From Artocarpus heterophyllus (lineage: Eukaryota; Streptophyta; Magnoliopsida; Rosales; Moraceae): a stretch of DNA of 64,000 nucleotides. How positions within the stretch are numbered: position 1 is the stretch's first letter; each line of letters opens with the position of its first letter. Under the pieces are notes generated by a model, which searched no databases, was not told the DNA's origin, and saw nothing but the letters and a program-made list of their open reading frames with translations. Location: assembly GCA_025403435.1 (NCBI GenBank), contig CM046349.1:20544004-20608003 (forward strand), given 5' to 3'. The translations under genes were made by a program, and so were the position numbers. Shown in pieces: positions 1 to 64,000 of the stretch.

Positions 1-1176
1 TTTTATGCATGATAATATGATGATTGTATGGAGTTTTAAATTAAATGTATGTGTTTCAAATTATTACAAAACGTTTTTCAAAAAGATTTTCATGTTTACA
101 ATGTATGAAATGTTTTAAGTTTTAAGGAAGGATGTTATGAATGGTGTTTATATGTTTTAATGATAATTTTTGTGATAATGATTATGGGATATGTCTGAAA
201 TGTGATGAATGTATACATGAGTGTATGTATATGTGATTATTATAGGAATAAATATTATGTGTGTGAATATTTCATGATAAGTATTGATTTTTATTGCATC
301 TTTAAATGATAAATGCCATGAACACTCAAGGAAGCGAGCACATCGAGACCGCGGCGTCGTCACCAAATGTATTTTTTTAGGTTAAGTAAGCTAACGATAA
401 GGTAAGTACATTCTCACCTGCAACATGACACGTTTTACAAGATTTGACGTTATGTTCATAATGATATTCATGATGATTTTATGGATATTTTCCTTAAGAA
501 TTTCTATAAAGATTTTCATGATTTTAAGTTATGCATGATGTTTATGGCATGTTTTAAAGTATGAAAAGTATGTATATATGTATCACCTTGTAAGTGTTGC
601 ACACCCAATGTTATGAAATGTTATGTTATGATGTCATGTTTGGTTTGGGATTAGCTACCCTTCTCATCTCATGACGGAGCGCCTATGATGATGTTTATGG
701 TGCAACACTTGGGCCCTTAAGATAAAATGTTTAAGTTTTAAAATGGTTAACATTACGAAAGATATGTTCTATGAAACTGTGCTTAAGGCACTTTTATGAT
801 GAGGATGATGATGCTGATGTTTATGAAATGTTTTAAGTTGTGAGAGTTATATGTACTTACTAAGCGTTAGCTTAATCATGTTTTATATGTCATGTTGCAG
901 ATAAGGGTAAGAGAGTCATGGAATAGGTGGAGGGCACGGGAAGGCGTGTGAGCAACATGAACGATGAATTGTAACCGGAAGCACGCCAAGAAAATGATTT
1001 TATGATTTAATCAAGTTACATTTTTGAACATATATTTTATGTTAAGTTTTAAGAATACTTATATTATGGTTTTATAAGTTATTTTATCATTTTTCAATGA
1101 ATTATGAACTTTTGCTATATTTTACGTAAAGTTGTTATGTTTAAAGTTAAATTTTTCCAAAGGAATTTAGTCTCGG

Positions 1177-1368
1177 ACGGCCTGCCGAACTCTGTGGCCG
1201 GCCTGCCGAAGACCAGAAGTTCGTCCTGCCGATTGAATTTTTTGGCCTGCCGAACATGGCTGAATTTTCAATCAGTATTGCAAAGCCTCTGCTGGCCTAC
1301 CGGTAGAGGGAACTCCGGCCTGTCGATGATGTTCGGCCTGCCGAAGTCCCAAGTTCGGCTTGCCGAAC
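1177..1368. repeat. Cluster of eight TTCGGCCTGCCGAA-like palindromes
   Basis: Copies of a 14-bp imperfect palindrome (half-sites TTCGGC and GCCGAA around a 2-bp centre) begin near 1177, 1197, 1220, 1242, 1291, 1314, 1332 and 1354. Two are perfect in both half-sites (around 1332 and 1354). The others differ mainly by C/T or G/A changes. Spacers vary, so this is a cluster of sites, not a strict tandem repeat. The same motif occurs in the copia LTRs at 19.6, 25.6, 32.5 and 54.4 kb. Confidence 0.85.
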
Positions 1369-1492
1369 TGTGGGAGTAAGTAAGTTTTAAATAATTTGAT
1401 GTTTATTATGATATGTTGTGTTGTTTTGTTAAGTCCTGATTTTACAACTTGGTATATCATTTTATTAATATAAGTTCATGATTAATTTAAAG

Positions 1493-1500
1493 TATAAATG
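1493..1500 (+). promoter_or_regulatory. Possible TATA box of gypsy LTR
   Basis: TATAAATG lies about 125 bp downstream of the palindrome cluster and 218 bp before the LTR end, a sensible place for the LTR promoter. The match is imperfect and the region is AT-rich, so this is only a candidate. Confidence 0.35.
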
Positions 1501-1721
1501 AATAAATTATTGTAAGGAATAATTTAAACAATGCCTTTCGAAACAATGTTAAGTTAAAAAAAAAAAATGTATGAATGGATCCTGGTAATGTAAGTCTAAG
1601 TACTTTTAAAATCAATAGTAACGATAAAGTTTGATATTATTTATAATATTAAGATTTATGCTTGTACGAATGTAAGTATGTAACGACATCTGTGACGTCC
1701 GAATTAAGGGGCGTTGCAGGC

Positions 1722-1735
1722 TTTGGTATCAGAGC
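1722..1735 (+). other. Primer binding site (initiator tRNA-Met)
   Basis: TTTGGTATCAGAGC contains TGGTATCAGAGC, the usual complement of the plant initiator tRNA-Met 3' end. It lies three bases after the LTR end, so it fixes the LTR boundary and the + orientation. Confidence 0.92.
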
Positions 1736-1934
1736 AAATCTTTTGATTACAATTCATATCGCCACACGTCGATCCAAGTCCTCCAAGTAAGTATGGTATC
1801 AAGTTAGATGTATTGTTGCAAGTATGATGATAAGATTAAGGTTTGAATGATTAATGATTAATGATATGGTAGTAAAAACCTGTCTCATGAATGGAAGATC
1901 ATTTCTAAGTCCTAATTATTTTAGGAAATTTACA

Positions 1935-4900
1935 ATGGAAGGCCACAGAAGGATGCAGACCCGTACCCAAACTAACAAGAGACTTATGACGATGATCGCT
2001 GAACTGCAAAGGCAGTTGGAGGATCAAAGAAGGGAGATTGCTGCATTAAGGGCCAATGGCCATAACGGTGAACCACAAGGCAATGATGTGCCTCCTCCTC
2101 CTCCGCAGCCACAAGCACAAGTAAATGAAGTCCCAGCTCTTGCTGCTGAACCAAGAACGGCTTATCAGATACCTCTTTTGGTCAGATGGAAGAGAGTCAA
2201 GCCAGCTGACTTTGAGGGTTCAAAGGACCCGTTGGTCGCACAAGGATGGTTAAAGACAATTGAGGCCACCTTACGACTCATGGATTTCACGGACAATGAA
2301 AAGGTCCTCTGTGCCTCGTACTGCCTTACTATAGAGGCCAGAATTTGGTGGGATGGCATCGAACAGAGTAGAAATGTTGAAGAGATGTCATGGGCTGATT
2401 TTGTTCAAGAGTTCAACACAAAGTTCTTCCATATGAATGTTACAAGGAAGCATTATGAGGAGTTTGAAAGCCTACGTCAAGGGGATATGACAGTCACTGA
2501 TGTGGTGACAAAGTTTGACCAGTTTGCTCATCTATGCCCAGGGATGGTTATGAACGAAGGTGAAAGCGTCAGAAGGTTGATCAGGGCCCTTAGACCAGAC
2601 ATTGCTACAATTGTTGATGGGACTAGTCCGCCAAGGACCCAAGAACAGGTTGTTATGAGGGCCCAGCGTGCTGAGTTTCACTTGTCAAAGTTAAGAAGGA
2701 ATCAGCCTTAGCCCAACCAGTAGGCCAACAATGCCAACAACTAGAACCGTCCTCCCTACAGGAACAACAACAACAACAACGGCAGCAACAACAACAGTCA
2801 GAACTGGAGAAACAATAAGAGGAAGGGTAATCCTCAACAACAGCAGGGCCAAGACAACAAAAGGCACAATGATGGTCAGCGCAACAACAATGATAGGCGA
2901 TTCCAACCATGTGCCAAATGTGGAAAGAAACATCCAAGGGAATGCCGATTGGGGACCAACCAATGTTTCATATGTGGGCGCGAAGACCATTTCGTTAAGA
3001 ACTGTCCCAAACTAATGAATGCTAATGCCCCGCAGAGACCTCCTCCTCAAGCCCAGCTGCATCAGATGCAAGCCTCCCTTGAAGGGCCACTAATTAGTCA
3101 AGGGAGACTTGAAGCCCCACCGACCAACGCCCAAATCTATGCCATGACAAAAGAACAAGTGGCTGCTGAAGCCTCCAATGTGGTCACAGGTCAGATAACA
3201 AGCTCATGTAATAATGTTTATGTTCTTTTTGATATGGGTGCCACGCATTATTTTGTATCTATGTCACATGCTAAGAAGTTAGGGGTTCGTTTAGAGCCTA
3301 TGAGACAGGGATTCACTACGACACTACCCTCTAGGGAAGTGATATTATCCACGCACTGTTTGCGTAAAGTACCCCTATGGATTTCTGATAGGGAACTTTT
3401 TATCGACCTCATTGTGATCGACATGCATGACTATGACATGATTCTTGGGAAGGATTTCCTAAGTAAGTATAATGCCTCGATCGAATGCCAGAAACGAAAG
3501 GTGATCTTCCATCCTAAAGGTGATCGGAAATTCGTTTATGTTGGTGAGACCAGAAAGAAACCTCACATGTTTTTATCGGCAATGAAAGCAAGGAAGCTTT
3601 TGGCAAATGGCTGCATGGGCTATCTGGCAAACGTTGTAGACAAAAGCCAAGAAGGAAAGACAAGAATGGAAGATGTACATGTTGTTCATAAATATGAAGA
3701 TGTGTTTCCTGACGATCTAACGAGTCTACCCCCAGAAAGAGAAGTTGAATTCGAGATTGAGCTTGCTCCAGGCACCGAACCAATCTCTAAAGCGCCTTAT
3801 AGAATGGCCCCTGTAGAATCAAAGGAGCTTCACACGTAATTAAAGGAGCTACTTGACAAAGGATTTTTCAGGCCAAGTCACTCACCGTGGGGTGCTCCAG
3901 TCTTGTTTGTGAAAAAGAAGGATGACACTATGAGACTCTGCATCGACTACAGAGAACTGAACAAGGTGACAATCAAGAACAAGTATCCGTTGCCTCGAAT
4001 TGATGATTTGTTTGATCAGCTCAAGGGTGCATCGGTGTTCTCCAAGATTGATCTACGATCAGGGTATCATCAGTTGAAGATTAAAGAAGGAGATATTCCC
4101 AAGACTGCTTTCAGGTCGAGGTATGGTCACCATGAATTTGTGGTTATGCCTTTCGGTCTGACAAATGCACTGGCTGCCTTTACGGATTTGATGAACAGGG
4201 TATTCAAGGATTTCCTCGATAAATTTGTTGTTGTATTCATCGATGATATTCTTGTCTACTCTAAGAATCAAGAGGAATATGAGGAGCATTTAAGGATTGT
4301 GCTGGAGACTTTAAGAAGACACCAGCTATATGCTAAGTTCTCTAAATGCGAGTTTTGGATTGATAAAGTGTCATTCTTGGGGCATATTATTTCAAAGGAT
4401 GGGATTATGGTGGACCCGGCTAAAGTAGAAGCTGTACTCAATTGGAAGCAACCGATGAATGCAAGTGAAATAAGAAGCTTCTTGGGTCTAGCAGGTTACT
4501 ATCGGAGATTTGTAGAAGATTTCTCCAAGATAGCAGCTCCACTCACAAACTTGACTCGCAAAGGAAAGAAGCATGAATGGACGGATGCATGCGAAAAGAG
4601 TTTTCAAGAACTGAAGAAAAGATAAACGACGACTCCAGTATTGGCAATTCCTGAGGGAAATGATGGATTCATAATCTACAGTGATGCATCCAAGATGGGC
4701 CTAGGAGCTGTATTGATGCAGAATGAAAAGGTAATTGCTTATGCTTCAAGACAACTAAAAGACTACGAAAAGAACTATCCTACTCATGATCTCGAGTTAG
4801 CAATAGTTGTTTTTGCGTTGAAGATATGGAGACACTATTTATATGGGGTCCAATGCAAGATCTTCACTGATCATCAAAGTCTGAAGTACTTCTTCACGTA

Positions 4901-5327
4901 AAGAGACCTGAATATGAGACAATGAAGATGGCTAGAGTTGGTGAAGGATTATGATTGTGAAATCCTTTATCACCTTGGTAAAGCTAACCGAGTAGCTGAT
5001 GCTTTAAGTAGGAAGTCAATTGCCACGTTGATGTCTATGCAAGCAATGTCTCCACCTCTAAGGAAGGAAATTCTAGACTTCAGTTTAGAACTTATAGCAG
5101 GCCAGCTATCAGCACTCTCTCTTGCTTCGACGATGTATGATGAAATTCAGAGTAAGCAAGATGACGACGTAAGCCTTGTAAGAATCAAACAAGAAATGAA
5201 AGAAGGAAAATGTCAAGAGTTTCATATTGCGGATGACGAAACTTTGTATCTTAAGGACCGTTTATGTGTTCCCAAAGTCGATGATTTAAGGGAAAGGATC
5301 TTGGCAGAAATTCATGACACTCCTTAA
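1935..5327 (+). pseudogene. gypsy gag-pol polyprotein, stop-riddled, lacks integrase
   Basis: A single reading frame runs from ATG 1935 (MEGHRRMQ...) to 5327 with no frameshift. In-frame stops are at 2709, 2721, 2742, 3837, 4623, 4899 and 4923. Gag has a coiled-coil-like start (about residues 15-40), a proline-rich stretch, and an Asn/Gln-rich tail followed by two zinc knuckles (CAKCGKKHPREC, then CFICGREDHFVKNC near 2970-3010). Protease has DMGATHYFVS near 3230, where the family has D-T/S-GA, so the catalytic motif is altered. RT (about 3850-4560) keeps [13 protein letters not shown] and the catalytic FIDDILVYS near 4236. RNase H has [12 protein letters not shown] (about 4680) and [10 protein letters not shown] (about 4865). 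The frame ends at ILAEIHDTP, where the element is cut. An inactive relic, but reads cleanly as an old intact polyprotein. Confidence 0.93.
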
Positions 5328-5985
5328 GTAGAATGATATTGATAACTCTTATCAATTCATTCCAGTATGGCCATACATTTTTCTTCAGTCTAACTTATCG
5401 AGGGGGCCATAGATATCTTTCTTGTAATAAATGAGGGACAAATTCCTTCTTAATCACTCACATTCCTCACCTCTATATCCAACAATAATCCATTCCATCA
5501 TCATGTCAAAGGTAATATTAGAATGTGTCAAAATATAGAACTTGTCATGTAGGAAACAATGGTGATTTTAGGTTAGAGGACTAGGATAATACTATTGTGA
5601 TGATAATCACTTATGACAATTATCCATGTAGTATTCTCATAGCGGGTAGATCCAATACATCATTTCTCAAATATTTATCTATGAGTTGACTTAGTATCTC
5701 ATACACATGATTAGTAAAACATAATCATCAGTCAAACTTCATACTAGTCTTCATTCATTATTATACCAATAATAATGACCGACTAGGGATAATTTAGAAT
5801 AGAATTCAATTTTCACCTAAGAGTTTTACTATCAAGTCACATACCTGATGACCTTAGGTAGAATTAACTATTCAGAGAATTATAATAAAAAACAATAATG
5901 AAAATGCCTCTTTATTAATAAAATACAAATGCAACAAAGTCAAAATATGGTCATTACATAATTGGCCTAGGGTACATCACTAACA
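5326..5985 (-). repeat. Truncated 3' LTR of copia A
   Basis: Strongly similar along its length to 12393-13058 (shared blocks include TTATCGAGGGGGCCATAGAT and TGACCGACTAGGGATAATTT). In element orientation the LTR starts TGTTAGTGATG at 5985 next to the polypurine tract. The other about 0.9 kb of the LTR, including the expected R/U5 side, is absent. The junction with gypsy pol lies within about 5320-5332. Confidence 0.9.
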
Positions 5986-5995
5986 ATCTCCCACT
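5986..5995 (-). other. Polypurine tract of copia A
   Basis: On the - strand AGTGGGAGAT lies immediately before the 3' LTR start TGTTAG. This is the usual plus-strand priming site of plant copia elements and follows the RNase H stop codon at 6000-6002. Confidence 0.8.
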
Positions 5996-5999
5996 TGCA

Positions 6000-8900
6000 C
6001 TAGGCCCAATTAATATTGTATCTAATACCCATTGACCAAGTATGACTCTCATGCTTAGGCTGTGGAAGAGGCTTAGTGAGTAGATCAGCAACATTCTCAT
6101 TTGTAGGTATTATGCATATCTTCACGTCTCCTCTCTCAATGATTTCTTGAATGAGATGATAACGCCTGAGTGTGTGTTTGGATCGTTGATGTGATCTAGG
6201 TTCTTAGCTTGTGCTATGGCCCCGTTATCATCACAATACAAGTCTACTGGATCTGATATACTAGGAACAACACCCAATTCAGTAATAAACTTTTTGATCC
6301 AAATTGCTTCCTTAGCTGCTTTTGAGGTGGCTATATACTTAGCTTCTGTTGTAGAATCAGCAACGGTGTCTTGCTTTGAACTTCTTCAGCTCACGGTACC
6401 TCCATTCAAACAGCACACATAGTCTAACTACGATCGAAAGTCATCCTTGTCAAATTGGAAGCTGGCATCTGTGTAACCACTTACAACAAGCTCATCTTCC
6501 TTTCCTCCATACAGCAAGAATGCATCCTTAGTTCTTCTCAAATATTTAAGGATATTCCTGACTGTTGTCCAGTGACTTTCACTTGGATCTGATTAGTACC
6601 TGCTTGTTATGCTTAAGGCATATGAGATATCAGGTCGAGTACATAACATAACATACATGATAGATCCAATGGCAGAAGCATATGGAATCTTATTCATGTG
6701 GTCTCGCTCATCTTGTGTCATTGGACACTGAGTCTTGCTGAGACTAATTCCATGCGACATTGGCAAGAATCCTCTCTTGGCATCTTGCATACTAAACCTA
6801 TTCAATACCTTGTCAATGTATGTACTTTGACTTAGGCCAATAAGCCTCTTAGATCTATCCCTATAGATCTTGATGCCTAGAATATAGGCAGCTTCACCTA
6901 AGTCTTTCATTGAGAACAATTCCCTAACCATGATTCAACATTTTGTAGAGTAAGGATATCGTTTCCAATGAGTAATATGTCATCAACATATAGCACTAGA
7001 AAGACTATTGCGCTCCCACTAACCTTTTTGTAAACACAAGGCTCATCTTCATTTTTAATGAAACCAAACTCTTTGATTGCTTCATCAAAACAAAGATTCC
7101 AACTCTAATATGCTTGTTTCAATCCATAAAGTGGATCTTTGAAGCTTGCAAATCTTTCCAGAATTCTCAAGACTAACAAAACCCTCGGGTTGTGTCATAT
7201 ATATATCCTCAAGTAGGTTTCCATTAAGAAACGCTGTTTTTGACATCCATTTGCCAAATCTCATAATCAAAGTATGCAGCTATGGTGAGGAGAATCCGAA
7301 TGGATTTAAGCATAGCAACTAGTGAAAAAGTTTCATCATAGTCTATACCATGTGTTTGCTTGAAACCTTTTGCAACCAGTCTTGCCTTAAAGGTATGCAT
7401 ATTGCCATCCATGTCTATTTTCTTTTTGAAAACCCATTTGCACCCAATAGTCTTCAAATGATCAGGCGAATTAATCAAAGTCCATACTTGATTATCATAC
7501 ATGGATCGCATCTCTGACTTCATGGCTTTTAGCCATTTATCACAGTTAGGGCTATTCATGGCCTCTTGGTAGGATGTGGGCTCATTTTGATCCACAATCA
7601 TCACATCATTATTATCAGTTAAGAGAAATCCATATCTCTTAGGGCTTTGACGTGTCCTACCAGACCTCCTCGGGCCTTGTGCTACTTGTGTAGGCTCAAC
7701 AGCTACTTGTTGATCTAGTTGAGATTCCATAGTTGGTTCAATGCTATTTTGTGGTTCTTGAATTTCTTCAAGTTTACCTTTACTCCCACTGGTTCCTTTA
7801 GAAATGAATTCTCTTTCTAAAAAGACACCATTCCGAGCAACAAACACTTTGTTCTAAGAAGCATTGTAGAAGTAATATCCTTTAGTTTCTTTAGGATATC
7901 CCACAAAAAGGCATTTGTTTGATTTGGGTGCCAATTTATCTAAATTTGACGCTTCACATAAGCCTCACATCCCCAAATCTTAAGAAAAGACAAACTAGGC
8001 GACTTCCTAGTCCACATCTCATATGGTGTCTTTTGAACCACCTTTGATGGAACTCTGTTCAGTATAAACGTAGCAGTTTCCAAGAGCATACCCCCAAAAG
8101 GATATTGGAAGATCTGACTGACTCATCATAGATCGAACCATATCCAATAAAGTTCGATTTCTCCGTTCAGACACACCATTCTGTTGTGGTGTTTCTGGTG
8201 GAGTTAATTGTGAGACTATCCCAAAATCTCTAAGATGATCAACGAATTCTTGGTTTTAGTATTCACCACCTCAATATGATCGAAGTGCTTTAATACTTTT
8301 ACCAAGTTGATTTTGTACTTCATTTTTGAAAATTTTAACTTTTCAAAAGATTCAGATTTTTGTTTCATTAGATAGACATAGCCATATCTACTAAAATCAT
8401 CTGTGAAAGTAATGAAGTACTGAAAACCTCCTCTGACAGTGGAACTTAATGGTACACATACATCAGAATGTACAAGGCCCAATAGGTCATTAGCCCTTTC
8501 ACTATGTCCAGTAAAAGGTGTCTTAGTCATTTTGCCTAATAAAAAAGTCTCACATACTTCAAATGATTCAAAATCAAATGAATTCAAAAGCCCATGTTGA
8601 TGGAGTTTTGAAATGCGTTTCTCATTTATATGGCCTAAACGACAGTGCCAAAGATAGGTAGGGTTTAAATCTTTAGATTTAAACTTCTTTGTATTAACAT
8701 TATAGATGGACTTTTCATTTTTGTTTTCAATGTTCACAACATAAAGACCATTCGTTTGTGGAGCATATCCATAGAAAATGTTATCACGGTAAATGGAGCA
8801 TTTATTATTCCTAATAATAAACTCAAAATTTTCCTTGTCCAAACAAGAAACAGAAATAATATTCCTACTCATAGTAGGTGCAAAATAACAATTTTCTAAA

Positions 8901-9958
8901 CTTAAAACAAGTCCACTAGGCAAAGTTAACTCATATGTTCCTACAGCTAAAGCAGCAACTCTTGCCCCATTTCCAACCCGTAGGTCCACTTTGCCTTTAG
9001 CCAAGATTCTACTTCTCTTAAGACCACATTAGTACAAATGTGAGATCCAGATCTAGTATCTAATACCCAGGAATCAGAAGTAGACAAATTGACTTCTATA
9101 ACATAAATACCTAAAGGAGTAGTCGCACTACTCTTCTTCTTCTTCAGATCATCCAAATAGAGCTTGTAGTTTCTTTTCCAATGACTAGGCTCATTGCAGA
9201 AAAAGCATACTCCCTCCTTTGGTGGTTTAGCCTTAGGTTTAGGATTGGGCTTGGGGTTAGGCTTGGGCTTCTTAAAGTCCCTGGGAGCCTTATTCTTGCT
9301 CTTACCCTTTCCTTTCCTTTTCATACCTTTCCCTTTATTAACCATCAGAATATCTTTGGTATTCTTGATGTTCTGTTTAGCAATCTTAAGCATCCCATGC
9401 AACTCAAAAACAGTCATCTCCATATTATGCATGTTGTAGTTCACAATGAACCCATCATAAGCATCTAGCAAAGATTGGAGAATGATGTCAATGGCCAACT
9501 CTTGGCTAATCTCAAGGCCAAGTTTCTGTAAATGATCAAGATGGCCCTTCATCTTCAGAACATGAGGACTCACTGAACTGCCAGCAGTCAACTTGCATGA
9601 GAGTAATGCCTTTAAGGTGGCAAACCTCTCAATTCTAGCTTATTCTTGGAACATTTCCTTGAGATGGTATAGGCCTCCATTTCCATCAGTTGCTTTTAAA
9701 GCTCTAATTCCATGCTTCCAAGCATGAGGCAAGTTACATCAATAGAGTCATTGAGATGCTTACTATGAGCATCCTTTTGAGCTCTAGGAGCATTAGCAGT
9801 AGTTCATCATGGATAGGTTGATCAAGGACATTTTCCTTCCTTTCTTACTTAAGAACAATTCTCAAGTTTCTGTACCAGTCAAGGAAGTTAGTCCCATTAA
9901 GCTTATCCTTCTCAAGGATCGTTCGCAGTGACAAGTTAGATGTGGTGTTTGATGCCAT
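6000..9958 (-). pseudogene. copia A Gag-Pol polyprotein, decayed
   Basis: Starts at ATG 9958 (MASNTTSNLSLRT...) and ends at the stop at 6000 just before the polypurine tract. An early stop follows about 37 codons in, and there are later stops and shifts. Gag ends in a Lys/Pro-rich segment and a zinc knuckle near 9170-9215 (CFFCNEPSHWKRNY), whose last Cys is Tyr. Protease near 9040-9075 has WVLDTRSGSHIC with an Arg disturbing the DTGS motif. The GAG-pre-integrase/integrase core follows (YLWHCRLGHINEKR near 8650, then HSDV...TFTDDFSRYGYVYLM near 8380-8480). One zinc Cys is replaced by Phe. RT runs from about 7600 to 6590 and keeps YVDD near 6980. The RNase H tail ends LLTKPLPQPKHE...GIRYNINWA. 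Clearly a formerly complete Ty1/copia polyprotein. Confidence 0.92.
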
Positions 9959-11459
9959 TATCTACAACAAATATATACACAGACTACTTAGCATTTTATT
10001 AAAAAAATTTTAACGAGGCATAATTTAAATCCCACTAATTTTATCAAATTAATAACCCTCAATATTAATTTGGCAATCACAACAATTGTAATTTTAGTGG
10101 GCCAAGATCTATATTTCACCTCACTTAAAGTAAGCTTTGGCTTATCACCTAAAGTATGGTTATTTAGGTAGGTAACACTTTACCAATTACATCTTATATA
10201 ACTCTTGGATAACTATGGGATTTGACATCACATGTCCTGGTTAATTAAAATCCCATCTAATGCCCTAGGTCTAAAACGATTTTGATAACCTAGTTAAGTC
10301 TAACCGTTTCAAACATATGGATATCACTATTATCCATCATGTCTTACCTAGATGGCTTAACACACCCTGCTTTGGTATAACCTATGTTTAGCAATCCAAG
10401 TCTTGACAAGTGTTGAATTATGGAAGGCATTTTAATGACTTAATATTAAGTGAGGGTTCTATTTTATTTTTATTTTATTGTTTACTATTATGTCGCATCA
10501 CATACATGGCATCATATACACAGCATCACATATATAGCATAATAATAACACAATAAGTGTGTCATAGCATGGCCAAAATCTAGATTGATCTTCATAAGCC
10601 AATATGAAGGTTAATGGTCAATCCTTGGTAATCTTCATCTCCATAGATTTCCTTAGATTGCTATGAATGGACTCCATCTTGAGCCTCCATCTTGAACCTC
10701 CATCTATCTTGATCTTGGGCTTTGATTTTACATTACAAATTGCAATCTAAACTATTCTATTTCTACTAAATAAATAAATAAATTACAACAAATTGAAAAA
10801 TGACACAAAGGTCGTATTTAAAATTATAAACCCAAAATAAAATTAAATAAAACTTGCCAATCACATTGGTATAAAAGGGCCATGCTATGCACCATGCCAT
10901 TCACACTAAACACATAAACATAATAATATAATTTCATTATAGTTAAAATTTTATTATGACCAAAACGATATATGTGACGAATCTATTTGGGGTCAAGGGG
11001 CAGCGCCCCCAAAAGGTAAACAATTTACCTTACTCGTTTGAATGAGTTGCTGCTTGAATCCATTAATTTTAATTAATCAGATTACCTAATTTGTTCATAA
11101 TAGAATTAATTAATCTATGTTTAACACTTAAACGGATTCATGAAATTTATTGATATGTTTTAAACTGATCATCCTTGTTTAACAATTAAACAGACCCTAT
11201 GAAACCAAAACCAGATTTACAGGTATATTGTTTAATCATCTCAAAATAGATTACTAGATTCTTATTAAATTGTAATATTAATAAAATTAACAACAACAGG
11301 TTACAAGAAACAGTAAACGTATTAATCAAATTAACATGGCAAAAATGTATAATCAAATAAAACCTCAAACACATTAATCTAATTAATGTATAAATCATAT
11401 CCATGCATATCACAAATGCACATAACCATATAAAATCAATTTAATCGAATTTGCAAGTT
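9959..11459 (-). other. Non-coding leader of copia A
   Basis: About 1.5 kb between the primer site and the Gag start with no reading frame of note; AT-rich. It includes two adjacent stem-loops at 10998-11030. Long leaders are usual for some plant copia lineages. No captured gene was recognised here. Confidence 0.7.
10998..11030 (-). other. Two adjacent stem-loops in copia leader
   Basis: GGGGC-AGC-GCCCC at 10998-11010 and GGTAAA-CAA-TTTACC at 11016-11030 are perfect short inverted repeats separated by five bases. The first is strongly GC-rich inside AT-rich sequence. They would form hairpins in the genomic RNA, so a packaging or dimerisation role is possible but inferred. Confidence 0.5.
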
Positions 11460-11471
11460 GCTCTGATACCA
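11460..11471 (-). other. Primer binding site of copia A (tRNA-Met)
   Basis: The + strand GCTCTGATACCA reads TGGTATCAGAGC on the - strand, one base from the LTR edge at 11473. This fixes element orientation and the end of the 5' LTR. Confidence 0.92.
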
Positions 11472-11472
11472 C

Positions 11473-13058
11473 TGTTGGGATTTGTTGGATTTTATGATTC
11501 AAATAAGCAGCGAAAAAATCAAAATTAATTCCTACAAAACCCTCGTAGGATCCATACAATTCGATTAGATTGATAAGAAAGTTATAGAATCTTTCCAGGA
11601 TGACAAAAGGGGCAAGATTTCTGGAAGAAAGAGAGCGGGTTCACTTCGATGACACCCTAACTCAAGCTTTTCATATTCAAGGTCGGATTCAGATGTTATT
11701 ACTTAGAGCAACGCCCTCTGTAGGTATCCACACGAACAGACTCTCTCAAAACCTGAATTTGTATACTAGCAGCCTCTCCTTGCGTTAAATGACTTTCTCT
11801 AATTTTTAGGGTTTTAATGTTTTCACCTTTTAGAATAAGAGAACGCCTTTTCTCATCTCATCTCATCTGGCCAGAAACCCTAAAATAGATATATATATAT
11901 ATATATTGACTTCGAGATAGAGTCAGATTTTAACTAGGGTAAACTGTAATTTGAATATAATTCAGAGAATCTAGACAATGTCTGAAATTCAAATATGATT
12001 AGAAAATCTAGAAAATATCTATAATTTGAATAGGATATAGAGAATCTAGATAATGTCAAATTTAATGAACCTAGACATATTTAGTACATCAAATCTGGAC
12101 ATTATCAAGTTCATTGAACCTAGACACAGTAAACCGAAAATTCAGTTTTTGGTTTGTTCTAAGTGTGCGACCCTGTAGGTTCACAAAACGTTGGTAGTGG
12201 GCTTGAAATTCTGTCTCTGGCCCACAAATCATAAGCAGCCTCTAGCAAGACATTATGATTACCCAAGTTATGCAAATGTCAATAATCTGACATAACCTAA
12301 TCCACAATAAGTATGAAAGTCCTTTTGTCACTAGATACCTTGATTGAACATAAAGCATGGTTTATGTCATTCTTACACTATTCAATCATATTAAGTAGAC
12401 TGATATTGATAACTCTTATCAATTCATTCTAGTATGGCCATACATTTTTCTGCAATCTAACTTATCGAGGGGGCCATAGATATCTTTCTTATAATAAATA
12501 GGGACAAATTCCTTCTTAATGACTCACATTCCTCACATGATTCACTCTATATCCAACAACAATCCATTCTATCATCCTATCAAAGATAATATTAGAATGT
12601 GTCAAAATATAGAACTTGTCATATAGGAAACAATGGTGATTTCAAGTTAGAGGACTAGGATAATACTATTGTGATGAGAATCACTTATGACAATTATCCA
12701 TGCAGTATTCTCATAGCGGGTCGATCCAATACATCATTTCTCAAATATGTATCTATGAGTTGACTTAGTATCTCATACACATGATTAGTAAAACATAATC
12801 ATCAGTCAAACTTCATACTAGTCTTCATTCATTATTATCCTAATAATAATGACCGACTAGGGATAATTTAAAATAGAATTCAATTTTCATCTAAGAGTTT
12901 TACTATCAAGTCACATACTTGATGACCTTAGGCAAATTAACTATTCATAGACTTGGAATAAAAAACAATAATGAAAATGCCTCTTTATTGATAAAATGCA
13001 AATGCAACGAAGTCAAAATGTGGTCATTACATAATTCGCCTAGGGCACATCACTAATA
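11473..13058 (-). repeat. 5' LTR of copia A (complete, about 1.59 kb)
   Basis: On the + strand it runs from TGTTGGGATTTG at 11473 to ...CATCACTAATA at 13058. The outer end corresponds to TAACA in the 3' LTR, so the terminal CA has mutated to TA. The region 12393-13058 is repeated at 5326-5985. A (AT)n tract lies at 11889-11906. Confidence 0.88.
11889..11906. repeat. (AT)9 microsatellite
   Basis: Uninterrupted AT dinucleotides inside the 5' LTR of copia A. Confidence 0.9.
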
Positions 13059-13363
13059 ATCTTTTCATTTATTAAGAATGTTCTCATGATAATGTAAGCA
13101 TCGTATGTTACTATCCATAAATATATTAAGATGTATTGAGGGTTGAAATGTGATGATGACAGTTTTATATTATTAATTAAAGGTGCTACACTAAACTGTA
13201 GTTTATTTATTGTTTATATTTTGTTTTTGATTTGAGAGTTTTTATTTAAGTCCCAAGCAAATTTTTTTTGAAGTTTTATTTTTATTTTTTGATTTTTATT
13301 TAATTTATTAAAAACTGTTAACCACCACTTAGGGGCATTATAGAATTTTTGGTATCAGAGCTT
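13059..13363 (+). mobile_element. Ty3/gypsy LTR end plus primer site (element B-gypsy)
   Basis: TGGTATCAGAGCT at 13350-13362 is a tRNA-Met primer site. It is preceded by CACTTAGGGGCATTATAGA, which resembles the LTR end before the primer site of gypsy element 1 (AAGGGGCGTTGCA). The LTR side is cut at 13059 by copia A. Downstream no Gag frame was recognised, so the internal region is deleted or heavily decayed. Confidence 0.65.
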
Positions 13364-16091
13364 TGGTTTGATTAACCTAGATAGTGTAGCATCACTTTAA
13401 AAAGCAGTTTTTGAGATGGTTTTAAAGTTGAATTTTAATGTCATCATCAAATTGAACCTTCAGGTTTATTTATACAGTCTAAGAGGATGTCCTGACATGG
13501 AAAAACCCTAGAATAGAATATTAACGATTATGTGAGTGCGATGATTGTGTGGAATAAATTTATACGTATATTGCTTAAGAGAGATTCATATAGTTACAAA
13601 GATTTATAAGCCTTTTATCTCATGAGAAATGATAAGAAATACAAGGCTTGAGTTGTTGATTTCAAGATTTGGCATGATTGTGTCAAATTCTGCATAGTTA
13701 ATTCAAGTATGTAGTAAATATGCATGAACTCAATGGAGTACTTAAGTCTCAATAAATTTTCATAGAAGTTCTATTTACTTGAGGAATACGAGATACGTTA
13801 GGGGCCCATGACATTGAATCTTGAGTGATATAAATGTTAATCCTTTGGTCTGTTGAGATTTGTAAAGTCAAGGAATTTATGAATTCCAAGGTTGGAATAT
13901 TTATGTTGCGTATGTTGTATTTAATTGGTGTCTATGGTCTTTACAAATAGATATAATGTGAAAATGACCAATAGAAGTTTCTTTAAGTAAATCATGATAC
14001 TTGAGACATATGCGATGATTTTGGACTTGAAGATGAAAGCATTTGAATCCAAATATTTAGATCATAAATCTTTTGATTACTTAAGGTTTTGTTATATGAG
14101 GAATTAAAGGTTGTATAAGTAATATTGTGAGGATTATAGATGTCTTTAAGTAGTAACATCAATGGTCCTTGCTCTTTGATGTGATTTATGTTGAAAAACA
14201 AAACGTATATTGATTTCAAGGTTAGTCATGCTTTAAAACACATTGTAGCATTAATGATGAATATATTGATAGATGTTGAGTATTCAGGATAAGATAGTAG
14301 TGTGCGTATTGTTCAATAAGGTTTTGATTAAATCAAACTATTTGAGTTACAAGAGAATTTTGTTGTTATGGAATGATTTGGATAACATTTAAGAGGACCT
14401 TTGATTATTATCAAATCAGACTTGTTATTTATCTCAGTTAAATTGTTTTTAAGAATTGGGCTTAAGATCTATACAAGTTGGGCTTCAATTTTGTGCTAAT
14501 TATTAAACTTGTTCCAAATGTGTTAACGCTTGAAATAACCCAAACCATTTCAGCTTAAAACATTTTGGCCTAGTCCAAATTCTAAATTAGTTTGATCCAT
14601 TAAAAAAATACACTGTCTCTTGCACGTGGTCTCTATCCGTGTCACCTATAGTGATTTAATCATTGTCTACATATACGTTTACTATTCATAGGAGCTTATT
14701 TCTCCAAGTTCACACTCTCTCTAAACTTTTCATTCTTTCTCTAAATCGTAAATCCTCCTCCTTCTCGCTAGATCTTCTTTTTTCTCTTTCTAAAAGAAGA
14801 AGGATTTCCAAGATTCTACAACTTACTGTCTGGATTTTTCTTTTCCTATTTACTCTTCTTTCATCTCATCATGGACCCAAAGTTCCAAAATCTAAGAAAG
14901 TATTTTTCATCACTTTCCTAGAAGATTCTCAGGAAGAAATACAAGACTAGGATCACTTTGATTGTGGATTTTTATGTGTTTTGGCATCCCTAGGGATGTG
15001 AGGATGTTGATAGAAGGAAAGATCCATCCAAGTGACTTTAGTCAAGACGTTGGTTTACTAGGTATGGGTACCAGTTGTAGTGCGATGAAGAGAAGAGCTC
15101 GTGCCATCAGTCGTCACTTGTAACAAATGTGAACGACAAAATTGTAACAGTAAATGTACTTCACCTGAGTTTATGTCTATAAGATAAATAAATTTCTATA
15201 GGGATGGACTTTCTAAGGAGGACTTAGATGATCTCCATGCTTCTTTTAAAGATCATCGTAGTTTGTATGTTCAAGGTGTAATCTCTAAACTCTAGCCTAA
15301 ATTCCATGCAGAAAGACAACATCTACGGAATATAGCATTTTAAGATCATGTGTGCCAAATCATAAGAAAACTAGATGGGGACTAAGTCGTCACTTTATAA
15401 AGGTTGTTAAGTGTTTGTTTGTTTAAAATCGTTTCAATTGGTGTTCAATAATCTATGTCTCTCTTCGGAAAAACTATTTTGTATTTAAAATATTTGCTTT
15501 TGTGTCTAGCATAATTGTGGTTATTAGATTGATATAGTATGTGTTAGTGTCTCATTTAATCTATGGTTGTCTTTTAAAAATATATATATACATATATATG
15601 TATATAAACATATTATTGTGTTAGATACATCATATACCTTACTGTGACATGTTTGAATTTTTGAAACTTATGCAGACATTTCAAGACTTGTGTCTCAAAT
15701 TTCAAAAGTCTTATAGTAGCCTATCGTTTGTATCAATTTTCTAGATTTGGTTTACGATTGTCAAAAGGTCTTTTACAATCATGTCAGAGTATCTTCTGTC
15801 AAACTATTCTCAATTATCAAAAGTTATAAAGTTTAAGTCTAAATTTTTCAAAAGTTGATCAGCCTTTCCATAACTGTCAATACCTTTTTCTTACCTTCTT
15901 ACTTGCACAATATTTTGTTTAGATCTTTGGATTACCTATTCATTACCTACTCGGCCTGCCTCCTTAGTCCTTTTGCATATTTGCCATCTTCAAAATCTCA
16001 TGTAGAACTTTGAGTTTGAACGGAGCAGACTTAAAGTAACTAGTCATACAAATCAAATGTGGCTACCTCCCAGTCAACAAGGAAAATAAAG
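13364..16091. other. Unassigned AT-rich sequence between gypsy primer site and LOG relic
   Basis: No convincing coding region. From about 14540 to 14830 the sequence looks like a plant promoter and leader: a pyrimidine-rich CACTCTCTCTAAAC-type stretch precedes a short open frame (14663-14950) without recognisable protein features. An (AT)-rich palindromic tract lies at about 15580-15605. It may be the remains of gypsy LTR or internal sequence, but this cannot be shown here. Confidence 0.4.
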
Positions 16092-16660
16092 AATATCAAT
16101 GTCTTTTGTGGTTTTAGCCCTAGAGAGGATAAAGTCTACCTAGAAGCCGAAAGATAATTGGGACAAGTTTTAGCATGTCGAAGAATTAGCCTAATCTATG
16201 AGGGTGGTAGTGTGGGAATGATGGAAAATGTGGCAATAGCAGCTAAGTCTAGTGGTGTCAAAGTCTTGAGCATTATTCCTTATCTCCTAGCTGAGGCAAA
16301 CCTTTGTGAGAAAAAAATAGATAGGTAGAAAAGAGTTTTGGACATCCCTAAACATCTTAAAACTATGATCGATAAGTCAGATGCTTTTATAGCATTACCT
16401 GGTGGTCTAAGTATTCTTGAGAAAATATTCATGGTTGCGAGTAAGAATTTATTGGGCATTTGCTCCAAACCCTTAGATCTTTTGAATGTAAATGGTTTTT
16501 TGATGGTTTTTTAAAATTTTTAGATTATGCTGTGGAACAAGACTTCATTGTAGAGTCTGAGAGACAAATCTTAGTTGTTGCTTCAACAACCAAGGAACTG
16601 CTAGATAAGATGCAAATCATACATCTGGAATCTGACACTATAATATCCAAGCTTAATTAA
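16092..16660 (+). pseudogene. Intronless LOG (cytokinin riboside 5'-monophosphate phosphoribohydrolase) pseudogene
   Basis: LOG enzymes release active cytokinin from its riboside monophosphate in the cytosol. The translation follows a LOG protein nearly end to end: INVFCGFSPRED (family CVFCGSSPG), LIYEGGSVGMM (family LVYGGGSIGLMG), VLSIIP (VIGVIP), DKSDAFIALPGG (the signature start), ICSKPLDLLNVNGFF (KPVGLLNVDGYY), a VEQDFI block and the C-terminal TTKELLDKM...SKLN. It carries stops at 16155 and 16326 and a one-base shift in the T run at about 16496-16501. The PGGxGTxEE active-site motif has become PGGLSILEK. Plant LOG genes are normally split by several introns, and none interrupts this copy, so it is best explained as a processed (retrocopied) pseudogene. 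The 5' end before the CGS motif is not recognisable. There is no poly(A): the frame stops exactly where copia sequence begins. Confidence 0.85.
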
Positions 16661-16664
16661 GAGT

Positions 16665-18235
16665 TTTGGCTGAACATGACAATGATCCTTACAGTTACAC
16701 AGAGGCTATGAAGGATGTTGAGTCAAAGCATTGAAAGAAGCTATGAACATTGAGATGAAATCTATGGAAACTATTCAAATCTGGGAGCTTGTAGATCTTT
16801 CCAAAAGGGTAAAACCTACAGGGTGTAAGTAGATTTAGAAGAGAAAGAGAGGAGCAAATGAGAAAGTCAAAACCTATAAGGCTAGACTAGTAACAAAGGG
16901 ATACATGCAAAAGAAAGGAATCAATTACGAGGAAACCTTTTGCCTGTAGCATTGCTTAAGTCCATCTGCATTCTCTTGTCCATAGCTGCCGCTCTCGACT
17001 AAGAGATTTGGCAAATGGATATCAAGATGACCTTTCTAAATAACTATCTTGATGAGTCCATATATATAGTATAGCCAAATAGGTTCAAAGCTAAGAGTTA
17101 AAAGGTTAAAGTCTGTAAGTTGCTAAAGTCTATTTATGAACTTAAGCAGGCTTTTTGTTCTTGGAACATAAGATTTGATCAAGTGATCAAGTCTTGTGGA
17201 TTTGAACAAAACATGGACGAACTATGTGTTTACAAACACATTAAGGATCAGAAGGTAGTTTTTCTACTGCTCTATGTAGATGACATTCTGCTTATTGGTA
17301 ATGATGTTGGGGCATTATCATTGGTCAAATTATGATTGACCAAGTAGTTTGACATGAAGGACTTGGGTGAAGGTAATTATGTTTTGGGTATCTAAATCTT
17401 TTGGGATAGAAAGAACAAAATGATAACTTTATCCTAAGCTACATACATAGATAAACTTCTTGAGTAGCATGCAATGTAAAATTCTAAGAAAGGTGGGCAA
17501 CCGTCTAAGTCTGAAATTACTTTTTCTAGGAAGACTCTCCAAAATCTGATAAAGAAAGAGAATACATAAAGAAGGTACCTTATACTTCGACAATGGGTAG
17601 TTTCATGTATGCAATGCTTTGCACATGACCGGACATTTGTTATGTAGCCAAGATAGTAAGTCGATTTCAATTAGATTCTCGACTGAACTACTAGGTTACG
17701 GTCAAGCATATTTTCAAGTACCTAAGAAGGACTAGAGATTATATGCTAGTATATTCTGGTGAGGATTTAACACCTCTTGGATACACTAATTTGGATTTGC
17801 AATCTTGTCTAGATTCGAGAAGATCGACTATTAATTTAGTGTTTACTCTAGGTAGAGGTGCCATTATTTAGAGAAGTGTCAAACAAGATTGCACTTCGGA
17901 TTTAACAATGGAGGCCGAGTATGTGGCAGCTAGTGATGCTTTGAAAGAAGCCAGGCTCTGTAAGTTCCTTAAGGATCTTGAGATAGTTATTGGTATGGAT
18001 AAGACAGTATCATTGTATTGTGATTATACTACAGCAATAGCTAATGCTAAAGAACCAAGATTTCATAATAAGAGTAAGCATATTCATTGGAAGTATCGTG
18101 TAATAAAGGACTTCATTGAGAGTAGGCATGTTGCAGTATACAAGATCCCATCTGAAAATAATTTAGCTGATCTTTTCACGAAGACGCTAACTACGAGAGT
18201 TTTCAAGAAGCATGTAGAGACTATGGGGATGTGAG
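16665..18235 (+). pseudogene. copia B RT-RNase H fragment
   Basis: Begins within the N-terminal RT region (AEHDNDPYSYTEAMKDVE, then WELVDL...) and runs through KARLVTKGYMQKKGINYEET. Frames are broken between about 16700 and 17120. The catalytic LYVDDILLIGND is intact near 17270-17310. RNase H is readable at 17908-18235 (MEAEYVAASDALKEARLCKF ... LADLFTKTL) and ends VETMGM followed by a stop. Several stops and small shifts lie between. Not functional. Confidence 0.9.
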
Positions 18236-18272
18236 ACATGTCGTATTTACTCACTTAGTGCAAGTGAGAGAT

Positions 18273-20187
18273 TGTTAGACATGATGCCCTAAGGTGTAAA
18301 TGTTGTAATAGGTTTTTAGGGACATTTTATTAATAAAAATATTTATTATGCATATACCAAATGTTGTCTTTTTTATGCTCATTTCTATTGAATATATGAT
18401 ACGCAAACAAAAATTTGAGACTGTTAGTCTAAGACTTTTTATGATAGACAGATTATGTGGAAAATATGAATCTTAAAGGTGATAGTCTAAATGATAAGAT
18501 CTGCAATTGAGTGAATAAAATTGGATGCTTAATTCATGCTAAGATTGTTATGTTGTCTACATCCCTAACAGGAGATGACTTGTCTTGGTCATCGGAGTGG
18601 GACTCTACAAGTAGAAACATTGGTATATTGTCATAGGTGATGATATATTGGATTGAGACGAAAAGTTGAATTAATTTGGTTAATAATTCTACTTGTCTAG
18701 ATAAATTCATTTTAGACAATCATATGTGTTGTGTCTTAATCCTAAAATGACTAATAGGCTCATATTCTTGGCTTATGTCTTTTGATGTACCAAAGGGTGA
18801 CATCCTGATGATGGTACGCATACCAATATATTGGAGACATGACTCTTGATCCTCGTAGACTCATTATTTATAGATATGAAACCCATAGCTCTTTTGTAGA
18901 ATTAATGATATTCTCTTATATGTATTATCCTGTAATTGAAAGACTGGAGCGCTTAACTATTCAGATACATAGGTGTAACCAAATGTACAGTACTTATGAA
19001 TAGATTCCAATAGTGAGATAATGGAACGTAGGATAAAATAATTGGGAAAGTAAAACATAATTTATCCTTAAGCTAATTATGAATATCCTATGGGGATATG
19101 ACACATTATGATATGTCATGGACGGTTAGCTTATTAGTGCATTGTAATTTTATATAGTTCGAGAGTGTAACTCTAAGCTTTTAGTAGAGTAGCATTAGAA
19201 GATAATTATAAAATATATATATAGGATATGTTATTTTATAATTATAGGAGCTTGATCTATATATGTCCATCGGGTTCCTTTGGTAGCTCTCAATAAATCT
19301 GCAACGATACTTTGTATTTTTCCTATATATTGGTGACTTGTGTTAATTATTAGATTGGTTGAAATTCAATAAGAGTGGATTTAATAATTTATGTTAGTTT
19401 GTTGGTTGAATTAATTTTGTAAATTAATTCAATAAAATATGTTGAATTACTTGGATAATACTTTGTTTACTATGGGATTATCTATATATGATTGTTTTAA
19501 TCAGATAAATTTTTAATTAGGTTATTTAAATTAAAACTTAGAATCTATCTAAGATTCCCTTGTAAAAATAAGATATTCTGAGGATTCTAAATTAGCATAT
19601 GGTCAGTAGGCCGATGGTTAAGTTAGGCAAGCTGATAGAGCTAGTTTGGCACGCTGATCTCCCAGATCAGCATGCCAAAAATGCTACAATCAGGTCATAT
19701 GTTTTTGACGCATTTTTCATCAAAAGTTGATCCAGACTCGAATTTTGAAGCCTAATTTGATAAGGTTTAAACCTAGATTCGACCACTATAAATAAGGGTG
19801 AGTTTTCTTTGTTATTTAGCTCATTTGAGAAGCATAGAGTGAGTACTCTAATAAGAGAAACTCTAAAACTCCCTAAGAGATATTGTTCAATATCAAGAAT
19901 CTTAGCTCTAAGTATTTTCAAGTTGTTGGAAAGAGACTCACCAAAGGAAAAGCTATACGACGTGTGACCACCCTCACTCCGATTATGGATAGAGAATAGC
20001 AAAGAAGACTAATTAATTGAGGCACTTTTGGAATATTCTTCTCTACACGTATTCCTACTACTTTCGGTATACAAAAGAGATATGTAAGATTTGTCATTAA
20101 TTTATGTATTTAACATATCAAACTTGTTATTTGAAAAATACTATAATTTAAAATTTTTAAAATTTTGTTACGTATTGTTTTCCAACA
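18273..20187 (+). repeat. 3' LTR of copia B (1.9 kb)
   Basis: Starts TGTTAGACATGATGCC right after the purine-rich GTGCAAGTGAGAGAT and ends ...TTTTCCAACA at 20187. A TATAAATA box lies at 19787-19794. Degenerate copies of the TTCGGCCTGCCGAA-type palindrome occur at about 19601-19680, ending about 107 bp upstream of that box. The same LTR family is found at 25111, 32019 and 52974. Confidence 0.88.
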
Positions 20188-21240
20188 ATGAATTACAAGG
20201 ATCATGGTCACAACACAATAGAGCGTGGAAGTCTAAAAAGGTAGATCCAAGCAATAATTAGACATGAGAAATTATTGTAATAAGTCAAAGGCAAAATGAA
20301 GCATAAAAATGGGAAAGAGAATCAAAAGATGTTGTTGTTAGAGTAGAAATAGTGATCCACGAAAGGTCTGAAAAGGAAGAGAACTATGGGTTTGGTTAGT
20401 AAGCTAGAAAAAAGAAGGATAGAATGTTTAAAAGAGGTATGTCACCTTCAAGCATATTCAAAATAGAAAAAGCCGATGACATATATCAAGCTCGGTCCAA
20501 AAAACTTTGCAAGAATAAAGACATTTCATGACAACCTTTTAGAGGGAACATTAAAGATTCATGGGATCGAAGTCCAAGGAATATTGATTGATGGGGCATT
20601 AGTGCAGATGTACTTTTCTAAGATACATTAAAAAGAATGTAACTAAGTAAAGAAAAATAAAAAAGAACGAGGCCTAGTACTTTAACTTCAATTGGCTTCG
20701 AGGGTACTAGAGTCACTCCAAGAGGGTCTGTCATAATGAATGTGGAAGCTACAAACCAAGTCCTAGACGTTGGTTTCTCAAGCTATAATGTAATCATAGG
20801 GAGAAGTTAGATTCATTGAATGGAAGTAGATGCTTCAACCCTACATTAGGTCATGAGATGTCTAAGTTTAGATGAAAGATCTAAGTTAGACATAAGAAGG
20901 GATCATCCGATGGCTCAGATACGTTATAATAAAGCTATAAGGATAAAAGAAGCAAAGACGAGTGAGAGAGGGTAAAAAAGGAGTTGTCCTAGGGTTTTTG
21001 CAAATTAAAGGAGGGCCCACCTAGGGAAATGAAGAAGGAAAAAAAATAGTTAGATTTGAAAAAAATTGAGCCACTTGATGAGCCATTTTTTTTTTATCAA
21101 AACGGTCTAGAGAAAACGATTCTAGTGGGAAACCTCTTGGAAAAATAAAAGAAAAAGTGATCCAATTCTTGAAGGAGAATAAAGATGCCTTGCTTGAAGC
21201 CATAATGATATGGTGGGAATAGACCTGATGAGACTGTAAT
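20188..21240 (+). pseudogene. Tat/Ogre-type Ty3/gypsy gag-protease relic
   Basis: Immediately after the copia LTR the translation reads YKDHGHNTIERGSLKR. This matches the zinc-binding YHRxHGHDTExCxxLK segment of Tat/Athila-lineage Gag, with the Cys lost. Protease follows at about 20545-20620 (KIHGIEVQGILIDGALVQ, with a DGA where D-T/G-GA is usual). Then come IGFEGTRVTPRGSVIMN and VLDVGFSSYNVIIGRS (about 20695-20815), which match the protease tail of this lineage. Near 21150-21220, VIQFLKENKDALLEA matches the segment just before RT. Many stops and shifts; RT itself is not found. Confidence 0.72.
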
Positions 21241-21779
21241 AGTATACATTTTATAAGGCTAAAATTATTCAAGTATGCTTTTATTTCTTATTAAATCTTC
21301 TAATTAATAGCATTTTGGTGTTAAACAACATTTTTGTGTCTTAGTGTAAAAATGTGTTTAAATATGTATTTTTAGTATGTTTTTGTGTCTAAGTATGTTT
21401 TTAGTAATTTTTAGAAGTCTTTTGTGTGTAAAATATTTGTTTCGTTTGAAATTAATTAAAAGCATAAAAATAATCTGTTGTGATTTTTATTTTTGTCTTA
21501 ATGTGTTGTTAAAATATGTTTTTAGTATGCAAATATATTTTTTGTATATTTTTAGTAGTGTCTAAAAATATTTCCAAGTCTTAAATATTATATTTATGCA
21601 AAACTATTAAGGCTCGAAATTTTAGAAGTTTATTTTTATTTTTAGTGTGTTTTGTAGTGATTCAATGTAAAATACATATTTTTATTATATTTTTATAAAT
21701 ATTATTTGTGTAAAATAATCAATTTTGTTTTAATCTTCTATTTTTTAGATTTGAAATTTAGATAAAAAAAAATAGGAGT
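21241..21779. repeat. T-rich degenerate repeat
   Basis: Strongly AT-rich, with loose repetition of blocks such as TATGTTTTTAGTA and GTGTCTAAGTATG (for example near 21365-21400 and 21510-21555). No reading frame worth reporting. It may be the non-coding 3' part of the Tat-type element before it. Confidence 0.5.
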
Positions 21780-22340
21780 AAAACGGTGTCAAAACGGACA
21801 AAATTGGACATCAATTGCTTCAAAAGAAAAGAAAAGAAATCCAATTTTGAATACAAGAGGACATGTGGCAAAACAAAAGCTGTCGATTCGCTGCCAATAG
21901 ATCTAAACCGTCCATTTGAGGCCAGGAGTCGCAACGTGAGCTGTGTGTCGGCGCTAATGCAAGTCAGTGGGGCCCACTTCATCTTAGAATTGTCCAATCC
22001 AGTGCAGCGAGCTCAGATGCAGCCTTTATCTTAGCCTTCTGATTAGCGTATCATGACCCGATCCAATGGCCAGTACCTAGTCCCGCATGCCCACTAACAT
22101 CGACCATCGGATGAAGTCAAATCCACTTAATTATGGTGTAGATCGTGGTGTTTGGTCTTTGCCGCGCGTGCGAACCAGTGGATAAAATGCAAAAATCTGC
22201 ATTCCGAAGAGGCAAATACGAAGGAGAAAAAAAATGAAATCTTACACGCTCTGAAGAAAATTTTCTCCACCATAGGTGCCCCACAGTGTTAATATTTGCC
22301 TATAAAAGGAAGCTGACGGCTTCATTGCAACAGCACCATT
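21780..22340 (+). other. LTR-like promoter segment
   Basis: GC content rises abruptly (about 21880-22180). The segment has CCAAT-like sites near 21996 and 22061 and a TATAAAAG box at 22301-22308 followed by a short leader. No gene follows. The pattern is what an LTR U3/R region looks like, and the position after a Tat-type gypsy relic fits. LTR ends were not found. Confidence 0.4.
22301..22308 (+). promoter_or_regulatory. TATA box, probably of a retrotransposon LTR
   Basis: TATAAAAG follows GC-rich sequence and CCAAT-like sites at a normal distance for a plant core promoter. No downstream coding region. Confidence 0.4.
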
Positions 22341-24002
22341 CGGAGAAGATAAAAAAATATTAAAATAATATCTAAATTAGAGTAAAGAGTTTGATAAAGC
22401 AAAGATATGATCTTATATGTATAGTATTTGGTATGGTTTTAATTCTATATTTATACTGTAATGTTTATATTTTTATGAAATAAATTATATTTCCATCGTT
22501 TTTTAAAATTACTACTAATATTGTTATGTTGTCCAATTCTTACATAAATTCAGCCATGCTGTCTTTGTCTAATTGAATTGTGTTGCATAATTAGTATTTG
22601 AATAATGCCTAATCTTAAGTGGCAAGACTCTCGATTGGAAAATCGGTGGAAATAGTATTTAGAATATTAAACTTTCTAGGAATTTGTTTGAGAATATGCT
22701 CATAGTTAGAGAGAGAAGACATAGTTGAAGAAAAGTTTTAAAGTCGAGATTTTAAAACCCAAGAAGGAGGCGTGAGGTTTGAAAAGAGAAAAAGTTTCTT
22801 TTTTCCCATGAAAATCGTAATCTTTGTGAACTTTCGATCAGAGGAAATAGAAGGCTAACGTGGGAGGCAATTTAAAACCCAAACGACGGCAAAAAAAATA
22901 TGACAACAAGATAAGGAGCATTTCGAATAAATAAAAGTGTGAAGAGGGAAACATCGTCGTTAAGCTAAAGAAGGAAAGGAATCAAGATTTAAAGAGAAGC
23001 GTGGGCTCAAAACTGTTAAAAAAGAGCAAATTAATATGAGGATGTGTAAATAGATTAGACGTCTAAGGTGAGGTGATTAACAATGAATAACATAGATTAA
23101 GCTAGTTATTTAAACATTTACAATGCCCCAACGCCTATAAATAGGGGTAAAATCCAATCATTGTAACACATTTGCAGACTTGAGAATAAATAAGAATTTA
23201 TTTGAAGTTTATTCTATTCTTGAGTCCATTTAAGTGAAGTATTTTGTTGTTTCTTGTTTGAGAGAATTTCAACACAAATACATACACAAAGGGGAAAAAA
23301 AAAGTCCACTATGATTGATACCTCATTTGAATTTCTGTCAACGGTTCTTCAAGATGCATTTTCTTAATAAAAGTGCTTAATGTTCAGTTCAGATTGATAG
23401 ATCTAAACCTTATAATACTTTTTTCTTTTTGACCTTAAAGCATTCCCATCTTAACATAAAATTTATTTCTCTTAATAGCTCAATTTATACTTTTCTCCTT
23501 ACAATCATTATCGACATCTTTAGCCTTTTTAAAGTGCACAACTTCTAGTTTAATCAACTAAAGAAACGAGGAAAAAAGGGGGAAAAAAAAAAAGCCAACC
23601 ATACAAACAAGCAAGTGCAGTAGTTAGAGGCCCTTTATTATCTATTTTTGGAATAAAGGAGGGATTGGAATTTCCCAAAATGATGATAGGCAATTTATTC
23701 CAGGGATGGAAAAGAAATAATGTAGGTATATGTATTATAAAAGCAAATCCATATAATCTGATGAATACCAAACCGCCCATACACAACACCACCCCACAAA
23801 ACCAACCACAAACCCCAACAACCACCACCACCACCACCCCACCCCCCCCCAACAAAACAAATAACCAAAAAATAAAAAATAAGATAATCCTTTTCAACTC
23901 TGTTATTTTACGCGTTTTGGTCTAATTCCCTTGGTTTGATGCTAATGTACCTAGTCACGTAATATCTCAGTTGCCTTGAGTTGCCATTTGCAGTCCTATA
24001 AA

Positions 24003-24036
<34 letters not shown>

Positions 24037-25110
24037 AATTCCAAACCAATCTACGTCATTGACATTTGTTCATTTGCTCGGAGGCAGGTCATTTTCCATC
24101 GTCTTTGAATTGGATATGTTTCTTTTATAAAGCTAGCGACGTCTGTTTGGTGTCGTACCAAATCTTGATTTGGAAATAGATAAAATATTGAATTCCAATA
24201 GATCTGTGTGTGTTTATTACTATCATGCCGTTATCTCTATTGGATTCTTTGTGGGGTTTATGATATGAAGAATAGGTGGAGGTAGACCCCCTTTTTCTTA
24301 GTAAATTAGGCAATTTGGATGCACCTTATATATCACCCCTAATACTTACTCGTATATAGAAAACTCCTGCCAAAAAAAGAAGAACCAGAAAAAACAAAAG
24401 GAAAAAGGAAAAGAAAAAGGAAATTAACGAAATGCCCCTCACTAGAGTAGCATAAAAATGGAAGAAAGAGGAAATTTCTCTTTCTTAAATACTATAAACT
24501 TTCTACCCTTGTATTTTTTCATTACATAATACTTATAAACTTAAAAATAACAAAATTCTGATTAAAAAAATACTCGTTCATGTTATTGCTTCCTACTGTG
24601 TGCGTGAGAGTGGAAAATAACCTACTGTATGGTCCATTCTGAATTGTGATACGTTTTAATTTTATGTTTGACAAGGGGTGAAAAGTAGGAAGAAAAAAAA
24701 TCAGTGGAGGGATTTTTCAAGAGAAATTGGAATTGTAGGGTGTTTGGTAGGAAGGAAAAATGAACAAGAGAAAACTAGAGAGATAAAAGAAAACACATTC
24801 TCACCATTTTTTATCCTTTCAAATGTGTTCGGCAACTTGGTCTTTAAACTACAAATTTTTATAATTGACTCCCTAAATTTTAAAATTTGTTGTATAGCTA
24901 GTTCAACAATTAAAAAAATAATATAAAAAATTTGACGGAATTTTGTCATGTGACTTGCATGTGACATTCCATGAATGGTACAATATGTCCATTGAATGAT
25001 AGTTAATAAAAAGCATTTAAAAATAATTAATTTACCAAACAAAATAAAGAAAAAATAATAGACCATTTGACAAGTTGGATAACACTAAAGTTTTAAATTT
25101 AAATAATAAA
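22341..25110. other. Non-coding AT-rich interval with LTR-like and simple-repeat debris
   Basis: No gene seen. It holds a second promoter-like site (TATAAATA at 23136-23143, followed by a leader-like stretch ending near 23290), a CA/CCA-rich run at about 23780-23855 with a C9-type run, a (TA)15 tract at 24005-24034 and poly(A/T) stretches. The 23136 promoter context again suggests LTR remains. Confidence 0.55.
24005..24034. repeat. (TA)15 microsatellite
   Basis: Thirty bases of uninterrupted TA dinucleotide. Confidence 0.95.
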
Positions 25111-26699
25111 TGTTGTAAAACGATATGCAGCGGAATTTTAAAAATTTTAAATCTTTTTAAAATAACAAGTTTGTTATGCTAAATACATAAATTAATAAAA
25201 GATCTTATGTATCTCTTTTGTCGATCGAAAACTATGCAAATTGCAACTAGAGAAGAACATCCAAAGAGCCTCAATTAACTGGTTTTCTTTGTTATTCTCT
25301 TTCCACTATTGGAATGCCGGCAATCGCACATCGTATAGTTTTTCCTCCGATGACCTCTCTTTTCAACCACTTAAGAAACCAATAGCTAAGGTTCCATATG
25401 TTGAATAATAGTTCTCTGGGAGTTTAGAGCTTCTCTCACTAGAAAACTCTTTCTATATTTCTCAATTGATCTAAAGAACAATGAAAAAGAGTTCCCTTTA
25501 TATAGTAGTCAAATTTGGGGATAATCCCTATCAGATTAGGCTTCAAAATTTGAGTCTGAATCAACTTCTGATCAAAAACTTGTCAAAAACATGTAATAAG
25601 ATTATTGCACGATTGATTTGCCAAATTGTGCGATCGGGCTATCGAACTAACGGCACTGGCTTGTCGAACTCGACAAACAGCCTCCTGATCAAGTGATAAT
25701 TTGGAGTCTCATAATATATTATTTCACATGGATCTTAGATAGAGCCTTAGTTTTAATTCAAATAACTCAATAGAGAAGTTATCTGATTAAAACAACCATA
25801 CACAGATACTCATAATCGTCTTTGACATATCATAATATGTAACATCCCCATAGGATATTCATAATCGACTTAAGGATAAATTTTATTTTATTATCCTAAT
25901 TATTTTTATCTTATGTTGCATTATCTCACCATTAGAAAACTTACTATTCGTAAATAGTATACCATTCAGTTACACCTATGTACCCAAATGGTTAAGCACT
26001 CCAGTTTTTTAATTACAGGATAATGCCTATAAGAGCATATCATTAACTCTACAAAAGAGCTACTGATTCTATATCTTTGAATAATGAGTCTACGTCAAAG
26101 AAGAGTCATGTCTCCCATATACCAGTATGCGTACCTTCATCTAATTCAAGATTTCACCTTTTGGTACATCAAAACACACAAGTCAAGAGTACGGGCCTAT
26201 TAATTTATCTCAGGATTAAGATGCAACATATATGATTATCTAAAGTAAATTGATTTAAACAAACAAAATTATTAATTAAATCAATTCAACTTTTTGTTTG
26301 GATCCAATATATTGTCACCTATGACCATATACCAGTGTTTCTACTTGCGCAGTCTTACAATAATAAGCAAGAAAAATCATCTCCTGTAAGGGATATAAAC
26401 CACATAACAATCTTAACATGAATAAATTTAATGCCCAAATTTATTCTCTCGATTACGGACCTTATTATTTAGACTATCACCTTTAAGATTTATGTCTTCC
26501 GCTAAATTTGTCCATTATATGCATGATATTAAAGGTTTAGACTAACAGTCTCAGACTTTTGTTTGCTTATCGTATATTTAATATAAATGAACATAAAGAG
26601 GACAACATTTCATATATGAAAGAGTAATAAATTCTTCATTGATTAAATGTCTCCAAAAACTTATTACATCATTTAATCCTTAGGGCATCAAGTTTAACA
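25111..26699 (-). repeat. 3' LTR of copia C
   Basis: On the + strand it runs TGTTGTAAAACGATATGCAG to ...AGTTTAACA. A - strand TATATAAA box lies at 25497-25504. Palindrome-motif variants at 25615-25680 sit just upstream of it on the - strand. Compared with the 5' LTR it lacks about 190 bp around 25745-25840. Confidence 0.9.
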
Positions 26700-26729
26700 A
26701 TCTCCCACTTATCCTAAGTGAGTAAATGT

Positions 26730-29700
26730 GATATGTTACGCATCCTCATAGCCCCAATAGGCTATAATTTCCTTAGACACGATCTTACATATTGCCACAG
26801 TTCCACTACCATGATGTCCGTTATTATATGATACTCCCGATGCATATGTTTACTCTTCTTGTGAAATCTTGGTTCCTTGGCATTAGTTATCACTACAGTA
26901 TTATCACATTATAGCCATGTTAGCTTATCCATACTAGAAACAAACTCAAGCTCCCTAAGAAACTTACAGAGCCACACAGCTTTTTTTGAAGCTTCACTAG
27001 CTGCAATTGTTGAATCCGAAGTGCAATCTTGCATGACACTTCTCCAAACAATGGCACCTCTTCTTAGAATAAACATAGAACCTGAAATTGATCTTCTCAA
27101 ATTCATACAGGATTGGAAATCTGAATCAGTGTATCCAAAAAGTGTTAGATTTTCACCATAATACACTAGCATATAACCTCTAGTCCTTCTTAGGTACTTG
27201 AAAATATGCTTGACCACAACCTAATGGTTTGGTTCTAGATCCGACTGAAATTGACTCATGATCCTAAATATATAATATATGCATGGATATGTGCAAAGCA
27301 TAGTAGACATGAGACTGCCTATTATCGAGGCATAAGTTGTCTTCTTCATATATTCTCTTTCTTCATTAGACTTTGGAGAGTCTTTATTAGAAAGAGTAAT
27401 TCCAGACCTAAATGATTGCCCATCCTTTCTTGGAATTTTGCATTGCATACTCAAGAATTTTATCTATGTAGGTAGCTTGAGATAAAGCTATCATTTTATT
27501 CTTTTTATCTCGAAACATTTGAAAACCTAGAACATAATTAGCTTTACCTAAGCTTTCATGTCAAATTGCTTAGTCAACTATAATTTGACCGATGACAATG
27601 CCTGAACGTCATTACCAACAAACAAAATGTCAACTACATAGAGCAAAAACCACCTCCCTATCCTTAATGTGTTTGAAAATACATGGTTTATCCATGTTTT
27701 GTTCGAACCTATAAGTCTTGATCACTTGATCAAATCTTATGTTCCAAGAATAGGAAACTAGCTTAATTCCATAAATAGACTTTAGTAACTTACAGACCTT
27801 ATTCTCTTGATCCTTAGCTCTAAACCTGTCTGGCTGTATCATATATATGGTCTCATCAATATAGCCATTCAAAAAGGCCGTCTTGACATCCATTTGTCAA
27901 ATCCTGTAATTGAGAACGACAGCAATAGGCAAAAGAATGTGGATGGACTTAAGCATGACTACAAGCGAAAAGGTTTCCTCGTAATTGATTCTTTCCTTTT
28001 ATGTGTATCCCTTTATTACTAGTCTAGTCTTATAGGTTTTGATTTTCTCATCTACTCCTCTTTTTCTCTTGTAGACCAACTTACACCCTATGGGTTTTAC
28101 CCCTTCAGGAAGGTCCACAAGTTCCTAGACTTGCTTAGTCTATATAGACTTCATCTCAGTGTTTATAGCTTTTGTCTAGAGCTTGAATCAACATCCTCCA
28201 TAGCTTCTTTATAAGTGTAAGGTTCCCTGCCATGTTTAACTACTTCAACCAAGTAACCTTCACCATTCAACATATGCCTCTTGTGTTAACACCCGATCCT
28301 CTTACTATGCTGAATCTCCCAAGGTTGTTGTTCGATCTGTTTTTCTACATCGATTGGATTGGTTTCAATCAAAAGCCCCGAAGTGATCAAATCATTTGCT
28401 AATCGTCGAGTACCACTCTACTACGAAGCTTAAAGTCATTCATGTAACTTTTCTCAAGGAAAGTAGCATTTATTGAAACCACAACTTTATTTTCTTTTGG
28501 GATATAAAAAAACCTTTAAGTCCCTTTTGGATATCCTACAAACATACACACTTCCAAACATGCTTCCAACTTATTCGCTTCCTTATACAAGACATGAGTA
28601 GGACATCCTTATACGCAAATATGATTTAAGGATGTCATCCTACCTTTCCACGAGTTGTGAGGAGTCTTAGGAACTAATTTTAAAAGCACATTGTTCAAAA
28701 GATAACATGCGATTTGTAGTATATATCTCTAAAAAGATAAAGGTAATGTTGAATAACTCATCATGAACGTAACCATGTCCAACAAAATCCTATTCCTTCT
28801 CTCAGCCATGCCATTCTACTACACAGTGCTTGGCTTATTCAAATGGGATAAAATATCATTCTTTAATAAGTGTCCTAAGAACTCATCAGAGAGGTATTTT
28901 TCACCTCGATTAGATCAAAGTGCCTTTATGAATTTACCTAATTGCTTTTTTGCTTCAGCTTGAAACTTCTTGAACTTGTTAAACTTTTTGCTCTTATGAT
29001 GTATTAGGTAGATATATCCATATCTCGAGTAATCATCAATAAAAGTGACAAAATACTGATACGCACCTATGCCTTGATGTTCATGGGACCATAAACAACA
29101 TTATGTACGAGTTCTAGAACCCCTTCGGCTCGATTGCCCTTAAACCGAAATGGTCTTTTGGTCCTTTTGACCTCTAAGGAAGATTCACATTATGGTATTC
29201 CAACTCTAAATGACTTAAAGGTCTATCTGTTACCAACCTTTAAATCCTATTCAAGCTAATATGACCTACTCGTAACTGCCAAAGATTAGTCTTATTAGAG
29301 TGAAAAGTTTTAAGTCTTGTAGAGTTATCATTAATCTCAGTTTCAAACAGTAAGTCCATCTTATATTTGATAAAATATAGGTTATTTTGCATCCATCTAC
29401 TATAGATAAAAGATTTGGTTTTACAAATCACAACTTATTATTAAAAGAAACTGAATAAGAGTCTTCAAATAAACACGTGACAGAAATTAATTTCCTTTAA
29501 TGTTTAGGAACATAAAAACAATCCCCCAAAACTAAAATCCTATAACTATCAAATAAAGATAGACGTCTTCCACTGCTTCAGCCAACACTAAGAATCCATC
29601 GCTTATTTGAAGCGCGAAGTGCTTATGTAGTAGACTTCTCATTTCCTTGAACCCCTGTAGAAAAATACGAACATGATTAGTCACTTTAGAATCTATGACC

Positions 29701-30476
29701 CAAGTGTCATTTGAATCCTCAGCTAAACAAGTCTCAATAACCAGAAGTTCGCACTTACCTCCTTTAGATTGGAAGACCTTGCAATTCTTCCTAATGTGCC
29801 TAATCTTTTCACAGAAAAAGCACTTTAGCTTCTTTGTGTTCCTCTTCTTTTTTCCCCCCTTATCTTTGCCTTTTGCCAAAATAAAAGACTTCTCATTCTT
29901 ATCCTTTTACTTCTTTCCATTCTTAGAGTTTGAATTAGAACCAAATGCAACTGCTAAGTTCAGCTCGTCACCAATTAGAGCTTCCCTGATTAAATTTTTA
30001 AACTCCTATAACTGCTTCATTAGCTTAGTTAAGGTCACATTTTGTCTATTGCTCAAGTTATACGATGCTCTAAATAGGATGAACTCCTTAGAAAGAGTCT
30101 CAAAGATCATAGTCATCTGTGACTCAGGATCAATATTAGCTCCATGGGTTTGAACTTCAGTAGGGTAACCTATGACCAACAACATATACTCCTTCATAGT
30201 TGTCCCCGGTCTCTTTTAAATTAAGAAGCTTTCGAAGAGCCCCTTATCGCTTCATCAAGGCTTAACCTCCAAACATGTCCTCAAGATTATTTATGATTTA
30301 TCGTGCAGTCTCATGATCTTCATGTTGAGCTGATAGCACGTTATTTTTACTAGCCATGATATAGTAGCAGACCTAATCATTCAGCATCCTACTAGCGATC
30401 ATACACTTGGATTTGTTCATTAGTGGATTCACCAATAGGCGCAAGAGGACAAGGTGTTGTTAACATAAATTTCAGT
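26730..30476 (-). pseudogene. copia C Gag-Pol relic
   Basis: The probable Gag start is ATG 30476, with stops within about 30 codons. A complete zinc knuckle CFFCEKIRHIRKNC lies near 29780-29825 and a Lys-rich stretch precedes it. Protease reads DTWVIDSKVTNHV (DSGA-type motif lost). Integrase remnants include NKTNLWQLRVGHISLNRI (about 29240-29300). RT shows MDVKTAFLNGYIDETIYMI (about 27850-27893), but the catalytic box near 27629-27643 reads YVVD instead of YVDD. RNase H at 26909-27217 shows TDSDFQSCMNLRRSISG. Close to copia B pol in sequence. Inactive. Confidence 0.87.
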
Positions 30477-32003
30477 TTCTCAAAGAATAGGATGATATTT
30501 AAGTTTTGTTTTCAATCATTATAATTCTTGATAGTTAAAGTGTTTTTATCAAGTATCAAAGATAATGTGTTTTTAAACATTTTGATCTACACTAAAGAAT
30601 TATATATCAAATATAAGCAAATATTCAACAACAATTTAGTAAGATAACACAAAGAGGTAAGCATATAATCTGTTTATGTGTCAAAATCTTAAAAAAATCA
30701 CAACCTTACAATGATAATCCCTAGCTCAAAATTCAACAAACCACTTAGGGGAGACTTTCCAAATTCAATTGGGAACACAGAACCCCTCTGATTGGTTTAT
30801 ATCATCCAAGCCTTGTTTGATCTAGCATATACTAATAATCATTTTCTTTGGCCATTAACTTTATTAATAGAGCTCCTAGGGGTGGTTAATAATAAATTTA
30901 ATCTTGAGTGAATAATCATCATTTCAACCACTTTATACATGATTTATAATCAACATTAGGGGTGAACAATAATAAATCACGCTAAAGCAAATTATCCTTT
31001 CGGAGATCAAACTCGGTACATGATGCAATACTTTCCTAGGGGTCGAAACCACCATGTGTTACTTATGAACTAATGATGGAGGGCTTAGGTCCTCTCTTTA
31101 AAAATCTTCTCCCATTCAATATTTTAGAAATCAAGGTTTTATATTAACTTGCATGAATAAACAATTGTAATATCATGGTTCTATCCTAGAGAAAAACATA
31201 AAGATTACAAAAGATCAATCGAAACAGATATCGATTATTCATCTTGTATCTTTTCGTTGTATCCTTCTTCATGTGGCGTCTGTCTTCAACCTTTCCATCT
31301 CATATAAATAAAAAATTTATTTTTCTAATTATCATAAAATTTCATGTTTCTCATAATTGTCTCAAAAAACAAAAATAAAAACTACATCGAAAAACGTTTT
31401 GTTTAAAAAAATGGTTCTACCTATTGATCGGCTTGCCAGTCTATGACCACTAGCCTACCAATCTGCGATCATCGGCTTGCCAGTCTTGGGTAACCGGCTT
31501 GCCGATTGACGTTGAACCATAGTTTTTCTAAACTTTTGTAAAAATAACTTTTAAGTAGTATTTAATTTATTTTTCAACAATTCAAAAGTATAAAAATTTA
31601 TAAAACACACATGAACTGTAATCATCTCCATCTTCTAGATCTGTCTTCACTTTGAATAATTATTTGAATGAAAATTTTATAAACCATAATTAAAATAATA
31701 AATCCTAGACGATGATGATAGACCGCCATCTAATTACATGAAAAATCTAGATACATATTTTAACCTCTAAGGAACCATAACCGGCAAAATTAATTAATTA
31801 ATATAATAATTAAAATACAAAATTTAATTAGCCATAATTAATTAATAAACATCCACCATATAATCTCATGACAACATTTAATTATATAAAAATCCTAGAG
31901 GGCAAACTCTCTAAAAAATTTAATTCAAGCATAGGAAAGAATAAGATCACATAATTTATGTACATATCATGATTATAAACTCATAAAATCAATGTAAAAC
32001 TAT
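30477..32003 (-). other. Non-coding leader of copia C
   Basis: About 1.5 kb between primer site and Gag, without coding signal. It includes an additional cluster of the palindromic motif at 31426-31508, outside any LTR. Confidence 0.7.
31426..31508. repeat. Cluster of four GCTTGCC-type palindrome variants in copia C leader
   Basis: GATCGGCTTGCCAGTC (31426), CTAGCCTACCAATC (31450), ATCGGCTTGCCAGTC (31471) and ACCGGCTTGCCGATTG (31493) are variants of the TTCGGCyTGCCGAA site found in the LTRs. The spacing of 20-25 bp is as in the LTR clusters. Confidence 0.75.
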
Positions 32004-32016
32004 GTCTCTGATACCA
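32004..32016 (-). other. Primer binding site of copia C (tRNA-Met)
   Basis: The - strand reads TGGTATCAGAGAC, two bases from the LTR edge at 32019. The first eleven bases match the initiator tRNA-Met complement. Confidence 0.88.
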
Positions 32017-32018
32017 AT

Positions 32019-33798
32019 TATTAAAAAACGATACGCTGCAAAATTTTAAAAATTTTAAATCATAGTTTTTTTCCAAGTAACAAGTTTGATATGTTAAGTA
32101 CATAACTTAATAAAAGATCTTACGTACCTCTTTTATAGACCAAAAACTATAGAAATAGCAACTAGAGAAGAACATCTTGGAAGAGTCTCAATTAACTGGT
32201 CTTCCTTGCTATTCTCTTTTCATGATCGAAATGCGAGTGGTCGCATATTATATAGTTTTTCCTATGGTGACCTCTCCTTTCAACCACTTGAGAAAACCAA
32301 AAGCTAGATTCTAGATGTTAAACAATAGCATTCTGAGAGTTTTAGAGTTTCTCTCAATCGAATATTCTCTCTATACGTCTCAAATGATCTAAAGAACAAA
32401 GAAAAACAACTCCTTTTATATAGTGGTCGAATTTGGTGTTAATCCTTATCATATTAGGTTTGAAGATTTGAGTTTGGATCAATTTCTATTAAAAAAAGAG
32501 CTTCAAAAGAGTATAACAGAATTATCACATGGTTTGCTTGTCGAATTGTACTATTGGCCTGCCAAACTAGCGGCACCGGCCTGTCGAACTCGGCAACCAC
32601 TTGCCGACTAAACGATAATCTAAAAATCTCAAAATATCTTATTTCACTCTGGAATCTTATATTAAATCTATCAAATTTTAGCTAATTTAATAATTAATAT
32701 AAGTCACCAATATGTACGAAAAATACGTCGTATTGTTACATGAATTATTATAAACTAGTAAAGGGGAACTAATAGACATATATAATTCAAGCTCCTATAA
32801 TTATAAAATATATCTCAAAAACATATATTTTATAATTATCAAGTCTAACGCTATTCCACTAAAAGCTTAGACTGCACTCTTGAACTATATAAAATTACAA
32901 AGCTCCAATAAGTTAATCGTGCATGACATATCATAATGTGTAATATCCCTATAGGATATTCATAATCGGCTTAGATAAATTCTGTTTTACCTTACTGATT
33001 ATTTTTATCTTATGTTCCATTATCTCACCATTGAAAAACATACTATCCATAAATAGTATACCATTCAGTTACACCTATGTATCCAAATAGTTGAGCGCTC
33101 TAGAATTCCAGTTATAGAAATAATACCCATAAGAGAATATAATTAATTCCACAAAAGAGCTATAGATTCCATATCTATGAATAATGAGTCTAGGTCAATC
33201 ATGAGTCATGTCTCCAATGTATTGTATGTGTACCTTCTTCTAATTTAGGATGTCACCCTTTGGTACATCAAAAGACAAAAGAAGCCAAGAATGGCTCATT
33301 AATTCATCTTCGGATTAAGATGTAGCACAAATGATTGTCTAAAGTGAATTGATTTAAACAAATAGAATTGTTAATTAAGTCAATTCAACTTTTTGTCTTG
33401 ATCCAATATATTGTCACATATGACAATATACCAGTGTATTTACTCGTAGAGTCCCACTCTGATGACCAAAACAAGTCATCTCTGTTAGGGATATAGACAA
33501 CAAAATAATCTAAACATGAATAAATCACCCAACTTTATTCCATCGATTGCGGACCTTATGTTTAGACTGACAGTCTTAAAGATTTAGATTATGTCTTCTG
33601 CATAATCTGTCCATCATATACATGATCTTAAAGGTTAAGACTGACAGTCTTGGACTTTTGTTTGCTTATTATATGTTCAACATAAAGGAACATAAGGAGG
33701 ACAATATTTGATATATGAAATATAAATAAACTCTTTATTGATTAAATGTTTGTAAAAACTTATTACATCATTTAATCCTTAGAATACAAAGTCTAACA
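32019..33798 (-). repeat. 5' LTR of copia C (1.78 kb)
   Basis: Aligns with 25111-26699 from TATTAAAAAACGATACGCTG to ...GTCTAACA. The terminal TG has mutated to TA. A - strand TATATAAA lies at 32415-32422. Palindrome variants at 32531-32607 (for example TTGGCCTGCCAAA and CGGCCTGTCGAAC) lie just upstream of it. It contains a segment near 32690-32900 that the 3' LTR lacks or has replaced. Confidence 0.9.
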
Positions 33799-34489
33799 AT
33801 AACATGTGGGAGCTTTATATTGCTGCAACCTTTTGTTTTTTTACTAAAGTTGCTGAGAGTTTTACATCGTAGTTAGTTTAAACCAATTAGTTCTAACTAA
33901 TGTTCCAAACTCATGCTAAAACTAAAATGAAAAGCCCCTTCTTTTCCTTCATGCTTGTGGCCCCATCTCCCTTGCCGCCATCTCTCTCTTTACTCAGTGC
34001 TGCCCCCGTCTTGACTTCCAGCATCAACACCTCACTGGTTACAGATATAGGAGTTGCACTACTCCTTCAAGTAGGTGTTCAGGTTGCCAACAAGTCGAGA
34101 TTTTCTCCCTTGCCAATCTCGCATTGGAACTATGTGGCTTCTAACTTGATAGCCATAGAAATTTTGTTGGCAACAATGATGAAACAATGCAAGAACACCT
34201 TCTTCTTAATCAAACTCATCTTCTTCATTGTGCTTGCTTGCATATCGTAGGGAAAACAATGCTAAACAACAATGAATGTCACCTTCATGATGAACTCCCT
34301 CTTCTCCCATTCTGCCACTACTAAACTCATGTTGACTAGATTCGACCATAGTTGCATCCCATTTTCTCTCTCTCTTTTTTTTTTTAAATAATTTTGATCT
34401 AAAATTGATTTCTTTCTTTTTTTTTTTAAGGCTAGTTACGTTAATTTTACTTTATTGTATTAAACTAAATTGCTTTTGTTTTGTTCCTT
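33799..34489. other. Intergenic, no gene recognised
   Basis: A 116-codon open frame at 33900-34250 (+) has no recognisable domain and an odd composition (Ser/Leu/Pro/Ala-rich, then hydrophobic). Nothing around it supports a gene. Poly(T) runs occur near 34376-34390 and 34415-34430. Confidence 0.5.
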
Positions 34490-35620
34490 GAGCTTAAAAT
34501 TAACTTTTACTTAAGTTAATTCTACTATTATTTTTTTAAATGGCTATGTAAGTTAATTTTACTTTTACTTTGTCCCTCGAACTTTGATAACTTTATCATT
34601 TTGCCCTCTAAACTTTAAAAACTAGCACGTACACCCCTCAGACTTTAAAATATTAGCACAAATGTCCCATTTTATTACGTTCTATCGTTAAAGTTTTATT
34701 TTTGCCCCCTGAACTTTAATAACAATATCATCTTACCCCCCCTAAACTTCAAAAACTGGTATGTTCACTCCCCAAAATTTTTTTCCTTTCTTTTCTAGTT
34801 AATAATTGCTCATGGATTAGGCCAAGACTAAACAAGATTTGCTGAGAGGTTGAGAAGGAAGAAAACAAGGCATGAGTAGGAGGAGGAGGCAAGCTTGGGC
34901 TTGAACTCGAAGCCTAAGCTCTAAATCACCATTGAAGAGGTTGAGATTGAGATTGAGCAAGATTTGCTCATTTTGAGTGGATTGAAGAAGAAAAAAATAT
35001 GTTTTCTAGGGGAAAGGCATAACGGATTGGGAATAAAGTGAAAGATTTCTATTGGCGAGCTTGATTCTATTCATCTCCTCGTCCTTGCCCTCCTTATTTT
35101 TTATTAGCTTCCTACAACTACTTAAAAAATCTTTCTCCGCTCTACACTGATTTTGTTGTTCATAATAGTGTGTTCTAAAAGCTCACCCCATGTCGATGAT
35201 CAAGTACCCTTTCGTCTTGGCTTAGTTCATCGACCCTTGAACGAGTAATTTGTGTTTTAACTTGCATGAAGAATTGTTGACTAATAAAGAGAAGACAAAA
35301 AAAAAAAAGTTTAGGGGTGGTAGTTGGTCTAAACATATCAGATTTTAAAGTTTAAGGGGTAAGATGACATAGTTATCAAAGTTAGTGAGGTAAAAATAAA
35401 ATTTAAAAGACAGAATTAACAAAAAAGGTCATTTTAGCTAACGTTTGAAGGTTCAAAAGGTATTTTTGCAAATACTTTAAAGTTCGAAGACTATACATGC
35501 TAGTTTTTAAAGTTCAGGAGTAGATAACATAACTGTCTAAGTTTCGAAGGCAAAACTAGAATTTCTCCTACTTTTTTTATTCCAATAGAAGTTCTAAGGT
35601 AAATTTGCATTAATTTTAAG
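34490..35620. mobile_element. Non-autonomous DNA element with about 290-bp terminal inverted repeats
   Basis: The segment 34490-34775 matches the reverse complement of about 35315-35615. Examples are ACTTTAAAAACTAGCACGTA against ACTTTAAAAACTAGCATGTA, and TTTATTTTTGCCCCCTGAAC against TTTATTTTTACCTCACTAAC. Each arm itself holds two related approximately 60-bp subunits (cccctaaactttaaaa...). The 540-bp core has no transposase. Long inverted arms suggest a Mutator-like or foldback element, but outer ends and target duplication were not resolved. Confidence 0.65.
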
Positions 35621-38600
35621 ATTAATTATTTAATTTGAGTTAGACGTAGAAGAAAATGACCAGAGTGCCCTATTGCTGCTATCCATGTCTTACTTACGTG
35701 TGGAAATCCATCCTCAATTTAACCGACACTATCAACAAGACCTCTCATGCAACAAATTTTAAAGTACGAAGAGTCAAGTGTAAAAATTTTTAGTTCAACA
35801 ACTAATCTACCAAACACGTAATTTTAAAGGTACTGGTGCAAAAAAGCCCTTTCCAAACGTAAGAAATTTTTTGATGAAAAACTTGTCACAAATTTTAAGA
35901 TGAAAAACTTATCCCGGATGCATAAATAGTCACATTACCTTTTTGTCCTTATTATTGAACTAAAATAATATCATATCATTGGCAAAATAGTAATTTAGTT
36001 GAACAATCATTATCTTTCTTTTTACCCAGCCAAACAAAGTAATGGATAGGCTCCACATTATAGACCCCATTCTGGAAGATCCATCCTTTTTGGGACCCAA
36101 CATTGGGTCGTGCAGAGTCCCTACGGAACTCCACATGCCAAGACTTCCTGTCTCTCATTCACGTTTTATCCCCTATGTATGTTTTACCTCCTCTTTTTTC
36201 TTGCTTCTTACCAAATGGAGCATGAAGGCAAGATTTTGAAGTTGGAAGCAATTTATAGAACCATCGTATTTGGAGATAACCACTATCTGCTATGATTCTC
36301 CCTTGGAAAGAGACGGGAAAAAAAAAAATTAAACGGTTCTACAGATATACTTAGAGAGCATCATTTTCAAAATACACACACTCAGAGAGCATCAGCTAGA
36401 TGGGTATTCTATTTCAATTTCGATATTAATGGCCTTCTAATTTAACCATCCCATAACTATTATCCTCTTAGGGAGGATCATATTCTTATTAAATGCATTT
36501 AAAGTTGAAAGAAAAGTATTTGGGAAAGATGCATTCACTCGTGCATAAATAATGAATTGAATATTACAAACCAAAGGGACTGAACATCTCCTTAAGGATT
36601 TTGACACCAATTTGTCTTATAGCCAACTCATCAATTTTGAAAATTTTGGCAAGGTCACAAAGTCCAAAAGTTGTTACAGAACACACATCTGAGGTTATGA
36701 TATTAATTTTTTTGCTGAATAATTCTAATATTAGATTTTGATGCTCATTGATGATGGTCTCTATGATAAACGTATTAAAAATTAAGAAAGAACTCATAAG
36801 ATAATTTTAAATTTTCAGGTTGGTTGATGATGGTCTCTGTGATAAACGTATCAAAATTAAATAAGAACTCATAAGAGTAAGCTTTTTAGAGAGTTCAATC
36901 ACTCTCACATCTTGTTTGCAGGCTTTGGACTTTGCTATGTTCAGCGAACTAGTAAGGGAAAGAACAACAATTTATAACCAAAAAAGGGTTGTTACATAAA
37001 TATACATCATAATTTTGTAACCCATTTCTCTATTTTTAAAAATTACAAGGTTCTTTTTTGAATTTCAAAAAAATTCAATCTCATCACCGAAAAAAAAATA
37101 GAAAAATATATAAAAAATACTTTTTAAAACCAAATTTATTATAATTTCTTTTCTTGGAAATTTTTTCTAAGACATATTTTAAACATTTAAATACATTAAG
37201 TTTAAGATTTTTTCTTTAAAGCTTTTCATTTTTTCAAATGTTTGAAACATTTGCATAAATTATTTAAGAGTATTTTTGTCTTTGTCATATTTTTGTCATT
37301 CACAAAGTATACGAGCAATGAAACTGAAATAAGTTTCTCATATTCAAAAAATAACTTTATAAAACTAGAGTGATAAATTAAGGCAAAGAACTTATCATAT
37401 CATATTATATGATTATGTAAAGAATCCTAGTAAATAGTTATCGATATTCCATCCTTTTGAATGCTTCCTATTTAAGCTAGAATCCTCTATGCCCATACCT
37501 ACTCCCAAAGCTGGAAGTTGGGACATAGTGCAAAGTAACTTAAGTTACAAAAATTTAATAAATAAAAATAAAAATAAATAAGCAAAAAATCTTGCACCCC
37601 TTGATTCCGTCTATACAAATATTCAAAACAATTTTCCATGTGTGTATAGTGGATAAGTTTCCCGTTAAGCTTTTTCTGCCTCTAGATCATCCTGTATTTC
37701 CCCAACTTTTTATTAGCTCATACTTAGTTGCAGGAGACCAACATCTCTACTTGTTCACAATCCTCTTACTGTTCTATTTCAAACATCTCTACTTGAGCTT
37801 TGTCACTAAATATCGGCAAATTCTGCAACACAATCAGAAACTTTATATTTTCAACGTCAAAAAGTAAATTTCAAAACAGATTTTTCAAGTTCTTGATCAA
37901 GCATAATGCAGAATTAGATACACTAACCAAAAAGAAACGTAATTTCTTTATGTCAAAAGGATTTTGCTTGATACCATACCGATGAAAGAAGCCTACTCAA
38001 TTTGCGCTTCTCGTCATGTTTACTCCATGCTTTTGCTTGATATCTGCTTCACTCTTACATAGACTTTCCAAATCCAAACTAAAGCACCTGCGGCACATAC
38101 ATTTAGAGAACAGTAAGTAGATGAGCACTATGTTTGCATAAAAGCATTGTGAGATACCAATTCATGTTTCAGCACAAAGATATGATAATTAAATAATTCT
38201 TTGACTGATACCAATTTTCTGATAGAACAACAAGCTTTGATCAAGTAAATGGGACCAAGAAAGTTGTTATCTGCAGTTGTACTAATGTGTTATATTTAGT
38301 TGCACATATAGATACAAACACGCAAGCATGCACATGCGCAATAACTTGCCCTTCAAACAGTTTTCAAAAGTGTTCCGAACATCACGGAAAAAAGGCAGTA
38401 CAATTTAGTAGAAATGTCCCTTGAAAACCATATGTACCAGATATACGTGTAACAAAACTATTTACATCTTCGAGGGGTATAACCCTCGAGAAGTAATGTG
38501 CACCAGATATTAAGTGTAACAATCTATCGATAAGTTCAAACACGGAATATGATATATGAAACAAATTAACAGTTCCTTGTCTTGAAATCTAGTTAAGCAA

Positions 38601-40003
38601 CATGAATTGAAGACCAAGTTCGCCCATCTAAGTAAAATACTACTAATAGCATCCCGTACGCTGATGATACATACAAGGATGAGTTACGGAACCTCTGGGC
38701 TGGGCAGCAATGATACTCATGACAATTAGTTTACATCAGTTATCAGATAACTAATGCGAGTACCAGTCATTCGTAAAATATTATTTTATCACGCACCTTT
38801 GGGCAAGGACTCGAACAAACAATGAATCTCATATTTCCAAACCATTAACCCTGAAAGAATCGAATAACAAATACGGAAAACTGCAGTTGACCTTCATGGC
38901 CGGTAATAATGTGGGTTAAACTGATGAGATGTTGACTAACACATATCAAGTGCACAAACGGTACAGTTGACAAGTTTTGTGGCAACAAAGCAAAGGGGAA
39001 ACCAACACTTAAAACAAAGACAACTTATATCTAGGCTCTAATGCGAGATGGTCTAACCGTCTAACAAATGTTCATGATTGGATGCAGTTAATAATTCATG
39101 ACCTGGCATGTGCAAAATGAAAGCTTTCATGATTCTACAAGAATTTCTATGAAATCCCTTCATTTGCTTCTCTTTAGTAGAAGTTCTTTTTCCCCAGAAT
39201 GTATTCTAATTTTTGGCCGACTTCTTATGATCGATTCAACCTTTAATAAAGAACATATACCTTGGTTATATTTCATTTCCATTTTAAGGAAGGAATTCAA
39301 ACTGGAACTAAAACTTGTATTAAAATAAGGGCCGACCTTATATAGGGTAGAGGGGGTTTTATACGAGTTATATTGATTGTAACAAAATCATGAAGAAGAA
39401 ATCAGCAAGGTCTCTAGACACCCAAATCCATAACACTGTACATCAAAAATTGGGGGCTTAGAAGACATGAAGAATCACATCGATGCGACATATAGCCACA
39501 TACTTGCATTGATGAACATGGTTAATTTACCTCAATAACTTTAATTGGAATGAACAGAACACGGTCTCCTGCTATCTATGATACATATCACACTAACGGC
39601 TAATGAGTACCTCGGGGAATCTTATTTAGGCCAATAAACATAAAGCGATTAGCAAGTGCACTTTTAAGATGGAGAGACAGCTAATGGTGCAGAAATAAAA
39701 AGCAGAAACCGTTCTGTATCTGTTCTTATATGCAGAAATGCGTTTGGAAAAGATGAAAAAAAAAAATCTTTTCAGAATAGAAGATGAAGAAAAGATCTTT
39801 TCAGAACAGAAAATTGGAGACAGAGAAGAACAGAGGAGCATTTATAAGCTCAAACATAAACTTTTTTCCCCCTTTTGTCATAAGATACAATAAGATATAT
39901 TTAAAATATACCATAGAAAAGTACATTGAAAAAAAAAAAAACTGAAAGATAACTTCAAACATTCACTACTAGCAACATCATTATTAAGAAAAAGATAACA
40001 AAG
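35621..40003. other. Long intergenic interval, no firm gene
   Basis: AT-rich. The only oddities are a 77-codon - strand open frame at 36564-36797 that reads like protein but matches nothing I recognise, a 76-bp direct duplication at 36751-36890, and a - strand segment at about 37998-38093 that looks like a terminal exon after an AG acceptor. Part of 39850-40003 is expected to be the 3' untranslated region of the zinc-finger gene. Confidence 0.5.
36751..36890. repeat. 76-bp direct duplication
   Basis: ATGATGGTCTCTATGATAAA at 36751 recurs as ATGATGGTCTCTGTGATAAA at 36827, followed in both copies by CGTATyAAAA and AAGAACTCATAAGA. There are only a few differences over the shared about 60 bp. Confidence 0.75.
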
Positions 40004-40993
40004 CTACAGATGCAGAGATAGATCCAGATCAGTTTCTGGTTCTTCATTTACTTCAACAGACATCTCCAAATCAGCAAAGGATTTCTCAACATCCTTGAAG
40101 AGAAGAAGTTCTTCCTTCTGATGCTCCGCCGTTTCCATTGTCACATTGCAGTCGATCTTAGATCTTTTGGGAGCTTTCTTTGTATGAGGGGCATCACCAA
40201 AGCAGCGTTTTTTAACTCCCTGATGAGTTAAGGGGCAATTCTCATTATATTGACTGAATCCTCCATGCCCTGACAGCTGATTCCGATAGGGAAAAGAGGA
40301 ACCTATGTTGGAGGGCTCTCTTAAGGCAGGCAGTTGATTCGAGCCAAGAAGGGGACCAGGAACAGCTACAGCACAGGCACCCTGGTTCGGATAATGAACA
40401 TTTGGCGAGGCATTTCTAGAGAACTGCCCACCACCCGTAAAAGGTCGAAATTGATTAGTATTAAACTGACAAACATTACCTGGACCCAAAAGGAATGAAT
40501 GATTTGGAGGGATGGCAGAGGGGTTGATGCAATAAGTGGGGGCAGATGCAGTAGAAGAAAAGGGATTGAAAAGATGGATTTCAGCACAGCCACCACCAGA
40601 TGAAAAGCTTGGAGGCACAAAAAACGGAGTTTTGGTGTTTCTAACTCTGTTCTCAGGGAACCGACCCACATTCACCCAGCCATTGTTGTTTGGGTAGAGC
40701 CTCTTTGGGTAAATCATAGAAGGCCTAGCCTTACCAAAGGCAGCACCCTGATTGTTCTCAGAACCTCCAGAGAGAGCCACGTGAGGATTTGGAGGACGAC
40801 AAGCCAAATTCAAGGAATTACCGGAACGACCAGGGACATTCCAGCACTTCTTTGAACAAGCATCCTCTCGGTGAGCCCTCTGATGGGCCCCGAGACCACG
40901 GGGATCATCGAACACTCTTTTGCAATAGAAGCATGCACAGATATGAAAACGCCTCTCAACATTTTTTCCACCAGAGGTTGAATGAAAATCCAT
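40004..40993 (-). CDS. Single-finger C2H2 zinc-finger protein with C-terminal EAR repression motif
   Basis: An intact single-exon frame of 329 residues from ATG 40993 to the stop at 40004. One C2H2 finger lies at residues 21-41 (C21, C24, H37, H41). Its helix reads DPRGLGAHQRAH, a variant of the plant QALGGH helix that fits DNA binding. The middle is rich in Pro, Asn, Gly and Ser, without a known domain. A basic stretch near residues 275-283 (KKAPKRSK) is a likely nuclear signal. The C-terminal TDLDLSLHL is an LxLxL EAR motif, which in this family recruits TOPLESS-type co-repressors. The most likely role is a nuclear transcriptional repressor; target genes and developmental role cannot be told. 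A TATA box 117 bp upstream supports this start. It is the only undamaged gene seen in the window and is not covered by any transposon. No polyadenylation signal was assigned. Confidence 0.87.
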   Translation of the reverse strand: MDFHSTSGGKNVERRFHICACFYCKRVFDDPRGLGAHQRAHREDACSKKCWNVPGRSGNSLNLACRPPNPHVALSGGSENNQGAAFGKARPSMIYPKRLYPNNNGWVNVGRFPENRVRNTKTPFFVPPSFSSGGGCAEIHLFNPFSSTASAPTYCINPSAIPPNHSFLLGPGNVCQFNTNQFRPFTGGGQFSRNASPNVHYPNQGACAVAVPGPLLGSNQLPALREPSNIGSSFPYRNQLSGHGGFSQYNENCPLTHQGVKKRCFGDAPHTKKAPKRSKIDCNVTMETAEHQKEELLLFKDVEKSFADLEMSVEVNEEPETDLDLSLHL

Positions 40994-41109
40994 CTCTTAA
41001 ATGGAAAAAGAAAAATGACTCTTGCTGGGGCTAATTTCAGGAAGTGATGGAAACTACTAGCAAGTGAGAGCAACCTAGCAATGATGAAGAATGCATTGCA
41101 CCTTACCTC

Positions 41110-41117
41110 TATTTATA
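41110..41117 (-). promoter_or_regulatory. TATA box of the C2H2 gene
   Basis: The - strand reads TATAAATA within GTTATAAATAGAGG, 117 bp before ATG 40993. This predicts a start of transcription near 41085 and a leader of about 90 nt. Confidence 0.7.
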
Positions 41118-42372
41118 ACAGTTTTACATAAGAGGCACAGGTCAGAGTGGTTAGACTAATTAATGTAAATGACGACTTGAATTAAATTAATTTAAGAAGA
41201 GAATTAGCATAGAAGGCCACAAATGGAAGGAAAAAAGTGCATGCGGTAAAAGTTTTAAAGAAATCCTATCTGCAAAATCTGCAATGAGAATTGTCATAAA
41301 TGCTTAGAGAGCACACAAACACCTTGCTGAACAAATGTCATATTGCCGTTCATACCATATTTGCTATTACAGAGTCATGAAACAACTGTCAAATACTTGA
41401 CGCAACCGTTAGGGGGTAATTCAGGAATAAGAAAGTTGGCAAGGAAAAAAAAAAAAAAGAGTGAAAGCTGGTGCACTGAAGGCTTCAAAATCTTGTCTCA
41501 TTCTCGGTATTCATCAAGAAACATGCATAATTCATTGCTCAATAATAGCGGTATCCCAAAAGAATAACAAGAGCAATTCAAGCCTTAGAGGAGAGAAAAG
41601 CTAAGGAAAGTTTACTTGTTTTCCATAGATAATGTTTGCTTAATTATATAACATATACCCTCTTGCCTCTGGGCATAGCCCTGAGGGGCTAGTCGTGCAG
41701 TTAGGCCTGTGGCTAGCAGCCACGTGGTCTAAGGTTTAATTAGTCAGGCCCGCCAACCTAGTGAATAACCACAAGTTTCATGCTTTCCAAAGATTGTAGG
41801 GTTTAGTGAGTGCTCCGGTTTTAACCTTCAGTTTGCTAAGCCGGTTTTGGAGATTTTTAGGACACCATGAAAACAAAATTAAAAAAAGAAATGATTCCTC
41901 TAGGCTTGAAATGGCCAATAGTTGGTCAAGGGTTTTCACTACTTTCAGTAAGCACAAGTTTTAATTAACCCTAAATATGATAGAATTTACTTGCCGCATC
42001 TCTGGCATCGAAACTTGTAATTGAAAGTTGCTTGTCTCAAATATAGGACCAAACGTTTGTTTTTTAAAAAAGAAAATCTGACAATGATGTGGTGCTCTGA
42101 TTATTGAAAAAGATACTAATCAACAAGTAAGAAAAATAAATGAAAATCTTACAAATACATTACATCTAGAATTAGAGTAAACAAAAAATAAAGAAAGCTA
42201 TAGTTATTCCACTCTGAATAAAATCCAAAAAGTCTTTTGAATGAGCCATATCCGACACTTTTTTATAAACCGTTATTTTTTGTCACATTTCACAAAACCC
42301 CAAACACGTTATTTTTTTGTCTGTTTTGCTTTTTTGTCCTTTTTTTAATGGAACTAAGTGAAGTATTGACAT
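41118..42372. other. Upstream region of the C2H2 gene; no gene seen
   Basis: Presumed promoter and spacer. A moderately GC-rich segment at about 41655-41850 with short tRNA-like box fragments might be an old SINE, but neither a clear A/B box pair nor a tail is present. The rest is AT-rich. Confidence 0.45.
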
Positions 42373-43339
42373 CAAGGTTTTAAAAGGCGAAAATGAGAAC
42401 CGAGGCTTTTTGTCTAATTGACGCCTTGAGGCGGATTGAGGCGCAAGCCTCGAATTCAAAATAAAAAAAATTCAAAAAGCTGAATAAAATTCATAAACAT
42501 GCCATAAAACACACACTTAGTTCATCACAAAACTATAAGACACAATAAGAAAGTACATAAAACACATACAATATAATATGTATGCTACTGTTCTTCTAAT
42601 ATGGTTATAATTATATGGCTTTTATAGCAAATAAGATAACCCTTTTTTTTTTTTTTGAGAAAATGAAATAACTATAGATCTAAATAAATAAAAATCACTT
42701 ATTGCACTCTTTATATAACTTTCATTTTATATAACATTATAACTTTTGCATAACACCTACTTCTATAAAATATACATTACTATAGTAGCTATAAGAGGGG
42801 AAAAAAGAAAAAAAAACCCAACCTAAGGTAGAAAATAAAAGAAAAAGGGGAAAAATAAACCTAAGGAGTGAGGACTGAGGAGGTCAGAATCTGGATGTGG
42901 CTGTTGTTCGTGGGCCGTCGTTCTAGTCACTGCTCATACGGCAGTGGGCTTGAAAGTTGCAGGGGTTGATGATCAAGAAAGGGTCGATGATGAAGAAAGG
43001 GGCAGATGATGAAGAAGTGTCGAAGAAGATGGTAGACTTAAGGTTTAAAAATCTATTTGCATATTTTTATCTGATTAAAGCCCGATTTTGATATTGGGTT
43101 GAATTTCTTTGAAAGGGGAAAAAAAAAGATTGGATTGAAAACCGGCTCAAAATAGCCTTCAATTTGAGGCTCACGCCTTATAAGCCTTGAGGCAAAAATG
43201 CCTCAAGGCACACGCCTCAAAGAAAAAAGGCGTAAGCCTCGTTCAAGCCATTCAAGGCTTAAGCCTTGAAGCGTTGATCAAGCGCCTCAAACTGAGGCGA
43301 GCCTCGAGGCGTACGCCTCGAACGCCTTTTAAAACCATG
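42373..43339. mobile_element. 967-bp hAT-like non-autonomous transposon
   Basis: The ends are CAAGGTTTTAAAAGGCG and, inverted, CATGGTTTTAAAAGGCG (16 of 17 match). The 8-bp ATTGACAT occurs directly outside both ends (42365-42372 and 43340-43347), a perfect target duplication of the length made by hAT transposases. Both ends are packed with GAGGCG/CGCCTC subterminal repeats (for example 42409-42455 and 43166-43330), including the palindrome GAGGCGTACGCCTC near 43307. No transposase frame inside, so it would depend on a relative elsewhere. Confidence 0.92.
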
Positions 43340-45780
43340 ATTGACATTATTGCATAGGTATAGTGTTCTGGATTGCTACTCCAAGGTTGGTTTAATTGTT
43401 CGGTGGCTATTCGAACTAAAAACAACTATTGTCATGCCTAAATCTTCCAAATGATTAAAATAACACAAAAAATAACAGGCTACGTGGATTTCCTATTCTC
43501 ACATTGATCTACTTGAGTGATGAATCAGTTCATGTTAGAATTGGAACAAAATTTTTCCATTCTTACATTAGTTTGATGGTAGTGTAATTATCATACAAAC
43601 AATATGTAGCTGATGATAAGCTTTTTTCTATGCCATTTCAGCGTATACGAAATGTAGACTTTTAACTTAGTAGCTAATTTCCTGAAAAGAAAATTTCCTA
43701 GCTAATGATTGAATATTAATTGGTCTTACCTTTTAAGTAATAAAGTTTTTCACCGATTCCCTTGTATTTAAAAACTTTTGCCGCATCCTCCGCGTGCTTC
43801 TGCCTAAAGCCAAGCAAAAAAGAACAAATATAAATGTTATTAGCTCACCCCCAATAGAAATTATATTATAAACAGAACTAGAAATCTCACTTTCCTAATC
43901 TAACCTTGAACATATGTGTATGTGTATGATAGAGAGAAATACAGAGACATGGCATAGCCTTTAATTTACAGATAATAAGCTTGTGATTAACATTTTCAGG
44001 CTAAGGTTTTGGATCAAATGTTAAAGAAAAGTATAGCTGAGGCAGATAATTGTAATATAATCTAGATTGTGTACTTCTGATGTAGTGTTTGATGGGTTGG
44101 GATAACGTTAAAATGTTGCATATATTTTTTCCCGAATGAATGAAATGTAGCATATATTTTAGGACAACTACGGATTTTAAGTTTTTTAGGATAGTTAAGT
44201 TTTTTCTTTTCAGAAAAGAATGATTAAGCTTCGGGACCGTTCAATAGGTTTAAGGCTCATGCTTTCAAGAGCAAGATTATTCTAAGATGTGGGGAATCTT
44301 GTGGCAATAAAAATTTTTACACAGCAATATTGGGATTAAAAATAAAAGCTGCTTATAGAGTAAAGCCAATTGATAAAGGAAGGGAAAGATTGAGGGGTTG
44401 GAACAAAGAGAAATATAATTGCTTGATTTTTTTCATGTGGAAAAATTCCAAACGAAGACTCAGATAAAAAAAATACAGTGGTTTCCTCAGATAAGACCTT
44501 ATTTTCCTAAATTTTTAGCAAAACAACATTAAAAAATATGGTCAAATTTTAAATCAATACCCCCCACTTCAAAGTAACAACCAGGCGATGCAAATAATCA
44601 ATATAACACAAGAAGAAAAAAGAAAAAAAAAGGTCAATAAAACACATTAACAAACTTTAGCCAGATTTGGAACCAAACCCCATGTATATATAAACATACA
44701 GAGATACATGGATACAAGTAAATCAATACCAACACAAAAACTAATTTTTTTGCATTTTCTCAGAACAGATGATTTAACAGAACCACAGTACAAGGAATCA
44801 CCTTCTGAGGAGAGTAACAATAAACTAGATCAGTTGGAATACAACGAAGTTTATATAGGCCAAATCGATATATAAAAAAAAAAGGCAAAAAAAAGGGGGC
44901 TCTTTTAACAGTATTTGTAATTTATGGTTAACGTAATTATACCCATGTCAAGTGCAAGCCCTCACTGTTCTCCCTTGCATAAGTCTAAAATCCCATAAGC
45001 GACGAAGGTGGGCTTTTAAGTTTCATCCGCTTCGCTTCCTTTTCTTGTCGTTCTCTGTCTTCTCCATCTTGGTGTGCACAGTGCCGACGCTTCGCTGCTC
45101 TGGTCGTTCCGCCGTTACTTTAAATTCTTATTACTTTAAATTCATCGCAATATCGAGAATTAGAGTACATTGCACGGTTAAGGTATACGATTTTTGCTGA
45201 ACTTTTAATATCCAAAAAAAAAAAAAAAATACTATCTAAATTTTAAAATAATTAACGATTAAGGTTAATAGCTATTTTCTATTTTTATTTGGTATTTTTT
45301 TCCACTCGTTGACTTCAATCTTTTCTTTTTTTTTTAAATTATGAGCTCTACTTTAAAAAAAAAACTCACGTGTGAATCTCATAAACAAAATCGTCAATGT
45401 TTTTTAATGCTTATTAGCTATGAGATCTCAATTGTTAATAATTTTAGAATTCTACATACATTTTGCCAAGACTGAAAGCTTAGGGTACATTATACCAAAA
45501 ACAAATATTTTAGGATACCATAATACAATTTACCTTTGAGAATATCTTAAAAATTTCTTTAATAAAGTAGTAATTATTTAATTGATATTAATCTGGGGCA
45601 TGTACAGGACTAATAACATTTACATCACATGCGTAATTATTATCTAATTTTTTTTTTACAGAGAATGAAGAAAATAAACCAACTTATAATGGAATAAAAA
45701 TTAGTAGCTCAAGTTTCAAATAAAGTTAATAAATTGGCAAAAAAAACATAAATGCATATTTATTAACTAGTTAAATTACA
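43340..45780. other. Non-coding interval with a possible - strand gene remnant
   Basis: Holds the candidate exon at 43730-43803. Further up on the - strand is a TATATAAA site at 44850-44857, and near 44990-45120 a GC-richer patch with a short - strand start (MEKTENDKKRKRSG, 45067-45023). These could be pieces of one split gene on the - strand, but no connected model could be built. Confidence 0.35.
43730..43803 (-). other. Candidate internal exon (74 nt)
   Basis: On the - strand the segment is framed by a TTTAG acceptor and a GGTAAGA donor. It is open in one frame, reading QKHAEDAAKVFKYKGIGEKL followed by YYLK, with normal protein composition. I do not recognise the protein. Adjacent exons were not found with certainty. 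The hAT element at 42373 would sit in the next intron if this is a real gene. Confidence 0.35.
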
Positions 45781-47245
45781 AAAATAACCTAATCTAATTA
45801 TTATAACATTTGATATTATTTTTTTCTTCTTTTTTTTTTCTTCCTCCTTTTCTCTCTGTTTCCCAACTTGTCTGTCTCTTTCCTTTCTTTCCTCTGTGTA
45901 CCTATTTCCCTCTCTCCTCTAATTTCTAGATTGTTAGAGTCGTCGCACCAAGTTCACGATCTGTTGAGCAAAGATCAGAACTCCTACAAGGCAACGACGT
46001 CCACGAAATCGCGAGGTTGAAATTGCGAACCTTCTCGCAACGAAAACATTACACAATGTTGTCCATGTAGGAGTTGCACTAGGAGCAGCTGTCGGAGTCG
46101 CATGAGGACGAGCATTGAAGTCGAGGAAGAAGTCGTCAGAGTCGTCGAGGGAGGCGTTAGAGTCGCGAAGGGAAGCGCTGGAGTCGCACAAGGTCATCGA
46201 AGACATTGTCGGAGTCACACGAGGATGCCAAAGTCATCACCGGAGTTGGGAGAGAAAAAAGGAGGAGAGAGGGGAAAAGTCAGAGGGAAGAGAAAAAGTG
46301 TGTTAGGGTTTTTTAAGGGAGATGAAGAAGATAAGGGTAATTTTAAAATTTTACAACAATTTGGCCTATGTACTTAAATATTTTTAAAGTGTGCTCTTTA
46401 CTAATATTAAAAATTAAAACTATTATTTGGTGCAATTTTCCTTTTTTCTTAAGCATTGCAAGATACATGCTATAAAAGTCGGCCCAAATTTCAAACCCCA
46501 AGCCCATTATATATCTAACCTCAAGTTTATCTTTATCACTTAGCATTGCCAAAAAGAGAGAGAGAGAGAGAGAGTAAAAAAATGTACAAGGGTTGGGTTG
46601 GGCGGGTTAAGGTTAAAATTCTAGGCTGGACCAACCTTCTCGGTTTGAAGAAATCGCTGGCCAATAAATCATGGGCCCCTTCATTACTATTACTATTATG
46701 TTCTACTTCTTAGTTTTTTTCTTTCTTTGATTCATATAACTTCTCTAGCCAAAAAGGCTAAAAGACTCTTAGATAACACTTATTTGTCTAACTTTAATCC
46801 AAAATATTAGTGATCAAGTATGTCTTTATACTCTTTGAAAGCGTTATATTTTAAACTTTCTTATAGAAGTGACAAGATTGAAAATTAATGCCATAGAGGT
46901 GCTATTTATCAAATTGACCCAAAAATCAATGAGCCCTCAAGGAAAGCCCAATCTTGGTTCTAGTTTAGGTTGGGTTAGTTTGGTTTAATATATTTATTAT
47001 GACGTGATAAGTTTGGCAAAGTAAAACATCCAAAAAATTGGCTAAGCGTGCATTAAGATGCAAAGAGGTTGGAGGTTTGGGTATGGGGAAGAGCAATTTT
47101 CAAGACTTATTTTTTGCCTTTGGGTTAGGTCGGCTTGCTTTGGACTTCGCCTTCCTAAGTCCGAAGGCCAACCTGTGGGCTCTGTTTCAAAAAGGTTAGG
47201 CCCGTTGTCCTTCGTGCTGATTGAAAAAAGGCCCAATTTTGGGTT
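45781..47245. other. Non-coding interval, possibly an old foldback element at 45.8-46.4 kb
   Basis: A pyrimidine-rich stretch (45825-45930) and a purine-rich stretch (46236-46320) flank a GC-rich core full of GAGTCG repeats (46080-46230). This gives rough inverted symmetry. No gene is recognised in the core, and its overlapping frames on both strands are products of the repetition. Confidence 0.35.
46555..46574. repeat. (AG)10 microsatellite
   Basis: Twenty bases of uninterrupted AG dinucleotide. Confidence 0.95.
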
Positions 47246-47575
47246 GGGTTGGCCAATTTCATTAGGTTGGGTTGAAAATGCACTCAAGCTACAACCTAGT
47301 AGACAATCTATCATGCCTTTTATATAGTAATAGATAATAGATATTTACATGTCGTAGTCATATTTTAATTCAAACAGAATTAGATCATTTGTCTCATAAA
47401 CCTATGGCTTATGTTTTTGGGTTAGGTCGGTCGGTTTCATCATGTTGGGTTAAAAACACACTCAAGTGGCAACCTAGCAAACAATATATTGTGCCTTATA
47501 TATAAGTAATAGATATTTACAAACTATAGTCATATTTTAGGTCATTTGTCTCATTAATATGTGACTTATGTTGTT
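47246..47575. repeat. Two-copy tandem repeat, about 160-175 bp
   Basis: The segment starting GGGTTGGCCAATTTCATTAG at 47246 recurs from 47419 (GGGTTAGGTCGGTCGGTTTC). The two copies share the order AACACACTCAAG, CAACCTAG, AGTAATAGATA, CATATTTTA and CATTTGTCTCAT. The copies are clearly diverged and differ by about 15 bp in length. Confidence 0.75.
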
Positions 47576-47879
47576 TGGATTGGATCGGAGGTGGCCCATT
47601 CTTGGAAGTGGACTGGCTCATATTGTGTTGATGAACAAATTTGAGTAATTAAAGAAGAATGAGCCAAACAACAGATTTGGACTAAGAATTAGTAAAAGGG
47701 AGAAATAGCAAAGCAATATATTTAAGTTAAAATTAGTAAATAATGTTATATTTTTAAAATGTTTAGTAAATAATATATTATGAGAAATTGGGATCTATAT
47801 TCTTATGAGAAATTGAGAATAAGAACCCAAAAGTATGATCACCTTTTTCTCCTTCCTAACTCCCCCTCTCCTCCCTTAC

Positions 47880-48470
47880 TAACACTAACGATAGCTAGGA
47901 TATAGTCTTTCTTGGCAACATCGTCAATGCTGGTAATGTCTGGCAACTAGGAAATATGATATTTCTTTGTAAATTTATTATTTCTTGAAAAATACAAAAA
48001 TTCACTAGCAATTTTGTTGGCCTATTGGCGACTAGCGACCGTGAAATACTATACATATAAATACTGTATTTTTATGTAAATACAAGAAAAATATTGATGA
48101 CATCACCGAACATCGTCGATACTGGCAACATTGTCAGCACTTAGGAAATATTATATTTCTCTAGAAATAAGGTATTTCTATGTAAATATGTAATTAACTA
48201 CCAAAGTTTTCAGACATCATTGGCATTGGCGACATCGTTGGCGACTAGGAAATACTATATCTACATGGAAATATAATATTTTCATATAAATACAAGAATT
48301 TATCAATGATGTCGCCAAACATCAATAGCACCTATGACTGATAAATACAATATTTTTCTAGAAATACAAATTTTTTAATAAATACAAAATTTACCAGCTA
48401 TGTCGTTGGTGGTTAGGAAATACTATATTTTTAAGTCAATATTGTATTTACCGTTTAATACTATATTTCC
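47880..48470. repeat. Minisatellite array 1 (about 100-bp units, diverged)
   Basis: Each unit has an AT half (AAATACTATATTT...ATGTAAATACAA) and a GC-richer half (GACATCACCGAACATCGTCG...GGCAACATTGTCAG...TAGG). About five to six worn units, in the same orientation as array 2. Confidence 0.7.
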
Positions 48471-48471
48471 T

Positions 48472-48491
48472 TATATATATATATATATATT
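48472..48491. repeat. (TA)n microsatellite
   Basis: About twenty bases of TA dinucleotide at the end of minisatellite array 1. The matching place in block 2 (about 50556) has a shorter TATATATAC version. Confidence 0.9.
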
Positions 48492-49539
48492 TACTAAAAA
48501 ATACCAACACTATCCAACGACATCATTGGTTGATAAATAACAAACATAAGAATAACAAAACTCAGACACAAAAGTCCATACAAAAACTCCTGATTATGTA
48601 AAAAATAGATTTGCAAACAAAAATCCAATTCATGGAAATAAAACAAAAATAAAAATAAAATTAAAGTAAAGCAAAGCAAAAAAACAAAAAGAGAAAACTT
48701 CCAGATTTGAGGCAAATTGTTTCATTTTTTTTCTTTTTTCTTTTTTTGCTTTTCTTTTCTTGTCACCTTTACTATTCGTCTCTCTCACACTCTCTCCCCC
48801 AAAATCTTTGTTGGAATTACTACATCGCACAAGCATGACTACCTTCATCTAGCGAAGATTGTCAAAGAAACTCCGTCGTCACTCATCCTGAGCTATCTTT
48901 AGCGCTAAGAAGAGCCTCCATTGCAGCAAACAATCTACACCCCAGTATTGAGAAAGCCTCCGTTGAAGCTTGAGATTTGCTATCATCAAGATCTTCCTCA
49001 TGTGCATGCTACGATCTTGAAGGGATAACTCTATCTTTGTCAATGGTGCTAATGAAGAGATCATTGTCTATCCTTATGCCCTCCGTCAAGGATGAAAACT
49101 CCTCTACGTGATTCCATATCTGGTTATGGTCTTGAAGAAGGAACTCTGTTGTCGTCAACATCTCTATGTGGGTGGCAAAGACAAAGAGATCATAGGAGAA
49201 AGAAATAAAGGGGAGAGAGAGAGACAAGGAAAAGAAAGAGAGGAAGAGAAAATAGAGAATAAAAGACCAGATATATTTTTTAAATAGGGTATTTTGGGTT
49301 TTTTTACAGGTTTAAAATTTGTATTTATCGTAAACATGCTATTTGCTAATTATTTACTAAATAGTTAGCAAAATGAGCTATTTGCTAATGTCATATGTTT
49401 TCAAAGTGTGTAGTAATAGCACATAATGAGAAATTGGGATCTATCTCATGAGAAATTGGGAATAAAAACCCCAAAATACCTTTACTGCTTTTTGTTCTCC
49501 ATCTCTTTCTCCTCTTTCATCGGCACTGGCGATAGTTGA

Positions 49540-50560
49540 AAAATACAAAATTTTCATGTCAAACTATATTTTCATATAATGAGAAAATTTACCAATGACG
49601 TCATCAGTCATCATTGACACCAATGAAAGGCCGACAGCGAGGACATATTGTATTTACACATAAATACTTATTTCCATGTAAATACAAAAACATACATGCA
49701 ACCTCACCGAACCGGCAAATACCGTGTTTAAATGTAAATTTTGCATTTTCATATAAATACAAAAATTTACTGAAAACATTGCCGGACATCATTGGCAGTG
49801 GCGTTGTTGCCCGCGGTTGAGAATTATATTGTATTTACATATAAATAGTATTTACATATAAATACTGTATTTATATGAAAATACATAAAATTAACAGCAA
49901 CTTCATTGGCGATTGGAAAATACAGTATTTATATGAAAATATTGTATCTTTATGCAGATAAAAAAATTTACTAGCAATGTCGTAGGCAATAGGAAAATTC
50001 TATATTTATATGGAAATACATTATTGCCGTGTAAATACAAAAATTAACCTATAAAGCTACCGAACATCACATACATCAGTGACGTCGCTTGCGGATAGGA
50101 AATACAATATTTACTTAGAAATATTGTATTTTTATATAAAAACAAAAATTTACCACAACGTTATCGGATATCACCGACACCGATGACATTGCCAACAGTT
50201 AGGAAATACTATATTTATATGAAAATACACTATTTACATGAAAATACAAAAATTAACCTATAAAGCTACCGAACATCACCTACATCAGTGACGTCGCTTG
50301 CGGATAGGAAATACAATATTTACGTAGAAATATTGTATTTTTATATAAAAACAAAAATTTACCACAACGTTATCGGATATCACCGACACCGATGACGTTG
50401 CCAACAGTTAGGAAATACTATATTTATATGAAAATACACTATTTACATGAAAATACACAAATTTACTGACGATGTCATCGAATATCACTGGCAACATCGA
50501 CAAATACTTTATTTCCTAATTAATAACATAATCACCAATCAATACTATATTTCCTAGTAT
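49540..50560. repeat. Minisatellite array 2 (about 100-bp units)
   Basis: About ten units that alternate an AT-rich half (AAATACTATATTTATATGAA, ATTTACATGAAAATACAAAA) with a half containing TCACCGACACCGATGACGTT or close variants. TGACGTCGC near 50080 and 50289 is one well-kept core. Confidence 0.8.
50041..50458. repeat. Recent 209-bp tandem duplication (two units of the minisatellite)
   Basis: AAATTAACCTATAAAGCTAC at 50041 recurs at 50250. The two 209-bp copies differ at only a few bases (for example ATCACATAC/ATCACCTAC, TTACTTAG/TTACGTAG, GACATTG/GACGTTG), far closer than other units of the array. Confidence 0.92.
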
Positions 50561-53500
50561 ATATACATATTTATAACAATGACACCAACATCATCTGACA
50601 ATGTCACTAGTAGGTAAATACAAATCGCATACATAAATAACAAAACATTATTAAAAAAATCCATACAAAAAATGCATATTCTATATGAAAATTAGATCTC
50701 CAAACAAACTCTATTTAGGAAAATAAAACAAAAAATGAAGCAAAAAAAAATAGATTTAAAGGATATTCGATTGGTCACCTAATGAAAAGGTCAGCGATGG
50801 TGGTTGTGGCTTCATGGTGCTAGATTTTGTTGAGGATTCATTGCCAGAATTTTGGTGCTGGTTGTGTTGGAGGAGATCACAGACACACTCAGACAGTAAG
50901 ACAAAAACTCATAATCTGATTTTCAATGGTGACACGATCCAAATGAAGGTGACGTGATCTCAAATGCAATTCCATATTAGATCCAGATGACTATCGTCAT
51001 GGACATGCTGAGTTAGGAGAGATCCGTGTAGAGCTAGTGGAGGATGCTCACCATGTTGGCCTTATCATCATCGCCACACAGTAATGATTAAACTAGTATA
51101 AGATGACTTGTGTATATGTTTATGTTCGAAATTTGATTTCTAAGATATGTTTGTGACAACCTAACTATTCAAGCTGTTACTTAATCTTTTTCTCAATATT
51201 AACCCTTTTTACTTAGTCATGAAAATGTGAAATAATTTTTTATCTAACTTCAAAACTTAAACTTATATTAACATTTTCTTTTCACATATACATTCTTAGT
51301 AAAAATATTTACAACATTTTATTAATATATTTTACATACCACACTAAAACCAAAACAGGTTTTTACTAAAATAACATATTTCAAAAACACTTAATTAACA
51401 ATGAAACTTTTTAGTAACGGTATCCATGCACATGTCTTCGCATTGCTCAACCATTGTTTCTAGCTCAACAATAATATCTAGTCTGGCCTCTTAGTTAGAT
51501 TTTCTATAGCATGAAATAACTAGGTAAGCTATTGTTTAATAAGTCTAAATTTAACTCACAAAATATTTTTTCTATAAAACTTAATGCATGATACCAATTA
51601 TGCTTATTTAAGAGAATTAACTTAATTTTATATTTTGACTTGAACCAAGGGCCCAAATACATGTACCAAGTGCGCATAAAGGTCATTGTATCACCGAGAC
51701 CATAATATATCATGAAGCTTCCCTTGGGTTGGAAGGCTGGTACCACACTTTCTTATCTTATTTGGCAAATCAATATATTAGCCCTTTTAATTATGGTGAC
51801 ATATCAAATATGATGCTTTAATAACTTGATTGTGCATAGCAAATGCATTTCGTAAAATAATAATATGTTTGAAAACTGTTTTACACATGTCGTACATGGG
51901 GTTTGAAACTTACTTCGATTCTATGCTTTTGTTTGGACAATATCTAATTATTAGCTAACTTCTTTAACAGAATTTGAACATTAAACACTTTTTTTATACA
52001 CTGTATCTCCGCCACATTACTATTGGTTTATTTGTAACTCAAACGTTACGTGACTGGACTTCTCATTCCGTGTTATCATCATGACACATAATAGGTTATA
52101 GGAAAATTTCCCGCTAGGGGACATTTTCTTAAATTGGATGTTTCAGGGTCTGTGTAAGCCTTTTTACAAAAAATGACTATTTTGCCTTTGCTGGATCATA
52201 TAAGACTTTTTGAATATGTTTTAATCAAAAACTTACATTTTCTTGCTATTCATAATGGCGCAGAAAACAAGACATTGGTTTTCTTTTTGCAAAATTTAAA
52301 ACTTTATAGTTTTTACCCGAAATACGAAAATTTTGATAATTTTTCCCCTAGGACTGAAAACTACCACTTTTATCTCGTTATGCTCACTTTTTTTCAAGGA
52401 TTAAAGCTTTTTAAAGTTTTCAAGTCAGAATCCCTTTATTTCAAAACATTTTACACACTTAAACCATTTTAAAATTTTGTGATTAAATCTCATAAAATTA
52501 TTAACTAAAGATCCGTGCAGAATTTTTATAAACTGTTCACGATCTTAAAGAGTTTTGGAGATCAACAACTCTTGTATTTAACTTTTACAAAATTCAAACC
52601 TTTTAGTGGGGTTTTTGGCCAATTTTGAAATTTTCTTCTTTAGAAATTTAAACTTTTCATTAGGATCCAATTGAAATTTTACAAAATTTTCTTCACAAAA
52701 GTCATTTATCTCAATGTTTCTGATAAATCTCACGTTTTTGTATAGAAAATAAATTAGCCTCTAAGATTGTCAAAACCTTAATTCTTTGAAAAGTATCCAG
52801 ACTTTGTTTTATGATAAAGTTTATCAAACTTTCCTTTTTAAGCACAAAACCATAGTTTCTACTATCTATCTACGTCAAAATCCATATAAAACATAAAATA
52901 GTCATGTCTTAGTGTCTTTTTAGTATGCCATACTCCAAACATATTACAAATTATAAACTTACCTCATGAAAGCTGTTAGACATGTATGCCCTAAGGAGTA
53001 AAATTGTAATACGTTTTTGGAGACATTTTTATCAATAAAGAATTTATTTATTTATATATACCAAATCTTGTCCTCTTTACGTTCATATTCGTTGAATGTA
53101 TGATAAGCAAACAGTAGTCTGAGACTGTCAATCTAAACCTTAAGAATTGGGCATATGATGGGATGATTATGCGGTAGACACGATTTTTAAGGTGATGGTC
53201 TAAAACATATGATCCGCAATCGAGGGAATAAAGTTGGACGCTTTATTCATGTAAAGATTGTTATGTTGTCTATATCCCTTATGGGAGGTGGTTTGTCTTG
53301 GCCATCGGAGTTGGACTCCGTGAATAGAAACATTGGCACATTGTCATAGGTGACGACATGTTGGATCGGGACATAAAGTGAATTGATTTGGATTAATAAT
53401 TCTGTCTTGGCAAATCGATTCACTTTAGACAGTCATTTGTATTGTTTCTTAATCCTGAGATGAATAGTAGGCCCGTTGTCTCGACTTGTGTCTTTTGATG

Positions 53501-54410
53501 TACCAATGGGTGACTCCCACATCTCTATAGTGGTATGCATGCCAATACGTTGGAGGCATGACTCTTGATAGCGTAGACTTGTTATTCATAGATATGGAAT
53601 CCATAGCTCCTCTTTAGGAGTAATGATATCCTCTTATATGCGTTGTCCTGCAATTGAAAAACTGGAGTGCTCAACCATTTGGATACTTAAGTGTAACCAA
53701 ATGGTATACTATCTTTGGATGGTAAGTTTTTTAATGGTGAGACAATGGAACGTAAGACAAAAATAATCGGGAAGGTAAGACAGAACTTGTCCTTAAGCCG
53801 ATTATGGATTATCATATGGGGATACGATACACTATGATATGTCATGGAGACTTGGCTACACGAGCTTCGTAATTCTATAAAGTTCGAGAGTGCAGCTCCA
53901 AGCTTTTAGTGGAGTAGCGTTGGAGTTGATAATTGTGAAATGTATATCTGGGATATTGGGTTTCATAATTATCATGAGCTTGAACTTTATAGGTCCATTT
54001 TGGTCCCCTTTGCTAACTCATAAAGTCCTGTAACGACACGGCGTGCTTTTCCAATAATTGGTGACTTATGTCGGATTTATCAGATTGGTTTAAAATTTGT
54101 AAGAATCAAATAATTCATGTCGTTTATTGGTTGAATTAATTTTGTAAGAAATTAGTTCAAGATAAACTTGTTGAATTATTGTGATAAGATAATTCTTGTC
54201 TGTTTATTGGTTGATTTAATTTTGGATAAATTAGATCAAGATAAACTTGTAGAATTATTGTGAATTGATTTATTTTCTTAGAGATTATCTTGATAAAGTT
54301 TGTTTTGATCAGATATCTTCTCTATTGGGTTATTTGAATCAAAACTGAGACTTTATCCTTTAGAATCTCGGGTGGAAAATAAAAGATTCGTGGAGATTTT
54401 TTCTCGGGAG

Positions 54411-54489
54411 TTCGGCCTGCCGGATGACGTGTTCGGCTTGCCGAACTGGGCTGTTCGGCCTACCGATCAGACAGTTTGGCCTGTCGATC
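54411..54489. repeat. Cluster of four TTCGGCCTGCCGAA-type palindromes in the solo LTR
   Basis: TTCGGCCTGCCGGA (54411), TTCGGCTTGCCGAA (54432), TTCGGCCTACCGAT (54454) and TTTGGCCTGTCGAT (54476), spaced about 21-22 bp. The cluster ends 119 bp before the TATA box at 54608. These are the best-kept copies in the copia family. Confidence 0.88.
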
Positions 54490-54607
54490 AGCGGGAGGCA
54501 AGATTACGCGTTTTTCACGCGGATCTTATCAGATATTGATCCGAACTTGATTATGTTTCAAGTTTTTGAGACCTAATCTAATATGGACTGACCCCAGGAC
54601 GAATAGG

Positions 54608-54615
54608 TATAAAAA
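54608..54615 (+). promoter_or_regulatory. TATA box of the copia solo LTR
   Basis: TATAAAAA in the middle of the LTR, just after the palindrome cluster. The other LTRs of this family have a TATA box at the equivalent place (19787, and 25497 and 32415 on the - strand). Confidence 0.65.
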
Positions 54616-56149
54616 GGGAGTGAGTCTCATGATTTACTCAGATCAATTTGAGAGATTAAGAGTGATACTCTTCTAGTGAGCATCTGAAAACTCCCTGAGA
54701 GCTTTTGTTCACAAATCACGAGCACTAGCTTTGGGTTCTCTCTGTTGGTTGAAAGGAGAGTCACCGGTGGAAGAGCTATACGTGTGAGCCTACACTCACT
54801 CCGGTTGTGGATAGAGATAGCAAAGAAGACCAGTTAGTTGAGGCTCTTCTGGAACGTTACTTCTCTACACGGATTGCGGAGGTTCTTCAGCACACTGAGG
54901 TTAGTAAGATCTGTCTAATTTATACATATAACATGTCAAACTTGTGTTTTGGAAATTACTCTGATGAAAAATTTTTAAATTTCCGCTACGCACTTTGTTT
55001 CCAACAAAAGCAACAAACTTTACTAAGCTAGGATTTAGGGTTTTACCAAGAGATTTCCTAAGCTTTTGCTCCACCTCTTAAATGCTACAAACTTAGCTAA
55101 CCCTTCTTGACAAAAATCCTAACATAACCCTTCAAAAACCCACTCAAAAACTCAAAGAAAAGCACTAAAACACTTAAGAAAAGGTTTGCGTTTGACCTTC
55201 AAAGTTGCTAAATCTTGTTCTAGAACACTTTAGCTTGCTTCAAAGGTAGATTAAAGGTTTTATTTTAGCAAACTATTGAGAGAGATATAGGAAAAAGAAA
55301 CCCATTTTATAGGCAGGAACATGGGTTTCTTGTGTTTTTCATGGAGCAAATTTGATGGAGACAAAGAGTGAACTTTTTCATTTAAGCTCGTGACCATATA
55401 AAAACTTAGTCTAGGGACTAGAATGAAATTAAAAATTGCACCCCTACACATGGCACTACCGATTCTAAGGGAGGATGTGGAAGTTTTTCCACTGGGAGTG
55501 TCACTTAATGAGTCCCACATTACTTTTTATACGGTCTAAATTTATATTGTACTGTATTTTTTCCTATACTGAGTGTAAAATTAAGGAGATATTTACTTTA
55601 ACCATTTAAAATTATACATACATACTTTTTACCCTATACTGTCTAATTCCAATACAGTAGTTCATTTATTTATGTTTGCACTTTTTCTGTATAATTACCC
55701 TACATTGTGTACCATTCCTTTTTGAGTGTCTCTTTACACTATATTTCAACAACAGTTGGACTATAGACATTAAAATCTTTACCAATTTAATTGACTATAA
55801 AACAAATGATTTTTCTATATTATTTTAGACTAGGACATGATTTTCTTATACTTTTACTAATAAATTATTCTTGAAAAATTTATATTATAAAAATTATAAT
55901 TAATTGACACAAATTTTATTTTAAGAATATTTTACAAATTTTTGAGTATTTAAACTTGTAAAATTTGCACATTTTTAAATACTCTATATTCACAAAATTA
56001 CATATAATGCATACTAAAATTTATCATAAGTAATTCATATTATGTCGTAACTAACAAAATATAAATTATCATGGAAATTCACTCTTTAAATCTAAAAAAA
56101 ATTCTAAATTTAAATTGAAGACTTTATTGGACTTTACAATCTACTCTCC

Positions 56150-59100
56150 TTAAAATTTTTGTCGTCAAAAATTAGAATAACTTTGGATACTGCTTTTTCA
56201 TATCATCTTATCATTCCTAGGTTGCTTTTTCCACCTGTTGATTATGCCACAATACTTTAACAAGCAGTATTGTCTTGTTTCTCAACTCATTTTCTTCTCT
56301 ACCAAGATCTTGACTAATTTTTTCTCATAAGACAAATCCTCTCGAATTTCAATCGACTCCTGATACAGCACATGTGATAGATTTTGTATGTTTGTCTTTA
56401 GCATTGACACATGAAATATGTTATGCATAGATGCTAGCTCAGAAGGTCAGGCTAACTTGTAATCAACATTATTTCAAATGGTCCAATATTTCTTGGACTT
56501 AGTTTCCCTTTCTGTCCAAATCTCATTATTCTTTTCATAGGTGCCACTTCGATAAAGATCGAGTCTCTAACCTGGAATTGAAGAGGTCTTTGTCGTTTAT
56601 CAGCATAGTTTTGTTTACGGTTGTGAGCAGTTTACATTCATTGACGAATTAACTTTATATCTTTAGTAGTCTTTTGAACAAAATCCATGGATGATAACGC
56701 CTTTTTCTTCATTTCATAACAATGAATTGGAGATCTACATTTCCTTCCATATAGAGCTTTGTGTGGAGTCATACCAATCGAGGCATGGTAGCTATTGTTG
56801 GACGCAAACTCTATTAATGGGAGTTTCTTATCCCATCGTCCTTTAAAATCAAGCACACACACTCTCAACATATCTTCTAAAGTCTGAATAGTGCTTTCAT
56901 ACTGACCATTGGTATAAGGGTGAAATGCCGTACAGAAGTGAGCTTTGCACCCATTGCTTGGTGAAAGCTCTTCCAGAATTTGGACACGAAATGACCATCA
57001 TGATCGTAGATAAGAGACTTTGGTACCCCATGGTATCCAACTTTATGAGCAACATATAACTTATCTAATTGTTCAACAAAGTTGCTAAGCTCAATGAGCA
57101 GAACGTGGACCAATTTAGTTAATTGATCCATAATTATACATATCGCATCATATCCTCTAAAGGTTCTAAGTAATTTAACTATAAAGTCCATTGTTATCTA
57201 ATCCTATTTCCATTCTAGGATTGCAATCTTCTCTAACCTTCTTATGGAGCGTTGATGTTCAACTTTCATCTTCTAACACGTGAGCCATTTGTTGACAAAT
57301 TTGGCAACATCATTGTTCATTCCATGCTATCAAAAACTTTCCTTCAAGTCTTTATACATCTTGATTACTCTAGTATGAATAGAATACGATGTCACATGAG
57401 CTTCTTCTAGTGTATATTTCCTCAAGCCTTCCTTATTAGGAACACATACCTACCCTTATAATAAAGGATGCCATTCATTGAGATGCTAAACTTTCTTTAT
57501 TCCCTAACACTTTATTCTTGGTCTTAAGTAAAGAAGAATCTGCTTCTTGACATTCTCTCATGTTCTCAAGAATGGTTAGTTGAAAGGATAAGTCAGCTAG
57601 TCTTGTAGTGTTTAACTCAATTATTGACTTCTTGAAGTCCTCCTAAAGGGATCTTGATAATGGTCAAATCGCCATAAGAGTGGATGATGCCTTTTGATTG
57701 AGAGCATCCACTACTTTGTGAGCTTTTTTCAAGGTGGTATAGGATTTCATAGTCGTAATCCTTAACAAACTTGAATCATCTATGCTACCTCATATTAAGC
57801 TTCCTTTGAGTGAAGATATCCTTGAGACTCTAATGATCGGTGAAAATCTCACATTTAGCGCCATATAGGTAATGGTGCCAAATCTATAACACAAACAATA
57901 CTGCTACAAGTTCAAGATCATGAGTCAGATAATTTCTTTCATGGTACTTCAACTGACGGGATCTATATTCAATCATTTTTCTATTTTACATCAATATAGC
58001 TCCCAAACTAGTATATAATGTGTCATTATAGATCACGAAATTCTCCAGGTTTGGATATAGAACAATAAAAAATTGTGCACTCATAAGTCTTTTCTTTAGC
58101 TTTTTGAAGCTCTCTTTGTATTTCTCTGTCTATTCACATCTCTCTCCTTTCCAAGTAAGAGTCATGAGGGGTGTCGCGAGTCTTAAAAATCCTTCAACAA
58201 AACATTGATAGTAGCCTGCTAACCCGAGAAAACTCTTGATCTTGTTAACATTCTTTGGAGTTGGCCACTTATTCACGGCTTCAACCTTGGCAAGATACAC
58301 AAAAAGTCCTTCTCATGATATCACATGTCTTAAAAAGTAAACTTTCTCTAAACAAAATTCATACTTCGAGAATTTGGTGTAAAGTCGATGCTTCTTTAAC
58401 AGTTGGAGTACGATCCTTAAATGCTCTTTATGCTCTCCTAGATACTTTGAATATGTCAACATATCATCTATAAGACAATGACAAATTTGTCTTGATAATC
58501 TTTGAAAACTTTACTCGTTAAATCCATAAATGCTGCTAGAGCTTTAATTAATTCAAATGACATTACACAAAACTCATAATCCCCACAACATGTTCAAAAT
58601 GCCATCTTTGGGATGTCTCCTTCCTTGACTCAGAACTAGTGATAACCATAGTGTAAGTCAATTTTTGAAAATACTACCGCTCCCTTCAGTTGATCGAAAA
58701 GATCTTCAATTCTTGGAAGATGATACTTGTTCTTGATGGTGACTTTATTTAGCTTCTAATAATCTATAAATATTCATAAGGTTCTATCTTTGTTCTTAAC
58801 AAACAGCACGGGTGCTCCCTATGGAGAAGAACTCAAACAGATAAATCCTTTATTTAACAATTCTTGTAGTTGAGTCTAGAGCTCTTTAAGTTCTACTAAA
58901 GGCATGCAATAAGGTGCCTTAGAAATTGGTGTTGTGTCAGACATCAACTCAATTTCAAACAAAATTTCTTGTTCCAAAGGAAATCTATGTAGTTCATCTA
59001 AAAACACATCAATAAACTCTTTTACTATAAGAACGTCTTCTGGTCTTAGCTTAGTTTTATGGTCTTTGTTCACCATGTTAACCAAATATCTCGTGCATCT

Positions 59101-60819
59101 ATTTTCCAACAACTTCTTTGTCTTTAGGATGGATATTAATGCTTTCAGTGTCCTAGGGGCTTTTCCAATGTAAACAAACTTCTTGCTTCCAATTGGCCAA
59201 AATATAAATCTATGATGTTGGTAGTTAATTTTAGGATCGTACTTTCCCAGGAAATATTTTCTTAAAATTACATTATAATCTCAAATGTAGATTATTATTA
59301 AATCAATAGATAACTCTTTACCGCATATAATAATAGGTACATGACATAACCAATAATTAAAACTCAAAATCTCACCAGAGGGAAACATGGTTCTAAAAGT
59401 CTTTTTATTTTATCCCCTTCCCATTTGTTTAGCGAATTTAAGTGATGCAAATGAATTTGTTCGTCCATAATCAAATAAAATATATGCATCAGTTTTGGCT
59501 ATAAAACTGACCTATAACAACAGTAGAGGTTCTTGCTTTAGCCTCATTCTTTATGTATATGTAGATTCACCCATTAGATTCTAGGGCTTCAAGTCCACCT
59601 TGACCGACACTAGGATCCTAAATTTAAGCCCGAACTGTGTGAAGTTGTGTCCTTTATGGCCTCTGCTGGTTTTGATTGAACTGATTTTGATTGTTGGAGA
59701 AGCAATTCTTGGCATAATGTCCTTCCTTGCCATATGTAAAATATTTGTTGGTGCCTGCTTTGTATTCCCCTACATACCTTTTACCACATTGACCACATAT
59801 GGGATTAGCATTCCCTCCTTTGTTCATCCTCTTTTAAGGTTGACCTTTTAGCTTTCCCTGGTTACCTAGATTCCACTTCCTCTTATTATTATTGTTGTTG
59901 TTGTTGTTATGATTGTCAACAAACTAATTGTTTTGTGTCTATCTTGTGTTACTACTGTGTCCCTTTGACTAAGAGACTTGATTCTACTTTGCTAAAGACT
60001 TTTCTTCCTTTTGAGCTTTGAAGATCTTAACCCTTTGTTCCTTATCATGTGTGATTTAGTACTCTGCTTGGGATGCTCACTTGATACCATCTTCCACAGA
60101 TTTAGATTTCTGGCCTCCACTATTCATAATCAACGTGATATCTATATAGAACATCATTAACAATCTTCTTAACCTTTCTCTATTTAGGGGCACTAACTTA
60201 GAATAAAGTCGTGCTAGTTGATTGAATCTCTTCACAACATCAGCAATAGATAAATTTCCTTGTTGAAAATTGTTAAATTCATCATGTTAGGTCGCCATGG
60301 TCTACACATTAAAATAAGTCTCCTTGAAATCTTCCATGAAATCATTCTAGGTCATCTCGTCTACATTCCTCTTTTGTTCAACTAACCCCCACCACCTCCT
60401 TATGTCCTTTGTAAAGGAAAAGGATGCATACAAAACTTTTTCATGGTCATTAAGTCCCATGAACCTTAAAGCCCTTTCAATTTTGGTAAGCCAGTAATCT
60501 ACTTCTAGGAGGTTAGTAGAACCATCAAATTCTAGTGCTTTCATGTGTTGGAATTTCTCATAAAATTCTGTAGCTTGAGCTACTAGTACAAAGGGGTAGT
60601 AGGAATTGTGGGTGCTACTGGATCCGCTTGTAGTACTAGTAAAGCTGGTGGTGGAAGGTTTTCTTGCGCTGGTGGCACTTGATTCTAGTGAGCCAACTGC
60701 TTACAAAATCCTTGAATTTCTTACTCCTAATCTCGAAGCCTTTCTTGCAGATTGGTTATAAGGTTCGTAAGTTTAGAATTTAGTGATTCTCTGGCTATTT
60801 CAACTTTTGGCTGTACCAT
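56150..60819 (-). pseudogene. gypsy D Gag-Pol relic
   Basis: Gag begins at ATG 60819 (MVQPKVEIARESLNSKLTNL) and has in-frame TAG/TAA where CAG/CAA would be expected. The Gag core at 60347-60544 (LEFDGSTNLLEVDYWLTKIE) is close to that of gypsy element 1. An Asn-rich stretch precedes two zinc knuckles near 59710-59830, with Cys changed to Tyr in the second (YFTYGKEGHYAKNC). Protease near 59460-59500 reads ILFDYGRTNSFAS instead of DxGA. The PR-RT linker is open at 58876-59112. RT keeps LIDDMLTYSK near 58460. RNase H has FTDH followed by a stop near 57830. Integrase is readable at 56638-57191 (KLPLIEFASNNSYHASIGM; MDQLTKLVH). The frame ends FDDKNFKESRL at the purine tract. Many stops and some shifts. 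Confidence 0.9.
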
Positions 60820-61270
60820 TGTTGTCAACTAAAACCCTATTAGAGAATATTATAGGCCACATGAATATGTTGTTTGTTTTATATAAACATATCTGTAATA
60901 CTTTAATCTTATGTTACTTAATTTAAAACATAGAAGTAAGCATGAGTGTTATATCATTTCATTACATATTTTATACTTATATATTTTTTTTATGAGCAAA
61001 ACATATCCATACATCAAGTGTGACTATCATAGCATATACAAGGTCAAAATACATACATAAACTTTTCTTTCGGTAGCAATCATCATTGCTGATCATACAT
61101 GAACACCACTATCGAGAGTGATATTGCTTACCAGGAGTACATATATACATGATCAAAATAAGGTCATCACATTACTAAAGATGTTAGCCACCTATTGTCA
61201 TATACAAAATAGAATTTCAACCTAGCTTTGTACATATATCAAAAGGGACTGCCAAACAATCTTACTTTTC

Positions 61271-62120
61271 CTACTCATAATCTACATCAGACATATCGTT
61301 GTTGAGAGGCTCTTTCTTAAGCTCCTCATTCTTCTCCACCTTCTCACTAGAGTCAGTTGATGGATTATCTCTCGTATATATGGGCTCTGGTGGACTTGGA
61401 TAATACTTAGGTACAACCTGATCGTCATCATCATCATCCATGAAAAAATCCTTAATTGACGCCATTGGTTACTCCTTAGCATGTAATAAATCAACTATGA
61501 AATGCTCGAGGCTAAGAAAATTGTGAGGATAGGGAACCATCATCTGTATTTCATCTGGAACTCCACTCCATAATAGATCATAAACTTGATGCAATGGTGT
61601 CCTCGGTTGAATTGCTATAACTATGGTGTAGTGACACCTCATAATGTAATGTTCCATTGTTTCTCTTAGGTATTTGTCCCAGATCACTTAAAGGTAGTCA
61701 TAGTATATGTGTTGCCAGTTCTCCCAGATCAAAGGATCTGCCTAAAACTATACATTGTTAGATAGTGGGAGTTAGGGTGGCTCAAACTCTATTGTGATTT
61801 GAACTCAAAATCTTTGCTAGTTGTGGCACTATCTATCCTTTCCTAGACCTAACGACCATACTAGCACTTCATCTTGTAGTCTTCTTGAGGCCAATAAGAC
61901 TTAGAGAAGGGGTAGTGTATGACAAGTTCTGAAGATTACTCATATTGCATTGAGCCACTCTGTTAACAAAAGAGGTTGTTGACTTCTAGTGTAACAGGAA
62001 GGTACCATAGCTTGAAATGCAATGATCGTTGACCTATCCACGTTAATTTGGTGCTCATTCAGTAGTTTAGCCATAGACAATAATTGTACTTGCAGAATAT
62101 TACATTTCCATAAGAACCTA
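61271..62120 (-). pseudogene. Extra reading frame between 5' LTR and gag of gypsy D, function unknown
   Basis: From about 62120 to 61271 one - strand frame reads as protein across several stops without a shift. Readable parts are AKLLNEHQINVDRSTIIAFQ, LLLTEWLNAI, ITIEFEPP, ADPLIWENWQHIYYDYL, VIWDKYLRETMEHYIMRCHY, VYDLLWSGVPDEIQMMVPYP, and an acidic C-terminal part beginning MASIKDFFMDDDDDD and ending DMSDVDYE. The stops are TAG, TGA or TAA at places where CAG, CGA or CAA are plausible. It has the same orientation as gag and precedes it, so it may be an accessory gene of this element lineage. I do not recognise the family. The N-terminal part could instead be in another frame. Confidence 0.45.
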
Positions 62121-62222
62121 CTAGTACTACATACTTAAAATTAAACTCTCTTACTTGAGCTGTGGTAAAGCAACGTGTAGTAATGCGTAGTAGGATGGCA
62201 TGACACCTACTGTAATATTAAC

Positions 62223-64000
62223 TGTGACAACCTAACTGTTCAAGTCATTACTTAATCCTTTTCTCAATCTAAACCCCTTCTTACTTAGTCATGAAAATGT
62301 GAAATATTTTTTTATTCAACTTGAAATCTTAAACTTATATTAACATTTTCTTTTCACACATATATATTTTTAGCAAAAATATTTATAATATTTGATTAAC
62401 TTATTTTACATACCATGCTTAAACCATAACATTTTTTTTTACCAAAATAACATATTTTAAAGACACTTAATTAATAGTGGAACTTTTTAGCAGCGGTATT
62501 TATACCCATGTCTTTGCATTGCTCAACCATCATTTCCAACACAATAATAATATTTACTCTGGCCTCTTGGGTAGATTTCCTATAGTATGAAATAATCAAG
62601 TGAGTTATTATTCAATAAGTCCAAATTTAACCCACAAAACATTTTTCTCAAAAACTCAATACATGATACCAATTATGCTTATTTATGAGCATTAACTTAT
62701 TTTCATAATTTGACTTCAACTATTGGCTCATGTGCATCTTGAAGCTCCCCTTAGGTCAGGAGGCTGATACAACACTTTCTTATTTTATTTGATGCATTAG
62801 TTTTTTAGTCCTTTTAATTATAGTGACATATGATATATAATGCTTTAATAACTTGATTATGCATAGCAAATGCATTTCGTAATGTAATAATAACATGTTT
62901 GAAAACTATTTTATCCATGTCGTAGGTAGGGTTTGAAACATAATTTGATTCCACGTTGCATATTCAATTCTCATTCTCTTGTTAATAAACTAAGTGTCTT
63001 GTCTAGACAATATCCCTTTATTTGCTAACTTCCTTATTTTCAACCCGCTTGTCGATAACAGAATTTGATTGATAAACACTTATTTTATACACTTAGTCTC
63101 TCCAACACGTTACTATTGGTTTATTTGTAACTCGAACATTACGTGACTTAACTTCTCATTGTACATTACCATCTCGACACTTAATGGGTTACAAAAAAAT
63201 TTCCTACTAAGGGAGTTTTCCTAAATTGGACGTTTTAGGGTTTATTTAAAAAAATGACCATTTTGCCCTTGGTGGGTCTTAGAAAAATTTCTTTTTGTGA
63301 AAAATCTATTTTTTTTTCAAAACTTTATGGTTTGTTTTTGCAAGGATTAAAACTTTCTAAAGTTCTCGGGTCAGAATCCTTTTATTTCAAAACATTTTAA
63401 GCACTCAAACCATTTTGAAATTTTGTGATAAAATCTCATCAAATTATCAACTAAAGGTCCGTGTAGAATTTTCACAAACTGTTTATGACATTTAATTGTT
63501 TCGGTGAGATCTATAACTTTAGTTTTCTAAATTCAAATGTTTTAATGGGCATTTTGGCCAATTTTCATATCTGCCTCTTTAGAAATTCAAACTTTTCATT
63601 AGAATCCAATTGAAATTTTACAAAGTTTTGTTTACAAAAGTCATTTATCTAGTTGTTTTTCATAAACCTCATGTTTTGTCTAGAAAATAAATTGACCTCT
63701 AAGTTTATCAAACCCTTAATTCTTTGAAGACTATCTAAATTTTGTTTTGTAAAAAAGTTTATCAAACTTTCCATTTTAAGCACAAAACCTTAGTTTCTAC
63801 TATCTATCCCCATCAAAATCCATATAAAAGATAAAACAATCATGTGATAGTGTCTCTTTTACATGTCATAGTCGAAACATGTTACAAATTATAAACTTCA
63901 CTCATGGAAACAACAAACTTTACTAAGGTAGGTTTTAAGGTCTTACCAAGAGATTTCTCAAGCTTTTTCTCCTCCTCTTAGGTGCTTCAAACTTAGCTAC
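62223..64000 (-). repeat. 5' LTR of gypsy D (partial)
   Basis: Aligns with 51152-52973 and beyond. It lacks the copia insertion, so it shows the ancestral empty site near 63905. No tRNA-Met primer site lies next to its inner edge (62222): the adjoining - strand sequence reads GTTAATATTACAGTAGG. Confidence 0.85.

Follow-up and report, generated by a model that had tools for sequence, protein, structure and literature searches.

Clusters of one 16-bp palindrome in a copia family and two gypsy lineages of Artocarpus heterophyllus

Why would the long terminal repeats (LTRs) of copia and gypsy retrotransposons of one plant carry rows of the same palindrome? The question is raised by a 64,000-nucleotide stretch of the Artocarpus heterophyllus genome (contig CM046349.1; hereafter the window), in which an earlier note described TTCGGC-YT-GCCGAA and its variants in the LTRs of both element types and proposed that they are sites for a dimeric factor, placed at a fixed distance from the promoter. 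The relevant features of the window are the following.

1..1719, + strand: 5' LTR part of gypsy element 1 (Del/Tekay type), its start presumably left of the window; ends ...GGGGCGTTGCA, with the primer binding site TGGTATCAGAGC at 1724
1176..1367, + strand: palindrome array in this LTR, 7 clear sites and a weak one near 1291
1851..4898, + strand: gag, protease, RT and RNase H of gypsy element 1, each in its own frame; RNase H recognised from homology to L056
18273..20187, + strand: 3' LTR of copia B
19602..19679, + strand: worn array in the copia B LTR, its orientation relative to the flanks flipped compared with the solo LTR
25633..25668, - strand: worn array in the copia C 3' LTR (about 25117-26699), two sites at 8/12
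31427..31506, - strand: worn second array, in the copia C 5'UTR; sites 31427, 31471 and 31493 at 8-9 of 12; counterpart in L057 at 1892-2053
32532..32588, - strand: worn array in the copia C 5' LTR (about 32025-33798)
52974..55006, + strand: copia solo LTR, 2033 bp, with a perfect 5-bp target duplication AAAGC (52969-52973 and 55007-55011)
54411..54488, + strand: palindrome array of the solo LTR, 4 sites (54411, 54432, 54454, 54475) in steps of 21, 22 and 21 bp
54608..54615, + strand: solo LTR TATA box, 120 bp past its array

The four sites of the solo LTR and the worn sites of copia B and C were found as the earlier note had described them, while seven of the eight that it counted in gypsy element 1 are clear (starting at 1176, 1197, 1220, 1241, 1314, 1332 and 1354, with 9-12 of 12 fixed positions matched). 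This gypsy array sits far inside an LTR of ~2.7 kb, a length taken from the sibling L055. Nine sites of at least 10/12 are present in the window, none of them outside the arrays of gypsy 1 and the solo LTR, versus 0.33 per dinucleotide shuffle (100 shuffles); at 9/12 or better there are 20 sites versus 6.3 expected from the same kind of shuffle, 16 of them in the named arrays. The gypsy array had been called GC-rich and CpG-containing: it does stand out by its G+C content, but its CpG observed/expected ratio (0.91) is no higher than that of the adjoining LTR (0.90 and 1.42). An empty paralogous site of the solo LTR insertion lies near 63905.

Throughout the 985-Mb source genome TTCGGC-YT-GCCGAA occurs, with at most one mismatch, 46,600 + 47,063 times (93,663 in total), versus 45 + 50 = 95 occurrences of the reversed control pattern in the same scan, an excess of ~1000-fold. 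The genome thus holds some ninety thousand copies of a 16-letter DNA palindrome, arranged in rows. All 40 sampled arrays, each of about 3-9 sites with the core CGGC-YT-GCCG, belong to three element lineages of two superfamilies: one Ty1/copia family, whose arrays are found both in the LTR and in the 5'UTR; the gypsy of Del/Tekay type seen in the window, each LTR of which has two; and a further gypsy lineage (the second gypsy), with arrays in its long LTR. In a 200-kb sample, 35 of 35 sites of at least 10/12 lay inside element arrays or within 80 bp of them, and none elsewhere. The arrays fall into five main classes (copia LTR, copia 5'UTR, Del downstream, Del upstream and second gypsy), beside which copia B/C were treated, the assignment of the 40 being made partly by hand: single-linkage clustering joined the copia LTR arrays with those of the second gypsy lineage because the right flank of a single copy, L045, has DNA ~540-650 bp away that matches three second-gypsy copies, and the class was then split by hand. 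L007 and L008, which overlap L006, were dropped, and L011 and L048, with two strong sites each in copia LTRs, were not counted as arrays. Viral contigs scanned with a two-site pattern gave 5 matches, all single chance pairs on contigs of 56-66% G+C with no arrays, and no gypsy RT relatives were found in viral contigs. Among protein matches that carry a species name the closest come from Parasponia and Rhamnella, two matches without one ranking higher, which points to Rosales as the probable source.

The copia solo, B and C LTRs are ~68-81% alike over their longer aligned pieces; they are one family and are therefore not independent cases of palindrome arrays. Between the lineages, direct comparison of array-masked LTRs, one copy of each, gave no shared match, which bears out the claim that the gypsy and copia LTRs have no other detectable similarity. 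Three matches of 29-33 nt (E 6e-4) connect flanks of other classes. A likeness of the array edges of gypsy 1 and the solo LTR (TCTCGG before, GGGAG after) was not significant.

What the arrays do share is confined to the 16-mer GTTCGGC-CT-GCCGA(A/T)C, the spacers being different. As an equal-weight mean of the five array classes, the 16-mer holds 0.5-2.2 bits per base, while none of the eight bases flanking it on each side exceeds 0.23 bits. Because sites were picked by requiring at least 8 or 9 of the 12 fixed positions, the agreement within the palindrome is partly built in; the four positions that played no part in the finding are still informative (outer G 1.02, outer C 0.94 and the two centre positions 1.3 bits each). 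Consecutive sites are separated by a step of 21-22 bp in 81 of 136 cases; gaps of 18, 26-27, 38-39 and 50 also occur, hence helical phasing is not strict. Gypsy 1 alone had suggested strict phasing (R 0.78 over periods 10.2-10.9, p 0.005 versus random placement), which the gaps of the wider set refute.

The fixed promoter distance of the earlier note is a property of the copia family only. All 11 of 11 copia LTRs have a TATA box shortly downstream of the array, 119-121 bp away in the main subfamily and 108-110 bp in B and the C 5' LTR. It was not seen at the Del downstream, second-gypsy and copia 5'UTR arrays, and the gypsy TATA-like site is not conserved: at the position of the TATAAA of gypsy 1 (1493), six Del copies have TATAAA (1), TATAAT (3), TCTAAT (1) and TATGCT (1, the distant L043). 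Arrays other than those of the copia LTRs lie in the 5'UTR, near the LTR start, or ~0.9 kb or more inside the LTR. Relative to transcription (read by hand), those of the main copia LTR and the Del downstream array have one orientation and those of the copia B/C LTR, copia 5'UTR, Del upstream and second-gypsy classes the opposite one, as a dyad site would allow.

Between units of one array the palindrome diverges by 0.15-0.28 (five main classes; B/C 0.35, 4 pairs) and the spacer by 0.57-0.75, where random sequence gives 0.64. Closely related copia LTRs differ in 47% of spacer, 14% of palindrome and 4-7% of flank positions. Palindromes are no better kept than flanks in three of the five classes: the divergence of palindrome and flank is 0.127 versus 0.136 in Del downstream arrays (lower in 4 of 10 pairs, the distant L043 omitted), 0.14 versus 0.08 in the copia LTR (lower in 8 of 45, a further 21 of 66 pairs having too few aligned positions) and 0.073 versus 0.047 in the copia 5'UTR (lower in 0 of 15; compared with spacers, lower in 6 of 15).

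We propose, with a confidence a little above even, that each array gathers binding sites of a single DNA-binding protein, sequence-specific and probably dimeric, and that selection retains these sites in active elements. This reading is the best supported because the information is sharply limited to 16 bp, the spacers are not detectably shared, the orientation varies, the half-sites show no compensatory excess and the 200-kb sample has no sites outside arrays; the larger sample favours the dimeric-factor part of the earlier proposal and lends no support to a promoter distance valid for all arrays. The predicted binder would be a host nuclear protein or one supplied by an element, and a step of 21-22 bp would let adjacent dimers bind next to each other. 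The sites lie in non-coding regulatory parts, that is in the copia U3 and 5'UTR and in the long LTRs of two gypsy lineages, where binding might activate, help escape from silencing, or repress. Active copies that keep their sites would leave more offspring, so that sites persist while spacers turn over, and dead copies would lose sites mainly by CpG decay. We infer the protein, its binding, the sign of binding and the selection from the observed sequence, numbers, positions, spacing, confinement of information and decay of the sites. Besides the site threshold, the loose helical phasing and the palindromes that are no better kept than flanks, three points count against the dimer reading: the CT centre (161 of 211 sites, after each array was set to its majority orientation) is more specific than a plain symmetric site needs; arrays in different places make one common promoter role not evident; and, should units be shuffled among arrays, part of the palindrome identity would stem from the alignment itself.

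That centre, together with a frequent A-to-T change at position 14, is found in all five classes, as it would be if an ancestral array or unit had moved between lineages by recombination or template switching and the spacers had then diverged, the sharing being due to descent and function being optional. Nested insertions and mixed particles would give the chance for such transfer, members of an array point in one direction in 34 of 40 arrays, as after tandem duplication, and CTCG is repeatedly the sequence immediately ahead of the first site in arrays of the copia 5'UTR, Del downstream and second-gypsy classes. Spacers of the second gypsy lineage show a weak similarity to others, P<=0.05 being reached by 29%, 25% and 19% of copy pairs, and by mean score 5 of 10 class pairs lie beyond all 200 shuffles; the latter result was set aside because it takes related copies as independent, the best-match and copy-pair tests being fairer. 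By best match only 1 of 10 class pairs reaches 0.02, the rest falling at 0.08-1.0 (60 shuffles each), and the median P of the tests by copy pair is 0.14-0.60. As the LTRs have no sequence in common outside the arrays, and positions and orientations differ, we regard transfer as unlikely, though with appreciable weight.

It is less probable still that the arrays act as RNA hairpins feeding small RNAs, or as targets of dense methylation, as argued for maize Sirevirus LTRs, whose palindrome clusters draw excess small RNAs (cited in the part of PMC10760457 concerned). Three arrays fold better than shuffles (z -5.0 for gypsy 1, -2.7 for the solo LTR, -5.0 for copia B), and where CpG positions deviate, the change is a CpG transition in 53 of 60 cases, which we read as a sign of methylation decay. 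But copia C gives a z of -0.7, palindromes fold well as a matter of course, the arrays of one class are situated upstream of the TATA box, and self-pairing of half-sites is 4.73 versus 4.81 expected for independent halves (P(null>=obs) 0.96). Most of an apparent anti-correlation of half-sites came from the 9/12 threshold, for which this self-pairing test is corrected. A neutral by-product of minisatellite-like tandem duplication in GC-rich LTR stretches would account for the tandem layout with its 21-22-bp period and the strong turnover of units between close copies. It does not account for one 16-mer recurring in three lineages whose spacers differ, nor for spacers that are near random between units where the palindromes persist despite two CpGs each (which the site threshold favours somewhat); since the strong spacer identity between units that it predicts is absent, we hold it very improbable.

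Returning to the dimeric site, a stronger version, which we put forward only tentatively, would have copia and gypsy elements of one plant separately recruit the same 16-bp site and multiply it to some 10^5 copies, each element of copia and Del having its arrays in pairs; many retrotransposons would then be controlled by a single host regulator, or titrate it. If one protein reads the sites, the genome would offer it about 90,000 near-perfect landing places, and the arrays would be a common regulatory address of genomic parasites of two superfamilies, which exploit this candidate protein or are policed by it. They would give a direct handle on a host factor that switches plant retrotransposons on or off, and could inform whether elements converge on or exchange regulatory parts and how arrays might rewire nearby genes after insertion. 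Literature text searches gave, among the matches listed, no plant factor named for the palindrome letters.

Clusters of palindromes with a CGG-CCG core are already known from Sirevirus LTRs; the carriage of one 16-mer by three lineages is new with respect to the passages concerned in Bousios et al. (2010; PMC2829016). These report the repeated motifs (RMs) as Sirevirus-specific and absent from classic copia elements, noting that Sireviruses with little homology and from widely separated hosts (Osr10, Osr8, Vitis, Inga) have almost identical RMs and that OPIE-2 and PREM-2 have one consensus. The present arrays resemble the RMs in being palindromic with a CGG-CCG core, in their number per LTR, in the case of the copia LTRs in forming a GC-rich cluster upstream of the TATA box, in having extra clusters elsewhere, and in not being assigned to one known factor. 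They differ in that the carriers, two of them gypsy, are not Sireviruses and share one genome, and in that the additional arrays are located in the 5'UTR or at another place in the LTR rather than ahead of an env gene. Such clusters can no longer be described as Sirevirus-specific. For Del/Tekay elements, GC-rich, fast-changing CpG islands in the 5' part of the LTR are described in the relevant part of Cruz et al. (2014; PMC4029996) for monocot groups only, eudicot Del (group I) having none, and 'palindrom' does not occur in its main text; here the array, with palindromes, is in a Del-type gypsy of a eudicot. Maize CACCGGACNNNGTCCGGTG, a palindrome common to structured regions of Copia and Helitron elements (PMC10760457), is likewise one palindrome in two kinds of element of one genome, but is of other sequence, has a Helitron partner and is discussed as RNA structure, with no Ty3/gypsy sharing in the passages concerned.

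The Del/Tekay assignment of gypsy 1 agrees with the att criteria in the corresponding part of PMC4029996: its U5 is of type A (GGG at -8 to -10, CA end, as in ...GGGGCGTTGCA) and the LTR start of a sibling, TGTAACGCCC, is near the U3 form TGTAACACCC. As to the chromodomain expected after integrase, the sibling L055 has a weak Chromo match (E 1.5e-4, below the Pfam cut-off); the window copy is cut by copia A. In the copia family the Sirevirus-type 5' LTR junction CA/ATTGG with TATCAGAGC is present (CCAACA-ATTGG-TATCAGAGC in L057), a semi-conserved form of which occurs in some classic elements too (passages concerned of PMC2829016). By linker and polypurine tract (PPT) the family is not a Sirevirus: AGGGGGAG tracts number 0 in the copia C internal region, the B 3' part and the L057 internal region, the terminal PPT is AGTGGGAG (AGTGAGAG in B), and the linker before the 3' LTR of L057 is ~18 bp. 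The Tnt1 and Tto1 copia elements also have tandem U3 boxes, repeated factor sites upstream of the TATA box, which differ in being few, in having a known stress link and in belonging to one family each. The PPT and LTR start of the present copia family presumably resemble the Angela type.

The palindrome TTCGGC-YT-GCCGAA forms arrays that are real, genome-wide and common to two superfamilies of LTR retrotransposons. In the window it occurs where the earlier note had placed it: nine sites match at least 10 of its 12 fixed positions (0.33 expected from 100 dinucleotide shuffles), all of them in the array of gypsy 1, a Del/Tekay-type element (1176-1367), or in that of the copia solo LTR (54411-54488). 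At ≥9/12 there are 20 sites versus 6.3 expected from such shuffles, 16 of them inside the arrays named by that note. Seven of the eight sites claimed for the gypsy 1 LTR are clear, while the one near 1291 is weak; the worn sites claimed for the LTRs of copia B and copia C are present. The solo, B and C LTRs belong to one copia family and are not independent cases. The solo LTR (52974-55006) is flanked on both sides by a perfect AAAGC duplication, and a paralogous empty site lies near 63905. No ≥9/12 site was found in the copia A LTRs of the window, nor, outside the nested solo LTR, in its second gypsy (minus strand, about 51152-64000); the flanking repeats of this gypsy include one interrupted by the solo LTR. 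The window also holds a dense cluster of other GC-rich palindromes, unrelated to the LTR motif (43184-43321; GCCTTGAGGC..., TCGAGGCGTACGCCTCGA), and an AT-rich tandem array with units of about 104/209 bp (48250-50493).

Throughout the source genome (985 Mb, 334 contigs) the motif has 46,600 forward and 47,063 reverse matches with at most one mismatch, against 45 and 50 for the pattern read backwards. In a systematic sample of 20 stretches of 10 kb, taken at 3.00 Mb on contigs C1-C20 (200 kb), all 35 sites at ≥10/12 lie within or at most 80 bp from arrays, with none elsewhere; the arrays that they form number 11 and occur in 6 of these stretches. A second sample comprised 20 neighbourhoods hand-picked among the exact matches listed for C1; 19 contain an array of three or more sites, and L048, the remaining one, is a copia LTR carrying two strong sites. 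Because it was picked from exact matches of one contig, this sample under-represents worn arrays and rare families. Four further 10-kb loci were taken for context. Forty arrays, four from the window and 36 from other loci, were assigned to classes, partly by hand.

Classes of palindrome arrays
copia LTR: 12 arrays
copia B/C subfamily LTR: 2 arrays
copia 5'UTR: 6 arrays
Del downstream LTR array (class of gypsy 1): 6 arrays
Del upstream LTR array: 6 arrays
second gypsy lineage LTR: 8 arrays

A copia of the same family elsewhere in the genome, L057, carries two arrays, one in the LTR and another in the 5'UTR (L057:1892-2053), about 500 bp past the primer-binding site and ahead of gag; the latter has a worn counterpart in copia C (31427-31506), and its orientation is opposite to that of the main-subfamily LTR array. 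In L055, a Del sibling of gypsy 1 whose LTR begins TGTAACGCCC after a polypurine tract, one array lies about 240-370 bp into the LTR and a second farther downstream. L056 is a young, near-complete member of the second gypsy lineage (LTRs 98.7% identical over 2150 bp) with interrupted reading frames. Its RT is 71% identical to that of gypsy 1 and its gag 26% over 131 residues; the two gypsy lineages are thus related in RT and not in LTR. The claim that gypsy and copia LTRs have no other similarity held: with arrays masked, the solo copia, L055 and L056 LTRs, one per lineage, gave no mutual blastn match (E ≤ 0.01).

Bousios et al. (2010; PMC2829016) reported repeated palindromic motifs, built on a CGG-CCG core and lying upstream of the TATA box, as Sirevirus-specific and missing from classic copia, and noted that these are near-identical in Sireviruses of low homology; palindrome sharing inside that genus is thus already known. 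The copia family described here is not Sirevirus by linker and polypurine tract, although its 5' junction matches the Sirevirus one. Eudicot Del LTRs are without a CpG island according to Cruz et al. (2014; PMC4029996), and a maize study places one palindrome in structured regions of copia and Helitron (PMC10760457). No report of a palindrome common to copia and gypsy LTRs was found among the papers listed from the open part of PubMed Central.

As an equal-weight mean of five array classes, GTTCGGC-CT-GCCGA(A/T)C holds 0.5-2.2 bits per base and the eight bases on each side at most 0.23 bits; the height of the twelve fixed positions is partly built in by the search criterion, which does not bear on the centre, on the outer G and C or on the emptiness of the surroundings. 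Within arrays, palindromes of different units differ by 0.15-0.28 in the five main classes and 0.35 in B/C, and spacers by 0.57-0.75 (random, 0.64). Array orientation relative to transcription varies among classes, and even copia subfamilies with homologous flanks have reversed arrays (19602-19679 in the copia B 3' LTR and 32532-32588 in the copia C 5' LTR versus 54411-54488). A CTCG or similar tetramer stands immediately before the first site in several classes (L037, L050, L036 and others) and may be a common array edge mark.

Between copies, with L043 excluded and 45 of the 66 copia LTR pairs usable, palindromes differ less than spacers in the Del downstream (10/10 pairs), Del upstream (13/15), second gypsy (25/28) and copia LTR (44/45) arrays, but not in the copia 5'UTR (6/15). 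Only in the Del upstream array are they clearly better kept than the flanks (15/15 pairs); this is less clear in the second gypsy (20/28) and holds in 4/10 Del downstream and 0/15 copia 5'UTR pairs. In the copia LTR, palindromes differ by 14%, flanks by 8% and spacers by 46%, and in closely related copies (e.g. L038, L045, L052 and window 54411) spacers differ by 47% and flanks by 4-7%. Since its palindromes diverge more than the flanks, this array is a hotspot of turnover, whose units are seemingly exchanged while the palindrome and its spacing come back. Of the 60 deviations at the two CpGs of the palindrome, 53 are CpG transitions, as expected of methylated dead copies.

The best supported reading of the arrays is a putative protein site. 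Compensation between half-sites was not found beyond chance, which points to recognition by a protein rather than to base pairing; as RNA, the arrays fold well (z -5.0 for gypsy 1, -2.7 for solo, -5.0 for B and -0.7 for C). The main rival, that arrays of different lineages share common descent, is compatible with a protein site. No sharing of spacers between classes was detected by the best-match test (0.02 in one of ten class pairs, 0.08-1.0 in the others) or the pairwise test (median P 0.14-0.60), the exclusion being weakest for the second gypsy lineage; by mean score, 5/10 class pairs exceed all 200 shuffles, related copies being counted as independent. Spacing is nevertheless kept: of 136 gaps, counted as distinct gap patterns per class, 81 measure 21 or 22 bp and 95 fall within 21-23 bp.

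The fixed distance from array to TATA box proposed earlier applies to the main copia family, at 119-121 bp in all 11 copies whose stretch reaches the TATA box (the twelfth, L015:9914, ends short of it); in copia B and the copia C 5' LTR the box lies 108-110 bp past the array. It does not extend to gypsy, where the TATAAA of gypsy 1 is not conserved: six Del copies have TATAAA (1), TATAAT (3), TCTAAT (1) or TATGCT (1) at this position. A few hundred bp downstream of the upstream Del array comes a pyrimidine-rich stretch and, after it, a GTAAG donor-like site; L056 has a similar stretch. These features suggest that Del and L056 elements start early in the LTR, which would place the gypsy 1 array in the leader.
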